Assembly (NCBI GenBank): GCA_000827325.1
Contig: KN832880.1
Span: 786,803 to 850,802 of the forward strand
Reading direction: 5' to 3'
DNA length: 64,000 nt
Origin: Oidiodendron maius Zn
Lineage: Eukaryota > Ascomycota > Leotiomycetes > Myxotrichaceae
Shown: positions 1 through 64,000 of the stretch, piece by piece
How positions within the stretch are numbered: position 1 is the first letter of the stretch
How the letters are laid out: each line of letters begins with the position of its first letter
Notes under the pieces: model-generated
What the model was told of the DNA's origin: nothing
Databases searched by the model: none
Seen by the model: only the letters and a program-made list of their open reading frames with translations
Program-made: the position numbers and the translations under genes

Positions 1-540
1 GGGATGGAAGCTATCCATTTACTACGTCAGCAGGAGGATACAACTGGCAGACTAACCTAGAGATTGAAACTTTGGACTTTGCGACATTCCACTTATATCC
101 TCAGAGCTGTAAGTAATAATAGCTGTTATTGCATAGTCTGACTATAACTTACGATTATAATAGGGGGAACAAGTTCTACCTGGGGAAACCTTTGGATCAC
201 AACTCACGCAGCCGCTTGCGTCAATGCTAGCAAGCCATGTCTTCTGGAAGAATGTAAGAGTCTTCCTCTTCTCTCCTCTTTTTTAGACATCTGCGCTGGT
301 CAGTTTAACTGAGATAATGCAGTTGGCTATAGTGATGAGTGTTCGGTTGAAAGTGTCTGGCAATCACTTTCTCTCGACACTACCGGCATGGCAGGGGACA
401 TGTTCTGGCAATATGGCGACGTTCTTCCCAGTTGCAATTGCGAGACCTCGCAAGATGGCAATACCGTCTACTTTAATACCACTGATTGGACTTGCTTCGT
501 CACTAACCATATCGAAGCTATCGAAGCTAAGTACGGATAA
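1..540 (+). CDS. GH5 endo-beta-1,4-mannanase, 3' end (5' end outside window)
   Basis: This is the C-terminal part of a secreted glycoside hydrolase family 5 mannan endo-1,4-beta-mannosidase, which cuts the beta-1,4-mannan backbone of plant hemicellulose. The reading frame enters at base 3. I splice exons 1-108, 164-253 and 323-540. The protein then reads through the family landmarks [10 protein letters not shown], the HAAAC helix and KPCLLEEFG (the second Glu is the expected catalytic nucleophile), then [12 protein letters not shown] and a final AIEAKYG before TAA. The second intron is placed at 254-322 because the nearer acceptor at 286 leads into an in-frame stop, while the one at 322 restores the conserved EEFG. 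Being cut by the window edge, the signal peptide and any carbohydrate-binding module cannot be seen. The family call is firm from these motifs; the exact intron ends are my inference. Confidence 0.85.
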
Positions 541-715
541 TCAGGCAACATGTAGTTAGTCAAAATGTCCTTAAGTTGAGTTGTGAACACGTTAGGGGCT
601 GATAAGATGCTCGTAGTCGGGTCACTCGAATAGCCAGAATTCTGTAAATAGGTTAAAGTTCTACATATTTGGCTCTACATTAGTGCTATTTATTCTCAAA
701 GGATTCTCACCACCC

Positions 716-2290
716 AATAGCAGCGAGCAGTCGCCTCATTAATGCTAACGACCCTCTTCCGCCATGACTTTGTCCCACTCCTCCTGAAGTGCCGCCTTTA
801 TTTCTCGACTATCCCGAAGTACCGAAGTACCCCATCCAGTTTGTTAACGTCCATCCTCTTTGCTCTCTCTAACTTTTCTGTAATGTCCGTAAAGCCGTTA
901 TAACACGCTTCCTTGTGTAGTTTCTTTATCCCCTTCGCTGTTAAGACACCAGCATATCGAGGCCGTATATAATGTGCAATATCGTAGATGTTGCGTTCAC
1001 AAGCGCGATCCAAGGCCGTCTTTCCCTCTTCATCGGGGCAATCAACGTATTCCATGACGATAATGTATTCTTCTTCAAACATCATCCTTGTAAATTCTAT
1101 TTGATCAAAGTCTAGTGCAAGGAAAATGATGTTGATTGGTCAAGCTGGCAGCGTTCTCTTGTCGGATACGTGCCACATAAGATTTGACCTTCGTTCGTGA
1201 ATCGGCCTTTAATATGACATTCAGTGCTGGCGTCTTCCACCGAGGAATATCAAATCCGCAAGTGCTGTATTGCCGCGTCGTGCTGCAGAAGCAAAAATCT
1301 TTTATAAAGTCGTCGAATCTTGCACTAGCGCGATAATAGCTTCGAAGTTGCATTGGATAGCGGTTGCCAAATGCAATGCAATGATAAAGTTTTTGGCAGT
1401 GATAGAGCCTTCAAGTTGTTCCCAAACGTGAGTGAATAAGGGTAGCCCCATCTCGTTGCAAAGCTCGATTGCGTATGTCGTGTTAACAGTTTTGAGTCAA
1501 CCAAAATCAAATGTTGGCTTGGACGACGACAGTGAGACCCAGGTTAGCCGTGACTTGACTAGGAGGTTCACATATTTTATAAGCTCTTTATCCACAACAT
1601 TATTAGCTTTGTAGAGTTTCCAGATTTTCCATTACGGTGGTGTGGATAAATTGGAACAATGCCACGTCTGATTGTGAAGACCATTCAAGGAAATTACGAC
1701 AACGGCTTGCACTCTTTTTTCTATATCTTTGGAAGATCGGGGCCGATTTCGAGATACTGAGGACACGGTGATTTCACTATCCCCACACGCTGCTATAGCG
1801 ATGATATCATTCATTTTGGCGAGTGTCAATCCCTTTCTCCGCGTAGCCCACGAGAATATTGCATCGGACTCCCTCTTTTGGCTTTCTGTCTGTAGCGAAA
1901 TCTGATGGTACATCCGAGCATAGAATGCATCAAGACCAGTTGGAATGCCACGTAGGATATCCTCCATCTCTTGTATAGTGCACCCTCACTATGATATTTG
2001 TCTTCTAATTCCATGAGAACCAGCTTCACCTATAGAAAAACACCCCGGCATTTCGTTACTAGCGTATTCTCGATAGCAGAGCGGTCTGCATTCTGCAACG
2101 AAGGCATTTGATCGGCCAGTCTTTCTGGGGAATTCTTCACAAATAGCTCAATGTCTTTATCTGTATAATCTTCCAGTAGAAAATGAGAGCAACAGTCGCT
2201 TGTTGAATCTGTCGTAGGATTCGGCCGACTTGCTACAAGTACTTTAAAGTCTACTTTTATTTTAAGAAGTAGCAGGTATAATTTCAGTTA
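716..2290 (-). pseudogene. Decayed NACHT-ankyrin (STAND/NLR-like) gene
   Basis: Reading the minus strand from about 2290 down gives pieces of a fungal STAND protein in shifting frames. About 2030-2190 has a typical NACHT stretch (DKDIELFVKNSPERLADQ). About 1870-1970 has the IPTGLDAFYARMYHQI segment seen just after NTPase cores. About 1330-1500 and 800-1085 have ankyrin-like helices (KTALDRACERNIYDIAHYI). Stops and frameshifts separate the pieces, so no long ORF remains. A clear lesion is an 8-bp tandem duplication at 814-829: dropping one copy joins the ankyrin frame to a charged C-terminal tail ending at about 750. Intact relatives act in fungal non-self recognition. The P-loop part of the NTPase was not found upstream, so the N-terminus is lost or beyond recognition. 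Confidence 0.6.
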
Positions 2291-2509
2291 GAATCAACAT
2301 ATAGGATAGTCTCAAAGTGTTATTATTACTCTCATTTTTGGCTTTCCTATTATTACAATTTGAAAGAAGATAGAATACCACCTATCACCAACCTCTTAAC
2401 TCATCTACAAAATATGCCAGTCCGTATGAATTCAGTCCCTTTCACGCCGAAGCACGCCTGTTTCAGATTACCAAATCCCACATGGGTGAGATACCAACTA
2501 GAAGGTTAT

Positions 2510-4241
2510 CTAAAATTCCTCATATCTACTATTATCAATCATGATCATTGTCGTGTTCAGGGGCGTGACTGCGTAATTTGGTGGTGCTGCTTCAGAGAAT
2601 GAAGTTGATGGCACAGCGGATTGGATCGCTGTCGAGTATGAAGGGACTCTCTTTAGGTCATCAAAATCAGAATAATCGATATGCTCACGATTATATTGGT
2701 CAATTGCGAGACTCAAGGATCTATGTCCAGTTATATCATTGACATATGGCGCTGAGCTAAGACTGATATTTTGAGACATAATTTCCCGGGATTGTGGTAT
2801 AGATGATAGAGAAGTGTGAGTACCAGTACTGGTCGAACCATTAGTCTCACTAAGGAATTCATGTGTTTCGAATGGGTTATGTTGTAACTCGTTGTAGGAT
2901 GGGACGTTTATTCTCGGGTAACATTCTTCAGTGACGAGACTTAACTGATCCACAGCCTCGCAGAGCTGGTCCGTAATGTGCTCGCCGTACAATGGTGCCG
3001 CATCTGGAATTACGCCTAGTGATAGGCAGGTATGTGAACTTTGGCGGCCGAGAGAGCCTGCAGGGTAGCGAGGTATATTTGGAGACATGAAGATGGTGAC
3101 TGGAAGGTGCAAACGGAGCTGAGTTTATGAGTATTATTTTATCCGTAGCGTGGAAAAGACTAACCTCAGAAATATGCCCATCAGGATTGTGCAACGCTAT
3201 ATTCAGCTGAACCTTGTGTCTTATTTTGATTCCACAAACGTCTACATCTTGTAAACACTTGTTTAGTTCTTTTGGCAGGGGTATTATCTTTCGAACAGCA
3301 TAACTGCCGGGCTCGTTCTTGTCTACCATCTCTCCTCCCTCGCCTACCTCGAAGCTCCATACTTCCACAGTCCTAGATTGTCTCCAGATTGTTTCGGCCT
3401 TGGTAACAAAACTTGGAACGGCGAGCTCATGTGTCTCGAGCAAGAGACAGTCTATCGTTCCTATCCTTAAACCATTGAGCAGAAATTTAAACTTCATATC
3501 GATAGGTATTGCAGCTCCGAAGATAACAGCTTTCTGTGGAATAACAATCGAATACTCAATTTTGTTGAGCCATATGCCTTCCATCGTCACGGTATGATAC
3601 AGCTCTAATGCGGTTGGGTCCAATGTTCGAACAATGCGTACTGGTTTCCAAGTATGCAAGTCGTGAATCAATTTGCCCCTTACAAGAGTTGCCTTTAATT
3701 TATACGTAAGGGACGCTTCGGCCAAACCTTCAATGCTTTCTGGCAATGAACCATTTATCACTAGCTCGAAAGGCCATTCGTGATTCCCACACGGAAGGAC
3801 GGTATTTTGCGAAGATGGATCAGAGACTCCATCAATAGCGAAAGGCGACCACTCGTGATGAAATATTTCATTCGTCTTGCTACCCAAGTGATTAGACCAC
3901 TTCGTGGACTTTAATCCCGCATCGTTCAATCTCTCGGTATCAGCCTGTTTCACACCACTTGTCCTGGGACCTCTGATTGAGAAACCGGACCTTAGGTGGC
4001 CCGTCATTTTTAGGTATATGCCCTGGACCTTCAAACTTGCCGGTAGGCTTAATACCAGAACACCTTTCAGTAATTGACTAGACGCCTCGCTTTCAGTACC
4101 ACGGAGGACGATGACTTCGTTGTCGAGACTTTGAGTAGTTAGCAATAAAGTTGCATAAAGCCCGTCCAGCACATACCGTATTTCAAAGATTATGGAATCA
4201 GCTCTGCCCACCACCAAGCCGAAAGACCCAATGCTCCGCAT
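2510..4241 (-). CDS. Arrestin-related trafficking adaptor (ART/CreD-like)
   Basis: Two exons, 3165-4241 and 2510-3118, give a 561-residue protein; the 46-bp intron falls in phase 0 inside the arrestin C-domain (HISE, then LRLHLPVTIF). The N-terminal arrestin fold covers roughly residues 20-175, with KVQGIYLKMTGHLRSG and the NHEWPFELVINGSLPES strand pair. The C-terminal arrestin fold follows to about 385. The last 170 residues are Ser/Thr-rich and low complexity and carry PPNY near 538-541, a PPxY motif of the kind that recruits the Rsp5/HulA ubiquitin ligase through its WW domains. Such adaptors drive ubiquitin-dependent endocytosis of plasma-membrane permeases. Client transporters cannot be read from sequence. 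The start at 4241 begins directly in the first recognisable arrestin strand, so a longer N-terminus in an upstream exon is possible. Confidence 0.85.
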
Positions 4242-4874
4242 ATTGAGAAATAATTCTGCAAATCGAGAAAAAAAAAATCCTTCTCCTACTTGAAGACAAC
4301 AAGACTGGGAGTTTGGGTTATAGGGTTCAAAGAGCTAGCTTGAGAGTGCCAATGCATTATTGAATAAGTGATAGTGGGAATCAGATGCACTACACCTTTC
4401 ACCTTTCTATACCCATGTTGGAATATACGCAATTCCCCGTTGAGTTGTTACTAGGCCGCTGTTATGGCCGCGTCGCCCATTAGTCTCGCATTCGGCTAAA
4501 TTGCCATGTCCGATCGGCATAATCACCCGCGTGTCAGTCAGCCTGATCTGACAAGGGAGCGGAATGATTACTATACAGTAAAACATGAGACCTTCGCAGA
4601 TGTTCCCGCTAACTGAAGCTTATTCTGACATTTGGTTGCCTGATGCTCGCTACGATTTTTAGCATAGCGACACCGTCGAGGCGGCCGTTAGAGTAAGATG
4701 ATGGTTTCTACATGCGTAGATCGTTTGCCACAGTTCAAGGTAAATTGCCGAATTTCAAAAATCCTTCCATTACGTACACTCTTATGACTACAGAATGGCC
4801 ATCACTTGCTCGAATACTTTCTTTCAGAAGTGACCTTAACTGGTCTTTACCCTTCGGGCTAACTAAAGTTTTGT
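4242..4874. other. Intergenic, upstream of the arrestin gene
   Basis: This stretch lies between the arrestin start and the carbonic anhydrase stop. It should hold the arrestin promoter; a short A-run lies at 4265-4275. I see no coding signal, repeat or RNA gene. A small plus-strand ORF at 4712-4915 overlaps the last carbonic anhydrase exon and has no recognisable features. Confidence 0.5.
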
Positions 4875-5723
4875 TCAAACTTCTGTCATTATCCCAGTCT
4901 TTATGTCCAAGATGACCCCATATGAATGCTCTTGGAGCTCTTTCCTAATTAAGGGAGTGGCCCTGAGAATGGCTAAATCATCCTTTACACTCTGCGTAAT
5001 GCTGCAGCATATTAGTCGAAGCAACCAGTGTTGGAGAAAATCATAGTGCTTGGAAGAAAGAAAATTGGCTGGCTCTTACTCGATAATTCCTCCGAATTTC
5101 AACTTCTCGACGTCCTTAGCCTCCGGCAGCTCTTTCCGAATGTAGTTATGGATATGTTCATTTTTTATCATGAGGGCGCCACAATCTAGGATAGGCCAGC
5201 AAGTAAGCTATTGCAGTAGACAGACTCAACGCAGAGTGTGTATTAGTTTACCTGTGTGCTGAATGATCAAAATGTCTCTGAAGTGAAGAAGATAGTCAAG
5301 GGACACGATATCTTCCATGGCAGGAGCGACATGACCACAGACATTACGGATAATGAGTGGGCCAACTATTTCAAGGGACACGGTCAGAATACCACTTGTT
5401 TCACGCCGTTCATTTACGGTATTAGACATACTCGGTCCCAAATCCAGAAACTTTTCGGGCAATATACGTGGATCAGCACATGTGACTATTCTTGAGGTTA
5501 GCAGAGGTACCAGGGAGCGCATTTATTGAGCGACTTACTAATTAAGGTTTGGGGCTTTGGGAGACCAAGAGCTGGCATCTCGGCAAAGTGAGGTCTGGGC
5601 CGATAAGATTTAAGAGAAGCTCTGAGAGGGGACTTATTAGCAAGTCGCGTCTAATATTTATGGTCATCTAAATCTAAACTTGTTCTGCGCGAGCAGTTTG
5701 CTAATAACAGTCTCGTCCGTCAT
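4875..5723 (-). CDS. Beta-class carbonic anhydrase
   Basis: This zinc enzyme interconverts CO2 and bicarbonate. The gene is split into five short exons, so no single ORF shows it: 5680-5723, 5539-5621, 5252-5485, 5080-5185 and 4875-4989 on the minus strand. The introns have GT/AG ends and GCTAAC-like branch boxes. They join without stops to a 193-residue protein starting MTDETVISKLLAQNK, a usual opening for small fungal members. Zinc ligands are Cys45 in ITCADPR, and His119 and Cys122 in IIQHTDCG; the Asp47-Arg49 dyad is present. The C-terminus closes with KDDLAILRATPLI and GVILDIKTG, the last strand of the family. It lacks an obvious targeting peptide, so a cytosolic protein is likely. All catalytic residues are intact, so I judge the gene functional. 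Confidence 0.85.
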
Positions 5724-6824
5724 TTCGTTTCTACTTAATGTCGTGAACACAAAGGAAGCGAGTTTGTGATGTTTGTGTAAAAATGCTAGATAATAGAGTG
5801 ACGCTGAATACGGAAACACAGAGGATATCTTATTCAGCTCCAGTCAAGCTTTTATGGCTGCATGCGGTTCTTGAGCATGTCAGGGGATGTCTTCCTTGCT
5901 TGGGAGTTATCACGCATGGCCTTTCACGAATATAATGAGTAAACTTGTCCGGCGCTAGATTCCCAGGCTTGTGTTGATCCGTCCTAACGTCCAATCAAAT
6001 ATCCGAAATCCAGTTCCAAGCCAACTTCTGCCTCGCCAAGAGGTGAGTAACAAGGCCGATCTATGATAGACTGCCACTTTCAATCCCGACCAGGGCGCCA
6101 GGAAATAATTTCCTACGCGATACGTCGGACTTCGGATCAACTATTGTCTACGTTCTTATTTTCTCCTGTTATAGCCTGAAGAGAGGTGTGTGGCATATTT
6201 GCACTTCAACCAAAAAGGCAATCTGTTGTGACAAAACAGCCACAACTTCCACGACGACTTGTATACCTGTCGTCATATACCAAAGCCGTTATTTCGTAGT
6301 ACTGGGCTGCCACGAAGTACCAACACCTCATCTAGACCTATTATGAGACTCTACATTCAAAATCATCTCTAATTAGCGTAGGGAGCATGCAAGGTCGTTT
6401 GTAAGCTACCAAGGACCAAGCATACCTGAATACGAAGAGGACAAATGTTATACAAATGTTCTGTACCAGTCGCGGCCAGTTGTTTGTGTCTAATCTCCTC
6501 AGTATCGAGTCCCTGAATAGAACTACCTAGCTGTGTGCGGCATGTACAATCAAATTACGTCTGGCCAGGGTGAGCAAACAATTCAAGGCTAAGAGGTTAA
6601 TCAATTTAGAGTTCATCATAATTCAGTTTCTCTTGAAACAAGAGCGTATTGCAAGCTCGCCAGCCCTCGAGCAGTCTACTACCATAGCCCTTTCGTAACA
6701 CGTATACAAGCCACAAATACGTCAAAGATTTCATAGTTCTATTTCCCAGTTACTCTTCGCGCCTCCATTTTCTCTCCGATTACAAGCTAAACTGTACTTT
6801 GTCGCGGAATAGACGAGTAGATAT
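5724..6824. other. Intergenic, no gene seen
   Basis: This 1.1-kb gap lies upstream of the carbonic anhydrase and downstream of the RTA1-like gene. I see no long ORF, repeat, TIR or tRNA. A 61-codon minus ORF at 5955-6140 has no recognisable sequence. Confidence 0.5.
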
Positions 6825-7865
6825 CTACTTTGTCTCGGTCATCCTGATAGCCGCATTCCTCTCTGATGACATAAACGCTAGGCCTCGCTGAGCAACATTG
6901 AGCACAAAGGTTGCGATAACGATCATGCTACATTCGAGTTAGCAATGTAAATTCTCTGCATGTCTCAACATCGCCAAATGCTCACACTCCTTCTAAGCCA
7001 ATAAAGAGGCCCTCGTTATGGATAAGCGGCCCTTTGTAACCGTCGCTAAGCTCATCGATACGGTATACGCAACGAACTAGGATGAGGGTGATTGCGAGAC
7101 TTAGGACAAATACGAAGCATTTAAATGTAGTGGGTAAGATCTCTCGGTGTTTGGAGCGCCGGTAGCGGAATGCGAAGTCGACAACAAGCAAGACGAAGAC
7201 CACTAGTGAGCAGACCTGGAACGACAAACCCGCGAGGGAAATGTCAACGCCCACTTTATCAGAGCCACTGGAGTTGGCCGACATGGCGCCACCTGTCGCC
7301 TGCAACGCTAGGGAGACCAAATCGCACGGGATGAAGATCCAGTAGTAAAGCGCAGGTGAAAAGCGCGAGTGCTCCGGCCCCAGGAAGACAACGATCTTGC
7401 TGAGTGTCACGTAGATGGCAGCAGTGTAGAAGACTGGAGCCGTAGTAATGCACACTGCATTACAAGTCAGCCAACTAAAGTACCTAGTGGTCGTCTCTTC
7501 GGCATAGAGGAAGCGGGACAACGTATACCAATCTGCACCATGAAACCGACAAAACTGAAGGGGTTGGCGTGCATCATGATACGGCCTCCGTAGCCGACCA
7601 TCTCAGCCATGCAACCCAGTACCATGGCAACGGTAAAAACCCAAGTTCTCCATCGGATGCCTTGGGCAGCGTGGAGGACGAGAGAGGTGCCAAAAAGTGC
7701 GATGAAGACGGCGTTGGCGGCCAGAGACGGCTGGTACGTAAAGATACTGGTCTCCACATCACATGTGTCGAGCGTGCAGTTTTCGTTATGGCCAAAGGTA
7801 GTGTCCCACGGATTCGGGTTTAGGGGATTATAAAGTCGTGCTTCTAGGGGAGCGGCCATGACCAT
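6825..7865 (-). CDS. RTA1-like 7-transmembrane protein
   Basis: Three exons (7529-7865, 6986-7454, 6825-6927) give about 302 residues. The opening CTLDTCDVETS then YQPSLAANAVFIALFG is the hallmark N-terminus of fungal RTA1/RTM1 proteins. Further landmarks are GYGGRIMMHANPF, APVFYTAAIYVTLSKIV, the DLVSLALQATGG loop and LVRCVYRIDELSDG, and after the last intron an EGVMIVIATFVLNV helix. Seven hydrophobic segments can be counted. RTA1 proteins are linked to resistance to toxic lipids or sterol drugs and to lipid handling at the plasma membrane; the substrate is unknown. Start is set at 7865 (MVMAAP); Met at 7859 is equally possible. An upstream in-frame extension to 8096 lacks similarity to the family and is not used. 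Confidence 0.85.
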
Positions 7866-9063
7866 TGATAGTGATGGGCAGATCAAAATCGGCGTAAAGT
7901 ATATTAGGTATTGTTGATTGTAAGCATTGATGATCAGGTTCGAAATAAAAGGCGAACAGCTTTTCAGTCGATAATTAAGCAGAAAGATGAATTTATCCAA
8001 TGTAGAGCAGATAGGAACACAACATTGGTGCAGCGGACGTACAGTACTTGTAGGTACGAGGGAAGAGGCATGAGAATCGATCAGTGTCAGTCCCAATGCG
8101 CGGACAGAACATTCAGAACAGCGTCTACGCGTCGATAGTAAGCAGTAAGATGCTTGCTAATCCAGTCTCTCATTGCCACAACCAAAAGCGTCTCATATTT
8201 TCCTGGCTGCTTTGTCCGATAGACGTGGCTGACGGCAGCCTTCAGGTCGAATGCGCCACATTTTCAGTTGAAATCTTACAATAACCTTTGAGCTATTATC
8301 CGTTCATTAATCTGCTGCACCAGAAAGAAAAGAGGTGATGTTTTGGTATATCTTCTACGTCGTTGTATTAGGCACGCACGCTTGCATCGAGGGAACATGC
8401 GCTTTCGAGGAGGCAGGCTGAGTGAGAGTGATGCTTCACCGAGGCCTTCTCTTCGGCGACTCTTAGCGATGGTCTAAGCCACGTCGCTAGCTAACAAGTA
8501 CAAGCCATAGCTTACTGATGAGGCCGTAGTCAGAATTAATGAGGTCCATCAGGCTGGACTGAGCAATATAATGCACTAGTACATTGTGGGTTGCATAATG
8601 TACCTCGCCAACCTTGACTAAATTTTGGCCTGGTGCACCTTCCTGAGTGCAAGAACAATCATCCTCGCAAGTTTCTGACGGTATTATGAAAGTACTGTGT
8701 CGGATTAGTTATTTGAGCAAGTGCGGAAGTAGAGACGTCGATCGTGCGCTTTTGCTTCTGTATCACTCATACCTCCGCGTCCCTCGCTTCTTGCCGCGAC
8801 CAACAGTTCACACCGGCACAACTTTTGCGCCGACTCAATAACAAGCACTTCAGACAGGCGGATTTTACAGGGGCTATGTTGAAGATAATACTAATTAGGG
8901 CAAACATTCTTCCTGCTATCTGTGTAGAGTTTGTCAGCTATATTCGAATATAATAGCTCTCGCGTTTCCAGTTTTAATACCTCCGTTATGCCGACCGCAG
9001 AAGAATTTATAGATTTCCTATTTTTATTGGTGGCTGGCTTGCCACTCAGAAGCAGTTAAAGAC
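7866..9063. other. Divergent intergenic region between RTA1-like and MFS genes
   Basis: This region holds the promoters of the RTA1-like gene (minus) and the MFS transporter (plus). Several 60-75-codon ORFs overlap each other in different frames and look like chance. I see no repeats or mobile element. Confidence 0.5.
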
Positions 9064-10964
9064 ATGTCTCTACCTCACCAGAATGTAGACGAGCCGCCGT
9101 CGGATTCCTCTACTGAAGCTGGAGTCGAGAGAGAACACAAACAGGAAAATGAAATGAGCCACGACCCAGTGGACCTGCAAGATGTCGAACGCGATACCAC
9201 GGAGGCGGAGACAGATATACATCCACGAAAGGACTTGCCAACTTGGAAATGGATTTTCACTATAATCGCTCTAGGCTTGGGAGCAATGCTTTACGGTACA
9301 GCCTTCTCCCATCTTCCAAAATTGCTCGTTTCGAGTTGCAGCTTCAGGTCACTGATGTAATTCATTCAGGTCTCGACACTACCATCGCTGCCGATGTTCA
9401 AGCTTCAGTTTACGAAGACCTTGGAGACCTTGAAAACTTGCCTTGGATTGGCATCGGTTTTTCCATGGCTTCTGTCGCTGTGATCCTTTTTGTCGGCAAA
9501 TCTTTCAGCCAATTCGATGTGAAATGGGTTTCTAACAGTTCTGTTTTCGTGTTTGAAGTTGGGAGCGCCATCTGCGGTTCTGCCCAAAGCTCCAATGCCC
9601 TTGTGGTTGGTAGGGTAATTGCTGGCATGGGTGGTGCCGGAATGTATCTTGGGTGAATTTTTCCATGATTTGTGTAACAAAGATCAGCGATGCTAAGATA
9701 TATTCGACAGAGCCCTCAACTACTTCTCGATCTTTGGCACCGACAAGGAAGCTCCTCTTCTCAACGCTCTAATCGGTGTCTGCTGGGGAATCGGTGCAAT
9801 TCTTGGTCCTGTCATTGGAGGGGCATTTTCTGTGAGCAGTGCATCATGGCGTTGGGTAAGTTGTCCTCATATGGCCAATGTCGCCGAACCTTTACTGCAG
9901 TGGATTAATACCAATAGGCCTTCTACATCAACCTGCCCCTAGCGGCCCTAGTTTCCCCGATCTATTTCTTCGTGTTTCCGTCTCACAATCCTAACCCATC
10001 AAAAAGCGTGCTCCAAAAGCTCGCATTGCTTGATTGGGTCGGAGGGATACTGAATATCGGAATATGGGTTATTTTCATGGTGTTACTAGTCATGTCTGGC
10101 TCGCGCTACGCATGGGACTCAGCTTTCTCAATTGCACTGTGGATAGTATGGGGTGTTATACTGATCGCATTCACCCTCCAGCAACGACTCTCTCTCTTCA
10201 CCGAACTTCGAATTTATCCGGTGCATTTCCTTCGGTCACGCACCCTGGTCCTTCTCTATATCACTACCGGCTGTGCAGCGGCAGCTAATGCGGTCACTCT
10301 ATACTATATTCCATTATTCTTCCAGTTCACGCGGAACGATACCGCTCTTGACGCCGCAGTTCGTTTACTGCCATTTATATGCACCTTTATCTTCTTCATA
10401 TTGTTGGCTGGTGCTTTACTACCGGTCGTGCCATACTATCCGCCGTGGTATATTGTCGGCAGTTGTTTAATCCTAGCTGGTGGGGCCTGCATGTTTACAA
10501 TAGATGCCACTTCGACTAATGCGAGGGTTTATGGCTACGAGATCCTGATAGCAGCAGGGAGTGGCCTCACATTTCAGAACGCCTATGCCATTGCTGCTGC
10601 CAAAGTCCCGAAGGAGGAGAAGAACAGCGTCATTGGCTTTATTAATGTCGCGCAGATGGGCTCAACAGCCATCGCCCTTTCGATCGGCGGGTCGCTATAC
10701 GAGAACGTTGGCTTCACATTCCTAAAAGAGAGCCTTGGTCAGTTTGGATTGCCAGACCCAGCGATCAGATCAGCTTTGGCTGGCGTCGACTCTCCCCTCT
10801 TGACCACTGCTAGTGGCCAAATTAAGGAATTGGCGGTGGATGCAGTTACCCGGACGATATCCACACTGTTTGCTATGTTAATAGCAGCCGGGGCCCTGGG
10901 CCTGGTGTGCGCCTCATTGATGAGGTGGGAAAAGCTCAAATTAGAGCGCGTGGCTGGAGGATAG
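9064..10964 (+). CDS. MFS transporter, DHA2 (14-TM drug:H+ antiporter) type
   Basis: Four exons (9064-9295, 9370-9652, 9711-9855, 9918-10964) encode about 568 residues. A polar, acidic N-terminus of about 70 residues precedes the first helix. Family landmarks are GLDTTIAADVQASV after TM1, VVGRVIAGMGGAGMYLG (motif B region), GVCWGIGAILGPVIGGAF (antiporter motif C) and WRWAFYINLPLAAL, which spans the third intron. About 14 hydrophobic segments can be traced, as expected for DHA2 exporters of toxins, drugs or metabolites. The gene is divergent from the RTA1-like gene; both families are often induced by xenobiotics, but co-regulation here is only a guess. The substrate cannot be predicted, and no biosynthetic core gene is adjacent. 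Confidence 0.88.
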
Positions 10965-11581
10965 AGGCGTTGTCGTGGTCGCTGGCTAATAATCTCGGCG
11001 CACCCCAACTAGTCAGAAAGCACTGCAATACTTGGAATTTTGTGCGCAAGATATACTTGAGGATTGAAAAATAGACTGTATAATTTTCTAGGAGAAATTT
11101 ATGAATAATACTTCGAACTCAAGAAGGTTACGAAAGAATTTAAACAGCTCTATTTGTACAGGACATTCTTAACTTAATATTTAGCTCATTATAACTCTCC
11201 ACTCAAATGGCACTAGGTCTCTGAAAGCACGGATTGAGGAGCTGACAGATCAGTATATTGAAGAGAATGTTCTAGAAAGTTGGGTAGAGGGAGCATATTT
11301 AGTCAGTGAGCAACGTGTTCTCCTGACAAAATGGGTAGGGCAAGCCTAGGAGGATATGTGTACTAAGGATAGTGACGATTCACGAGTAACTAACATTTCT
11401 ATTTCGTGATTTTCTTCTTCATCATCCATGTATGAAACTTAAATTTATCTCAACCCTTTCTCAACCTTAACTTATATTAGTGATCTAAACGCATATCTCT
11501 TCAAATTACATTCTGAATACCACTAACAGAGCACGTTGGATAGCAGCATCGTCTATTAGTAGCCGGAGATGAAACCGGTAG
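10965..11581. other. Intergenic between convergent MFS and MIOX1 genes
   Basis: This is the 3' flank of two convergent genes. It is AT-rich with short A/T runs that may serve polyadenylation. I see no gene or repeat. Confidence 0.5.
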
Positions 11582-12629
11582 TTACCACTTGAGGATTTTC
11601 TTCGGGAAATATTCGTCAATGAGATCGGTATAGTATATCTGTATACTTGGGCGTCAGCCATTGTGATTATCGTCATATTATATTCTACTCGGGGTTGGCA
11701 TTTAGCAAATGTCATACCTTCAACTCCTCGACATTGGGCACATCATCGCTCTTGCTGTACAAATCATAAGGATTGAAAGCTTTGACTGCCGCGAGCATCA
11801 TTTCATCATGATCATTCATGAGATCACGATAGGCGCCCTGTTGGTGCCAAGGATAGAATGAGTGATAACGAATCATAGCGAGTGCCTCATCAGGGAGAGT
11901 GCTCTGATCCTTGACCACGTGGTATAGATACTCATCGTGACCCCAGGATAGCATAACATTATCGAGACCACATCCAGGGGTATAGATGCCATGCTTTGTG
12001 CTATAGATTTGATTGTTGAAGTCGGTGTTATCTTTGAAGGAGTCTTTGCCATAGATAATACGGTCGTCAAAATCGCAGCCGACAGGGAACGTATCGCCAA
12101 CCACGTCCCATTGGCCTTTGGCCCCGAAGAAGTAGAGCAGTTTACCCAGGTCATGGATCAAACCAGTCAATTGCATCCATCGCGGCTTGCCATCGCGACG
12201 AATGGCTTCGGCGGTTTGAAGAAGGTGGTCAATTTGCGAGAGGGAAGTATCTGGATCGGACTCGTCGATAAGAGTGTTAAGTTTCTCCATGGCTTCCCAA
12301 ATGGTCATCTCGGCCCGAGTCATCGATTTGAATTCATTGCGTGCTCTCAGATTGTACGCCACCGTCTGCTTGGTATGTTGTTCCGAGTAGAAGCTTTTAA
12401 CCCTGTCGCTGGCATCTTCGTACTGTCTGAATTTGGTCTTGTCCTTGTCTGCGTCAAAGTGAGGCAAGTCGGAAATTGCTCGGTCTTCAACTTGTTTCTT
12501 GGAGTTGGCCCGGTCCTTTAAGACATTGATATTTTGAATCTCATCGCATAGATTTTCGAGAGCCTGCCCATCGAGGCTTGTCCTGAACGGGTGAGCTGGT
12601 GGTGCTTGTTGAACTAGGATGCCAGCCAT
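11582..12629 (-). CDS. myo-Inositol oxygenase, copy 1 (set A)
   Basis: This enzyme uses a di-iron centre and O2 to cleave myo-inositol to D-glucuronate. Exons 11718-12629 and 11582-11638 give 322 residues. The iron ligands expected from the mammalian enzyme are all visible: His135 (DHLLQTAEAIR), His159-Asp160 (GLIHDLGKLL), His231 (LSWGHDEYLY), His256 (IRYHSFYPWH) and Asp289 (FNPYDLYSK). The substrate-site signature VVGDTFPVGC is intact, and the protein ends LIDEYFPKKILKW as is usual for the family. The start at MAGILVQQ (12629) matches family length; an in-frame Met further upstream would add an unusual hydrophobic leader. It sits beside an inositol-type transporter and an inositol dehydrogenase. 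The paralogue at 49.7 kb has one extra intron. Confidence 0.95.
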
Positions 12630-13983
12630 AATGACCGGAAAGTATATATTGGCAAGACAAGGGATATTTGGAAGTGGTCTAAATAGAAAGAGACAAAGTC
12701 TCAAAGTTGTAATATATGTGATGGGGACGGGTAACCAAGTAGATATACGTACATCCAGTCAATACCAGTCTGTAAGAAGAGAATGAAATGGCAAAGTGTA
12801 TGGTGGCGGATAAGACAAACGGAGCTAGGTAAGTGGATCTGAGAAAAGGGTTAATATGGAGCTGTTTCCATATTTCCGAGTGCAGGAAATCGTCATTTTG
12901 ACCCAGTGAGTGATCAAAATAAATTATCCTATCTTACACAGTCAACCTCGCGTGACCTGCACTGTATGCAGCTGCTCAGTACTTTTTTTCGCTTGTGCTC
13001 CTCTCGTCATCTAGACGTCGTTTCCGGCTCGTCTTCCCTGTGAGTGATCTGCGAAATAGGAAACTGTCTCCGTAGTGTGGGCAGGTGTTTCCGCGCCTCC
13101 CTGTGCGCTAACTCCGGCATATTCAAGCTCTACCTAGATGCATGACGGATATTCCCTTATGATTTCTTCCCCGCATACATCCCCACATACCCCCGGGTTT
13201 CGCAGCTAGGGCTTATCACGCGGATAGAATCCTACATTCCTCCACACCAATTAAGGCTTCGAAGTATCATTCCGCTTCTCCTTGCATATTCTTGCTTCCG
13301 TACATATCTAACTCTAACCGCAAGGGACTTCCTCAACAACCCTTTTCAAAGCGATTACGCCTCTGCATGATTATCGGCGGGGGCTTCAGCGTAAAACAGG
13401 ATTCTGCACAATTTGGAACCGTGAAAATAATGCGGGTACAATTCATTAGTACTGTAAATGCAAGAAGTGCTCACACATTTTAATTACGTCAAGGAGGCTA
13501 CAACGGTAGCCATTTACCGATCCGGTGTGACTATGGGTGTATGCTCTTTTGGCACTGCTGTTACGACAGGTGTTACGGCGACCCATAAATCCTGTTCTTG
13601 TATTTCTGTCGACCGTGAAGGACTCTCTCATTCTAGAGCGAAAAAGAACCGAGTTCTTGATTCTTTCGTACTTAGAGCTCTGCAATAGTTTGCGCCCTTA
13701 TTAAACCGAGCTCCTGTGAGAGACGAACAAGTCGAGTCTGTGGCTACCTTAGCAATCCCCCACGCCATGTCACGGAGAAAACTGACGAATAGACAAAGTC
13801 TGTTCAAATCAACTGTATTGGAAGAAGAATACTGGGCTAAGGAAGGAAGAGAGGCGGAGAGTCGCGCTCGAATAAATACAGGTTCGCTCGGCTGATCCTC
13901 AGCATAATAAACCTAGCGAATCACGGCCTGTACAGCAACACCAAGTCAACGTGTTTCCGTAACACGCCACGGCAACTTACTTC
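12630..13983. other. Intergenic, upstream of MIOX1
   Basis: This long presumed promoter of MIOX1 ends at the stop of ITR-A. Small ORFs at 13292-13688 overlap on both strands and show no recognisable domain. I found no copy of the 17-bp motif present in the ITR-A/IDH-A promoter. Confidence 0.5.
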
Positions 13984-15622
13984 CTAAGTCCCCGATTCCT
14001 CGTGGCTTAATCGGATTGCTGCTCTCTGTTGCTTACGCCAAATTTCCGCATATCTCACACCAAAACCATGCTCGAATACCGCCCTTATTTCTTCTAAGTT
14101 CATATTGCTGGCCTCAGGAAAGCAGAAAAAGACAAAAATCCAACCTAGGATGCAAAGCGCAGCATAGAAGCCGAACGTCCCTGGTGGTGTAATGCCTTTC
14201 ATCATTGACAGGAAGGTCGAGGATACGACGATGTTAGGTCCCCAGTTAAACATATTAATCATCATGGTCCCCATAGCACGCACTTCCATAGGAAGGAATT
14301 CGTTTGCCTGCCAGGGCACACAACCGAGGCCTGCGGCATAAAAGGCAACAAAGAGGATCATTGCGACTAGGACGATATCTGCCGACCAGCCGACCTTATC
14401 GCTGGTCAACTCGAGGGTCTGTCGGTCAATTGGTACCCACTTGAACGCAATGGCGGCGAGGATAAGACATAGCGGCATTGCCCACATTGTCCAGAGAAGA
14501 ATTCGGCGACGACCAACGCGATCGATCAAGAAAATAGATAATACAGTGAAAATCCAATTGACTCCAGCAACAACAGTACCAACGGCGATAGGGTTCTTGA
14601 AACCGACGATGCCAAATAGAGTGGACGAATAATACATCAGCGTGTTGAACCCGCAGAACTGCTGGAAGAACATCAAGCCACATGCAGCTACTAACGCACG
14701 GAAATTGGCCGGAATAGTGAAGAGGGCTTTGAGGGCTTTGTTGAGCGTAACTTCTTCTTCGAGGGCCTTTGCTCTCGTGACTCCTTGTTCGATAGAGAGA
14801 ACTTTGTCCGCAATTTGTTGTTCAGTTGCATTGGGGTAGATTTGACGAACAACCCGAACGCTTTCCTCGCGGCGGTTATGATAAATAAGTTGTCGAGGCG
14901 ATTCTGGACACCAGAAAAGGAATACCCCAAGTAGAATGGATGGAACAGCACCCAGACCAACCATGTACCGCCAACCGTGATCCACATGCTCGAAGGCAGC
15001 ATCCATGGCGTATGCGAGAACGGAGCCAGTGCCCAGGAAAATCATGTCTACCGATATCATTCTACCGCGGTAGCGAGCTGGTGATATTTCCGCGATGTAT
15101 AAAGGCACAATCTTAGTGTGGTTAGTATCAGGCCTCAAAGATCAAATGCTATGTAGGATGATAAATACGTACAGTAGATGCAGATCCAACACCGAGCCCT
15201 ACGAGTATGCGGCCAACCGACATCTGGGCAATGGAATATGATGTCCCTTGGATGATCGCACCTATAGTAAAGAGAACCGATGCAAACCAAGCTGCCGGCT
15301 TTCTCCCATGCTTGTCAGCTGTGATTCCAGCCACGATAGCACCAATAAATGCTCCCGCAGCACAGAGTGTAGTAATGAGCTCCTTGTCTGTACTGGAGAG
15401 CGCTCTGTTATCAAGGTCTGTGCCTAGCACCACGAGGACGCCAGAGATGACGCCAGTATCGTAACCAAAGAGCATTCCACCGATTGCTGTTGCGGAAGCG
15501 CACAGCCACACAAAGGCACCTGGCATTGTATCCTCGATTGTGTCGAGATTGGAGCTGTTCTCACAGTGCTCTACATCCTCCAGTGCCTCCTTGGCGAAAA
15601 CTGAAGGTTTTGTATCACTCAT
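13984..15622 (-). CDS. myo-Inositol/sugar MFS transporter, copy A (ITR-like)
   Basis: Two exons (15173-15622, 13984-15111) give about 525 residues with 12 predicted helices and cytosolic termini. It belongs to the sugar-porter family: GMLFGYDTGVISG in TM1, ADKHGRKPAAW after TM2, VGRILVGLGVGSAS, PARYRGRMIS, PESPRQLIYH and DRVGRRRILLW. The TM1 and PESPRQL patterns together with a long loop 9 resemble fungal ITR inositol:H+ symporters more than hexose carriers. Its place between MIOX1 and an inositol dehydrogenase supports inositol uptake. It shares a 733-bp divergent promoter with IDH-A. The start at 15622 (MSDTKPS) is chosen because the family N-terminus is short; a Met at 15661 is also in frame. 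Substrate is inferred from context and not proven. Confidence 0.88.
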
Positions 15623-16355
15623 GTCCAAAAGATGCGGAGCCGATAACGATTTGACGAGCAAGAGATGACTAGCAATAAGCTATGTGATGGATAGGGATTA
15701 TTCGTCGTGGACGGAGTAATCGATGGGTAGTATATAATGCATTGTGAAATTCGAAAGCCTAGGTCAGGGTTATAAAAGCATCAGAAGCTTTGACATAGCG
15801 TACGGAACGAATTAGCTGTCGGCTTATTGCCTAAGAAAAAGCGGAGGGATAACTTACGGGGTATGACGGGTTTTGCGGGGGAATGTGCGAGAATGTCGAA
15901 ATGAATGGGCAGACTATGGAATTGGAAAACTGGGGTACGACACGATCCGAAAGTAGCTCTAAATTGACAAGGAACTTCGTGAATAGGGAATCTATTCCGC
16001 GGGAGATATTACCTAACTTGCATCACGCTAAGCCCTCCAAGGTGGAGGCAAGACTTTCCGCCAGCGCTCCAATAGGCCAACGAGGTCCTGAGACTTTTAA
16101 GAAAAGTTATCTTTTGAAACCGTCTCCGGTTTACAGCCACAATTATCGCGCTGAAAGTGTCTGAACTGGAGGCAAGTCTTTCCGAAAATAAACTGCAAGA
16201 TATTCAAGCACCAAACATCTCTCCGGCCACGATGATGGACTTACAAAAGCCCAAATACCGGCTATCAGCTTCTTCTTCAAGCCTCAATTCCTCACCTCTT
16301 CTCATCCGCACGCATCATACACTCAACCTTTGCTCTTTGTCAAACTAGGGTAAAG
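15623..16355. promoter_or_regulatory. Shared divergent promoter of ITR-A and IDH-A with repeated motif
   Basis: This 733-bp region separates two divergent inositol genes. It carries two direct copies of GGAGGCAAGWCTTTCCG, at 16044-16060 and 16168-16184, differing at one base. It also has a perfect inverted repeat AAACCG-TCTC-CGGTTT at 16117-16132. Inverted CCG/CGG triplets with a short spacer are the classic half-sites of Zn2Cys6 dimers, so this is a candidate site for the set A regulator. Small ORFs inside (15883-16348) are treated as chance. Confidence 0.5.
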
Positions 16356-17499
16356 ATGCCACCGAAAAAGCTGCAGGTTGCAGCAGCCGGCCTTGGTCGT
16401 ATGGGAAAGAGGCATGCTTTAAACTTCTTGAACCGCGCTCCTCGTGCAGAACTGGTTGCTGCTTTCACGCCTGATCCCGAAGAAATGCAATGGGCTAAGC
16501 AGCACCTGGAACCCTATGGAGTTACTTTATATGACAACTACGAAAAGATGATTTGCCAACCAGGTCTTGGGGCCGTTGTAATTGGAACGGCCACCTCAGT
16601 ACACGCGGAGGAGGCTATCAAGGCTATGGAAAAGAACTTGCATGTTCTATGCGAAAAGCCTCTGTCGACAGATATTGAAGTTGTAAGTCAAAGAGTTGCT
16701 TCTGCATCTGGCGTTGATTCATAGCTCATCATATCTGATTACTGACTATCAAATATAGTGCAAATCTGTTGCAGAAGCAGCGAAAAAGAGACCTCATCTG
16801 AAGGTCATGTGCGGCTTTTCCCGACGGTTCGACGAGTCGTACCGGGATGCATACAAGAAGACATATCAAGGTCTCATAGGTCGGCCAAGTATCATTCGAA
16901 GCCAAACGTGTGACAAGCACGATCCTTCGGGGTTCTTCGTGGCTTATGCAGCCTGGTCCGGCGGCGTTTTTGTTGATATGGCAGTGCATGACATCGACCT
17001 TACACTTTGGTTCTTTGGCGATGACATTGTGCCAAAAAGCATTTCCGCCCACGGTATTACTGCCGTCCAGCCAGATCTAAGAAAGTACAATGACTACGAC
17101 AACGCTGTAGGAGTTGTTGAGTTTCACAATGGCAAGATTGCTTATTACTACTGCTCTCGGATGATGGCACATGGCCAGGAAGACACCACAGAAATCATTG
17201 GCACCGAAGGAAAGCTCACCGTGAATGGCAACCCTCAGTCGAACTTGGTCAACTTTTATCACGCAGGAGGTATTACGCGGGAAGTGCCAGCCCATTACTA
17301 TGGGCGTTTTGAGATGGCGTTTGTCCAGGAGACTAACGAATTCACTGCCGCGTGTTTGGATGATACTCCCCTTCCAATGAAACTTAGCAATGCTGTAAAG
17401 GCAGTTCAGATAGGCGCATATCTTCAAGAAGCTCTTGTCAGTGGAAAGCAAATCCATTTTGATGAGATTGGGAGAAGGATTGAGAAAGCACAGCTCTGA
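16356..17499 (+). CDS. Gfo/Idh/MocA-family inositol dehydrogenase, copy A
   Basis: Two exons (16356-16682, 16759-17499) encode 355 residues. The N-terminal Rossmann fold starts with AAGLGRMGKRHAL (GxGxxG, NAD(P) binding). The catalytic Lys101 lies in CEKPLS, and Asp182 and His186 lie in VDMAVHDID; this is the K/D/H set of myo-inositol 2-dehydrogenases, with the same D-x3-H spacing as bacterial IolG. The reaction expected is oxidation of a cyclitol ring carbon, giving scyllo-inosose from myo-inositol. The C-terminal beta-sheet domain includes TEIIGTEGKLTVNG and the PAHYYGRFEMAF stretch. It is divergent from ITR-A and convergent with the regulator gene. A sugar or other cyclitol substrate remains possible because the family is broad; context favours inositol. 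Confidence 0.88.
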
Positions 17500-17685
17500 G
17501 TGGGACATGGAAAAGTTCTGGGAATTTCCACACATCACTACGGTAGAATACGAACTCCAGTCCTTTCTATCCTCTTTTGTATCTAGACCCAACCCTTTGA
17601 AAACAAGTCCTACAGAACCAATTTACCGAACGCTCGGTATGACTGCATGAGTCATTCGACAGCGCACTTTTCAATGTTGCCAAGG

Positions 17686-19999
17686 CTAATCAGTGTCAAC
17701 GTCCTCATCCCATTGCTCCTTCAGAGAGTTTATAAGTTGTGCCGCTCTCCAACCCGTCCTTTTCTCCATATCCTGTAACAATGAGACAGTGCATTCCCTC
17801 TCTAACTCGTCACGTAGAACGCCACCCCCTGTACAGATAGCATTATTAGACAACTGTCAGGTGTTATAAAGTCGACTAAATAGCGACTTACAGACAGATA
17901 AAGTATGACGTGCAGTAAAGAGAATATTTTCGGCAGCCCTGTTTGAAGCCGCTAGCCCAAGTATCACTAGAAGGTGGTTGCGGACACATTTCTGGACGGA
18001 ATTAATATCAGAGAGCAATGGAATTAGATGGAGGTTTCAAGTTCTCACTTCAATTTTCCTTCCCTGCCGAAGATTCTCATATCCTGAGATTTGTGGTTGT
18101 CGAATCGAGACGGTGAGAACAAGTTTTGCTATGTGGTAGTATTGCAGTGCGAGAGCTTCCGAAATATTAGTTGCCTGCTGGAATATTACATTCCTAGTAA
18201 GCCCCACTCACCATGAAAGGGAGACAGCAGCCAAACTTCAGGAAACGCGCGATGGTGTTCTCGACTGCGAGGAGCGAATCTAATAGGTGTAAATGCAGCG
18301 GGTTTCGTCATGTACCATTCATCGACCTCGCGGTCTATCTGTTGTAGAGCGACTGTAGTCGTATTTTGATCCGGTAGGAAAGCGTAACTCAGAACTTTGG
18401 CTAGAAGGAAGACCATCTGATTAGCCAATGATACATCATCTTTTCTTTGAAAGGTTTTCGAGTTGTGATAATTTTCTAAACGTGTCTTGAGCGGTTGTTG
18501 AGATACGAGGGAGACGTAAATATCCTGTCGGAGGCAGAGCCAGGCTGCAGCCTCTCCAAGTCCTCCCGAGCTACCAAATCTCGAAATAGAATTCAAGAGT
18601 TTTGTTGTGCCTATCAGATGGCATCGATTATCAAATGCTAAGAGTATATGATATTAGTTCGGCATTTATGACGCATTGGAAGAGCGGTTCTTACCATCCA
18701 TCTCTTCGTACTGACGTAATATTGAGATTGCTGCAAGGACATCTTCGTTGATTTCCTCGCTCGGTTCTGACAATTTAGGTATAAGGCATTGAACGCATTC
18801 GTTATGGTATTGTAGCGCCTCAGTCTCATCATACTCAAAATTTCGACTCATGTGTCTTGATGAGAAGGCACAAATTGCGAGTCGCAAAACTGGTTGATGA
18901 AGTGCTCGGCGTGGAACTTCTATCTCAAAATGCCGCTTCAAATCCGTGATATCGGCCTGCCTTGCTCTGTTAGATTGAGGTCTCGTTCTCATTTCCGCCG
19001 CAACCGAAGTACCGACCCATAAAGCCATATTCTCGATGAAATTCCGTATCAAAACTGCTTCCCTGTCTGTGAGGAGAGTAGTAGTGGACTGGGAGCCAAC
19101 GACATCCGGCATATCGTTCGACACCGTAGTCGCAGGTGAGGCAAATGTGTGTGCTGAGTATTGACGAGAATATTGTGGAGTGTATTCCGACTCTGTAGCT
19201 CCTGTTTAAAATTAGACTACAGATATCCATATGTGACGCTTGATTGCTGATTACCGCCAGGTCCTGACTCCCCCTGGTTGACTTCGGGAGGGATTATCTC
19301 ATAATGTTCTTGATTGGAGTGAGAGGCACCAAATATTGACTGCATAGCATTGTCATCGTCTCGTCCTTTTTCCACGGTCTCTAACCCCCTCGAGGATTGG
19401 AACCGACTGTCTTGTGCAAATGTGGCAGCTAGCCCCATAAATTGATCTTCCGGAGAGCTTGTGAGTGCATCTTTCCTATAAATTTGGATGAGACCTGGTG
19501 TCTCGTCATGGAATTGAACTTCGAGACTCAGTGATCAGATTAACCGCTCTTGGAGGAATCTCAACACATACTTGAATTTTCCAGTGGTATCCAGGTCTGG
19601 GTCTCTGAGAACGACAGATCGGATTCCTTCCCTCGCACATGCAGGTTCCGGAAGCGAATATTGGGTTCCCGCACACATTGGATATTCCCTTCCATGCATT
19701 GAAAGCAAGAGGGTAACTTTGTGTCACCTACAAATGTAAGTCCAAGAACAAGAAACTGAATACATGATATCTACATTTCACATGTCGAGCTGTTATTGAG
19801 CAGAAACAGATTTAGTATCCTCGAACAAAGCAGCAGAAACTGAGGGAGATCTCTTAGGTTCTGTACGCACCCCGACAACCTTCACTTCAGAGAATGTCAG
19901 CCGTTCAATAGTGCAATAAAAGAGAAGACAGCGTTACCATCCAGCAATCAGTCTCTCTCTCTTCTTCCGGTAGCCATCGTTGGCAGAGTTCTTCGGCAT
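17686..19999 (-). CDS. Zn2Cys6 transcription factor of set A (fungal-specific regulatory domain)
   Basis: I splice ten exons on the minus strand: 19938-19999, 19871-19884 (14 nt), 19775-19789 (15 nt), 19572-19727, 19255-19518, 18695-19201, 18212-18610, 18049-18155, 17892-17991 and 17686-17828. All phases agree, giving 588 residues. The zinc cluster is built across exons 1-4: Cys21, 24, 31, 38, 41 and 48, in the canonical C-x2-C-x6-C-x6-C-x2-C-x6-C spacing, preceded by basic YRKKRERL. A Ser/Thr/Gln-rich linker follows. The rest resembles the second fungal-specific transcription factor domain, with ILRQYEEMDG, WYMTKPAAFTPIRF, PEVWLLSPFH and a C-terminal amphipathic helix. Its place at the end of set A makes it the likely pathway regulator. 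It has a full-length paralogue at 44.4-46.5 kb. The splice model is inference, strongly constrained by the cysteine pattern. Confidence 0.82.
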
Positions 20000-20308
20000 T
20001 GACGGCAGGAAATCGGCCTCCTAATGACGGAACTCTTTCGCCATGTAGTCCAAACTTGACAAGGCTTTGAATGAGGTCCTATAAATCTGAGTTTTGGCAA
20101 GGAATGCGATGTCCGTTACAAAACGCAAATAAGACGCGGTTGGGTAGTGCGGGGTAAAACAAGCGCAAACTGCGGGGCTTCTTCGCTCGTGTTCACTCGC
20201 AGTTGGCGAAAGCGGCTTGCAACGCAAATTTCCTCACTCTATAGTGTTAACTATATACAAAATTAATGCCCCAAAGAAATGCCACAAAGCTTGAACCTAT
20301 TTTTTTAT

Positions 20309-20377
20309 TTAGATGCGCACGCTAACTGAGTCATCAGAATCATTAGAGTCATCTTCTGATAATATTAGTAGAAGGTA
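20309..20377 (-). pseudogene. 3' piece of an older minus-strand ORF split by the pogo-like element
   Basis: On the minus strand the bases after the TA target encode LLLILSEDDSNDSDDSVSVRI and a stop. This joins in frame, through the TA target site, to the minus-strand ORF that resumes beyond 29220. No family was recognised. Confidence 0.45.
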
Positions 20378-21075
20378 ACGTAAGTCGTGGCGTAATGCGT
20401 CTAGTGGCGTAATGCGTCTAATTACAGGGGACCACCTTGGCAAAGCTTCAATTATTTGGCAATGGTACGCCGAAAAAGCCAAACTGCAGCTGAAATCGAT
20501 GCTCGGGTTAATCAAGCAGTATTAGGAGTCTAATCCGGGTTGTACAAGTCTTCGTATGAAGCCGCAAAGCAGTTAGGGGTTTCTAAGGATATAGTGATAT
20601 ATCGTATCAATAGAGGCCTCTTGCATTCTTAAGTATACTAACAGCAACAGAAACTTTCATATATACAAGAGAATATTCTTCTTAAGTAGATTAAAGTATT
20701 AACAATTAGTAGCTATTCACCAGGGCTTTAGTTGTTGAAGGAAATAGTAGAGGAGATCTATATAAAACAAACCTACAATTTAGACAACCCCTTAGTCGAC
20801 TCTCTTGAACTCCTACTACAATATACTCTTGGTAGAGACTGGATTCCATAATTTATTCAACAATATCTATATCTTAAAGTTGCTATAGGGTATCGAATTG
20901 AGTCTATATGAATAGACAGTATAACAAAACAAGTGCTAAATATATAGTTTGATACGTTTCAGAAGCTAGTACAGGAGCAAGGAATTAAACAGGAGAATAT
21001 ATACAATATAGATAAATCTAGATTCTCTATTAGGATAATAGAGTTAACTTGAATTATTATTGATTTGATACTTTA

Positions 21076-21324
21076 TGTTGACTGTGTCAGGGCTTCAGGC
21101 ATATATATCACGATGTCTCAGGGTTAGTGGCAACATACGTAATGGCATACGACTGTGTAGTCGTAAGGGCTTACGCATGCTACCACCTGAGCAGGTATAT
21201 AATGAGTGTTGTAGTCTATAGTCTAATCCCCTCAGTTGTCACTGCATCACTCAATGGTCAATATAACTGAGTTTCACCTTGATATCTGACTACAACCTGT
21301 GCATTCTCAAACCTCTGGTCAACA
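21076..21324. repeat. Solo LTR (249 bp) inside the pogo-like element
   Basis: The segment starts TGTTGACTG and ends TGGTCAACA, a perfect short terminal inversion typical of LTRs. It is flanked on both sides by CTTTA (21071-21075 and 21325-21329), a 5-bp target duplication. It interrupts the transposase region. It has fewer A/T changes than its surroundings, as expected for a younger insertion or one less affected by RIP. No internal retroelement sequence remains, so it arose by LTR-LTR recombination. Confidence 0.8.
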
Positions 21325-21935
21325 CTTTATACGAAATATCAGGCTTATCCTGGTTATCAGGAATAGGTTTTGATAGTTAAGTATATTTATACAGACAGAA
21401 CCATTCTTCTAGTATTTGGAATATTTAAAGGAAAGAATATCCTTTAAAATTGGATACTAGATATAGTCTTTAATAAATGGTTTTTCTTAGTGAATTCAAA
21501 GGGATAGATAAGCAATCTCTATAGGCTAGAATAGCTTAAATGTATATTTAAGCCTATAACTTGTACTAAAGCTAGTGGCTAATACTATCTTCTTATTTGT
21601 AATAGCTATAATTCTTATATTAGTAGAAGCTTTAGAGCTTACTGCCTTTAAAATCGAATTATATTTCTTATTCTTCCCCCTTATATATTATATTTACTTC
21701 AGCTACTTAATATTTCGCTTTTTGGTCTATTAAAGAAGTGATTAACAGCTATACTCTCTTACCTTAACCAAGCTTAGCTTATATAGATATAGAAGATTAA
21801 ATAGATAAAGGTATATATTAAGGCTTAGTCAGAGGTATTTAATTGTCAGAATATTGAATTAGTATAGTATAGAGCTAGTTTAATCCTATTCAATCTATAG
21901 AGAGCGCTTTATACAATAGCTCAAGAGATAACCCT

Positions 21936-22281
21936 ATATAACGATGGCTCACGCCTAGTGTTAGGTAAGTTGTTGAGTGGGTTGGGTAAGGCAGGGATAC
22001 TATCAAGTCAAGAAGTAATATATAAACTTAATAGGTTACTAAAGTAGTAATAAGATACTTTATTTGAGTTAAACATAAAGCTTCTATCTATTAAGGAATA
22101 TATACTGTTTATATAGAACCTTCATCTGTCCTGGATCAGCCAGATTATTTGGATTATCTTATAATCCTTATAATCTCTATAATCCTGTATATATTATATG
22201 ACTCTTCCTGAACCACTTACAAGGGTTCTCTGTACAGGCTGCTGCCTACTAAGCCTTAAGCCCTTGCTTTGTGTTTGTAAC
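21936..22281 (-). repeat. 3' LTR of the gypsy element (left copy)
   Basis: This 346-bp direct repeat has a partner at 28315-28660. Nearly all differences I could see by eye between the two copies are transitions, and the A/T variant usually lies in this left copy (for example GTTCGTAAC on the right against GTTTGTAAC here). Confidence 0.85.
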
Positions 22282-25200
22282 ACTAGCCCCTCTCTAGTTA
22301 GTATTGTCTTGATTGCTTAAGACCTAGAGGGTGAACTTTGTTCAAATGCTATATTTCTTCTTTTCTTCCTATTATACTACCTACTTGTTTAAAGAAAACT
22401 GAATACTATATAAAGTTATATATATATATTATACTGAGTGGTAATGAAATGTCTCCTTGCTCCTGTTATAAGCAGAAGGATTTGAAATGCCTTATAGCTA
22501 CCGATACTTGTTGCTGTTCTAAGTGTATATGATCTAGTATAAAATATAATGTTCTTGGCCCTTCTTAGGCTGACTAGATAGCCCTGGAGCAGGGGGAGAA
22601 GAAGCTGTACAAGCAGCTAGAGGCTGCTAAGGCTAAGTATCGGAAGTTTGTTGAGGGTCTTCTAGAGACCCAGAATTATATAGAGCGTTTTAAAAAACAA
22701 AGGGAATTGTTTATCGCTTGTATAGCCACTATATTTCGTTATAGTTTGAAAACCCTAAATGAACTAGATATAGTAAAAGAGGTAGAGGTATATAAGGCTG
22801 CTTCCTAAGCTCTTATACCCGCTGCTTTAGCTGGTATATTAGGCGACCTTTCTAGCAAACCTCTTGACTTCTCTAGAGTTGCTTTTAATACTGATCTTCC
22901 TATATTACCTTCTTTCTGGGATTCAATTAGTATTACTAGTGAAACCTCCTTAAGAGCCTCTAGTAGTTAAGATTTTCTTCTGGTTCTTATAAATTATCTG
23001 TTTGACTATATCCTTTCTATTTGATTAAGTATTCTTGCTGACCCTTTATAGTTGTTCTAGTGTCTAGGATTTCCTTAACCTTATATTCCCCTGGATTGTT
23101 TTCTGGTTAGAGTTTGGCTTATATTACTACTAGTATATCTCCCTTTACTAGTTCTAGTAGAGATATATAGAATATAGGGTAGAGTCTGGAGCTTTTAGGT
23201 AGCTATAGTTTATAATTAATAGGTCTAACTTTTTCTAGAATTCTAAATGGTTCTAGTTTCTTAAAGTCTAGCTTACTGCTTGGTTGTTTGGTTTTAATAT
23301 TCCTTTATAGTAGGTATACTTTATCCCTCTCTTCTAGTAGAGGTCCTATACTATGCTTTTTGTTAGCGTTTACTATTGTTTATTACTAGCTAAATATAAT
23401 ATCCTTTATAAGCTACTCCTTTAGTTATTATAGTTTATCTATAAATACTCTAGATAATTCTGCTTTTCCTTTATCTTTTCTTGGCTATCTATAGGCCTCT
23501 GGTTTATAGCTAAAGTTAGTAAAGAAAGGTAAAGTCCTTATTGCTTTACTCTTTATACTATTATAAGCAAACTGTACTAGTAACAGCTATTCTATTTAAT
23601 TGTTTTGTTTATAATTAATATAGTTTCTTAGATACTGTTTTAAGGTTTAGTTTAGTTGTTCTATTTGATTATCTGTTTAAGGGTAAAATACTATTAATAG
23701 TTTATAATTTGCCTTTAGTCTTGCTATAAGAGATTACTAGAACTTTAAGATAAACAACTTGTCTTTATCTAAGATTATTTCTTCTAGTAGTCTATATTAA
23801 CTAAGAATAATCTTCAGGAATATATATACTAATTCTAGAGTATTGCTGCTTTCTTTATAGGGTATAAAATACCTATACTTGGTTAATCTATCTATTACTA
23901 CCTATATTGAGTTATAGATAACCTTAGTTATTGGTTCCTTTAATAGTAGAAGCTTAATAATAAAATCAAAGGCAATAGATTTCTATACCCTATCTAGTAT
24001 TAGTAGTAGTTGTAGTAATCTATAAAGTGTATATTGGTTTGTTTTGCTTTTGTTATATAAGATATACTTCTCTACTATCTTTTCAATTTCCTTCCTTATC
24101 CCTAGGAAATAATAGTCCCTTACTAATCTTTTAAGGGTTCTTATAACTCCTTAATATCTATATATAGGGAGTATATATTGCCTCTATATAAAGTCTTGTT
24201 TTATTCTAGTTAGGATATAGATAAGCCCTTTAAATTGTAATATACTCTAGTAATTGATTAGGAAGTCTATAGTTGGTTCTTTAATAACTCTTTATATATT
24301 TTTGTCTTTTATATATATACTCTTGATTGTCTTCTCTAATTGTATATCTTCTATAACTAAAATAGTAGCTAATAGTTTATAGTTGTATTTTATACCCTTA
24401 TTATTAGCTTTTAATATCGCTTAGGGCCTCTCTATAGGTTTCCTGGTATAGTCTTATTATTAGCTTAGGGTGTTAGCTCTAGTGTTTTCTGATCCTTTCC
24501 TATATACTATAACAAAGTTATAGACTGATAATACTTTAGACTATTAGACTTGTCTTTAGTTTAGGATCTTAGTTATAGTGAAGAAAGTAAGGTTCTTGTA
24601 ATTTATCTAGATCTATATCTAATATATAGATCCTTTAAGGTAAACTCTTTACTGTTTATATATAATGATTATTACTAATAGTTCTTTATTGTATATATTA
24701 TAGTTTAACTTGGCTAGTGATAGTTTATATAAGTAGTATATAACTAGTCTTAACTTCCCTTGCTTATTAACTTATCCTAAACAAGCTCTGATAATAAAGT
24801 CAGATATATCTGTTTCTAGGATAATTTTCTGTTTTAGGTTAAAGGTAGTAAGTATTAGTGCTTATATAAATTTGTACTTAAGTATATTAAGGGCTTCCTA
24901 GGCTATCTTATTCTATATAAATTTCTGGTCTTTTTTTATTAGTCTTGTTAAGGGTACTATTACCTTTAAGTAATCCTAGATAAACTATTAATAGAAGTTA
25001 GTAAATCCTAAGAAGGATTATACTTCCTTGATAGTTTATAGGACTGGCTACTTAAGGATAGTCTTTACCTTTTCCTTATCTATCTAGATTCTATTTTCTT
25101 TAATAATATATCCTAGGAACTTAAGTTCCTTTTTATAAAACTTGTATTTTCCTGGTTTAATTAGTAGTCTTGCCTGCTTAATCTTATCTAGTACTTTCTT

Positions 25201-28200
25201 AATATATTTAATATACTTAGTTAGTATCTTAGAGAATATAAGGATATTATCTAAATAAGCAACTATAAAGATATCAAGATATTTGTATAGCTAGTTATTA
25301 ATTATTTGTTGATAAGTTATAGGGGCGTTAATCAGTCCTTTCTATATAACTAGAGTCTTATAGAGGCTATAGTAGGTATAGAATACTGTTTTCTATTCCT
25401 TACCTTTCTTTATTTTTATTATATAATATACTCTCTATATATTAAGACTTATAAAGTATTTAGCTCCTTAGAGTCTGTTATATAATTTATTGATTAGTAG
25501 TAGTATATACTTATCCTTAATAGTAATATCGTTTAGCTGTCTATAGTCTATATATAGCTATAGATTACTGTTCTTTTTTGGTATAAACAGAACTAGGCTT
25601 ACTACTAATAATATAGATAGTTATATAAATCCTTTTACTAGATTCTTATTAATGAATTTCTTAAGAACTTCTAATTCCTTTTCTAATATCTAGTATAATA
25701 GTCTAAAAGAAGGTGTCTTTCTAGGCTTAATAGGTATCTTGTAATCCTATAGCTAATGCTTTAGAAGTACCTTATTTATAGACGCTTCTTGGAATAGTGG
25801 CTTGTATTCCTTATATACTACTGGAATTTGTTTCAGTATAGAGGCCTAGGCTAGGTCCTCTTCCTCTTTAGCAGTTATATATAACTGCTTGTAGGGTAGA
25901 AGTCCTATCCTTCCTTTAGGTACTATACTATTGCTTCTATACTAGTATTAGTTTATAGTAATATATTCCTTTATCTAGTTGATTTAGGGGTTATAGAATT
26001 ACAACTAAAGTATACTAAGTATTACCTTATAAGTATCTATAGTAATAATATCAAATTGAATATCTTTAGTATATCCCTTTAATATAGTTATTGATAATTT
26101 CTTAGTTTTATAGGTTATTATCCTCTTATTAGATCTGATTTCTCCCCTATTAACAAGGAGTAGTTGGTATAGTGCTCTCTTTTCTAAAGTCTAATACCTT
26201 CCTTATATAACTGTTTATATATTAATAAAGTTGTCTATTGCTCTTAAGTCTATTAATACTCTAAGCGTTTATCCTTTTATAAGGATATTTAGGAAAATCT
26301 AGTATCCTTTTTCTACTATATTTAGTTCTTTATATAGTCTTCTATAGCTTTACTAGTGTCTTAATATAGGCCTTCTTATATTAATATTAACTAGTTTTTT
26401 GACTTTATTCTAGCTTTATTGATATAAGTTACTAAGGTTTAGAGTATTTTTGTCTAGTAGACTAGTCTATTCTTTTTGGGCTAATATCCTGCCTCCTCCT
26501 TACTGGGTTTATATATTGTATACTTATTAGTATAGTAGAAGCTTTAAGCAAGTTCTCTATATTAAGGGTAATTAGTCCTTGCTATATTCTTGGCTTTTCT
26601 ATATTCCTCTAGCTACTGTTCTATAAGTTTCTTCTTCTTAATTGATTTATTGAATTCTTGTCTTAAATAGAGTAAGAGGTTAATGTTTATAGCTAATTTG
26701 TCTTAGTACTACTAGCTCCTTTTAATACCTAGCTCTACTGCTTTATCTATCTTCTCTATTTGTTTCTTGATTATAAGTTCTAGATATATTATATTAGTAT
26801 AGTAGTGCCTTATAGATTCTATAATATCTTCTACTTTATTAATTAATAATACTAGGTTTCCTTTATAATCTCTATATTGTTTCTTGATCCAATTTATTAT
26901 ATTATAGAAATTATCCTTAGACTCTTTAAGGTATTTCTATATAGATGCTAATCCTGCTAGTATATAGATATCCCTTTCTTCCTGTCTTGTTATATTTAGT
27001 GTTTCTTGGGAGGATATCCCTTTAGATTCCCTTTATTCTTCCTCTAGCTCTAGATCTAGAGTTATCTGCTCTTGTAAGCCCTTTAAGTCTTTAGTATCTG
27101 AAGAATTGCTGTTTATATTATTGCTTCTTGTTTCTATAAAATTAACTACTACTAGGCTTTATAAAACATGCTTGTAGTTGTCTTTGTTGTCCAGGTCTAC
27201 TTCTACTAACTCCTCTGTCTAAGTAGTCTAGTCTTCTTGTCTTAAGGATAAGGAAGATAATTAGGATACTAGTATATAGGCCTAAGTACTGAAAGTTCCT
27301 ATAAAGCTTAACTTCTTATAAGGGCTAAATGTTGTTCCTATAAAGGAGATATTGCACTCTATTGGTCTGTTATAGCCACTATAGTTTATAGTGTTAACCT
27401 TGCCTCTATATAGTCCTTTTTGTTTATTTCCTCTAGACCTATAGTTATATACTATATATCTAGGTTTCCTATATTGGAAATATAATTTCTTCTCTATATA
27501 GTTTTGTTATTCCTAGAGTAATAGCTCCTTTCTATATATAGCATCAAGTTCTATTAGTTAAGGGCTATAGTGGTTTCTATAATTATACTGCTTCTTGAAG
27601 GTTAGGTTATAGAACCCTCTTTTCTTCTAGACTCTTTTATAGAATCGATTATTGATATATATAGTATCTTTAATTAGCTCTCTAAACAAATTAGGGAAAT
27701 CTGTTCTGGATAGTTTGTCCTTTATAACCTCTTTTAGTCCCTTATAATATTTGTCTTTAAGTACTGTATTATTCTATCCTGTTTTGATAGAATATCTATT
27801 AAACTCTACTGTATATATAGCTATAGATCCCTTTTATTTCAGGGACTGGATCTTTCTGACTACTTGTTTGATTTTATTGAAATCTCTAAAAGTATAGTTA
27901 AGTCTCTTTAAGAATCCCTTAAAGGTTATAAAGATATAGTATATCTCTACCCTTATTTTAGCTATTACCTGCCCTTATAGGCTAGTATTAGCAAGGTAGT
28001 CCTATATAAATCCTTTAATCTAGTTTAATACTTCTCCCTTAAGGAAGGTAATAGTATATAATACCCTTTTGGTTGAAGAGGCGAAACATTAGGTATAGAA
28101 AGTTAGATATAAGTTCAGTTAAATAAGGAAGCCCTTAAGCTTGGACTTCTCTCTAGAGTAGGCCTAAGGTGTTTCTATCTTAATGCCCTTATTTAGTGAT

Positions 28201-28314
28201 CCTATAAACAGTTTAATTGCTTAGTACTTGCTGGTAGAACTTTCTCCTTTAATGGAAGATATATTGACTTCTTGATAACGATAGTGTATTGGTACCTTAG
28301 GTTAGGTGCTTAAA

Positions 28315-28660
28315 GTATAATGATAGCTTATACCTGGTGTTAGATAAGTTATTGAGTAGGTTAGGTAAGGCAGGGATACCGTTAAGTCAAGAAGTAATAT
28401 ATAAACTCAGTAGGTTACTAAAGTAGTAATAAGATACTTTATTTAAGTTAAGTATAAAGCTTCTATCTACTAAGGAATATACGCTGTTTATATAGAACCT
28501 TCGTCTGTCCTGGATCAGCCGGATTATTTGGATCATCTTATAATCCTTATAATCCCTATGATCCCGTATATGTTACATGACTCTTTCTGAGCCACTTACA
28601 AGGGTTCTCTGTGCAGGCCGCTGCCTACCGAGCCTCAGGCCCTTGCTTCGTGTTCGTAAC
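28315..28660 (-). repeat. 5' LTR of the gypsy element (right copy)
   Basis: Partner of the left LTR, same length and orientation. It retains more CpG and CpA sites than the left copy and than the internal region, so it is closer to the ancestral sequence. It is followed by the ACCCT target duplication at 28661-28665. Confidence 0.85.
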
Positions 28661-29218
28661 ACCCTAGAGATATAAAGACCTAGAACACTAATAGAGTTTG
28701 ATATTTTCGATCAAGTCTTTATTTATAGTTTACTACCAGATATAGTAAAACTATAAGGGGTAAACAAGCTTCTTAATATAACAATTAGTAATTGTACAGC
28801 TATCATTATACCAGTCTATCAGTATATCCGAAAATTGACTATAAAGACAGAGCAACTTTAAGTATAAAGTATTGTCTACTAATACAATATATACAATTTA
28901 TAATTGATGATAAAGAAGCATAGGGCTTATATAAAAGGAAAGAGAGTGGTTTTAAAAGGCTACTTCTATATTTCTATATAAGAATTATATGATATAGTAA
29001 TAGAGGCTGAAAAAGCGATAAAAAGGCAGGTAAGGAAAAGGGCAAAACCAAAGGGTAAGACTAATTTATATAAGACTGAGAGTGAAGAGGATAGTGAAGA
29101 AGAATGTCAAGATAAATATAAGAGTGAGATTAGAGATTGTATTATAGTTGATGCTGAATAATTCAAGTTTTAATAGGGGGGTCCCTCACAATTAGATGCA
29201 TTACGCCACGACTTACGT

Positions 29219-29460
29219 TAGTCTAGGTTCCACATGTCCTTTAGAAGGGACCTAGAAGGGGCTAATTGAGTCCAGTTAGTAGGATCACCTTCCTCAAAGC
29301 CATCTGCCATCGTATCTTCTTGCTCCCCTAAGACCTGAGCCTCTTGAGCTAAATTTTCAGCTTCATTTTCTGGGTCAGGGATAGGGATAGCTAAGTGCGC
29401 AGCCCCTATATCTCATCCGGATGTTCTTGAAGCCATGCTACTACTGTAGGTTATTAGTCA
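29219..29460 (-). pseudogene. 5' piece of the ORF split by the pogo-like element
   Basis: Minus-strand translation from about 29,450 gives an acidic stretch (AIPIPDPENEAENLAQEAQ, then GDPTNWTQLAPSRSLLKDMW) ending in NLD at the TA target. It has an early stop near its N-terminus. Across the transposon it continues in frame into the piece at 20309-20377. It may itself come from another mobile element; I do not recognise it. Confidence 0.4.
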
Positions 29461-30645
29461 ATGCATTGTTCGAGGTACGAAGACTCAGTGTCTAAGGCAA
29501 CAAGCAGATTTTATTAGACACGAGTGTGTTTATAGACAAGCTTCAATCAAGGCGGCAAGTCAAGCCGAGTCTAAAATGGTAGACTCTTATGACTAGGAGT
29601 TCTTACTGATATAATCTAATGCACCATAGGATGTAGGGCATAGAATTCTATCTTTACGAAATTTATATAGACGTTATATATTCAATAAAAGATTCAAGTC
29701 ATAAAAACATTATTGCGCTACAGAAATTATACAATTTAGATAATTTAATAGTTGCAAACAAGAAGCCATTTTTATCAATACTTAACTAGTATAGAAGTCT
29801 TAAATGAGACAAAAACATAAGGACAATAAAGACTGCATTAGGTACAAGATTGGATAGATAGGGAAAGATAAATACCTATTTTCGTTGAGATTTTGGCAAT
29901 TTGGTCGAGCTCGTTAGCTCAATTACGGGATTTTCGCTTCGCAGGGATGGGTTACTACACACGTCCAGCTGAAAGCCCAGCGAACTGTTTACCATATCGC
30001 GCCATGTTGAACTTATATACTACTTTTCTCCACAAAAGCATGCAATTAACTTCTAATGAGAGCAAGACCATCATTCACTCGAGGCTGTCAAAATAATAAG
30101 AATCTAAACCTCCGAGCAACTCCAAATATATGCGGCATTGCATTTACAACTGGAACCAGCTAAATCCTAACCACTTAGTGTCTAAATATCGACCACCTTT
30201 CCGGTTTGGGAAAAAATAACTCGGCGCATCACGTGTACCCTAGCTACAGTACTTTTTTCTACGTGATAGCTAGCACCATGAGCCTACTAGCATCCGCCAA
30301 GAGCCTTCTGCCTTTGAGATCCCGTCTAGTTCAGCTCCTCCTATCTTTATAGGCCGCATGAGCCTCTTTATATTGTCAATTAAGGGCTAATTCGGTTTCA
30401 AAACGGCGACTAGGATATGGATACTGCTGGAACTGAGAGGGAGGGGGCTTATATGCGTGGTATATCATCAGCATATTAGCCAAACTGTCTAGTGGATGCT
30501 GCAACTTCAGCTATACCACTTACTTAGGGCGAGGTAATTGATTGTGTTGAGGTGGACACTGGTATTTAGGTAGTTTTTTAATATATTGATGGTGCTCGGC
30601 ATTAAAGGTACATGCGATGGCGTAGAAAAAGTACTGGTGTAGATG
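29461..30645. other. Intergenic, AT-rich, no gene seen
   Basis: This 1.2-kb stretch lies between the nested transposons and the MITE. One 67-codon plus ORF (29893-30096) has no recognisable sequence. No terminal repeats were found here. Confidence 0.45.
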
Positions 30646-30647
30646 TA

Positions 30648-31084
30648 ACGTACTTCATAAGCGAGCTGCGCATATATGCGAGCTGCGCACCTGATTTTAC
30701 ACCAATATTATCAAAAATTGCACATTTATATATCAACAACAGCAGAACCTATCACTTATATAATATACCTATATATTAATCTATAGTCTAGAAATATCTG
30801 GTATAATTTATAGGCAATAAAAATAGATTAATTGCCTATAAAGTTAGAAAATCTCTAAAAATGCTGCTTTTTAACCCCTAATTTTAATATATAAGCATTT
30901 CTAGCTATTTAAGATCTTAAAACTTGGCTTATGATTATTATAGTAGATAAAAAGCTTCAAATATTAGTTTTGAAGCCTATATATATTGTTGTTGTTAATA
31001 TTATAGAAGTCAATTTTCGATGATTTTGGTGTAAAATCGGGGTGCGCAGCTCGCATATATGCGCAGCTCGCTTATGAAGTACGT
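30648..31084. mobile_element. 437-bp MITE with about 75-bp terminal inverted repeats
   Basis: The left end starts ACGTACTTCATAAGCGAG and continues through GCTGCGCATATATGCGAGCTGCGCACC; the right end (about 31010-31084) is its inverted copy with few mismatches. A TA dinucleotide flanks both ends (30646-30647 and 31085-31086), as for Tc1/mariner/pogo elements. The AT-rich core has no coding capacity. Inside each TIR the motif GAGCTGCGC is repeated around an ATATAT centre. Confidence 0.8.
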
Positions 31085-31304
31085 TACACGTGATGGGCTG
31101 AGTCATGTGTCCCTAAAGCAGAAAGGTGGTCGGGATTTAGCTGGCCCCTTACAACCTTGTTTAGCGACGCGTTGGCTGGCTTCCGCGACGCGACATCTTG
31201 CCCGACTCGCAAAAAATCATACATTAAGAAGAGAGGGGGCTTTTCAAATACATTCTAGAGCTAGACTCTGGTGAATTCCCGCGTGGACCCGTGGTGTTGG
31301 AGAA

Positions 31305-32627
31305 ATGGCTAGTCGACTCCTCGCGGAACGCCGCGCGGACATTGTCAGCAGGAACTGGGTTGAGAACTTTGTCAAGCGCAGCCCAGAGTTTGAAACACCT
31401 TTTACTCAAAAGTCCTATCAGATGGACAAATGCGAAAATCCTAGTGTTATTTCCTCGTGGTTTAGCCTGTTGCGGAACACTATCGCCAAGTACGGGATCC
31501 TGCAAGAAGACATCTATAACTTCGATGAGACAGGCTTCCTAATGGGCGCATTCTCATCGGTCATGGTGGTCACAACATCTGAAGGTCGTGGAAAAGCAAA
31601 ATTAATTCAGCCTGCAAAGAGGGAATGGGCAACGGTGATCCAGGCAGTCAGTTCTCAGGGTTGGGCGATCCCGCCATATATTATCCTAAAGGGGAAATTA
31701 CACATGGAGTACTGGTACATGGAGACTGACCTCCCAGGGGACTGGTGTATTAGAGTCACAGATAATGGATGGACAACTGATGAGGGTAGTCTGTGCTGGA
31801 TCAAGCATTTCGATAATCACACTGCTCATCGCACGAAGGGCTCCTATCGGCTACTAGTGCTTGACCCCGAGAGTTATCATTCAACAGATTTTGAGCTCTA
31901 CTGTAGAGCGCATAATATTGTTACACTCTGTATGCCTCCACACTCGTCTTATCTTCTTCAGCCACTTGACGTTGGGTGCTTTGGCCCACTAAAGGAGGCA
32001 TACGGCGAACAGATCGAGGCTCTTAGACACGGTTCTGTCGCCCGTGTCACCAAGCTCGAGTTTCTCTGTGCATTTAAGACAGCCTTCCTTGATGCGATGA
32101 CAGAGGATAACATTCGCTGTGGGTTTATCGGGTCTGGGCTTGTGCCATTAGACGAAGAAGGTGTTCTCTCTGAGCTAGATGTCGAGTTAAGGACTCCAAC
32201 ACCTCCTGGGCCTCCTGTTGCCTCGTCTGACCCTAGGGTATCTGAGGCGCCACAGAGCCTTCTTGAAGCCCACTCACAGTTTATTAAAACCTATATCTCT
32301 AAGCATAAAAATAGGTCACCAAAATCAATCATTCCCACAGGCCACCTTACTGAAGGTGAGAAGGCACTGATTCGCCAAATGGACCTTTTGAAAGCAGGGA
32401 TCTCCTCGTTAGCCAAACACCAGAGAGCTAGGGGGACCCGTGATTCGCAAGATATCCAAGACCAAGCTTTGATTGATGAGCAAATAAAACGGGAAATGCA
32501 ACAATACAGGAATATATCTCAAGACAGTCGACCAAGAGAACGGCGCTGTAGCAACTGTGGTAAGAATGGACATAATGCTCGTGCTTGTCAGGAGGGTATA
32601 GAAATGTTCAATGTATATAGGTTCTAA
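31305..32627 (+). CDS. pogo/Fot1-like transposase (DDE) with zinc knuckle, N-terminus lost
   Basis: A 440-codon uninterrupted ORF. It opens in the CENP-B-like DNA-binding part (MASRLLAERRADIV, then NWVENFVKRSPEF), so the N-terminal helix-turn-helix is missing; the same frame upstream meets a stop at about 31,272. The DDE core is present: NFDETGF (first Asp), LLVLDPESYHS (second Asp, though the usual GHxSH after it is changed) and LLQPLDVGCFGPLK (third Asp). The C-terminus ends with CSNCGKNGHNARAC, a CCHC zinc knuckle that some fungal pogo transposases carry. Unlike the nearby elements it shows little sign of RIP. No terminal repeats were identified, so it may be a fragment or a domesticated remnant. 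Confidence 0.8.
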   Translation: MASRLLAERRADIVSRNWVENFVKRSPEFETPFTQKSYQMDKCENPSVISSWFSLLRNTIAKYGILQEDIYNFDETGFLMGAFSSVMVVTTSEGRGKAKLIQPAKREWATVIQAVSSQGWAIPPYIILKGKLHMEYWYMETDLPGDWCIRVTDNGWTTDEGSLCWIKHFDNHTAHRTKGSYRLLVLDPESYHSTDFELYCRAHNIVTLCMPPHSSYLLQPLDVGCFGPLKEAYGEQIEALRHGSVARVTKLEFLCAFKTAFLDAMTEDNIRCGFIGSGLVPLDEEGVLSELDVELRTPTPPGPPVASSDPRVSEAPQSLLEAHSQFIKTYISKHKNRSPKSIIPTGHLTEGEKALIRQMDLLKAGISSLAKHQRARGTRDSQDIQDQALIDEQIKREMQQYRNISQDSRPRERRCSNCGKNGHNARACQEGIEMFNVYRF

Positions 32628-32927
32628 GTGGATGTAATTAATTATCTATGTTGTGGTGTTTAATGAAGAGCAAATTACTACGAAGAGATGAAGGATGATA
32701 ATACGCGTAATGTGCCTCTTCAGCAGCCTACAACGTGCTCTCGAACAGAGGTGACCTTCCTACATGATATGTCACTTGTCTCGCCTTCTTACGAGAAGTG
32801 ATTAGGTCCCTGCTTTGGCTTGATCCGATCACCTGGCTGTGACCTCCACTGTTTCGGCAATCTAAAGGCCGGTACAGTCCTTTTATTAAATTATATAGTT
32901 GCTAAAGTATTTAAAAATCACAGGATT
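32628..32927. other. Intergenic, no gene seen
   Basis: 300 bp between the transposase stop and the IDH-B stop. I looked for an inverted partner of the sequence upstream of the transposase and found none. Confidence 0.4.
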
Positions 32928-34050
32928 CTATAATATCGCTTTTTCAACTCGTCGGCCGGTTCTATCGAACCAAATCTTCCGACCCGAATTCAACGACTCT
33001 TGTAATGCACAACCTATTTTAACCGCCTGAACCGCACCGGATAGCTTCATCGGTAATTTCTTATCATCTAGACAGCATGCGGTAAATTGATTTGCTTCAT
33101 TCACAAATGCCTGCTCAAACCGGCCGTAGTAGTGGGCAGGGATCTCCCTGCGAATCCCAGTTGGTTCATAGATATTTACCAAATTTGACTGTGGTTGCGC
33201 ATTGACAGTTAGCTTGCCAGAAGTGCCAATGATCTCTGTAGCATCGTCTTGTCCCGCTGCCATCATGCGGGAACAGAACAGATATGCTATTTGCCCCCCG
33301 TAGAATTCCACGATGCCTACTGCATTATCACGATCATTATGCTTCCTTAGCTCAGGCTGTACTGCCGTGATACCGCTCGCTACGACAGACTTGACCTGCG
33401 AGTTTTGGCCGAAGAACCACAGGGCTAGGTCGATATCATGGATAGAGCAGTCAACAAATATCCCACCCGAAAATTCGGCGTATGCGACGAAGAAGCCGCT
33501 TGGATCGAGCATATCGCAGGTCTGGCTGCGAAAGATTGATGGCCGGCCTATCAATCCTGAATCCATCTTCTCCCATGCATCGCGGTACGAGTCATCGAAA
33601 CGGCGAGAGAATCCACACATGACCTTTAGATGAGGTTTCTTCTGCGCTGCATCTACCACCGATTGGGACTGCAAATCATCAGCCTGGGAAATTATATGTA
33701 TTAACAGGTAAGTGCAATCTTACAACTTCCACGCTCGTTGATAGTGGCTTTTCACACAACACATGGAGATTTGCATTAATGGCCTTGATTGCCTGCTCAG
33801 CGTGAACTGTCGTCACAGATGCAATCACAACGGCCTGTAGCCCCTCTTGCTTCAGCATTTCATCATAGTCTTTGTATAGTCGAACGCCAAACGGCTCAAG
33901 ATGCTGTTTCGCCCATTCAATTTCAGCGTCATCAGGAGTGCTGGCTGCGACTAGCTGGGCTCGTGGAGTCCGTTCGAGAAAGTGGAGAGCATGGCGTTTG
34001 CCCATACGCCCGAGACCTGCACAGGCAATCTTGAGGGTTTGGACTGGCAT
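32928..34050 (-). CDS. Gfo/Idh/MocA-family inositol dehydrogenase, copy B
   Basis: Exons 33724-34050 and 32928-33668 give 355 residues, the same two exon lengths as copy A (327 and 741 bp) and the same intron position. The NAD-binding AGLGRMGKRHAL, Lys101 in CEKPLS, and Asp182 and His186 in VDCSIHDID are all conserved. The protein is collinear with copy A over its whole length without gaps, with clearly diverged surface residues, so this is an old paralogue and not a recent duplicate. Differences around the active site (VASGITAVQPELRKHND here against SAHGITAVQPDLRKYND) are modest. It is the set B gene nearest the transposons and stands away from the other set B genes. Substrate by analogy: myo-inositol or a related cyclitol. 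Confidence 0.88.
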
Positions 34051-35223
34051 TGTAGTGCGATTGAATTACCCGAGTCTTGAATAATTGAAACGGAACAAAG
34101 GAAACTTCTAACGCTTATATATGGCAAACAGGAGGGCAGTTCGCCGTGAAAATCCTTTGGCGTGAAGAGCAGCGGTGAAAAGACAATTCCTGTCTCTCTT
34201 GAGCGAGAGAAGGATATACATAGCTGGATCCGCAAACGGCATGGTTGGCCAATTGTAGGAGTATCTGCTAAGCCATAAATTATGGTATTCCAGAGTAAAG
34301 GGAAAGTCCCATGTACGAATGCATAGTTGTAGCATCGTCATACTTGAAATGGTAATTTTCCAGGAATGGTAAACTTGCCAATTTGATCGCGACCCCGCAA
34401 CCCCGCAATTCTAAGCGAACCAGCCAACCCGTCATCTATTGTGGCCCATAATATGTCATCTATGACAGTGAAGAAATCATCGCATTTTATGCGTACTTGT
34501 TGGAACAGCGGTGCCAGGAACAACTGACCTAGTCAGGTTAGTTGTACGGAGGAACGGACCGAAGGTTTATCCTAATTAGGAAGCGAATCACACAAATAGT
34601 GGTTGTGTATTCTAGCTTCATAATAATTAATCAATGCAACACGATGAAATGAAGCTGCCAACTCGATATTGCTGAATCAAGGTAATCCCCTTGGTATTTG
34701 ACAGTACTGAATAACAAGCTAGATGCATACCGTCTAATTATACGCTTCTGATCTTAGCCATTCGTCACCGATATTAAATCTATTGGTCCAGCCTTTGTAT
34801 TACAGTCGTTTGCAAAACCAGCTTCCCCTTGCTGTGACTTTTTTTGAATTCAATCGTGACAGGGATCACATGGGCTGATATCCATGGCACGTGATTGTTT
34901 AATTAGATAGCTGAGGATAAAAAGAGAGATTGAAAGAGACGTCTTCATTTTGTATGGAAATTTAGTTGTTCTAGTAGAGCGAAGTTTACAGATACAACCT
35001 CCTTGACTTGTCTGCCTGTTTCTATATGCGAAAGGGTTTGAGGAGAGTGTAAACAGTAAAGTAGGATGGGTGTGTGGAGCGGCTACCTTTGAGATTTTAT
35101 CGCACCAGTCGTGAAGCTATGCAAGATTAAGGGCTATATAACAACTGTTGATTATCTATACTTAGATGGGTACATTGGAGCCTACGGTTAAGTATTTTAA
35201 GTGCCAAGATTTGCTCTTTGGCT
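34051..35223. other. Intergenic, upstream of IDH-B
   Basis: This region holds the IDH-B promoter, with a TATATA-like box near 34,114, and the 3' flank of the 2OG oxygenase gene. Short minus-strand ORFs here (34108-34523) show no recognisable family. Confidence 0.45.
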
Positions 35224-36393
35224 CTATGGTTTATACTTCCGATCTCTAAACCCAGCCAGTACCTCCACAGTTCCATCTCCAGCCTCAGCCCACCTCTTAG
35301 CTGCAATGTCAGGATTCAACTGTAGTGTCTGCTTGGCTTTCACCCACTCTTCCACGGTCACTGGCTTTTCAAAGCGGGATTTTACCCCAGCAGCATTTAA
35401 CACAGGCGAGTCCAAAGGGTTCAAAACCGTCTCGTTATGCGGTCTCGCAAAATACAACAATCCCGTACGATCATAGGCCCACTGATCCTCTGGCGGAGTC
35501 ACAACACGATGGACAGAGCTCTTCAGCCAGCCTCCGGTGAGATGAGAGATCGTATCAGCAAGGTTCACGGTAATCGTTCCGGGTTGGGCTGAGACCCAAG
35601 TCCAGTTTCCGTCATCTCCCAGAATCTGAAGACCAGCAATCGGTTGGCGGAAGAGCAGTGTCACGGTGCCTAGATCGGTGTGCCCATTTCCAACGCCGCC
35701 GCCACTGGCTGCCCATTCTTCCGGCGTGCGCTTGCGGTAGAGCATATAGCGGAAGTGGTCTTCGGACTTCTTCTCATAGGTGTGTTGCTTAACCAGGTAG
35801 TCCTCGTCTGGCAATTGCAGAATAATTGCGAAGAGACGAAGAAGAGGGAGAACGACGTTGCTGTGTAAGGTCTTGGAGAAGTGCTCGATTTCCGGGAGGT
35901 GGGCCTTAAGTAGCTCAGGCTGTTGATACTTTCCCTCAAAGTCCTTCGTAAATTTGGGAATGTTGAATATCTCGACGTTATCGAAATTCTTGTTTTCAAC
36001 ACGACGTCCATTGCGTCTCCATCCGTTGTAGTCTGCCGCTGCATAGTTACATTCGTACTTTGCCTTCACGTCTACCGGCAGAGCGAAGAAGTGTTTGGCA
36101 AGGGTGAATTGGTTATCCACCTCTTCCTGAGTCAGGCCATAGTTCTTCACATAGAAAAATCCTACATGCTGAACTGCGTGTTCCAGTTGTTTGGCCAATC
36201 TCTCCTTTCCCCCTTCTCGGTCGTAGTCTTCGAGATCAAGGGTCACCAGCTCGGCCCAGTTGAGCTTCTCCTTCGTTTCGGGGGGGTGGACGTAGCGCTC
36301 AAGGTTATTGTAGTCGTACTTTGCAAAGTCTAGAACTGATTCTTCTGCTACAGTGGTCGTAGACAACTTCTCAGTGATCGTTGTTGTAGCCAT
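35224..36393 (-). CDS. 2-oxoglutarate/Fe(II)-dependent oxygenase (isopenicillin N synthase-like)
   Basis: A single-exon gene of 389 residues, started at MATTTITEK (36393); upstream in-frame residues look unrelated. The N-terminal DIOX_N-type domain (residues about 48-170) includes EHAVQHVGFFYVKNYG. The catalytic double-stranded beta-helix carries the iron triad His238-x-Asp240 (GNGHTDLGTVTLL) and His295 (SSVHRVVTPP), with Arg309 as the likely co-substrate anchor. Such enzymes hydroxylate or desaturate small molecules and act in both catabolism and secondary metabolism. It diverges from the anion-symporter MFS gene across an 891-bp promoter and lies near the P450/reductase pair, which suggests a joint oxidative route. 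The substrate is unknown. Confidence 0.85.
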   Translation of the reverse strand: MATTTITEKLSTTTVAEESVLDFAKYDYNNLERYVHPPETKEKLNWAELVTLDLEDYDREGGKERLAKQLEHAVQHVGFFYVKNYGLTQEEVDNQFTLAKHFFALPVDVKAKYECNYAAADYNGWRRNGRRVENKNFDNVEIFNIPKFTKDFEGKYQQPELLKAHLPEIEHFSKTLHSNVVLPLLRLFAIILQLPDEDYLVKQHTYEKKSEDHFRYMLYRKRTPEEWAASGGGVGNGHTDLGTVTLLFRQPIAGLQILGDDGNWTWVSAQPGTITVNLADTISHLTGGWLKSSVHRVVTPPEDQWAYDRTGLLYFARPHNETVLNPLDSPVLNAAGVKSRFEKPVTVEEWVKAKQTLQLNPDIAAKRWAEAGDGTVEVLAGFRDRKYKP

Positions 36394-37284
36394 TGTTCGG
36401 ATCTGGGTGGTCTGCGGTCCTTGCTCTGAGAAAATCCCTCCATTAACAGCTGCGTGGATTTTATCTCTTCTCAATCGTAGCAAAACGATTATCGCTCGTC
36501 TCGAGCATTTGTTGCTTATCAAGATGTGGGTCTATATGTGTGGTGTCATCTCCATGCTGGATGTCACCATATCGGCTGACGGGAGGAGAAATCCTCCCCG
36601 ATACAGTACCAGTGGATGAGCTTTCTCCCACGACTCACGTCTCGATGTGCCTAGACGTGATCTTATCGATAACAAAAGTGGCATGCCATGCACACCCATG
36701 CAGAATGAGGACTGTCGCCATTTCGCCTGAGATTCGCCATCCCTCCTCGTCTGCCTATTATTGGCCAAACAACCAGTACCAGAGCCCGACTGGAGTCAAT
36801 TGTCTCCGTGTCGCCCCCATGCCCAGTACGAAACCCGGCAATTTGTTGCATTGGTGTCGTGAAGCGAGAAAGGGGGACGAATCGTTCCTTTCGCCAAAGC
36901 ATCAAGCACTCGCAGATGGTTTCCAACCCCAGCATCTGGAAAACCCCCTTTTTATTACCGGCCGTTAAGTTCCGCATCCATCTCCGCGATGGGTCTCGTG
37001 AATCACAGCCGGCGAAGTGTGGCCGCGAGAGTGCAGTTCTCTGTGGACGACCTGGCGCATGTGGGACCATGATGAAAAAGAGACGTCGATCGCGCAATGG
37101 CACGCCTGCATGTTGCGACAAAGAAGCTTCTCTGTTTTCACAACGGGTTTGGCAGAATGGGCTTCTCGGATTTGTCGGATTTATCGGCCTATGTAAAGAG
37201 TCAGGGATACGTATATATACATATTTATATATAAACACGCATACATAGAGTACAGGCTTCCATTAACAGCGATCCGGAACACCA
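36394..37284. promoter_or_regulatory. Divergent promoter between 2OG oxygenase and MFS genes
   Basis: 891 bp. A TATA-rich stretch at 37,210-37,235 lies about 50-75 bp before the MFS start and is a likely core promoter. Overlapping small ORFs on both strands are taken as chance. Confidence 0.4.
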
Positions 37285-38924
37285 ATGGCCGCAATCCCCG
37301 AAGTTGTATCGTTGAGCCACACAGCAGGCATTGAGAATGAAAAAAGCCGGCTAAGATATTCGATCTCCAACGGCCATAATGATTCCCCCTCGTCCCAAGC
37401 CAGCGACTCCCCCCAAGCATGGGAGAAGCCCGGATTCAAAGCGAGATCCTTTCGAACGTGGCGTAGCATCCAGCGATACATCTGGGACGATCCCGACAAG
37501 CCAGCCGATGAGAAGAGATTCCTTCTGAAGCTGGACATCTTCCTCCTCACCTACACGTGTTTGGGTTATTTCTGCAAGAATCTTGACCAAGCAAATATCA
37601 ACAATGCGTATGTATCTGGCATGAAGGAGGCCTTGAACATGGGAGGGAGCGAGTTGACGTATATGAGCAATGTTTTCACGGCTGGGTATGTCATCGGCCA
37701 GCTGCCCGCTGTCATTCTAGTGACAAAAATTCGACCGAGTATTCTGGTGTCGACCATGGAAATCCTGTGGGCGGTTTTCACGTTTTGCTGCTCAAGCGTC
37801 AAGACGGTACCCCAGCTGTATGCCCTGAGGTTTCTTGTCGGGTTGTGTGAGGGGGCCTTCTTCCCCGTGATCATCTATCTGATCAGCTCTTGGTGTAAAT
37901 TAGCCTTCAATTCCATATATTCGTCGCTAACGTGCAGAAAGACACAAAGGTAGAGCGTGGCAAACGGGTCACTATCTTTTACGCGACATCCACTATGGCT
38001 GGCATGTTTAGTGGATATCTCCAAGCAGCTGCGTACACAAATCTCAAGGGCGTCATGGGCCGTGAGGGTTGGCAATGGCTTTACATCATATGCGGTATCA
38101 TCTCTCTTCCCGTCGGTGTCATTGGATATTTCTTCAACCCCGATTTCCCAGAGAACAGTCGAGCTTTCTATCTCTCACCGGCAGAAACCGAGCTTGCACG
38201 CCGACGACTCCTGCGCGATGGCTACAAGCCACTTGGCACATCTGCATGGGACAAGACAAAGATTTTTCGGATTATGAAGCAATGGCAATTTTGGGTCTTA
38301 CCCCTCGGGTACTTTTTTATTCAAAGCAGTTTTCCGACGGCCCAGCCAGCTTTTGCCCTTTACCTGAAAGCAACAGGTCGTTCTGTATACGAAATCAATG
38401 TCTGGCCTACCGGACAAGCAGCAATCGGCGTCGTCGTCCAAATTGCAGCAGGCATGCTGTCCGATTCTCCCCTCTTCAATGGCCGGCGCTGGCAAGCCAT
38501 TACTGTCATGCAAGCTGGTACATTCATTGGTGCCATCATAATAATTGCGTGGAACGTCCCCGAGGGGGCTAGATTCTTCGCGTACTATATCACGTATATG
38601 TGTGCCGGCGTACCAGGAATCTTTTATTCCTGGTTCCCAGATTTGATGCCACATGATCATGAAATGAGAGGATTCTTGACGGCGTTTAGTAATATTGCAA
38701 GCTATGTTAACCAGATCTGGGTCTCAGATGCGGTATGGAGGACGGTAGAAGCCCCAAAGTTCAAGCCAGGGTTTATTTTTGCGGCCATAACGGATGCTGG
38801 TATCGTAGCCCTCAGTATTGTAATGCATTATCTTCAGCTGAGGGATACTAAGATAAGGGATAGAGAGGCAGGCGGTGTCGCCCTGGTGGATGTGGAGGCG
38901 CCAATTGAAGCTGAGAAGTCGTGA
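37285..38924 (+). CDS. MFS transporter, anion:cation symporter (Dal5/pantothenate-like) family
   Basis: Two exons (37285-37894, 37942-38924) give 530 residues. Landmarks are GYFCKNLDQANINNAYVSGM, the TM1 signature of the Dal5/Liz1-like family, then NVFTAGYVIGQLPAVIL, LRFLVGLCEGAFFPVI and SSWYTKVERGKRVTIFY across the intron. The acceptor at 37941 is chosen because the nearer AG at 37937 would create a stop. Members carry organic anions such as allantoate, pantothenate, nicotinate or aromatic acids into the cell. Next to a CYP53-like P450, uptake of a carboxylic acid substrate is plausible; that is inference. About 12 helices, with a 60-residue hydrophilic N-terminus. Confidence 0.87.
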
Positions 38925-39029
38925 ATCGAAAAGATCTCTTAGATAGTTCAACTTTCACTTGATTCTCTGTTTCCTCTGGCCCAGATGTCTCTTAAATTAG
39001 AGCGATTCAGGCACGCCTCATTTCCTCTT

Positions 39030-39600
39030 TACAAGAATAACTAAGCTAGGAAAAGGCAAAACCTGTAGCCCGTTAGATGTAGGGTACCCTTAAAGTAGCC
39101 TAAAGAGAATATAGCTAAGGCTTAAACTAAGAAGGAGTAAGATACTAACGTATATTACTGCCTAGTTGATTTCTAACTACCCGTAGATAACTTCATACCT
39201 AAAGACAAGGTCTCTATTTTAACTAAAAAATAAAAGACTAATCTGCTAAGCTATTAGCTAAATAACTAGATAGTAAGTGCCTTCCTAGTCCTTTATTAGG
39301 TTAGCCACTCCTATAAGGCTTAACTCTTAAAATATATAAACTCTATAATATATTCTTAGTAGATAATTTATACAAGGACCTAAGCAATCCCTTATCTAGA
39401 TGAAGTAACAATCTGCTAGGTTTAATTAAGGTATAAGGTAAAGAGGACTATAAGGTCTAAGAAGTTTTAGCGTTTTAGTTATATAAACTGTAAGACTACT
39501 ACTTAGCTAATCTAACCTAAGTTAGTTTGTTCTAAAGATTATAGGAATAGCTAAAGGCCTAGGAAGACAATATAGACGTATATAGGGAATGGACCGATGA
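39030..39600. repeat. AT-rich, RIP-like decayed repeat remnant
   Basis: This stretch has the same texture as the transposon zone: very many TA, CTA and TAG words, few CA and TG, and stops in all frames. It contrasts sharply with the GC-richer genes on both sides (the MFS gene ends at 38924, the reductase gene at 39831). No terminal repeat or coding trace could be identified. Confidence 0.45.
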
Positions 39601-39830
39601 TGCCTGTCACGATTGAATTCAAAAAGCCACAGCAAGGGGAAGCCGGTTTTGCAAACGTTTGTATGATTCGGTGAAAGATTTCGGGATAGAGGAGTTGGTA
39701 CAAATATGCCAGTCGCAAAGCAAGTACAGATGTTGCAGTCTGCTCTGCGAAGAAAGCAGTCCCATAAGTTGAACAATGAATGGACTCAAAGTGCTATTGT
39801 GTCTTGCTGTCTTACACTCTCGCAGCTGCA

Positions 39831-41993
39831 TCACCGCCAAACATCCTCTTGCCACCTGTGCTCTTTCTTCATTTTCCCCAACCAACCTTTCCACTCCATC
39901 TCATCCCAGCCGACCCTTGCTCTCAAACAAGTTTCCAGTCTCTGCGTAACACCTCTTGCCATTCTCGCTGCACCACAAATATACAGATACCCGTCCCATT
40001 CAATCATCATCTCTGCGACATTCTCTAGCCGCTCTTCTATTACATCCTGTACATATTTCTTCGGTTCCTGCCGTGAAAATGCCGTGATTACTTCAATACT
40101 TCCTTTTGAAGCATTTACAATCTGGTCCAGCTCTTCTTGATAGAGAAGCTGCTCTGCATTCTGACAGCCAAAGAAAAGAATACTACGCCCAACATCCTTT
40201 CCTATCGCGGCTAACCGCACACGCTCCTGGAGAAAGCCACGGAAAGGCGCAATGCCTGTCCCAGAAGCTATCATAATAATGGGACGCGTTGGCACGGCTG
40301 GTAATCTGAATTTAGACCTTTTGATATGCGCATAGACTCTGCTGCCACCTAAGGCATTGTTTGGCCCAGAAACTGCATAATTGTGTATCTGAGACTGAGT
40401 GCCATTATTAAGCCAATGTTCGATGGCCAAAAGATAGTTAGTGGTCACCCCAGGTATTGGCTCCCCATTCTCGTTTGTAGTCGATGTCGCAACCGTGATA
40501 GTAATACTCCTGGGTTCAACGACAGAAGAAGAGGATATGGAGTAATAGCGTGGAGCGAGACAAGGTAGTGTTTCGAAGATGATGGAGAGCGGAAGGGTTG
40601 ACCAGCTTTGGTCCGGTGTTATGACACCCTCCAGAAGATTACCAAGAGTGTTATGTGTGTGTGAGAAGTATTGGTGGAATGCACTTTTGTCTTGGCTTAG
40701 TTGGGTTAGGCGTGCTGCTGCAGCTGGGGACGGAGCAAATGGAATAAAAGTCGAGACTATTTCGCGGGAGAGAGGATGACAGATTTCGAGGTAGTATCGG
40801 AAGAGAACCTCTAAGGTTGTTGGTGAGGGGATTTTGCTCGAGACGGAAGGATCAAAACTCGTAATTAGCAAAGGGGTATCTTTTTGATCTCGAGACCCAA
40901 GCACAGAAAGTAGACGTTGGACCTCAGAAGTTGGGTTGGATGGCCAAATAGCCAAGTGATCGCCGGTGGTGTACTTGAGCTGAGGGTGATGAGCTAGCTC
41001 GATCTCGACATGAAGACAGCCGCGTTCCGCGGATGAGTAAAGCTTCTTGATCTTGTTAATAGATAAAGGTTGGATTGAAGAGCTTAGCAGCCCCTTTCTC
41101 TCTCCGCCTCGAGGTTGAATGGGATCTCCAATTAGGAGGTCGATCGGAGCCAAAGATTCGTCTTCAACAATTTTAAAAGTCGGTTCGTAATGACTTGGTA
41201 CTTCACTATATCCCAGGTCGCTTTTAAACGCTGAGAAGAGGTCTTGCTTCCATTGCGTGAAATTATCTTCCGTGGCCCCATTACTGTCATCAGCCTTCCC
41301 AATGCTGAAAACCAGAGTAGCTTGTAGCTCATTCAATGATGTCGTAAGAACATCGACGACTTTATTATAGTACTTGTATTTGCTGTTTCCGAGACCAAAC
41401 GCGGTGTAACGAAGGTTTGAGAACGTGACCGTCTTGTTTTCTTCCAGCCAAGCCACAAACTGGGAGCTGTTGTCGCTAGGATCTCCATCGCCGTAAGTGG
41501 ACACGATGAATATGGCTAGTTTTGACCTGGGTATATTGGAGATTGATTCGGGATTATAATTAGAGATATCTGTGGCGATAGCATCGACTCCGAATCGACT
41601 CTTACAGTCTTTGGCCAGCCGAATTGCAAATCCCTCAGATGTGCCCGATTGCGAACCCCAAAACACCACGATATCTTTCTTCTGGGAGCCGCAGATGTCA
41701 GATTACAGACTATTTGGAGGCATGAAAAAGGTTTGTTAGAAGCATGTACATACACTCGATTCTAGCATCAACCCAACATCCCTTGTAGAGTCCTGCTTCA
41801 GACTACTCACTTCCTGCGGTCGCTCAAACCATTGGTAATAGAATGGATCTGGTATCTCCCATAAGGTACCACGAAATAAGTAGTAGATTCCCAATATCAG
41901 GATCAAACCCAGGACAACTTGGTCGTCAATTTCAGCATTGTAGAGAAAGCCTAAGAATGTTGTAGAGACGTCGGTGCTGAAGGGGAGAGACAT
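39831..41993 (-). CDS. NADPH-cytochrome P450 reductase paralogue
   Basis: Exons 41754-41993 and 39831-41681 give 696 residues, normal for the family. An N-terminal membrane anchor (DQVVLGLILILGIYYLF) is followed by the FMN domain (WGSQSGTSEGFA, STYGDGDPSDN, GLGNSKYKYYN). Next come the FAD domain (TGDHLAIWP, APRYYSISSSS, GVTTNYL) and the NADPH domain (MIASGTGIAPFRGFLQER, FFGCQNAEQLLYQEEL, YLYICGAARMARGV). It transfers electrons from NADPH to endoplasmic-reticulum P450s. It is divergent from the P450 gene at 42621 with 627 bp between starts, so the two form a natural redox pair. General fungal reductase genes usually stand alone, so this is probably an additional, pathway-linked copy. It ends EDVWR. 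Confidence 0.92.
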
Positions 41994-42620
41994 AATGTCG
42001 CAAAAACCCAGATGCCTTGAACGCACACTTTGATTGCTTCGATAGCCTTTTACGTTTAAGTATGCATCTTAACGATAATATTGAGGTAAAGTACTAGTTG
42101 CGTCAGTGTGGTAAGAAATTCAGAATACAGATCGCATTGCCGAATCCAGCACCCTTTAGCTAAAGATAGAAGTTCGAGGAGAAAACGTATGAGGCGTAGT
42201 TTCAGTCATGAGAGCTCTCTACTCTCACTGGTGCGGCTTCTTTGAGGGTTGGCTGAGGGAACCACAAATGCCGTGTGCAGCGCAATGTGGGCAGACTTGC
42301 CCATTCTTGAGCTATCTGCCTTGAATATCGCTTCAACTAAACACATCCATACAAGGAAGTTCGTCTATTTGTGGTTCGCTTCGGGTAATTAGGTTCATTC
42401 TTAGAAATATTTCCCAGCGCGATCTACAGGCTAGAGCGTATGATCCACAAGAAGAAGAATGCTACCGACAGATCGATTTCTCACGGCGGGGTTTAAGACA
42501 TTCATTTTCGCATTTTGTAGCATGCGTTTCTTATTTCTTTGGTATATCTTCTTTCATACCTGGCTTTGGCCGAAGAATAACGACTAAGCATTATTGCTAT
42601 ATTTGACAGACCTTCCCATA
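41994..42620. promoter_or_regulatory. Divergent promoter between P450 reductase and P450
   Basis: 627 bp between the two start codons. It probably drives both genes. No repeated operator could be picked out by eye. Confidence 0.4.
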
Positions 42621-44310
42621 ATGTTTGGGTACATTTTGGCCAGCATTACTATTCTTCTCTTATTCATCTATTTCATCATTTCTCCCGTCATCGCCTTCTA
42701 TAGAGATCCCAAAGGACTCCGAAAATATCCAAGTCTCAACTTTTTGTGTGCTTTCTCTGATCTTGGCTTCATATGGGAAGCAAATAAGCCGCTCCGATGT
42801 AGAGCCTTGCTGGAGGCGCATAAAACATCACCTGTCGTTCGGATTGGCCCTAATTCTTTATCGTACTCCGATCTCTCTGCCATCAAAGTAAGAGCCCTCA
42901 AAGGCGCCCATTCGTACTCTCGTACTAACGAGCGACTAGGATATTTATGGCCACAACACAAAATGTGTTAAAGATGTCTTTTACGACACTCTCGCTGGGA
43001 CACACCACCATCTCGCGGACGTCGTAGATAAATCTGATCACCAGCGTAAACGACGGATTCTATCGAGTGCTTATGCACTCAAGAATCTGGAGTCTTGGGA
43101 GTATAAGGTTTCTGATAAGGCTAACCGCTTGATCAAAGCATTCGACGCAAGATGCACCCTTCCGTTAAAGGAAGGAGCTAAGATCCCAGCTTCTGAAGAC
43201 TTAACGGTCGACTATCGCAGTTGGACAAACTTTTTCACGTTGGATGCTATCGCCGACATCGGTCTGAGCGAGCGGTTGGGATTTCTGGATGCTGGTGACG
43301 ATCTGGTAACGGCAGAGAAGATGGACGGGACCCTCTATAAAGTCAACTATCGCGCATGCCTTCACGCCACAGCTCGAGCTCAAGCTGGCCTTGTGTGGTG
43401 CTACGACTGGTTCCCGTTCTTGATCAAGATGTCGAAGCTCGTTTCCGCACAATACCGACAAAGGTGGAAACTCAACGAGGGATGGAACGACATTGTGTAT
43501 CATCGAGCTACTCAGCGCCTTAAGCGATACCGTGCTGGAGAGAAACTGGATGATTTCTTCCAGGCACTTATGGAGGACAAAGGTGGTAATCCTAATGGCA
43601 TGGAGTGGGGAGAAATCGTTGCGGAGGTATCGATCATGAGTGAGTCCCCACATCTCACAAATCTAAGAAATTAGTACTGATCATAGTCATCAGTGAATGC
43701 TGGATCCGATACTACTGCCATAGCAATGAATAATGTAATGTACAACCTTCTCAAGAACCCCAGCGCGCTGTCCAAACTTCGTGCAGAAGTTGATTCGGTC
43801 CTTGGCCCTTCTGAGGCGGTTGCTGCCTACGACAAAGTCCGTCATCTCCCCTATCTGCGGGCTTGCCTAGACGAGTCCCTTCGCCTTTATCCACCCACGA
43901 CTTTTGGCTTGCCCCGCCGGACGCCTCCTGAGGGTATCCCGATCCTGGGAGACTACATTGCAGGCAACACGTCAGTTTCAATCTCAGCATACGTTGCGCA
44001 TCGCAATGAGAAGGTCTTCCCTGATCCGGAGGCATATCGTCCGGAACGGTGGCTAGGTCAAGATTCAAAGGATCTGCAGGGCGCATTTTTATCATTCAGT
44101 GCTGGTGCAAGAGGTTGTATCGGCAGAAACATTAGCTACCTAGAGCAGACAGTCTTGCTGGCATCCGTGGTGCATCGGTATGACTTTGCATTGCCCACCC
44201 CAGATTGGGAACCGACGAGATGGGAGACCTTCAATCTATCACCAGGACCAATGCCGTTGAAAGTGTGGAGAAGAAGCCTTGGGGTGCAGAAGGGTTTGTC
44301 GGCTTATTAA
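42621..44310 (+). CDS. Cytochrome P450, CYP53-like (benzoate 4-hydroxylase type)
   Basis: Three exons (42621-42887, 42940-43639, 43694-44310) give 527 residues. An N-terminal anchor helix (ILASITILLLFIYFIIS) is followed by the I-helix MMNAGSDTTAIAM, the ExxR motif DESLRLYPP, PERWLGQDSKDLQ and the heme loop FSAGARGCIGRN with Cys464. From FGLPRRTPPEG through the heme loop to SPGPMPLKVWRR the sequence strongly resembles CYP53 enzymes such as fungal benzoate para-hydroxylase, from my knowledge of that family. CYP53 members hydroxylate benzoate and related aromatic acids at the ER membrane. The I-helix splice site at 43693 is fixed by recovery of NAGSDTT. Its stop lies 58 bp from the convergent regulator gene. 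The exact substrate is not certain. Confidence 0.9.
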
Positions 44311-44368
44311 AACAAGCTAGCTACTTCCACAGAAAATTGAGTCCACCTTATTCAGACATAAAATGACA

Positions 44369-46502
44369 TCACGAGCATGAATACCATTCCCATGATTTTT
44401 TCAGATTCTTCTCGATATCTTTTGTCGGCCACGCGTACTCGGTCTCTGTATAGTTCAGGATATCAAGCATTGCCTGCTGCTCGTGGACGTCTCCAAATTG
44501 TTCTCCGCCTACCCAGCATCAGTCATGAACAACACGTGAAACTGCAACATTTACTCACACATCGCGATTACCATGCATGCTGTAATCATTACAGGAGGAG
44601 CCCGACGATTTGACAGTGCGACTCCACACATATGGCGAACAATTGTCACGAGTTCCGCCTGGGCTATTACTACTCATACGCTGACAAACAAGAATAAATC
44701 GCCACACATACCTCAATATTTTTAGCAGCCAGTTTCTGAGACGGCCCAAAGCGAGGGATCCGTGGGTCATGAACTGTAAGTAATATCTTTGCCAGGTCTG
44801 CATGCTGAACGCCCGTGACTGCCACTCTTGTCAGCTGGGTAGTATCAGGGCAAACTTATATGTAATGTTACACACCGTGGCAATCAGACAAGAACCAAGC
44901 CTCCGGATAAAATGGACTATTGCCTTCAGATGCAGGCATGTCAAATATTGGTGTAAATGACTGCGGTCTCAACCGAGTCCATCCCTGGTGATAATCTAAT
45001 AGAGCATTATAGTCGCTAATAGCACTTTGCCTTTCGCCATAGCAGTACATGAGAACATCTGCACAATGGATGACCATTCGATGTGCCCAGGTAAAATCAT
45101 CTGTGGGTTCAAGGGATCTGTATACATCACACCACTCGAGAGGAAGCCGGAAGGGGCACTGCTTGATAAACGCCATATAGACCTCTTGGCGAAATGCCAC
45201 CCGGAAAGCCGCCCTTCGAAGGCCCGTGTCATGTATTGCTGCTTCGGCTTGGGCATCAATAAAGACTCGCGTGCCGCGGACGCCTGTCTCCCAATCTCCG
45301 TCACTTAGTGGTGCTGAACACAGCGATTAGCACAATAATGTCGCAACCAACGAGATAAAGTGACGAACCATCTACTTCCTCATAGAAACGGAGGATAACT
45401 GAAGCGGCTAGAAAATCTTCATCAAATAGAGCTTCGCGGTTGTTTGATAATAAGACAAGATGCTCAATACAGCGACTGTGGTATTCAACTGCCGTTTCTA
45501 TGCAGAGGTCTGGGAGTCGCTTCCCAAGGTATTCAACTTCACCCTTTTGCCTGAACTTTGGAAGTCTACACAGATGCCTCGCAGATGCGGTGTATACTGC
45601 ATAGAGTAAAGCTGGGCAGTTGTTGGCTCTCAGTGGCACCACTAGAGCAAAATGCCGGTCAGGATCGCAGAGGTCAAACTATTAGCAATATTAGGTCCCT
45701 TTTTCTAATTAGGAATATTAGGCTGTCACTATTTTAACGCACCCAGCATGCAAGGTTATCGATGAAGTAACGCATTAAGCATGCCTCCTGAACACTGGCA
45801 TCATGAAGGACACCAGGAGGCGAGATGTGTCCAATGGCATGGCGGTGCGGTAATTGCGCAACCGTTTGAGGAGTGGAAACACTATCAATTAGCGCGGCAT
45901 TTTGAAGAAGCGATTCGACAGGGACGATGTTTGAACTCCTAGAGGTTGTATCCAAATTGTAAGTTTGTAATTCAGGTAACGGACGCAGAGGTGCTCGAGC
46001 CAGCTGATCAATCGTAGGTGAAGCTCCGCCAAAGAATTCGGGTGCCTGACACTCCGTACTAGGCGAAGAGATAGGCGGATTGGCGTGTGTCGATGGTGGC
46101 GTCCAGATTGATCTATTGGAGCTGTATATGGGGATGTCCGCTTCCGAACCAGCAGCAACTATAGCAGCAGAGCTTGTTGGCGATGCTGAACTTTGAATTC
46201 CCGAGAGTGGCGTGGTCGTAGTTTCTGTTTCCGCATAAAGTTTGGCGAGCTCAGCGGTTTCATCAACATACGCGGAGCATGCTATTCAGTCACGTTAGCC
46301 ATAACTGCGGACTGAGGGTACCATGTCCAAGAGAATGGCTCATACTCCTTCCTGATAGAGGTACCCAAGTCTGGTCCTCGGGGAAATCGGTGTCAAACCT
46401 TGCGCTTGAGCCGTGGCGGAAACGCACTTTAGGCGATCTTTTCGAGGCGTGGCTGGGAACAGAAGCACGAGCAGCGCTGATAGTCTGAACCCGTAAACTC
46501 AT
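44369..46502 (-). CDS. Set B regulator: fungal-specific transcription factor domain, no zinc cluster seen
   Basis: Seven exons (46346-46502, 45743-46281, 45369-45678, 44876-45313, 44712-44797, 44559-44658, 44369-44508) give 589 residues with consistent phases. The body matches the set A regulator: [15 protein letters not shown] against [43 protein letters not shown] and [10 protein letters not shown]. It shows features of the second fungal-specific TF domain ([17 protein letters not shown]). Five of six introns share position and phase with the paralogue. However, the protein starts [16 protein letters not shown], where the paralogue has just finished its six-cysteine zinc cluster. I found no C-x2-C-x6-C pattern in any frame upstream to 47,000. 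It may be a DNA-binding-less partner or antagonist, or an undetected exon may exist further up. Confidence 0.78.
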
Positions 46503-47116
46503 GACGTCAGCTCAACCATAACGTGAGCGCTGGATAAAGAGTTTCCTGGAGAAGATGTCAGTAGGAAGTGGTTAGACCAGATCAGACGCACCTCTGATTA
46601 GGAAGGCAATTCAAATATTAGGGGTTGCAATGCGCGAGACGCAGATCTGTGCTAACATTGCCGCAAACGATGACTGAGGTAAGTAATTTTGCCCCGCGGA
46701 CCACAGAAGCGGCAAGAAGGCAGGCAGAATGAAAGAAGAAAAATAAGGAAAAAGAGTTGGGAGAGAATCTTCAAAGGGTAAGTAGGCCATCTCAGCTGCC
46801 TAGCGCATCTTACCCCGCAGTCATCCTTGATTCTGGGGAACCCCACAAATCTTTCCCGAAGTAACAGAGCGGGAAGAGGCATGCGTGAAGCCAAACCTCC
46901 CCTTTATTTGCACGCTGGCTATAGGTAGGGCTACCTGATTGCCCTCAAGCCGACCTCGACATCCGGGTTTATATAGCTGGCCTAAATCCCCGGGTCCTCG
47001 GAACCGTTTTAGTATCCCGACATCTTCTCTTCTTTCTACTGTCGACGGTACAATTATAACTAAGCCTTTCTCGGAGGTCTCGTGGTGCCAGAAGAATTTT
47101 TACGGCAGCACCTACC
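46503..47116. promoter_or_regulatory. Divergent promoter between set B regulator and ITR-B
   Basis: 614 bp. A TTTATATAG box at about 46,969 lies some 150 bp before the ITR-B start. I searched this region for lost zinc-cluster exons of the regulator; isolated cysteines occur (for example CRFCGPRGK on the minus strand) but not in the required spacing. Confidence 0.45.
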
Positions 47117-48961
47117 ATGGATCTTTACCCTCAGCCAGATGGAAAGGCAGACGTCTCCCACGTGGAAAGTCTCTCACAATCGGGGTCCGCACATTCTCTA
47201 GAAGATATCAATGCCCTCGACTCAATCGAGGGAACTCAGTCTGGCAAATTTGCCTGGCTGGTCTCTATAACTGCTGGTGTCGGCGGGCTCCTATTTGGTT
47301 GGTTTTGGATCGAGATCACATGGCTACGATGCTAAATAACTGCAGGATATGACACAGGAATTATCTCGGCTGTCTTAGTCTATCTCAATGATGACTTGGG
47401 GGAGGTTTTGTCATCCAGCCAGAAAGAGCTCATCACATCCATCACATCTGGTGGCGCTTTCATCGGAGCTATCGTAGCTGGACTAACTGCAGACCGTTTC
47501 GGTAGAAAAGGTGCAATCTACATGGGATGTATTTTGTTCATTATCGGAGCTGTTCTGCAAGCAGCAGCCTACTCCCTTGCCCAAATGACGGTTGGAAGAT
47601 TGGTTGTCGGGTTTGGAGTGGGGTCTGCCGCTATGATCGTGCCTGTGAGGAGTCCCAACCTATCCTGCCTCGACTATACCATTTAGCTAACACACCCTCC
47701 TCAGCTGTATATCGCAGAGGTAGCACCAGCTAAATATCGTGGACGAATGATTGGTTTAGACAATATGTCTATCACTGGTGGTCAACTTGTGTCCTATGGT
47801 ATCGGGGCGGGTTTTGCTAAATTGGATCATGGATGGAGAGCTATGGTTGCTCTTGGTGCCGTTCCAGCCATTTGCCTTTGCTGTCTCTTACCATTTTGCC
47901 CCGAATCGCCCCGTCAACTGATCTATCATGACAAGCATGAAGAGGCTGGTAAAGTCATTCAACGAATCTTCCCTCTCGGAACGCCAGAGCAAGTCCAACA
48001 AAAGGTCAGGCATATAGCTCTTCATGTCCAAACAGCAAAGAGTTTGCAGCAGGGAAAAAGTAGGCTCTGGTTACTGAAACAGCTATATGTGGTCCCGAGC
48101 AATCTCAGAGCTTTGATTGCGGCCTGCGGACTCATGGCTATCAGTCAACTCGGAGGCTTTAACAGCCTCATGTACTACTCATCGACTCTCTTTGCCCTTG
48201 TGGGCTTTTCGGATCCTGTTGCAGTGGGAACAGTCATTGCAGCCACCAATTTTATCTTTACTTGGGTCAACCTAATGCTTGTTGACAGGATTGGCCGAAG
48301 GCGTATCCTCTTATGCACCATGTGGGGAATGGTAAGTCGAAAGCCAATAGCGACAGCAATTGCTTACTCTATATAGGCTCTTTTCCTTTGCCTCGCAGCT
48401 GTTGCTTTCCATTGGATTCCAATCAACCATAATCTCTCTCTCAAGTCCAACGATATTGGTTGGCCAGCATATGTGGTACTCACATGCATGATCATTTACG
48501 TCGGGTTCTACTCTTCAGGCATGGGTAATACGGCTTGGCTCTCGTCTGAATTCTTCCCCATGGAGATTCGCGCTTTGGGAACAATGATGGTAAAGTCCAT
48601 GTTGAACATAAGCGGACGGTTTTAACGGGCGTATAGTTGACTTGCTCCTGCTGGGGCTCCAATATTATTGTCGCATCGACATTTCTAACTCAAATGGAGA
48701 ATACCACTCCGTCCGGCGCATTTGGTTTCTACGCTGCCATTTGCTTCTTTGGTTGGATGTTCGTTCTTTCCCTTCAATTGATGCATTGTACCACCATGCT
48801 GACATGACAATAGTGCTGTGTATTTCTGCTATCCAGAAGTAAAAGGCATGACTCTCGAAGATATTCGAGAGGTCTTCGCCCACGGCTTTGGTGTGAAGCA
48901 CGCAAGAATGCTTCAAAAAGAAGCCAAACTTCGTCATGACAAGAGCAAGAGTCAGGTGTAA
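47117..48961 (+). CDS. myo-Inositol/sugar MFS transporter, copy B (ITR-like)
   Basis: Six exons (47117-47297, 47346-47644, 47705-48331, 48377-48589, 48637-48758, 48814-48961) give 529 residues. It is collinear with copy A: GLLFGYDTGIISA, ADRFGRKGAIY, VGRLVVGFGVGSA, PAKYRGRMIG, PESPRQLIYHDK, DRIGRRRILLC, and GWIAVYFCYPEV matching GWIFVFFCFPEA. Twelve helices are expected. Copy A has a single intron while this gene has five, and none of the five lies exactly at copy A's intron position, so the two are old paralogues or have separate origins. Its neighbour downstream in the same orientation is MIOX2, 785 bp away. Inositol is inferred as substrate from context and similarity to ITR proteins. The last intron uses GTTCGT as donor, which is unusual but fixes the frame. 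Confidence 0.86.
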
Positions 48962-49746
48962 GCACAGCGGTTACCTTGGAGGTCCAGAGAGAGTACATCG
49001 GACTAGTGTATAAGAATTAAAATAAATGATTCAACTGAGTGCTTCTGATACCATGCTTTTTCCAACGAGATCCACGAAAGATTGAAGGTATAGAAATCAT
49101 CGGAAAGCTCAGGACATAGGACGTAGGCAGATCGTAGCAAAAGTCTCTGTCCTCGCGTTTTCGAATCTGAGACAGTTTACGAATGTGACATGCAATTGCC
49201 TCCATATCGAACGAGCAAAAAGCCTGCAGAAGAATTCCACTGGATCAAATTCCAAGGCCATCCAAAATTTCCTCATTCGGAAAATTGCGGATAGGAACAT
49301 CAGTTAAAGTTTAATCCGGTTCAAGTGTGACCACGTAAATTCCGAGATCGGTAATTCGACCAAAGGCGGAAAATGCGCTAGTCGCATTCACCCACTCCTG
49401 AAATGGTAATGTTGCCTCTTTGAGAACGAAGCTAGCAATGTCTCTCGCTTCACTATCTCCTTTCCTTCCGAACCATCTGACCCAATGACATATACTTTGT
49501 TGAAACACGTAGTAAACTGTAGATGCAAATGTATCAATTTATGTGCTCATCCAGCATCCAGCGTAGTAAATATAAATGTCATGTCGATACATTGATATTA
49601 CCCTTCTAACAAATCGTCGCGGTTTTTTTACAGCTCAATTTGAAGACCCCATTCGCAGTATTTGTGGTGAAAAATTATCATTGCTTGCCAGTTGTTGAGC
49701 CTCGTGCTCTATCTGTGTCACATTCAGGGTTAAAATATTTGATACA
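48962..49746. other. Intergenic between ITR-B and MIOX2
   Basis: 785 bp upstream of MIOX2. Minus-strand ORFs (49017-49508) give short peptide stretches such as FQEWVNATSAFSAFGRI in broken frames; they could be an old gene remnant but no family is recognised. Confidence 0.4.
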
Positions 49747-50774
49747 ATGTCTCCTTCGGCAATTGTTACAATCTCAACCGGCAATGAAGGAAAGCAACTG
49801 GAAGAGACTTCTGATAACATCGAGTCTGTACATGTTTTGCAAGCCGAACTGGAGGACGGGGCTTTTCACAAGTCTCAGTTCGATTCAGAGAAGGATAAGA
49901 CTAAATTCCGACAATACGAGGATGCGTGTGATCGAGTCAAGAACTTCTACCGTGAACAGCATGAAAAGCAGACAGTTGCATACAATCTGAAGGCCAGAAA
50001 CGACTTCAAGTTTAAAGTCCGTGCCGAAATGACAATATGGGAAGCCATGGAGAGGTATAGCGTCCGCGTGCCAACTATTATTTTAGATATCTAACAACTG
50101 ATAGGCTGAATACCCTAATTGATGAATCTGATCCGGACACGTCATTATCTCAGATCGAACACCTTCTCCAAACCGCCGAAGCACTCCGGAACGATAGAAA
50201 ACCACGGTGGATGCAGTTGACGGGTCTGATCCATGACCTTGGAAAGCTTCTTTTCTTTTTCGGAGTTGAAGGCCAGTGGGCGGTCGTTGGGGATACATTT
50301 CCAGTCGGATGTGCATTCAACGAGAAGATCATCTATACTGACAGTTTCAAGAACAATCACGACTACGGTCACGAGATATACAGTACCAAGAATGGAATCT
50401 ATTCTCCTGGGTGTGGCTTAGACAGCATTATGCTATCTTGGGGGCATGATGAATACTTGTACTACGTTGTAAAGAATCAGTCAACCTTACCTCCTGAGGC
50501 GCTAGCTATAATCAGGTACCATTCGTTCTATCCGTGGCACTCTGCTGGTGCATATAAGGAGTTCATGAACGAGAAGGATAAGTTGATGCTGGAGGCTGTT
50601 CAGGAGTTTAACCCGTATGACCTATACAGCAAGAGCGATAAGGCACCACAAGTGGAGGAACTTAAGGTAAGTTATATTCTCACTGAAGAGGAGACAGGGC
50701 TAATATTATCCGCATAGCCATATTATCTCGAGCTCATTGACGAATTCTTCCCACAAAAAGTTATCAAGTGGTAA
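49747..50774 (+). CDS. myo-Inositol oxygenase, copy 2 (set B)
   Basis: Three exons (49747-50054, 50105-50666, 50718-50774) give 308 residues. All di-iron ligands are conserved: His122 (EHLLQTAEAL), His146-Asp147 (LIHDLGKLL), His217 (SWGHDEYLY), His242 (RYHSFYPWH) and Asp275 (FNPYDLYSK). The substrate-site VVGDTFPVGC is intact. The last intron is at the same place as in copy 1 (after VEELK), but copy 2 has an additional intron after WEAMER that copy 1 lacks. The N-terminal 40 residues differ strongly between copies; the cores are close. Product: D-glucuronate from myo-inositol. It closes set B. Confidence 0.95.
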
Positions 50775-52292
50775 AAGACATGCCATCGGGATCCAGACAG
50801 TGGGAGTATTGTGGTTAAATGATATATTACTTCAATTATCTTAATACTGGAATGGATGAGTATAGTTTGCGTAGGACCGACAGGATCTCTAAGTCGAGAT
50901 GTAACCTGCGTATGAACAGTTTATTAATCCAACAACTTTTATGCTTTTAGTGAAATTATTTCCATTACCCTATTGAAGCATGACAAACAGTCAAGCCAAC
51001 ATATCTTCAGGCCAAATATGGAGCCCGTGCCTTATTATGTAATTTTAGCAGCGTAATGACAAAAAATACAGATAAAAATCTAGAGAATGCTGGATATAAC
51101 GGGCCATTTGTTAATAATTGGAGAAAATAATAGCTAGAAGAGCTGCCGAAAGCAGAAGTAGCCCTACTCTAAGTTCATCCCTCCACCTCTTTTGAGATAT
51201 CGTGTGATAGACTAGCGGTGGGAATAGCTTGAACTACCGCGCCATCTGGCCAAAAGTCACAAGAATTGATCGTAGTTCAAGGGACCAGCTAAATCGCTGC
51301 AACTGCCCGAATCCGCCTAGCCGCCTTACCTAACCAAGAAACCACTTAATTTTTAAAAATATATACTAATATGAGGGGTTAGACACCACCCTACCCCAAC
51401 CTCTAACCTCCTAACCGTTGTGTTTTTATAGTTATAATTGTCTTCAAAAAGGCTTCAAAATACCTGATGCCTTATTGAGCCTTATGTAATATATCCTCGC
51501 GTAACTATCCGAAAGAGGAAAGGTTGCACCGCCCCCTCTAATAATTGTATATTCCCCACTCTGTGGCTTAGCTTGTTCTAACTGATAAAGAGAGTGTTGT
51601 AATCTGTGCGACCCATCGTTGCTCAGGAAATGTGTTTTTGTTTACCCTTCCTAGTTAGGCTTAGGATGTATTAGCCACGGAAGTGGAGAATATGCAATTG
51701 TTAGGGTGGGGGTTTTGGCATGAGAATATGGCTTAAGCGAGCGCTCCGGTCCGGTAGCCGCAGCGGAACGTCGCCCGATGTAAACCTGTGAGGCTTGGCT
51801 CAGCACCTCTCTTTCATCTCTTTCATCTGTCATCCTCAGATGGTCCAGGCCATCGCAAAACGTTTCCTTTATTCCCTATATTTTATTAGCTATCCAGTTC
51901 CTGCTTCCCACATATTTTGAATGGGAGGCGAGTCTACCGTGCCCTAGTCTTTGATGTGCTTCGGTGTAACGGACCTCCAACGTGAAAGAGCTCCACGGCA
52001 TGCAATTCATGTGAACTGCGCAGCAGACGTGATTGCTAGCTGCACCCGGTAAGAATAGGGTTTTCTCGGGAAAACGGAAACCATCTCTTGGACAGGAGCT
52101 GATGTTGTCCTTAGCTTTCAGCTGGATCCGATTGCTGGTGCTGATTTTGTCTTGCATATCGAGCGAGCATGCGTGCAACGAAACAACAAAACAACGAAAC
52201 AACGAAACCCCCTTCCCATCGTGGCATTCGAATCTTGAATAGCGACTGCTCTGTGGCAGGCAGGCCGATCCAGAGGCGTCCATGCCCAAGTT
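50775..52292. other. Intergenic, no gene seen; short AAC-rich repeat
   Basis: 1.5 kb. The part at about 50,820-51,530 is AT-rich. Near 52,178-52,212 the plus strand has three imperfect copies of AACAACGAAAC-like units. No ORF with recognisable content was found on either strand. Confidence 0.45.
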
Positions 52293-53491
52293 ATGGACAA
52301 CTCAATCCTCGACACGCCTCGCACTTCCTCCCCCGATGATCTACGGAATGCGCTCTTGCCAATTATTGCACCCGTTATTCATGCGGAGGCGGCCGACACC
52401 ACACAGAGTACAGCCAAGCGGGGTGAAAGCTCGACCCAGAAATTTGCTTGTCCGTTCTTCAAGTACGACCCGATCAAATACGGGGCACAGGACAAACGAC
52501 GCTGCGATTGCATTGGCTGGACGGATATTTCTCGACTCAAGTGTGTAATAATTTTTATCATCAAAACTCTAAACCACAACAGTTGGTTGAATAGGAGCAT
52601 GATTCTAACGAAGTAAAAAACCTCTAGGGAACACCTAACCCGATCACACGCGCAAAAGACCTACTGCCCCAAATGTTACAGGGAATTCCCTTCCGTGGAT
52701 GGACTGTACAAGCACACTTCCCTCGGCCCCTGCGTCCCGCGATCAGGCCGCCCACCTGATGGCATCACAAACGACGTATTCCGGAAGCTGCGGAGCCGGA
52801 AGAAGAACTCGCGGCGGCAAAACGACCACGAGAAATGGGTGGAGATCTACCTGACGCTGTTCCCCAACAGGCAACACGTACCGAGTCCCTGTACGTATCT
52901 TATCTGATTTTGTCACGAGTTGGGGTTATTTTTGGTTATTTACTCGTCCTGTTTTGCTGATTTGATTGATCTGAAGATCTCGAGAAGCCGCAAGGGAAGA
53001 TGCTCGTGCGGCTGGAAGACCACGAAGAGTACATGCGGACGGAGTTTCAACGGCTCGTCGACTCGAGAGTCGAGATGAAGGAGGTGTGGAAGGATAAAGG
53101 GGAGCTGAAGACGATCCTCGGTGAGTGTCTGGAGGAGACTCTGAAAGGGTACCGGAGGAAATCTGGGCTGGATTTCTACGGTGACGACGCGGATGTGGTC
53201 TCGTACGACCAGACGTCCACGACGCAGCTCCACGAGCCTTCACCTCCGATCTATGCGCATTACGCTGCGCATGGAATTATGCCGCAGGATGGGGCGGTGG
53301 CGCGCCTCGTGTGCGAACATTGTTTCTTAGAGAATTGCCTATGCAGAAGCTCTGTCTGCGACGGGAAGAATATATCTCTGTCAACGGAAAGCTCAACTGA
53401 CAGTATAACATACATGAGCGACTATATGTCGCCCTCGGACCCCTGGGTGAATGAGGAGTTTGCGTTCAATGCAGAGAATGCATCAATATAA
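52293..53491 (+). CDS. Fungal C2H2-like zinc finger protein
   Basis: Exons 52293-52540, 52628-52890 and 52977-53491 give 341 residues. The core (about residues 50-125) has FACPFFKYDPIKYG, CDCIGWTDISRLKEHL, TRSHAQKTYCPKCYREF and VDGLYKHT, a pattern common in fungi: an atypical finger followed by a C2H2 finger split over the first intron. The rest is charged and helical (EWKDKGELK-like stretches near residue 210), then an acidic, Ser-rich tail with a second small Cys cluster (CEHCFLENCLC). Such proteins are usually annotated as C2H2 proteins of unknown role; DNA binding is likely but not shown. It has no evident link to the inositol genes. Confidence 0.75.
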
Positions 53492-53718
53492 ATCCATACG
53501 TTACTAAATGTCTCCGTTAATCTGATAGTACACCACGAAATTGGAACCTGTCCTGAACCGCGCCATCGCTGAACACCAGAAATCCAAATAACACCCCATC
53601 ATAGTATCATCATCCGTTTGAGTCGTAACTTCGGAGTCGCATCCCGCGTCCGATTGATTTAGCAAATCCCCGGAACGCCTTGCAATACGCCCCCTCGCCC
53701 GACCCCGCGTCCAACCCA

Positions 53719-55328
53719 TCAAGAAATCCCCATCCCACCTTGCACACTCAAAAAAGTAACCAGCACAGCACAATACCTTTCCCAAGTCAGCAAGTCCCCG
53801 CTCCATCCATTGATTTATTCACTCAAGAAAAAAAGAAGGAAGGAAGGAAGGAAAGAAAACAATCAACTTACGCGCAAGAGGCCAAAAACACCGCCTTAGC
53901 ATTCGCGCCTACAAACAGCGACAGCAACAGCGCAAATGCGAGCACAAAGATCAGCACCAGCGTTGTCGCCACCTTCCTCTCCATCGGAACGACCGCAAGT
54001 AGGAAGACGGGGAGCAGCAGGGAGATGACGGAGATCAGGACCGCGATCAGCTTCGCGAGGAGGAGGATACGGGCTTTGGAGAAAAGGAAGATGTCTTCGT
54101 TCATTTTAGAGGGCGTTTTGCGTCTGCGTTGGAGGTGGAGGCAGGACTAAGGGGGTGTTAGGAGAAAAGGATTTATGTATGGGAGAGGAATGATGGAAAG
54201 GGGGGGGGTTTGGCGTACCCATATTGGAGAGGATGGCCAGCGGCTACAATATTTCTCAACGTAGCGATCGAATCCGTCGACGTTGCGTGTCACATCGGAG
54301 GAATACACCATGTCGTCTGGGTGGTTGACAAACTCGTAGTGCCCGAAGTCCAGTGCCTTAGTGCCAAAGAACCAATCGAAGACATGGAAGTAGCTGTGTC
54401 TCGGCGGGTGCTCAAAGGCACGGAGCGTCTGGTCCTTGGTGAGAAGCTCGTCTGAATTGATTAGCATATTCCATGTGAGCTTGAATTTGAATTTGAATTT
54501 GGGGACAAGAAATTCGGGCCTTGACATACCGTACTCGGTGACCTTCTGTTTCAGCTCCTCAAGCAGCTCTTTTTGATCCGCGTTCCACGAGGGATCCCAC
54601 GAGCACCGCTTCAGACGGTAGTATTTGCCCGTCTGCTCGTCTTGTTGGTCGAGGATGTCTAGCTTCTTCTCGAGGACGGTGATCTCGGCCTGCAGATGCA
54701 ACAGCAGACGGCAGTGTACCCTGCCGAATCGGCGGAACATCGTGAAGTTGTTTGTGTGGTTGAGAAACGCGGCGGCTCGTGGAAAGCCAGAGGGAAAACA
54801 TTCGGCTGGGAGATGTTGGTATTATGAAGAGGGCAAGTGCAAACTCGGAAGAGGGGTGTTTACGGTCGTCTGTCACCATTCGGTGGTAGCCTTTGCATCC
54901 TTTTATGCACTGTGTATCTGTGCAACCACTGCTCGTCGTCTGGCGCGATGAAGTGCTCAAGCAATTCTCTAGTTTTATTAATATACTGCCTGCGAGAATT
55001 TAGTTCTGCAAGTGTGTCCACATACCTTTCTCCCCATGATTCTCCACGAGTAACTAATACGTTAGAAACTTGTCTTCACGCCTCAATCCGGGGAACTCGC
55101 ACTCACCCCCACATCTGCCACGCTTCCTCCTTCGACAAGAGTGTCGGCCCCGGAGAACGCAGTCGCTCTCGTTCGTATCCTTCGAACCAATTCTCCGTAG
55201 CCGCTTTCAGCAAAGTCTAAGTCTGCCGCGAAGTCTGTGGACTTGGGTTGGACCGAGCGCAAGGCTACGGGTGAGGGTGCGGCAAGCACTTCGATCGCGA
55301 TCTTATCCGGAGAAGACGCTGTCGCCAT
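53719..55328 (-). CDS. DUF6594-type membrane protein
   Basis: I splice six exons: 55107-55328, 54877-54985, 54530-54805, 54219-54451, 53872-54146 and 53719-53776, giving 390 residues with phases that agree. The core is typical of the fungal DUF6594 family: FTMFRRFGRVHCRLLLHLQ, an ITVLEKKLDILDQQDE coiled segment, EYDELLTKDQTLRAF with an intron inside, and FDWFFGTKALDFGHYEF then NHPDDMV. The C-terminus has three hydrophobic helices (LIAVLISVISLLLPVFLLAVV, TLVLIFVLAFALLLSLFV and YCAVLVTFLS). Function of the family is unknown. The last four exons are well supported. The first two are less certain, since the family N-terminus is variable; they were chosen because they keep the frame. Confidence 0.7.
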
Positions 55329-56064
55329 CTTAAGTCGTAGCTCCGGGACGGACGAAACCCTCCCAAGCGCAAGGCTGCCGTGGTAGGCATGGTGGAAGAA
55401 AGAAGATTCGGAGAAGACGGGGAGGGAAGAGCTTTTACGGCTGGGCTGGATGGCAGAGCAAAGTAGGCAGAGTGAAGGATGCCTTTCCTCTTGCTTCGCG
55501 CAGAAGCTGGGCGCTCGGTAGATTGAAGTCCAGTAAGGTCTAACGGTTGGGTTGAGAGTCAGAAGGTGGTGGGCGGATATTACTCCGAATGGATCTCTTT
55601 GGTCCGGGGGGTAGGGGGCGGGGGGCTGTTTCTGTCGATTGTAACTTCAAAAATTGACGAGGCTGCCAAAACGCCGCTTGAGCCAAATACTGGGCCTATC
55701 TATTGATGTAAACGGAGTATAGAGGTTCTGTGAACTGGCCGAGAGGCGACATCACGAGCAAAAGCAACAAGAGCAGCTCCTGGGAGACTCGAAGCAGTTG
55801 GTTTGAAGCAAAAGACGTCACAGTGCACTCAACCGTCATGAAGAATCAACATTGATCTAATGGAGCAGACACCATCTTTCTCCGAATTCCCTTCGATGAG
55901 ACAAGTCCCAATTGACGGCCACATGTCAGACGACAGCCATTGTCCGGACGCAATACCCTCCTCCGTCCAGCCCCTTCTATCTCGAAGTAACGAGCATGAC
56001 TGTATTTCCCAAGAAGCCAAAGCGTGCCAGCCAAAGCGTGCCACCCAAAGCTTGCCATCTGCCA
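55329..56064. other. Intergenic, upstream of the DUF6594 gene
   Basis: This region holds the DUF6594 gene promoter. It includes a G-rich run at about 55,605-55,626. Small overlapping ORFs at 55829-56166 include a tandem AAAGCGTGCCAGCC/AAAGCGTGCCACCC repeat and look non-coding. Confidence 0.4.
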
Positions 56065-56679
56065 TCACAACCAAAGAAAAGTGACGCATCCCATCGATCG
56101 GACCATTATCGCAAATTCCAGCAGCATCGTATAGCTAGCGACCGTACCAATTCTGAGCAATTTTGACCCGTGACTGCGATCCGGTCCGGAGAGGCGTAGA
56201 AGAGTTGCTTTCCTAACTCCTGTCAGCATCTCCAGAATCCCAAGGTAGATGTCGAGGAAGATGGCAGACAGGTTTGTGGGCATAAGAGCCGGTAACACCA
56301 TAGCTGCCAGTCTGGCTACGGCCCGCAGCAGAACCACCGCTCGCCGCGCCGTACTGGTTCCTGAGAGGTTGAGATCAGTCATGCAGCTGGTAAGGGGGAA
56401 GCAACCCGATTCCCATGTGTACCCTTGAATAGCTTTCGTTGCTGCAGCTTGTGCATTCGTGCCGCCGGCAACAGCACGATACCACCCATTCGACTCATAA
56501 TACAGTCCATTTAGAAGCCCAGCTCCTCCTCTGCCCGTTGCACCGTAGTTCTGAGTCTTCTGCATAATGTAGTGGAGGGGAAAGGTGGAATCACACGCTG
56601 TCAGTGGGAAGAACTGATGGAGGCAAAATGGAATTTGAATTGTAGCTATTGACAGGAAAAAGCCCACTGCGAACATCAT
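56065..56679 (-). CDS. Doubtful ORF, possible membrane protein remnant
   Basis: A 204-codon open frame with a hydrophobic start (MMFAVGFFLSIATIQIPF), a Gly/Ala-rich middle (GRGGAGLLNGLYYES) and an aliphatic stretch (PTNLSAIFLDIYLGILEML). I recognise no family. The composition could be that of a chance ORF in GC-rich DNA or one exon of a spliced membrane-protein gene. No convincing upstream exon was found. Low confidence. Confidence 0.2.
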   Translation of the reverse strand: MMFAVGFFLSIATIQIPFCLHQFFPLTACDSTFPLHYIMQKTQNYGATGRGGAGLLNGLYYESNGWYRAVAGGTNAQAAATKAIQGYTWESGCFPLTSCMTDLNLSGTSTARRAVVLLRAVARLAAMVLPALMPTNLSAIFLDIYLGILEMLTGVRKATLLRLSGPDRSHGSKLLRIGTVASYTMLLEFAIMVRSMGCVTFLWL

Positions 56680-58585
56680 CGCTGGCGGCGAAAAGCGAGC
56701 TAACGAGCATCAGGGGTTGGGGTTGAGAAAAATCCCACATTACTCGTAATCTGCGATCTCGGGACTTGGACTGTGACCTACTCCGCTGTGCCCATCCCAA
56801 ACCCCAGAGCTCGACGCAGGGACCGACAGACAGAGAGTCTAGCCAGGTGCCTTGCCCCTGAATGAAAGGGAGCTCCCCGTCTGCGCAATGCATCCCAGAA
56901 CCGCGACCCGGCGGGGCGATGATGCGTGCTCGGCGATCATGACCCCGCTGCCGATATACGACCAGGTCGGACATCCGCCATCGTAGCTTGGACCCGAAGC
57001 AATCCACGCTAGCGATGGGGGATCATAATGTGGGCGCTGAGGTTCAATTTCTCAAACCATCAGGCCTGGTAGACACGAGCCGGCCAAATGCCAGAAGCCA
57101 GCGCGGTGAGAGTAGGGGGGCGGAGATGCACAGTGACGCACGCATTGTCGAGGGGCGCGAGGGCGCGAGGGCGCCAGGGCGGGCTTCGAAGCTGTTTGTT
57201 GGGAGGTGGCGAGCTTGGAAGGCCCTCACATTCTATATTGGCGGAGAGTCAGCTAGCCATCACATACAGAATACAAAATAGAAGATAAAAACAGAGATCA
57301 AGGGATATAAGGAGAGAGCGAGAGGGAAAGCCGAGGTAGAGTTCCCAGCAGATTCACAAAATCTCCCCCAAAACCCGGGTCTCCCAGCAAAAAAAAGTCG
57401 AAAGCCGAGGTCCACAGAGCCAACGATTGGCATGAATTGCGGTTCGAGCTTGTGCCCTGGTGTTTTCTGCCTGAAAGCCTTTGTCTTTGTCAGGCCAGAT
57501 TTTGGCTCGAAAATAGCTCATTGTTTCTTCCCGAGATTGAGGCGAGCGGACAAGCGGCCGCTTCCGCCGTTGCCAAGAAAGTCCTGCTCCGGAATACATG
57601 TCCGATAGAGCAAAAAGTAGAGCTTGCTCAAGCAATGATGGAGAGTAAAGGTCTTCGAATAGGTTCTCTTTTGGTGAAATTGTTTATAGCGAAGAGTGAC
57701 GCGCTGGATTTCGTATATTTATTCTGCTCGCTTGAAGCAGCTCATCGCAGCATGCGATGCGATGTAGTGTTCTAATTGGCTTCTGGGCGCCCCAAGCATG
57801 CCAGCCGCATGGACGGACTGTCCAACTACCAACAAGATGCAGTACGGTGTTTTGTGGAGAGACATTCAATAAGGACTCGAAATGATTGTTTTCGGCATTC
57901 CGTTACATGTTACGTAGCCTTAGGCAAGCACAACCACTACGCTACGGCACACTAGCTAACCCAGCCCTCAGAGCTACCCATCCAAGGCTTCTTTCCTCCT
58001 TGAGAAATTATATTAATACAAAAGGGATATGAACTATCGGATCTCGTCCAGAGTCCCTTGTATCCCGTGCGCTGTCCTTCAGTAGTACACTTCGCGAGAG
58101 CTGCTGTTGCTTTTTCCCTGGGACGATGGCCTGATCACACAAACTGTCCGCACTCTGAAATGGATTCTACATTGGGCGAGCAGTTGCTGGCATGCACTCG
58201 GAATCACGCATTCGATTGCTGTACAACACTCACGTACAGAGTTTGCGTGCAAAACAGCATCTGCTATTCTGTGGAATGGCAGGCGAGGATACATTCCCGA
58301 TTTGCATGATACCGTACCTGGCAGCAGCCAGTCTTCTCTTTTGTTGAGGGTCGCAATTCACCTCTCTTATCGCCGCTGCGTTGCTGGGCCAACCGCGCTG
58401 CGACGGCCCCAACACAGTAAAGAAGGAACACCAAAAGTCAAACAGTTCCAGCACGCAATTCATCACGACACTCCTTCTGTAAAATTAGGAGAAACTTGAA
58501 TTTTCTTGTAGTTTAAGTGATTGTTTCTAAATAATCTGGAAAGGATTTTGAATCATTTACTACCATGTGGTAATATACTTTATTT
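56680..58585. other. Intergenic, no gene seen
   Basis: 1.9 kb without a supportable gene. It contains a short GGGCGCGA-type tandem repeat at about 57,152-57,182. ORFs of 60-140 codons in several frames overlap each other and have no recognisable motifs. From 58,571 to 58,585 lies the left target duplication of the LINE tail. Confidence 0.4.
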
Positions 58586-59188
58586 CAGCTCTAGGCACCT
58601 CTTCTGTTGCCTCCCAGAAGATGACTAGCTGGTTCACCTAGGACTGCTCCCCCTAGGCCTAGCTTGAACCCGGATTCTGCTCCCGGTTATCACAGCAGCG
58701 GTTTTTGCCTAACCGAGAACCTTGGCCCCGGCTTCTGCTCCCGGATACCACAGCAGCGGTCGCCTAACCGAGAACCTGGGCAAAACCCTACTTTTCTAGA
58801 GGGGTGAGCCTCTAGAAACGACGAAGACCAAATCATTGATACGCGACCAAAGAGCTTGAGACTAGGGTGATAGGGCCCTACAACCGCGACCAATCAAGTA
58901 GCGAAGCGACCAGCCCCCCAGAGGCCATCTAGGAACAGAACTGAGTGAGAGACAGGGCTGGACACCAGAGGCAGGGACAGTGGTCTGATCCCAGGGAGAA
59001 GGAGGAAGTTTGGTTCAGAGTTGCCACTGGACGAGTTTACCTAGGCCTCCCGATTATTTGCCTGTATTACAAGGGGGGTATGCATATCAGTGAGGATTCT
59101 TCCGAGAGGTTGCGTTAGCCTTTGTGTATAGGATTATTGTATAGAAGTACCGCGGCTTAGCCATTGCGGAGGATAATAATAATAATAA
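58586..59188 (+). mobile_element. 5'-truncated non-LTR retrotransposon (LINE) tail with 15-bp TSD
   Basis: The segment is bounded by the 15-bp direct repeat TAATATACTTTATTT (58571-58585 and 59189-59203). It ends in a (AAT)n/(TAA)n tract at about 59,173-59,190. Variable-length target duplication plus a simple-repeat 3' tail is the signature of target-primed reverse transcription. Inside, a roughly 55-bp unit containing GCTCCCGG, CACAGCAGCGG and CCTAACCGAGAACC is tandemly repeated (about 58,673-58,775). No reverse transcriptase remains, so this is a 5'-truncated tail. Confidence 0.65.
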
Positions 59189-59203
59189 TAATATACTTTA
59201 TTT

Positions 59204-61063
59204 ACAATGGTAAGCCTCGTCGGGCGGCGTCCTCAAGACTGCAGCCAGCTCCAAAGCACACGCCATTCGGAAGTATCGACACTGTGCGCCTAATTGAGAT
59301 GGAATTAGTTTTGATAAGCGTGAGGGCCTATACTGTGTAGAGGCACGAAAGGAGGAGAGAGAAGGGGGGGAAAGTTAGAATGCCTCTCGGCGGGGCAAAG
59401 CCTTCGTTTCTCGAATCCAACGGCTGGATCGTTTGATATCTGCGAGGAACGAAAAGACTATCGAAGGTCGTGAAGAAGGTGCAAGGAAACCCCAAAATTG
59501 CTACCGTCCGGCCCCGTAACTACTCTCCGCCCCTAAATAAATGTAACAGTGGGGCCTCTTGGCCGGGGGATTTGTATGGTAGAATGTCTGTGCTCTGTAG
59601 ACCCACTGTTACATTTATTTAGGGGCAGTGTAGTCTGATCCAACGTCGTTTGTTGCGTCGTTCACGATCAACCCTCTTTTCTCGCTCCGCCCTCTCATTT
59701 TTTTCGTCCCTTCTCTGTCGCGGTGCCAATCAGAAGTGTCTTCTTTACTTGCCGGGAGGGTTATGTCATTGCTCAGTAAACGTGGCACACGCGACGGAAA
59801 ATACCCGAGTGGCGAGGTGCGCAGCCTGAGCCGTCCCTCGATGTGCTGCGGAAAAATGCCTCAGAACTTGTATTCCGAGATTTGATGAGCCTGTGAATTT
59901 TGCAGTCGGGTAGAGAAGAAGGTCGCGGGTAAGATATCTTCTGTAGAGTCCTATATTTCGAGGAATCCACAGCGCGAAAACTCCGAGTGAGGGGGCCCTC
60001 GTGTGAAGATAAAAATGAGATGGGAGGGTCTTGAATTGGTGGGCAAGTAGCCTCTCGTCTTTGCAGATCCTTATGGCCCTTGGGGTACGCTGTCAGGCTT
60101 AATGCATAGGGTGAACCCTAGTCAGGTACACAACGCTCCACTCAAGGTACAACCGGAGTCCGGTGCCACGCTGGTTAGCCTATCAGCAGTGAAGAAATGA
60201 AGCCCTGTGGAATTCCCATTGGATAGGGGGGTCACACCTGTCTCGGTGCGAGCCAGCGGGGTTCCTGTATCATTGCATCATCCGCGTGCCAAAGTTGCAG
60301 CATTTTGTGACTGAGAGGCAACCCACTGGCTCTCCCAATGCAGGCACAAGGCGCCATGCGGGAATTGAGAGCGTGCCCAGTGGCAGAGGCAGCATCCATG
60401 GGCAGGGCATATGACCACGGGCTAGATCCGAAGGAGGCCAGACCAAAGGACAACGCGGAGAATTGGAGTGTCTCCATGAACATACTCAATTACATGAGCA
60501 GACCATATCGGACAGCTGGAATTGCTCGAGTAGACGCACCGGGCCAGAACGTTACCCCTCGCGCGTGAGTTTACGGTAGCTGAAGGGACTGCTGCAGCGA
60601 CCGCGCGCCCAACAGATCAATCTGATCTTCTTGTTTCCCAGTCGCTTTAGCAAGGCCCTGCCCATGAAGCCTTCAGGAGCCAGTCGGGGGTTCGCTGTTC
60701 CGCTTGAAAAAAAAAAGGCCTCACGACACACAGAGGCCTGGTGCAAAATATAAGCTCCCCCTTCTCCCATTTCCTTCTTTCCTTTGTCACCAAAGAAAAA
60801 CAAGAATCTTCATACGAACGCTCCTCAGGTTCCGTCATTGCGACCACGACAGACCTATTGTCTGATAGCACCTGGGCATTGTGCAGCTCTCGCTGCATTG
60901 AAGCCCTTCAATTGTGAGCTCAGCCTCCACACATGCGCCACCGTAGCTGACCAAACAGAGCAAAGACACAACTGGAGAACCCGCCCCCTCCACTTTACCC
61001 CAATTACCGCCAGCCTTACCCAGGCCGGTCTATGACGGCTTTAGGCTAGTTCAGATACTGATC
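59204..61063. other. Intergenic, upstream of the C2H2/AT-hook gene
   Basis: Apart from the 108-bp MITE at 59.5 kb I see no element. Pyrimidine-rich stretches (59,690-59,720 and 60,755-60,785) and an A10 run at about 60,708 may belong to the promoter and 5' UTR of the gene at 61064. ORFs here lie on opposite strands over each other and are not supported. Confidence 0.4.
59523..59630. mobile_element. 108-bp MITE
   Basis: A perfect 24-bp inverted repeat, CCCCTAAATAAATGTAACAG plus TGGG, lies at 59530-59553 and inverted at 59602-59625. Beyond it the arms continue imperfectly (CTCTCCG and CAGTG) to TA on both sides (59521-59522, 59631-59632). The centre is 48 bp. A Tc1/mariner-type MITE is the simplest reading; transcribed, it would fold into a hairpin. 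Confidence 0.6.
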
Positions 61064-62014
61064 ATGGAAGACTTGACACAAGGTGCATCTAGTGGGCAGT
61101 CGGGCTCCCTCGCTGAGCCAGCTGCCCCTACGCGCGCCTTTACTCCTGTCTTCGATCAGAGTCTCGCTCTAGCTCAATACGGCGTTCAGACCCTCTCGGA
61201 TCCGTGGTTCGATGGATTCTCTGCCAGGCCTCTATCCGACAATTTCTATTCTCTTTACGAGGACGACGCCACGAACTTCGCCTCCCCCATTGCCAATCCT
61301 TTCCAGTGCAGTTCCTATAACTATTTCGATGGTCCTGTCTTCAACTCCCCACAAGGACCTGTGTCTCCCTTGGATTGGTCGCCACCTGGCTCACCACTTG
61401 GAGCACCAACACCCGCATCGGCTTTTGAGGCACCAACGCCGTCTACGCCTGTCTCTTCTGGGCGGCAAACGCCTGCGTTGACCTTTGCAGCATCAACACC
61501 CGCGTCGGTCGCTGGAGCACCAACCCCGCAGGGCCAAGCTACTGGGAATCTTATCGCGATTAACCGCGAACCGAAGCCTAGCAGGTACGCTACCCTCCTA
61601 AAATTCCCCATACCAGATATTTAGAACAACAGCCAGTCTAATCCTTGACACAGAGCCAGACCCGCGGTCACGGCCAACGCCCGTTTCTGCAGATTTGGTT
61701 GCGGGTTTTCCACCACGATCAAGTTGTGGCGCCATGAATTGGTGCATCAAAAGCCGGGTGCTGGCGCACCTTGTCGATGGTTTGCCTGCTGCTGCTTATA
61801 CGAAACTGGGCGCAAAGATAGTTTGAAGCGACACATGGAGAAGACGTGCCTGGGAGGCGAGGGTAGTTACATCTGCAAATGTCACACGACATTCGTCGAT
61901 CGCAGGTTATTCCTGCAGCACCTTGAACATTGCGGCCCGCGACGAGGCCGACCGCGAAAACACCCTGTGGCAGTAGCGGCCCTTGTAGGAGAAGCCGCTG
62001 GCCGAATGGGTTAA
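61064..62014 (+). CDS. C2H2-like finger protein with AT-hook
   Basis: Exons 61064-61584 and 61654-62014 give 293 residues. The first half is acidic and Pro/Ser/Thr-rich, with repeated APTPASAF-like units (GAPTPASAF, EAPTPSTPV, ASTPASVAGAPTP), suggesting an activation region. After the intron come finger-like segments: CRFGCGFSTTIKLWRHELVH, then CCCLYETGRKDSLKRHMEKTC, then CKCHTTFVDRRLFLQHLEHC. The C-terminus has GPRRGRPRKH, an AT-hook core (RGRPRK). This combination points to a DNA-binding regulator. The cognate family name is not certain, and no target is suggested by neighbours. Confidence 0.72.
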
Positions 62015-62729
62015 GCCCGTTGTCCACATTTCGCATTTTCATTGATGGAAGGTCAAGAATCTCAATTCACTACGGATATCCTCGCCCTCTTTCTCATGGT
62101 TACTTCCCGGGTTTTTTCTGAGAGGGTTCTTCCCACATGCTGCAGCAGACGGATCTTGCTCGCTGTCAGGCGCAAAGCAGAGAGAGTGTGAAAATATGTA
62201 CTTATATTCGTAGTGTTTGTCAATGAAAGCCTTCTCATGCGAGAACAAGTCAGAAATAAATCGTGACATGACCACACGTGACTTTGACCGAACTGAGGCA
62301 CTGAGGGTTGTTGATGCTACAGAATACGGCCAAAAGTTGTTACAACAGCCGTGGGCGCCCATTGGTCTCGCCCAGCAATCGTGCTTAGGGGCTCAATAGC
62401 CTGAGAAAGAGTGAGCCCTTTTAGCGATACCAATAGGGGCAATGCGCTATATCCAAGCCCTATATGGCCGCAAGACCCTGCAAAGACAGCGCCATTTCGA
62501 TTGCTAGCGCAAACGTGGCGCCAGATGCTGATTGCTGCAAGAACTTTTGCGTTGCCTCCTCCATGCCGTAATGTTGATTCCTATATGTAAGGACTATTCA
62601 TGGCCTCAAGTAGGCATTGAATGTAGATCAAGATTACGCCTCGGTGCCTAAACGCAATAAGCGGCGGCAGAAGCTAGTTGAGAGTTGGTGTAAATTTTGT
62701 TTGGAGATGGTTATGAGAGTTGGGGCAGT

Positions 62730-63060
62730 TATATAGGCGCCCCAGAAAAAAATGCCACACAATCGAAAAAGGGGCCGCACAGATCATTGGCCAGCAAAAT
62801 TGGCCGCACCGAGGCGCCAACGGAAAAAGGCCACAAAATGGCCACAGAATGGCCACAGAAAATGATTGACCAGCGTAAATGGCCACACAGCAGGGCGTCT
62901 CAAGCATGATGGACTGTGACAACTGGCCGCATGCAATGATCAAAAACTGATTCGCTATCAATATAGGCCGCATGATGAGGTTCATTCACCTGTACATCGA
63001 AAATATTGAAGTTCTGGCTTTCTCAGGATCATTGGTCAGCATAATTGGCCGCAAAGCGAT
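62730..63060. repeat. Cluster of GGCC-centred repeats (TGGCCRCA motif)
   Basis: At least nine copies of TGGCCGCA or TGGCCACA-like words occur in 330 bp. A longer unit, ATCATTGGYCAGC then AWAATTGGCCGCA, appears near 62,781-62,806 and again near 63,029-63,056. A similar word is found with AATGATTGACCAGC at about 62,860. The array has no ORF. Subterminal repeats of a DNA transposon or protein-binding site arrays are both possible. Confidence 0.45.
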
Positions 63061-64000
63061 CCAGAGTTGTTGTCAACTGTTAAAGCTCGGTTAGTTTTCA
63101 GCGATCGTCTCCTCCAACGCAATTATTCTCGCACGGCAGCTGTGTTTGTTTAAGGGTGGTGCGCCGCATCAGGCACATCCAATTAGATTCTCAGCATGTA
63201 ACTTTTCAACATCGTGCTCGGAATACTCGTATCCTATGGAGTTAAACGTAGCCAATAAGATCTCCAAGGGAGGAGGTTGTGAGTCGAATTGCCCCGTGTG
63301 ATTTCGGGTGTCTAGAATGAAGATATGACGCCATACCCTTGACTCACACCTCCCCCTCCATTTCACAAGTGACTAAATACATAAATATTTCTTGTTCGTG
63401 ATCTCAATCCGTATGTCTAACATGCCGGGTCGCCATGCAAGCCGACACTTTATCCTTGAGACAGGAATAGAATAGCAATACCAAACAGCTTGGTTTGAAC
63501 ATGAAACGAGAATCCCAACCGCTGAGCCAGATGTAAGACGTCTTAAGATGCGGTATGTCGATATTGCGACTTAAGCAAGAGACACGGAATCAGTTCTCCG
63601 GGACTAGTTGTCAAAACTTCAAAGTCTAGCTCCAGATGTCCGACTTGCAGTCATCTCCCGTCAAGAGATGAGCCGTCTCGAAAATACTCGATGCAAAATA
63701 CCGCACTCAGTTCAAACCAACAAAGACGAGAGAGGGAAGGGGTCAACTAGGAAGGTACCATTGCACAGAGGTATTCGATGGATTACCGTTCTGCCCGATC
63801 AGTAAGTACCATTTACTTTAACAACGCAAGAGTATCCGCCAGGATCACTACAAGCAGCCCTTCCAAAACATCACCCCCTCAAACCACGAACCCGCATCAC
63901 TTATTTCCACAAGTAACTAAAAGTGACTCCGCAGCATTGGCAGAAGAACAAAAATGTACGCGTTGACATCCCGTACGAGAACTTCATCGGTTCCATCCTC
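63061..64000. other. Right end of window, no gene seen
   Basis: Nothing recognisable on either strand. Two 60-65-codon plus ORFs (63608-63966) lack motifs and could be exon pieces of a gene running off the window. Confidence 0.35.

Follow-up and report, generated by a model that had tools for sequence, protein, structure and literature searches.

Gene content of the locus

Inositol is a sugar alcohol of plants, and Oidiodendron maius is a root-partner, ericoid mycorrhizal fungus. Within 39 kb of the analysed window (the whole stretch of 64,000 nucleotides), four gene types each occur twice: an inositol oxygenase (MIOX), a sugar porter, an inositol-dehydrogenase-like protein (DH), and a fungal-type regulator (Table 1). 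All eight genes lie where the first-pass annotation had placed them, and both sets (A and B) keep the look of inositol utilization that it described: the MIOX proteins score above the Pfam cut-off, the dehydrogenases resemble inositol dehydrogenases, and the transporters are sugar porters. Its placement of the DNA in the Eurotiales was mistaken, as the source, O. maius Zn, belongs to the Leotiomycetes. In both sets, MIOX and the porter are adjacent on the same strand with the DH on the opposite strand, and the order is mirror-imaged between the sets. Between them lie an LTR-type element with RIP-like composition, as judged by RIP indices, and a DDE transposase-type reading frame. The former has 20 further genomic stretches of more than 1.5 kb, 19 of them at 87–91% identity, while a search of the genome for a second near-identical DNA copy of the latter found none.

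Table 1. Features of the doubled inositol locus, in window coordinates.
Feature	Position	Strand	Details
MIOX-A, inositol oxygenase, 322 aa	11582..12629	-	exons 11582-11638, 11718-12629; PF05153
Porter A, sugar porter, 525 aa	13984..15622	-	exons 13984-15111, 15173-15622; reading frame checked; PF00083 345 bits
DH-A, Gfo/Idh/MocA inositol-dehydrogenase-like, 355 aa, group II	16356..17499	+	PF01408; PDB 4mkx/4n54
TF-A, Fungal_trans_2 regulator	17686..19695	-	PF11951 32.2 bits; N-terminal exons uncertain
LTR-type element, AT-rich, between the sets	21937..28615	.	300-nt direct repeats at both ends, 89%
DDE transposase-type ORF, 440 aa, just before DH-B	31305..32627	+	PF03184
DH-B, Gfo/Idh/MocA inositol-dehydrogenase-like, 355 aa, group I	32928..34050	-	PDB 4mkx 198 bits
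2OG-Fe(II) oxygenase, 389 aa	35224..36393	-	PF14226 + PF03171
MFS_1 permease	37285..38924	+	PF07690 95 bits
NADPH-cytochrome P450 reductase, 696 aa	39831..41993	-	Flavodoxin/FAD/NAD domains
Cytochrome P450	42621..44366	+	PF00067 200 bits; 3' end of model uncertain
TF-B, Fungal_trans_2 regulator core	44369..about 46224	-	PF11951 27.2 bits; N-terminal exons uncertain
Porter B, sugar porter, 529 aa, six exons	47117..48961	+	53% to porter A
MIOX-B, inositol oxygenase, 308 aa	49747..50774	+	exons 49747-50054, 50105-50666, 50718-50774; PF05153

The paired proteins

The MIOX assignments are clear: against PF05153 (cut-off 25 bits), MIOX-A reaches 396 bits and MIOX-B 329 and 45 bits in two pieces, and MIOX-A matches the solved inositol oxygenase 2huo with 254 bits. 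The hand-spliced MIOX-B is identical to OIDMADRAFT_56825. A search with PF05153 finds four MIOX copies in the genome, the other two on contigs here called C1 and C4. The six iron-ligand residues (His135, His159, Asp160, His231, His256, and Asp289 in MIOX-A, aligned with 2huo) are invariant in all four; the corresponding ligands of mouse MIOX are His98, His123, Asp124, His194, His220, and Asp253.

DH-A and DH-B are 70% identical (248/355). Among solved structures, both are nearest by sequence to the bacterial inositol dehydrogenases 4mkx, 4n54, and 3cea, 4mkx/4n54 being the best match of DH-A. Lys101, Asp182, and His186 are present in both, and the Lys and Asp-x3-His motifs, the catalytic residues of the IolG-type family, are common to DH-A and all three structures. 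However, DH-A (253 bits) and DH-B (261 bits) both stay below the cut-off of 355 bits of the IolG equivalog model TIGR04380, and the substrate of either may therefore not be an inositol.

Porter A belongs to the sugar porter family (TIGR00879, 332 bits, cut-off 237.8), and porter B is assigned to it through its 53% identity to porter A over 524 aa; in the model of porter B, some introns were placed by hand and have weak donors. With porter A as the only query, its top genomic match among 111, itself included, is porter B. The NCBIfam and PDB matches of the porters are to general sugar porters only. The regulators are 29% alike, and their pairing is weak: one 150-aa exon of TF-A has four genomic matches besides itself, of which one on another contig (C2:1079621, 70 bits) exceeds TF-B (48 bits). 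A Zn2Cys6 domain was considered for the regulators and set aside, with half of the motif for TF-A (19713-19675) by pattern only and Pfam finding no zinc cluster in the upstream frames. A screen for shared promoter motifs, covering 7-9-mers and 76 patterns of spaced CGG/CCG, gave none that was significant after choice, including the top pattern, CCG-N4-CGG, which occurs in 6/10 core promoters (porter A and DH-A having one region in common) versus 8/40 predicted genes, a background that includes core genes.

Linkage of MIOX and dehydrogenase genes in the genome

All four gene types exceed two copies genome-wide; the DH genes number three intact and one decayed. A DH lies at most 17 kb from three of the four genomic MIOX genes, a degree of linkage that only 1 of 2,000,000 random placements reached, so MIOX and DH genes are linked beyond chance and show the physical linkage of a metabolic gene cluster. 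Besides the two sets, contig C1 carries a third MIOX-DH locus. A TIM-barrel gene there was tried as an IolE-like candidate and rejected; its nearest NCBIfam model is the 3-dehydroshikimate dehydratase QuiC, at 92 of 1200 bits. The fourth MIOX, on C4, lies beside L-idonate- and gluconate-dehydrogenase-like genes, whose best NCBIfam models are L-idonate 5-dehydrogenase and KduD, although the scores fall short of the cut-offs set for these bacterial models (124 of 469 bits and 268 of 339 bits).

Origin of the two sets

The first-pass annotation read the region as one locus carried twice. The pairing of four gene types stands; the notion of a copied locus is not supported, because sisterhood of the A and B copies is rejected for both MIOX (AU test, p 1e-6) and DH (AU test, 6e-9). 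In a segmental duplication, the pairs would be sisters of like divergence, which the trees, available for MIOX and DH, do not show; identity between A and B is 70% for MIOX, 70% for DH, 53% for the porters, and 29% for the regulators. DH-A and DH-B fall into two deep groups of Pezizomycotina (II and I, respectively). The locus is thus composed of two neighboring inositol gene sets whose MIOX and DH genes come from different old lineages.

Two other histories have to be weighed. An old block duplication of a MIOX-porter-DH-regulator cluster in mirror image, followed by replacement of single genes or by unequal rates, with set B later opened by the oxidative genes and transposons, would explain the mirrored order and strands of MIOX, porter, and DH, the rank of porter B among the matches of porter A, and the detection of the two MIOX arms as an inverted repeat. 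Both the mirrored arrangement and the kinship of the porters may indeed go back to such a duplication, if it was very old and genes were replaced later, but against the rejected sisterhoods, the dissimilar regulators, and the nearer relative of TF-A on C2, this history seems unlikely. Similarly unlikely, in our estimate, is that set A or its MIOX was acquired horizontally from another class, for instance from a Chaetothyriales-like donor, and came to lie beside a resident Leotiomycete set B. This origin is suggested by the placement of MIOX-A in a seven-entry clade (100/99), with Exophiala (97/87) and metagenome entries alongside, by the patchy distribution of group II, in which the closest homologues of DH-A are from Glonium (90%) and Zopfia (88%), both Dothideomycetes, and by the position of DH-B within a seven-entry Leotiomycete group (91/91). 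However, the clade holding MIOX-A changes place between two MIOX trees, and a tree constrained to keep MIOX-A and the Leotiomycete copies together is not rejected (p 0.10), so horizontal origin is suggestive but not demanded and is kept as a rival. Moreover, DH-A is sister to the Leotiomycete Scytalidium in one tree (SH-aLRT 89; a second tree gives no resolution), the donor would differ between MIOX-A and DH-A, and set A does not stand out in base composition.

Oxidative genes within set B

Set B is dispersed around a block of P450, reductase, 2OG oxygenase, and MFS genes, and this oxidative module of the earlier description is real. The reductase matches a P450 reductase structure best (PDB 6t1t, 421 bits), its next genomic match being at 38%; the 2OG-Fe(II) oxygenase has a paralogue at C2:846649 (74%). 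Searches of solved structures and NCBIfam gave no substrate for the P450 or the 2OG oxygenase. Chances appear evenly balanced that the block is a cluster in its own right, oxidative or for secondary metabolism, which interrupts set B without being part of it. The P450 and reductase genes are divergent neighbors with 627 bp between them, the main P450 exon is without a near paralogue (its other genomic matches reach at most 36.2 bits), and inositol-specific features were not found in the block. On the other hand, it is wholly enclosed between DH-B and the TF-B/porter B genes, and a secondary-metabolism synthase was not found among the ten window proteins run on Pfam, the remaining models being judged by eye only.

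One route or two

It had also been proposed that two routes are encoded in each set, one through MIOX to glucuronate and one through the DH to keto-inositol. Both enzymes are indeed present in each set, but the enzymes downstream in the keto-inositol route are not recognizable over cut-off anywhere in the genome: with bacterial profile models and a genome search that ignores introns, IolB gives no match, IolE one match of 24.5 bits (cut-off 290), and IolD a top score of 172 bits (cut-off 715), and weaker matches are absent from the window as well. The same searches do succeed in control genomes: of 14 such genomes, three have IolD over cut-off, three IolB, and two IolE. There is consequently no recognizable keto-inositol branch, and two full routes per set are unsupported; we regard them as very improbable, although a fungal branch may run through unrelated enzymes.

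The reading that we favor, and hold to be rather probable, is that the locus juxtaposes two inositol-catabolic sets that differ in ancestry, at least as regards MIOX and DH, with the DH feeding MIOX. The porter of each set would import an inositol, and MIOX would open myo-inositol to D-glucuronate, which would then enter the fungal pathway via L-gulonate, L-idonate, and 5-keto-gluconate, encoded elsewhere. Rather than starting a second breakdown route, the DH most likely supplies other inositol isomers to MIOX; it could interconvert them, for example from scyllo- to myo-inositol via scyllo-inosose. The regulator of each set might coordinate its genes, which may be co-regulated and function together. 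A more elaborate scheme, which we consider decidedly doubtful, would make the two dehydrogenases an oxidize-then-reduce relay: one would form a keto-inositol from a non-myo inositol, the other would reduce it to myo-inositol for MIOX, and the P450, its dedicated reductase, and the 2OG oxygenase of set B would beforehand remove substituents added by the plant, O-methyl groups for example. The locus of this ericoid mycorrhizal fungus would then be a wide funnel for plant cyclitols, put together from two clusters that differ in ancestry.

Comparison with known systems

Cryptococcus neoformans reportedly has several MIOX genes. It is a fungus that uses inositol via MIOX, as predicted here for O. 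maius, and its inositol catabolism and growth on inositol as carbon source are described (PMC2584100, PMC8561382). However, it is a basidiomycete, and the relevant passages of these papers do not mention a paired linkage with a DH, a porter, and a regulator. The D-glucuronate pathway genes of Aspergillus niger, gluD-gluE and gluF, whose products include an L-idonate 5-dehydrogenase (GluE) and a 5-keto-D-gluconate reductase (GluF) (PMC5306355, PMC5814732), are likewise a case of clustered fungal sugar-acid catabolism, and GluE and GluF belong to the families nearest to the neighbors of the C4 MIOX. By these family matches, the C4 neighbors appear to fit the published GluE and GluF steps. However, gluD-gluE is described as a single divergent pair, unlike the two multi-gene sets of O. 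maius, and the passages on the glu genes are without MIOX, inositol DH, or inositol porter, the word “inositol” occurring once in each paper, in a reference title (PMC5306355, PMC5814732). With the bacterial iol pathway (IolG, IolE, IolD, and IolB), O. maius shares dehydrogenases of the IolG superfamily, but it lacks IolB as well as IolD and IolE over cut-off, and both its DHs remain below the IolG cut-off.

Unlinked orthologues in related species would, according to the first-pass annotation, have spoken against a cluster, and the picture is mixed. Linkage in other fungi was read from locus tags and contig assignment, not from gene order; of the 12 species common to the MIOX and DH-B homologue lists, 8 are comparable, with MIOX and a group I DH on one contig in five and on separate contigs in three. 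In Aspergillus nanangensis, FE257_012653 (MIOX) and FE257_012654 (group I DH) are consecutive, and in Rasamsonia byssochlamydoides the pair VTN77DRAFT_1759/VTN77DRAFT_1763 is apparently on the same contig, both similar to the pairing described here. Penicillium hispanicum apparently carries MIOX together with one DH of group I and one of group II on a single contig of length 3,378,398, and this species may hold something similar to the double set. As MIOX-DH linkage recurs in other fungi, the pairing itself is not new. The claim that a doubled cluster of this layout had not been described is borne out for ascomycetes in so far as a MIOX-DH-porter-regulator cluster is not described in the literature matches listed, a scope mostly outside subscription journals. 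By locus tags and contigs, not gene order, O. maius is the only species in which a mirror-image pair of linked sets, differing in their DH groups, was seen.

The map of gene clusters for fungal inositol use looks sparse. If the favored reading is true, the locus would be a catabolic region assembled by the juxtaposition of gene sets of different ancestry, not by duplication, and what the dehydrogenase linked to MIOX does in fungi could be tested directly.

Two inositol gene sets side by side

Sets A and B are inositol gene sets with different ancestry that lie side by side, set B being broken by an oxidative block. Two copies each of an inositol oxygenase (MIOX), a sugar porter, a Gfo/Idh/MocA inositol-dehydrogenase-like protein (DH) and a Fungal_trans_2 regulator (TF), as proposed in the first-pass annotation, were confirmed at their positions in the window (C11:786803-850802 of the 45.9-Mb genome searched; C11 is our contig name). 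MIOX-B is identical to OIDMADRAFT_56825 of Oidiodendron maius Zn, which is a Leotiomycete (Myxotrichaceae) and not, as had been supposed, a member of the Eurotiales. Gene models were built with a small purpose-written exon-intron predictor and hand-corrected where frames required; the predictor was wrong in places (false splits, false joins), and the N-termini of TF-A and TF-B are uncertain. MIOX, porter and DH are arranged in mirror image in the two sets. When 4 MIOX and 3 intact DH genes were placed at random, at least three MIOX had a DH within 17 kb in 1 of 2,000,000 trials.

Layout of the two sets and location of features (bare positions refer to the window)
Feature	Location	Description
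Set A		MIOX(-), porter(-), DH(+), TF(-)
Set B, opposite strand read		MIOX(-), porter(-), TF(+), P450(-), reductase(+), MFS(-), 2OG(+), DH(+)
Carbonic anhydrase	4875-5578 (-)	short model, 146 aa; PF00484, 38.8 bits
RTA1-family membrane protein gene	6825-7865 (-)	PF04479, 213 bits
Zn2Cys6-like motif, first half	12938-12970 (-)	C-x2-C-x6-C, stops around; lies upstream of MIOX-A and may be what is left of a regulator
9-mer	15872 (-)	upstream of DH-A
9-mer	34426 (+)	upstream of DH-B
Direct repeats of LTR-type element	21937 and 28316	300 nt, 89%
Perfect 48-bp inverted repeat	30644-30691 / 31041-31088	arms 349 bp apart; directly before DDE transposase ORF
43-bp inverted repeat	34801-34843 / 39621-39663	91% matched; flanks set B 2OG and MFS genes
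Third inositol-type cluster, contig C1	C1:6380599-6406193	near 6.39 Mb; MIOX + intact DH + decayed DH
Decayed DH	C1:6390335-6390808	adjoins MIOX-C1; two in-frame TAG, frames broken
MIOX locus, contig C4	C4:2396232-2398958 onward	MIOX beside Zn-dehydrogenase and SDR

AACCCGTCA, a 9-mer that resembles CCCCGCAA and has a T after it at both sites, is absent elsewhere in the 164 kb examined and is a candidate shared element, picked post hoc.

The AT-rich stretch at 20-30 kb contains an LTR-type element, which is matched by 20 other genomic stretches of >1.5 kb (20 of 108 candidates were scored), 19 at 87-91% identity and one at 80%; two of them are neighbours on contig C37. Its dinucleotide ratios are RIP-like (TpA/ApT up to 1.58) by the RIP-index thresholds that we assumed. 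A DDE transposase ORF comes after the element. The oxidative block of set B comprises a 2OG-Fe(II) oxygenase (74% to a paralogue on contig C2), an MFS permease, a P450 and a P450 reductase. The reductase is 38% identical to the next match in the genome; for the main exon of the P450, no other genomic match exceeded 36.2 bits. Comparison with Pfam, PDB and NCBIfam named no substrate for these four proteins.

Ancestry of the paired genes

The locus had been read as a single one carried twice. Identity between A and B is 70% for MIOX, 70% for DH (248/355), 53% for the porters and 29% for the regulators, and the AU test rejected the A+B grouping of both enzymes, which weighs against that reading. 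Forcing the MIOX pair together cost 58.5 log units in a careful tree of 44 of 120 hits among those listed plus the 4 O. maius copies (AU p 1e-6); for the DH pair the cost was 217 units (AU p 6e-9), in a careful tree of 29 of 197 distinct hits among those listed plus 3 O. maius copies, with the bootstrap not quite settled. Larger quick trees of hits among those listed (MIOX, 63/120 + 4; DH, 69/197 + 3) separate A from B as well.

The DHs fall into two deep Pezizomycotina groups, both present in Aspergillus nanangensis, Rasamsonia byssochlamydoides and Penicillium hispanicum. Group I roughly tracks taxonomy and contains DH-B, placing it within Leotiomycetes (7 rows, 91/91, careful DH tree). DH-A belongs to the patchy group II, which includes Glonium (90%), Zopfia (88%), Scytalidium (86%) and A. 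nidulans AN2378 (83%). MIOX-A clusters with rows of Exophiala and of metagenomes (7-row clade, 100/99, careful MIOX tree), and constraining it to the Leotiomycetes was not rejected (p 0.10); MIOX-B forms a long branch for which a Leotiomycete placement is possible (p 0.34). Judged by sequence, the porters may be an exception to separate ancestry: among 111 genomic matches to the main exon of porter A, itself included, porter B ranks first after porter A (54%, 315 bits; next 207; searched in one direction, A as query), so that a local origin may be common to some genes, MIOX and DH excepted.

Predicted function

Membership of the MIOX family is sound, given profile scores above the cut-off and conserved iron ligands (by the residue numbering that we assumed). 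The nearest solved structures to the DHs are bacterial inositol dehydrogenases, and Lys and Asp-x3-His are retained; both DH-A and DH-B score below the equivalog cut-off of IolG, the inositol dehydrogenase of the bacterial keto-inositol route. The proposal that each set encodes both this route and that through MIOX was not borne out, the genome being without downstream Iol enzymes above cut-off. With bacterial models and introns ignored, the genome-wide search gave no match to IolB, a single one to IolE (24.5 bits vs cut-off 290) and 11 to IolD (at most 172 bits vs 715); the respective models exceeded their cut-offs in 3, 2 and 3 of 14 prokaryote control genomes. As the controls were prokaryotic, the models bacterial and introns ignored, an unrelated or much-split fungal keto-inositol branch is possible. 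Since no downstream Iol enzyme scored above cut-off, we prefer a reading in which DH would supply inositol isomers to MIOX. Paired scyllo-inositol dehydrogenases of Bacillus provide a precedent.

Other MIOX loci and linkage in other fungi

The genome holds four MIOX genes. The cluster on C1 further comprises a sugar porter, a QuiC-like TIM-barrel protein, a PhyH-type protein, an SDR, a transketolase, a Zn-alcohol dehydrogenase and a Fungal_trans regulator. Its intact DH is 80% identical to DH-B, and the local composition of the decayed copy is not RIP-like. MIOX-C1 clusters with Penicillium roqueforti and Paecilomyces variotii copies (100/99, careful MIOX tree), and placement with Leotiomycetes was rejected (AU p 4e-55, for a group defined after tree inspection). 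On C4, the best NCBIfam match of the Zn-dehydrogenase is L-idonate 5-dehydrogenase (124 bits, missing the bacterial cut-off of 469) and the nearest to the SDR is KduD (268 bits, missing 339); gluconate 5-dehydrogenase models follow lower down. The two proteins fit the published A. niger steps GluE (PMC5306355) and GluF (PMC5814732), respectively. These neighbours suggest a putative MIOX-to-gluconate cluster. MIOX-C4, which is placed among Leotiomycetes in the careful MIOX tree, is likely the resident copy.

MIOX-DH linkage is not exclusive to O. maius, and the expected synteny of orthologues held in part. Among 12 other species in both the DH-B and MIOX hit lists, 8 were comparable, best-listed copies only; the four omitted species are those whose strains or assemblies differed or were unmatched (Paecilomyces variotii, Rasamsonia emersonii, Penicillium atrosanguineum, Bathelium mastoideum). 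MIOX and group I DH share a contig in 5/8 species: their locus tags are consecutive in A. nanangensis and four apart in R. byssochlamydoides, while for P. hispanicum, Penicillium sp. IBT 35674x and Saccharata proteae sharing was judged from equal contig size alone, which is weak evidence when contigs span several megabases. They lie on different contigs in the other three (Coleophoma cylindrospora, C. crateriformis and Phialocephala subalpina). In A. nanangensis and R. byssochlamydoides, the group II DHs are on contigs other than that of the listed MIOX. The group II DH of P. hispanicum is listed on a contig equal in size to that of its MIOX, so a neighbour pair like sets A and B may exist there.

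The A. fumigatus tags AFUA_2G10230 and AFUA_4G01560 presumably denote different chromosomes. One paper names these genes as inositol oxygenase and myo-inositol transporter, respectively; in one isolate of Verticillium dahliae, a myo-inositol 2-dehydrogenase gene is reported to be induced by extracts of potato. Titles and abstract starts listed by the literature searches mention no cluster like sets A and B and no inositol use in O. maius. The locus is real and its enzymes are ordinary; it is their assembly that is unusual.
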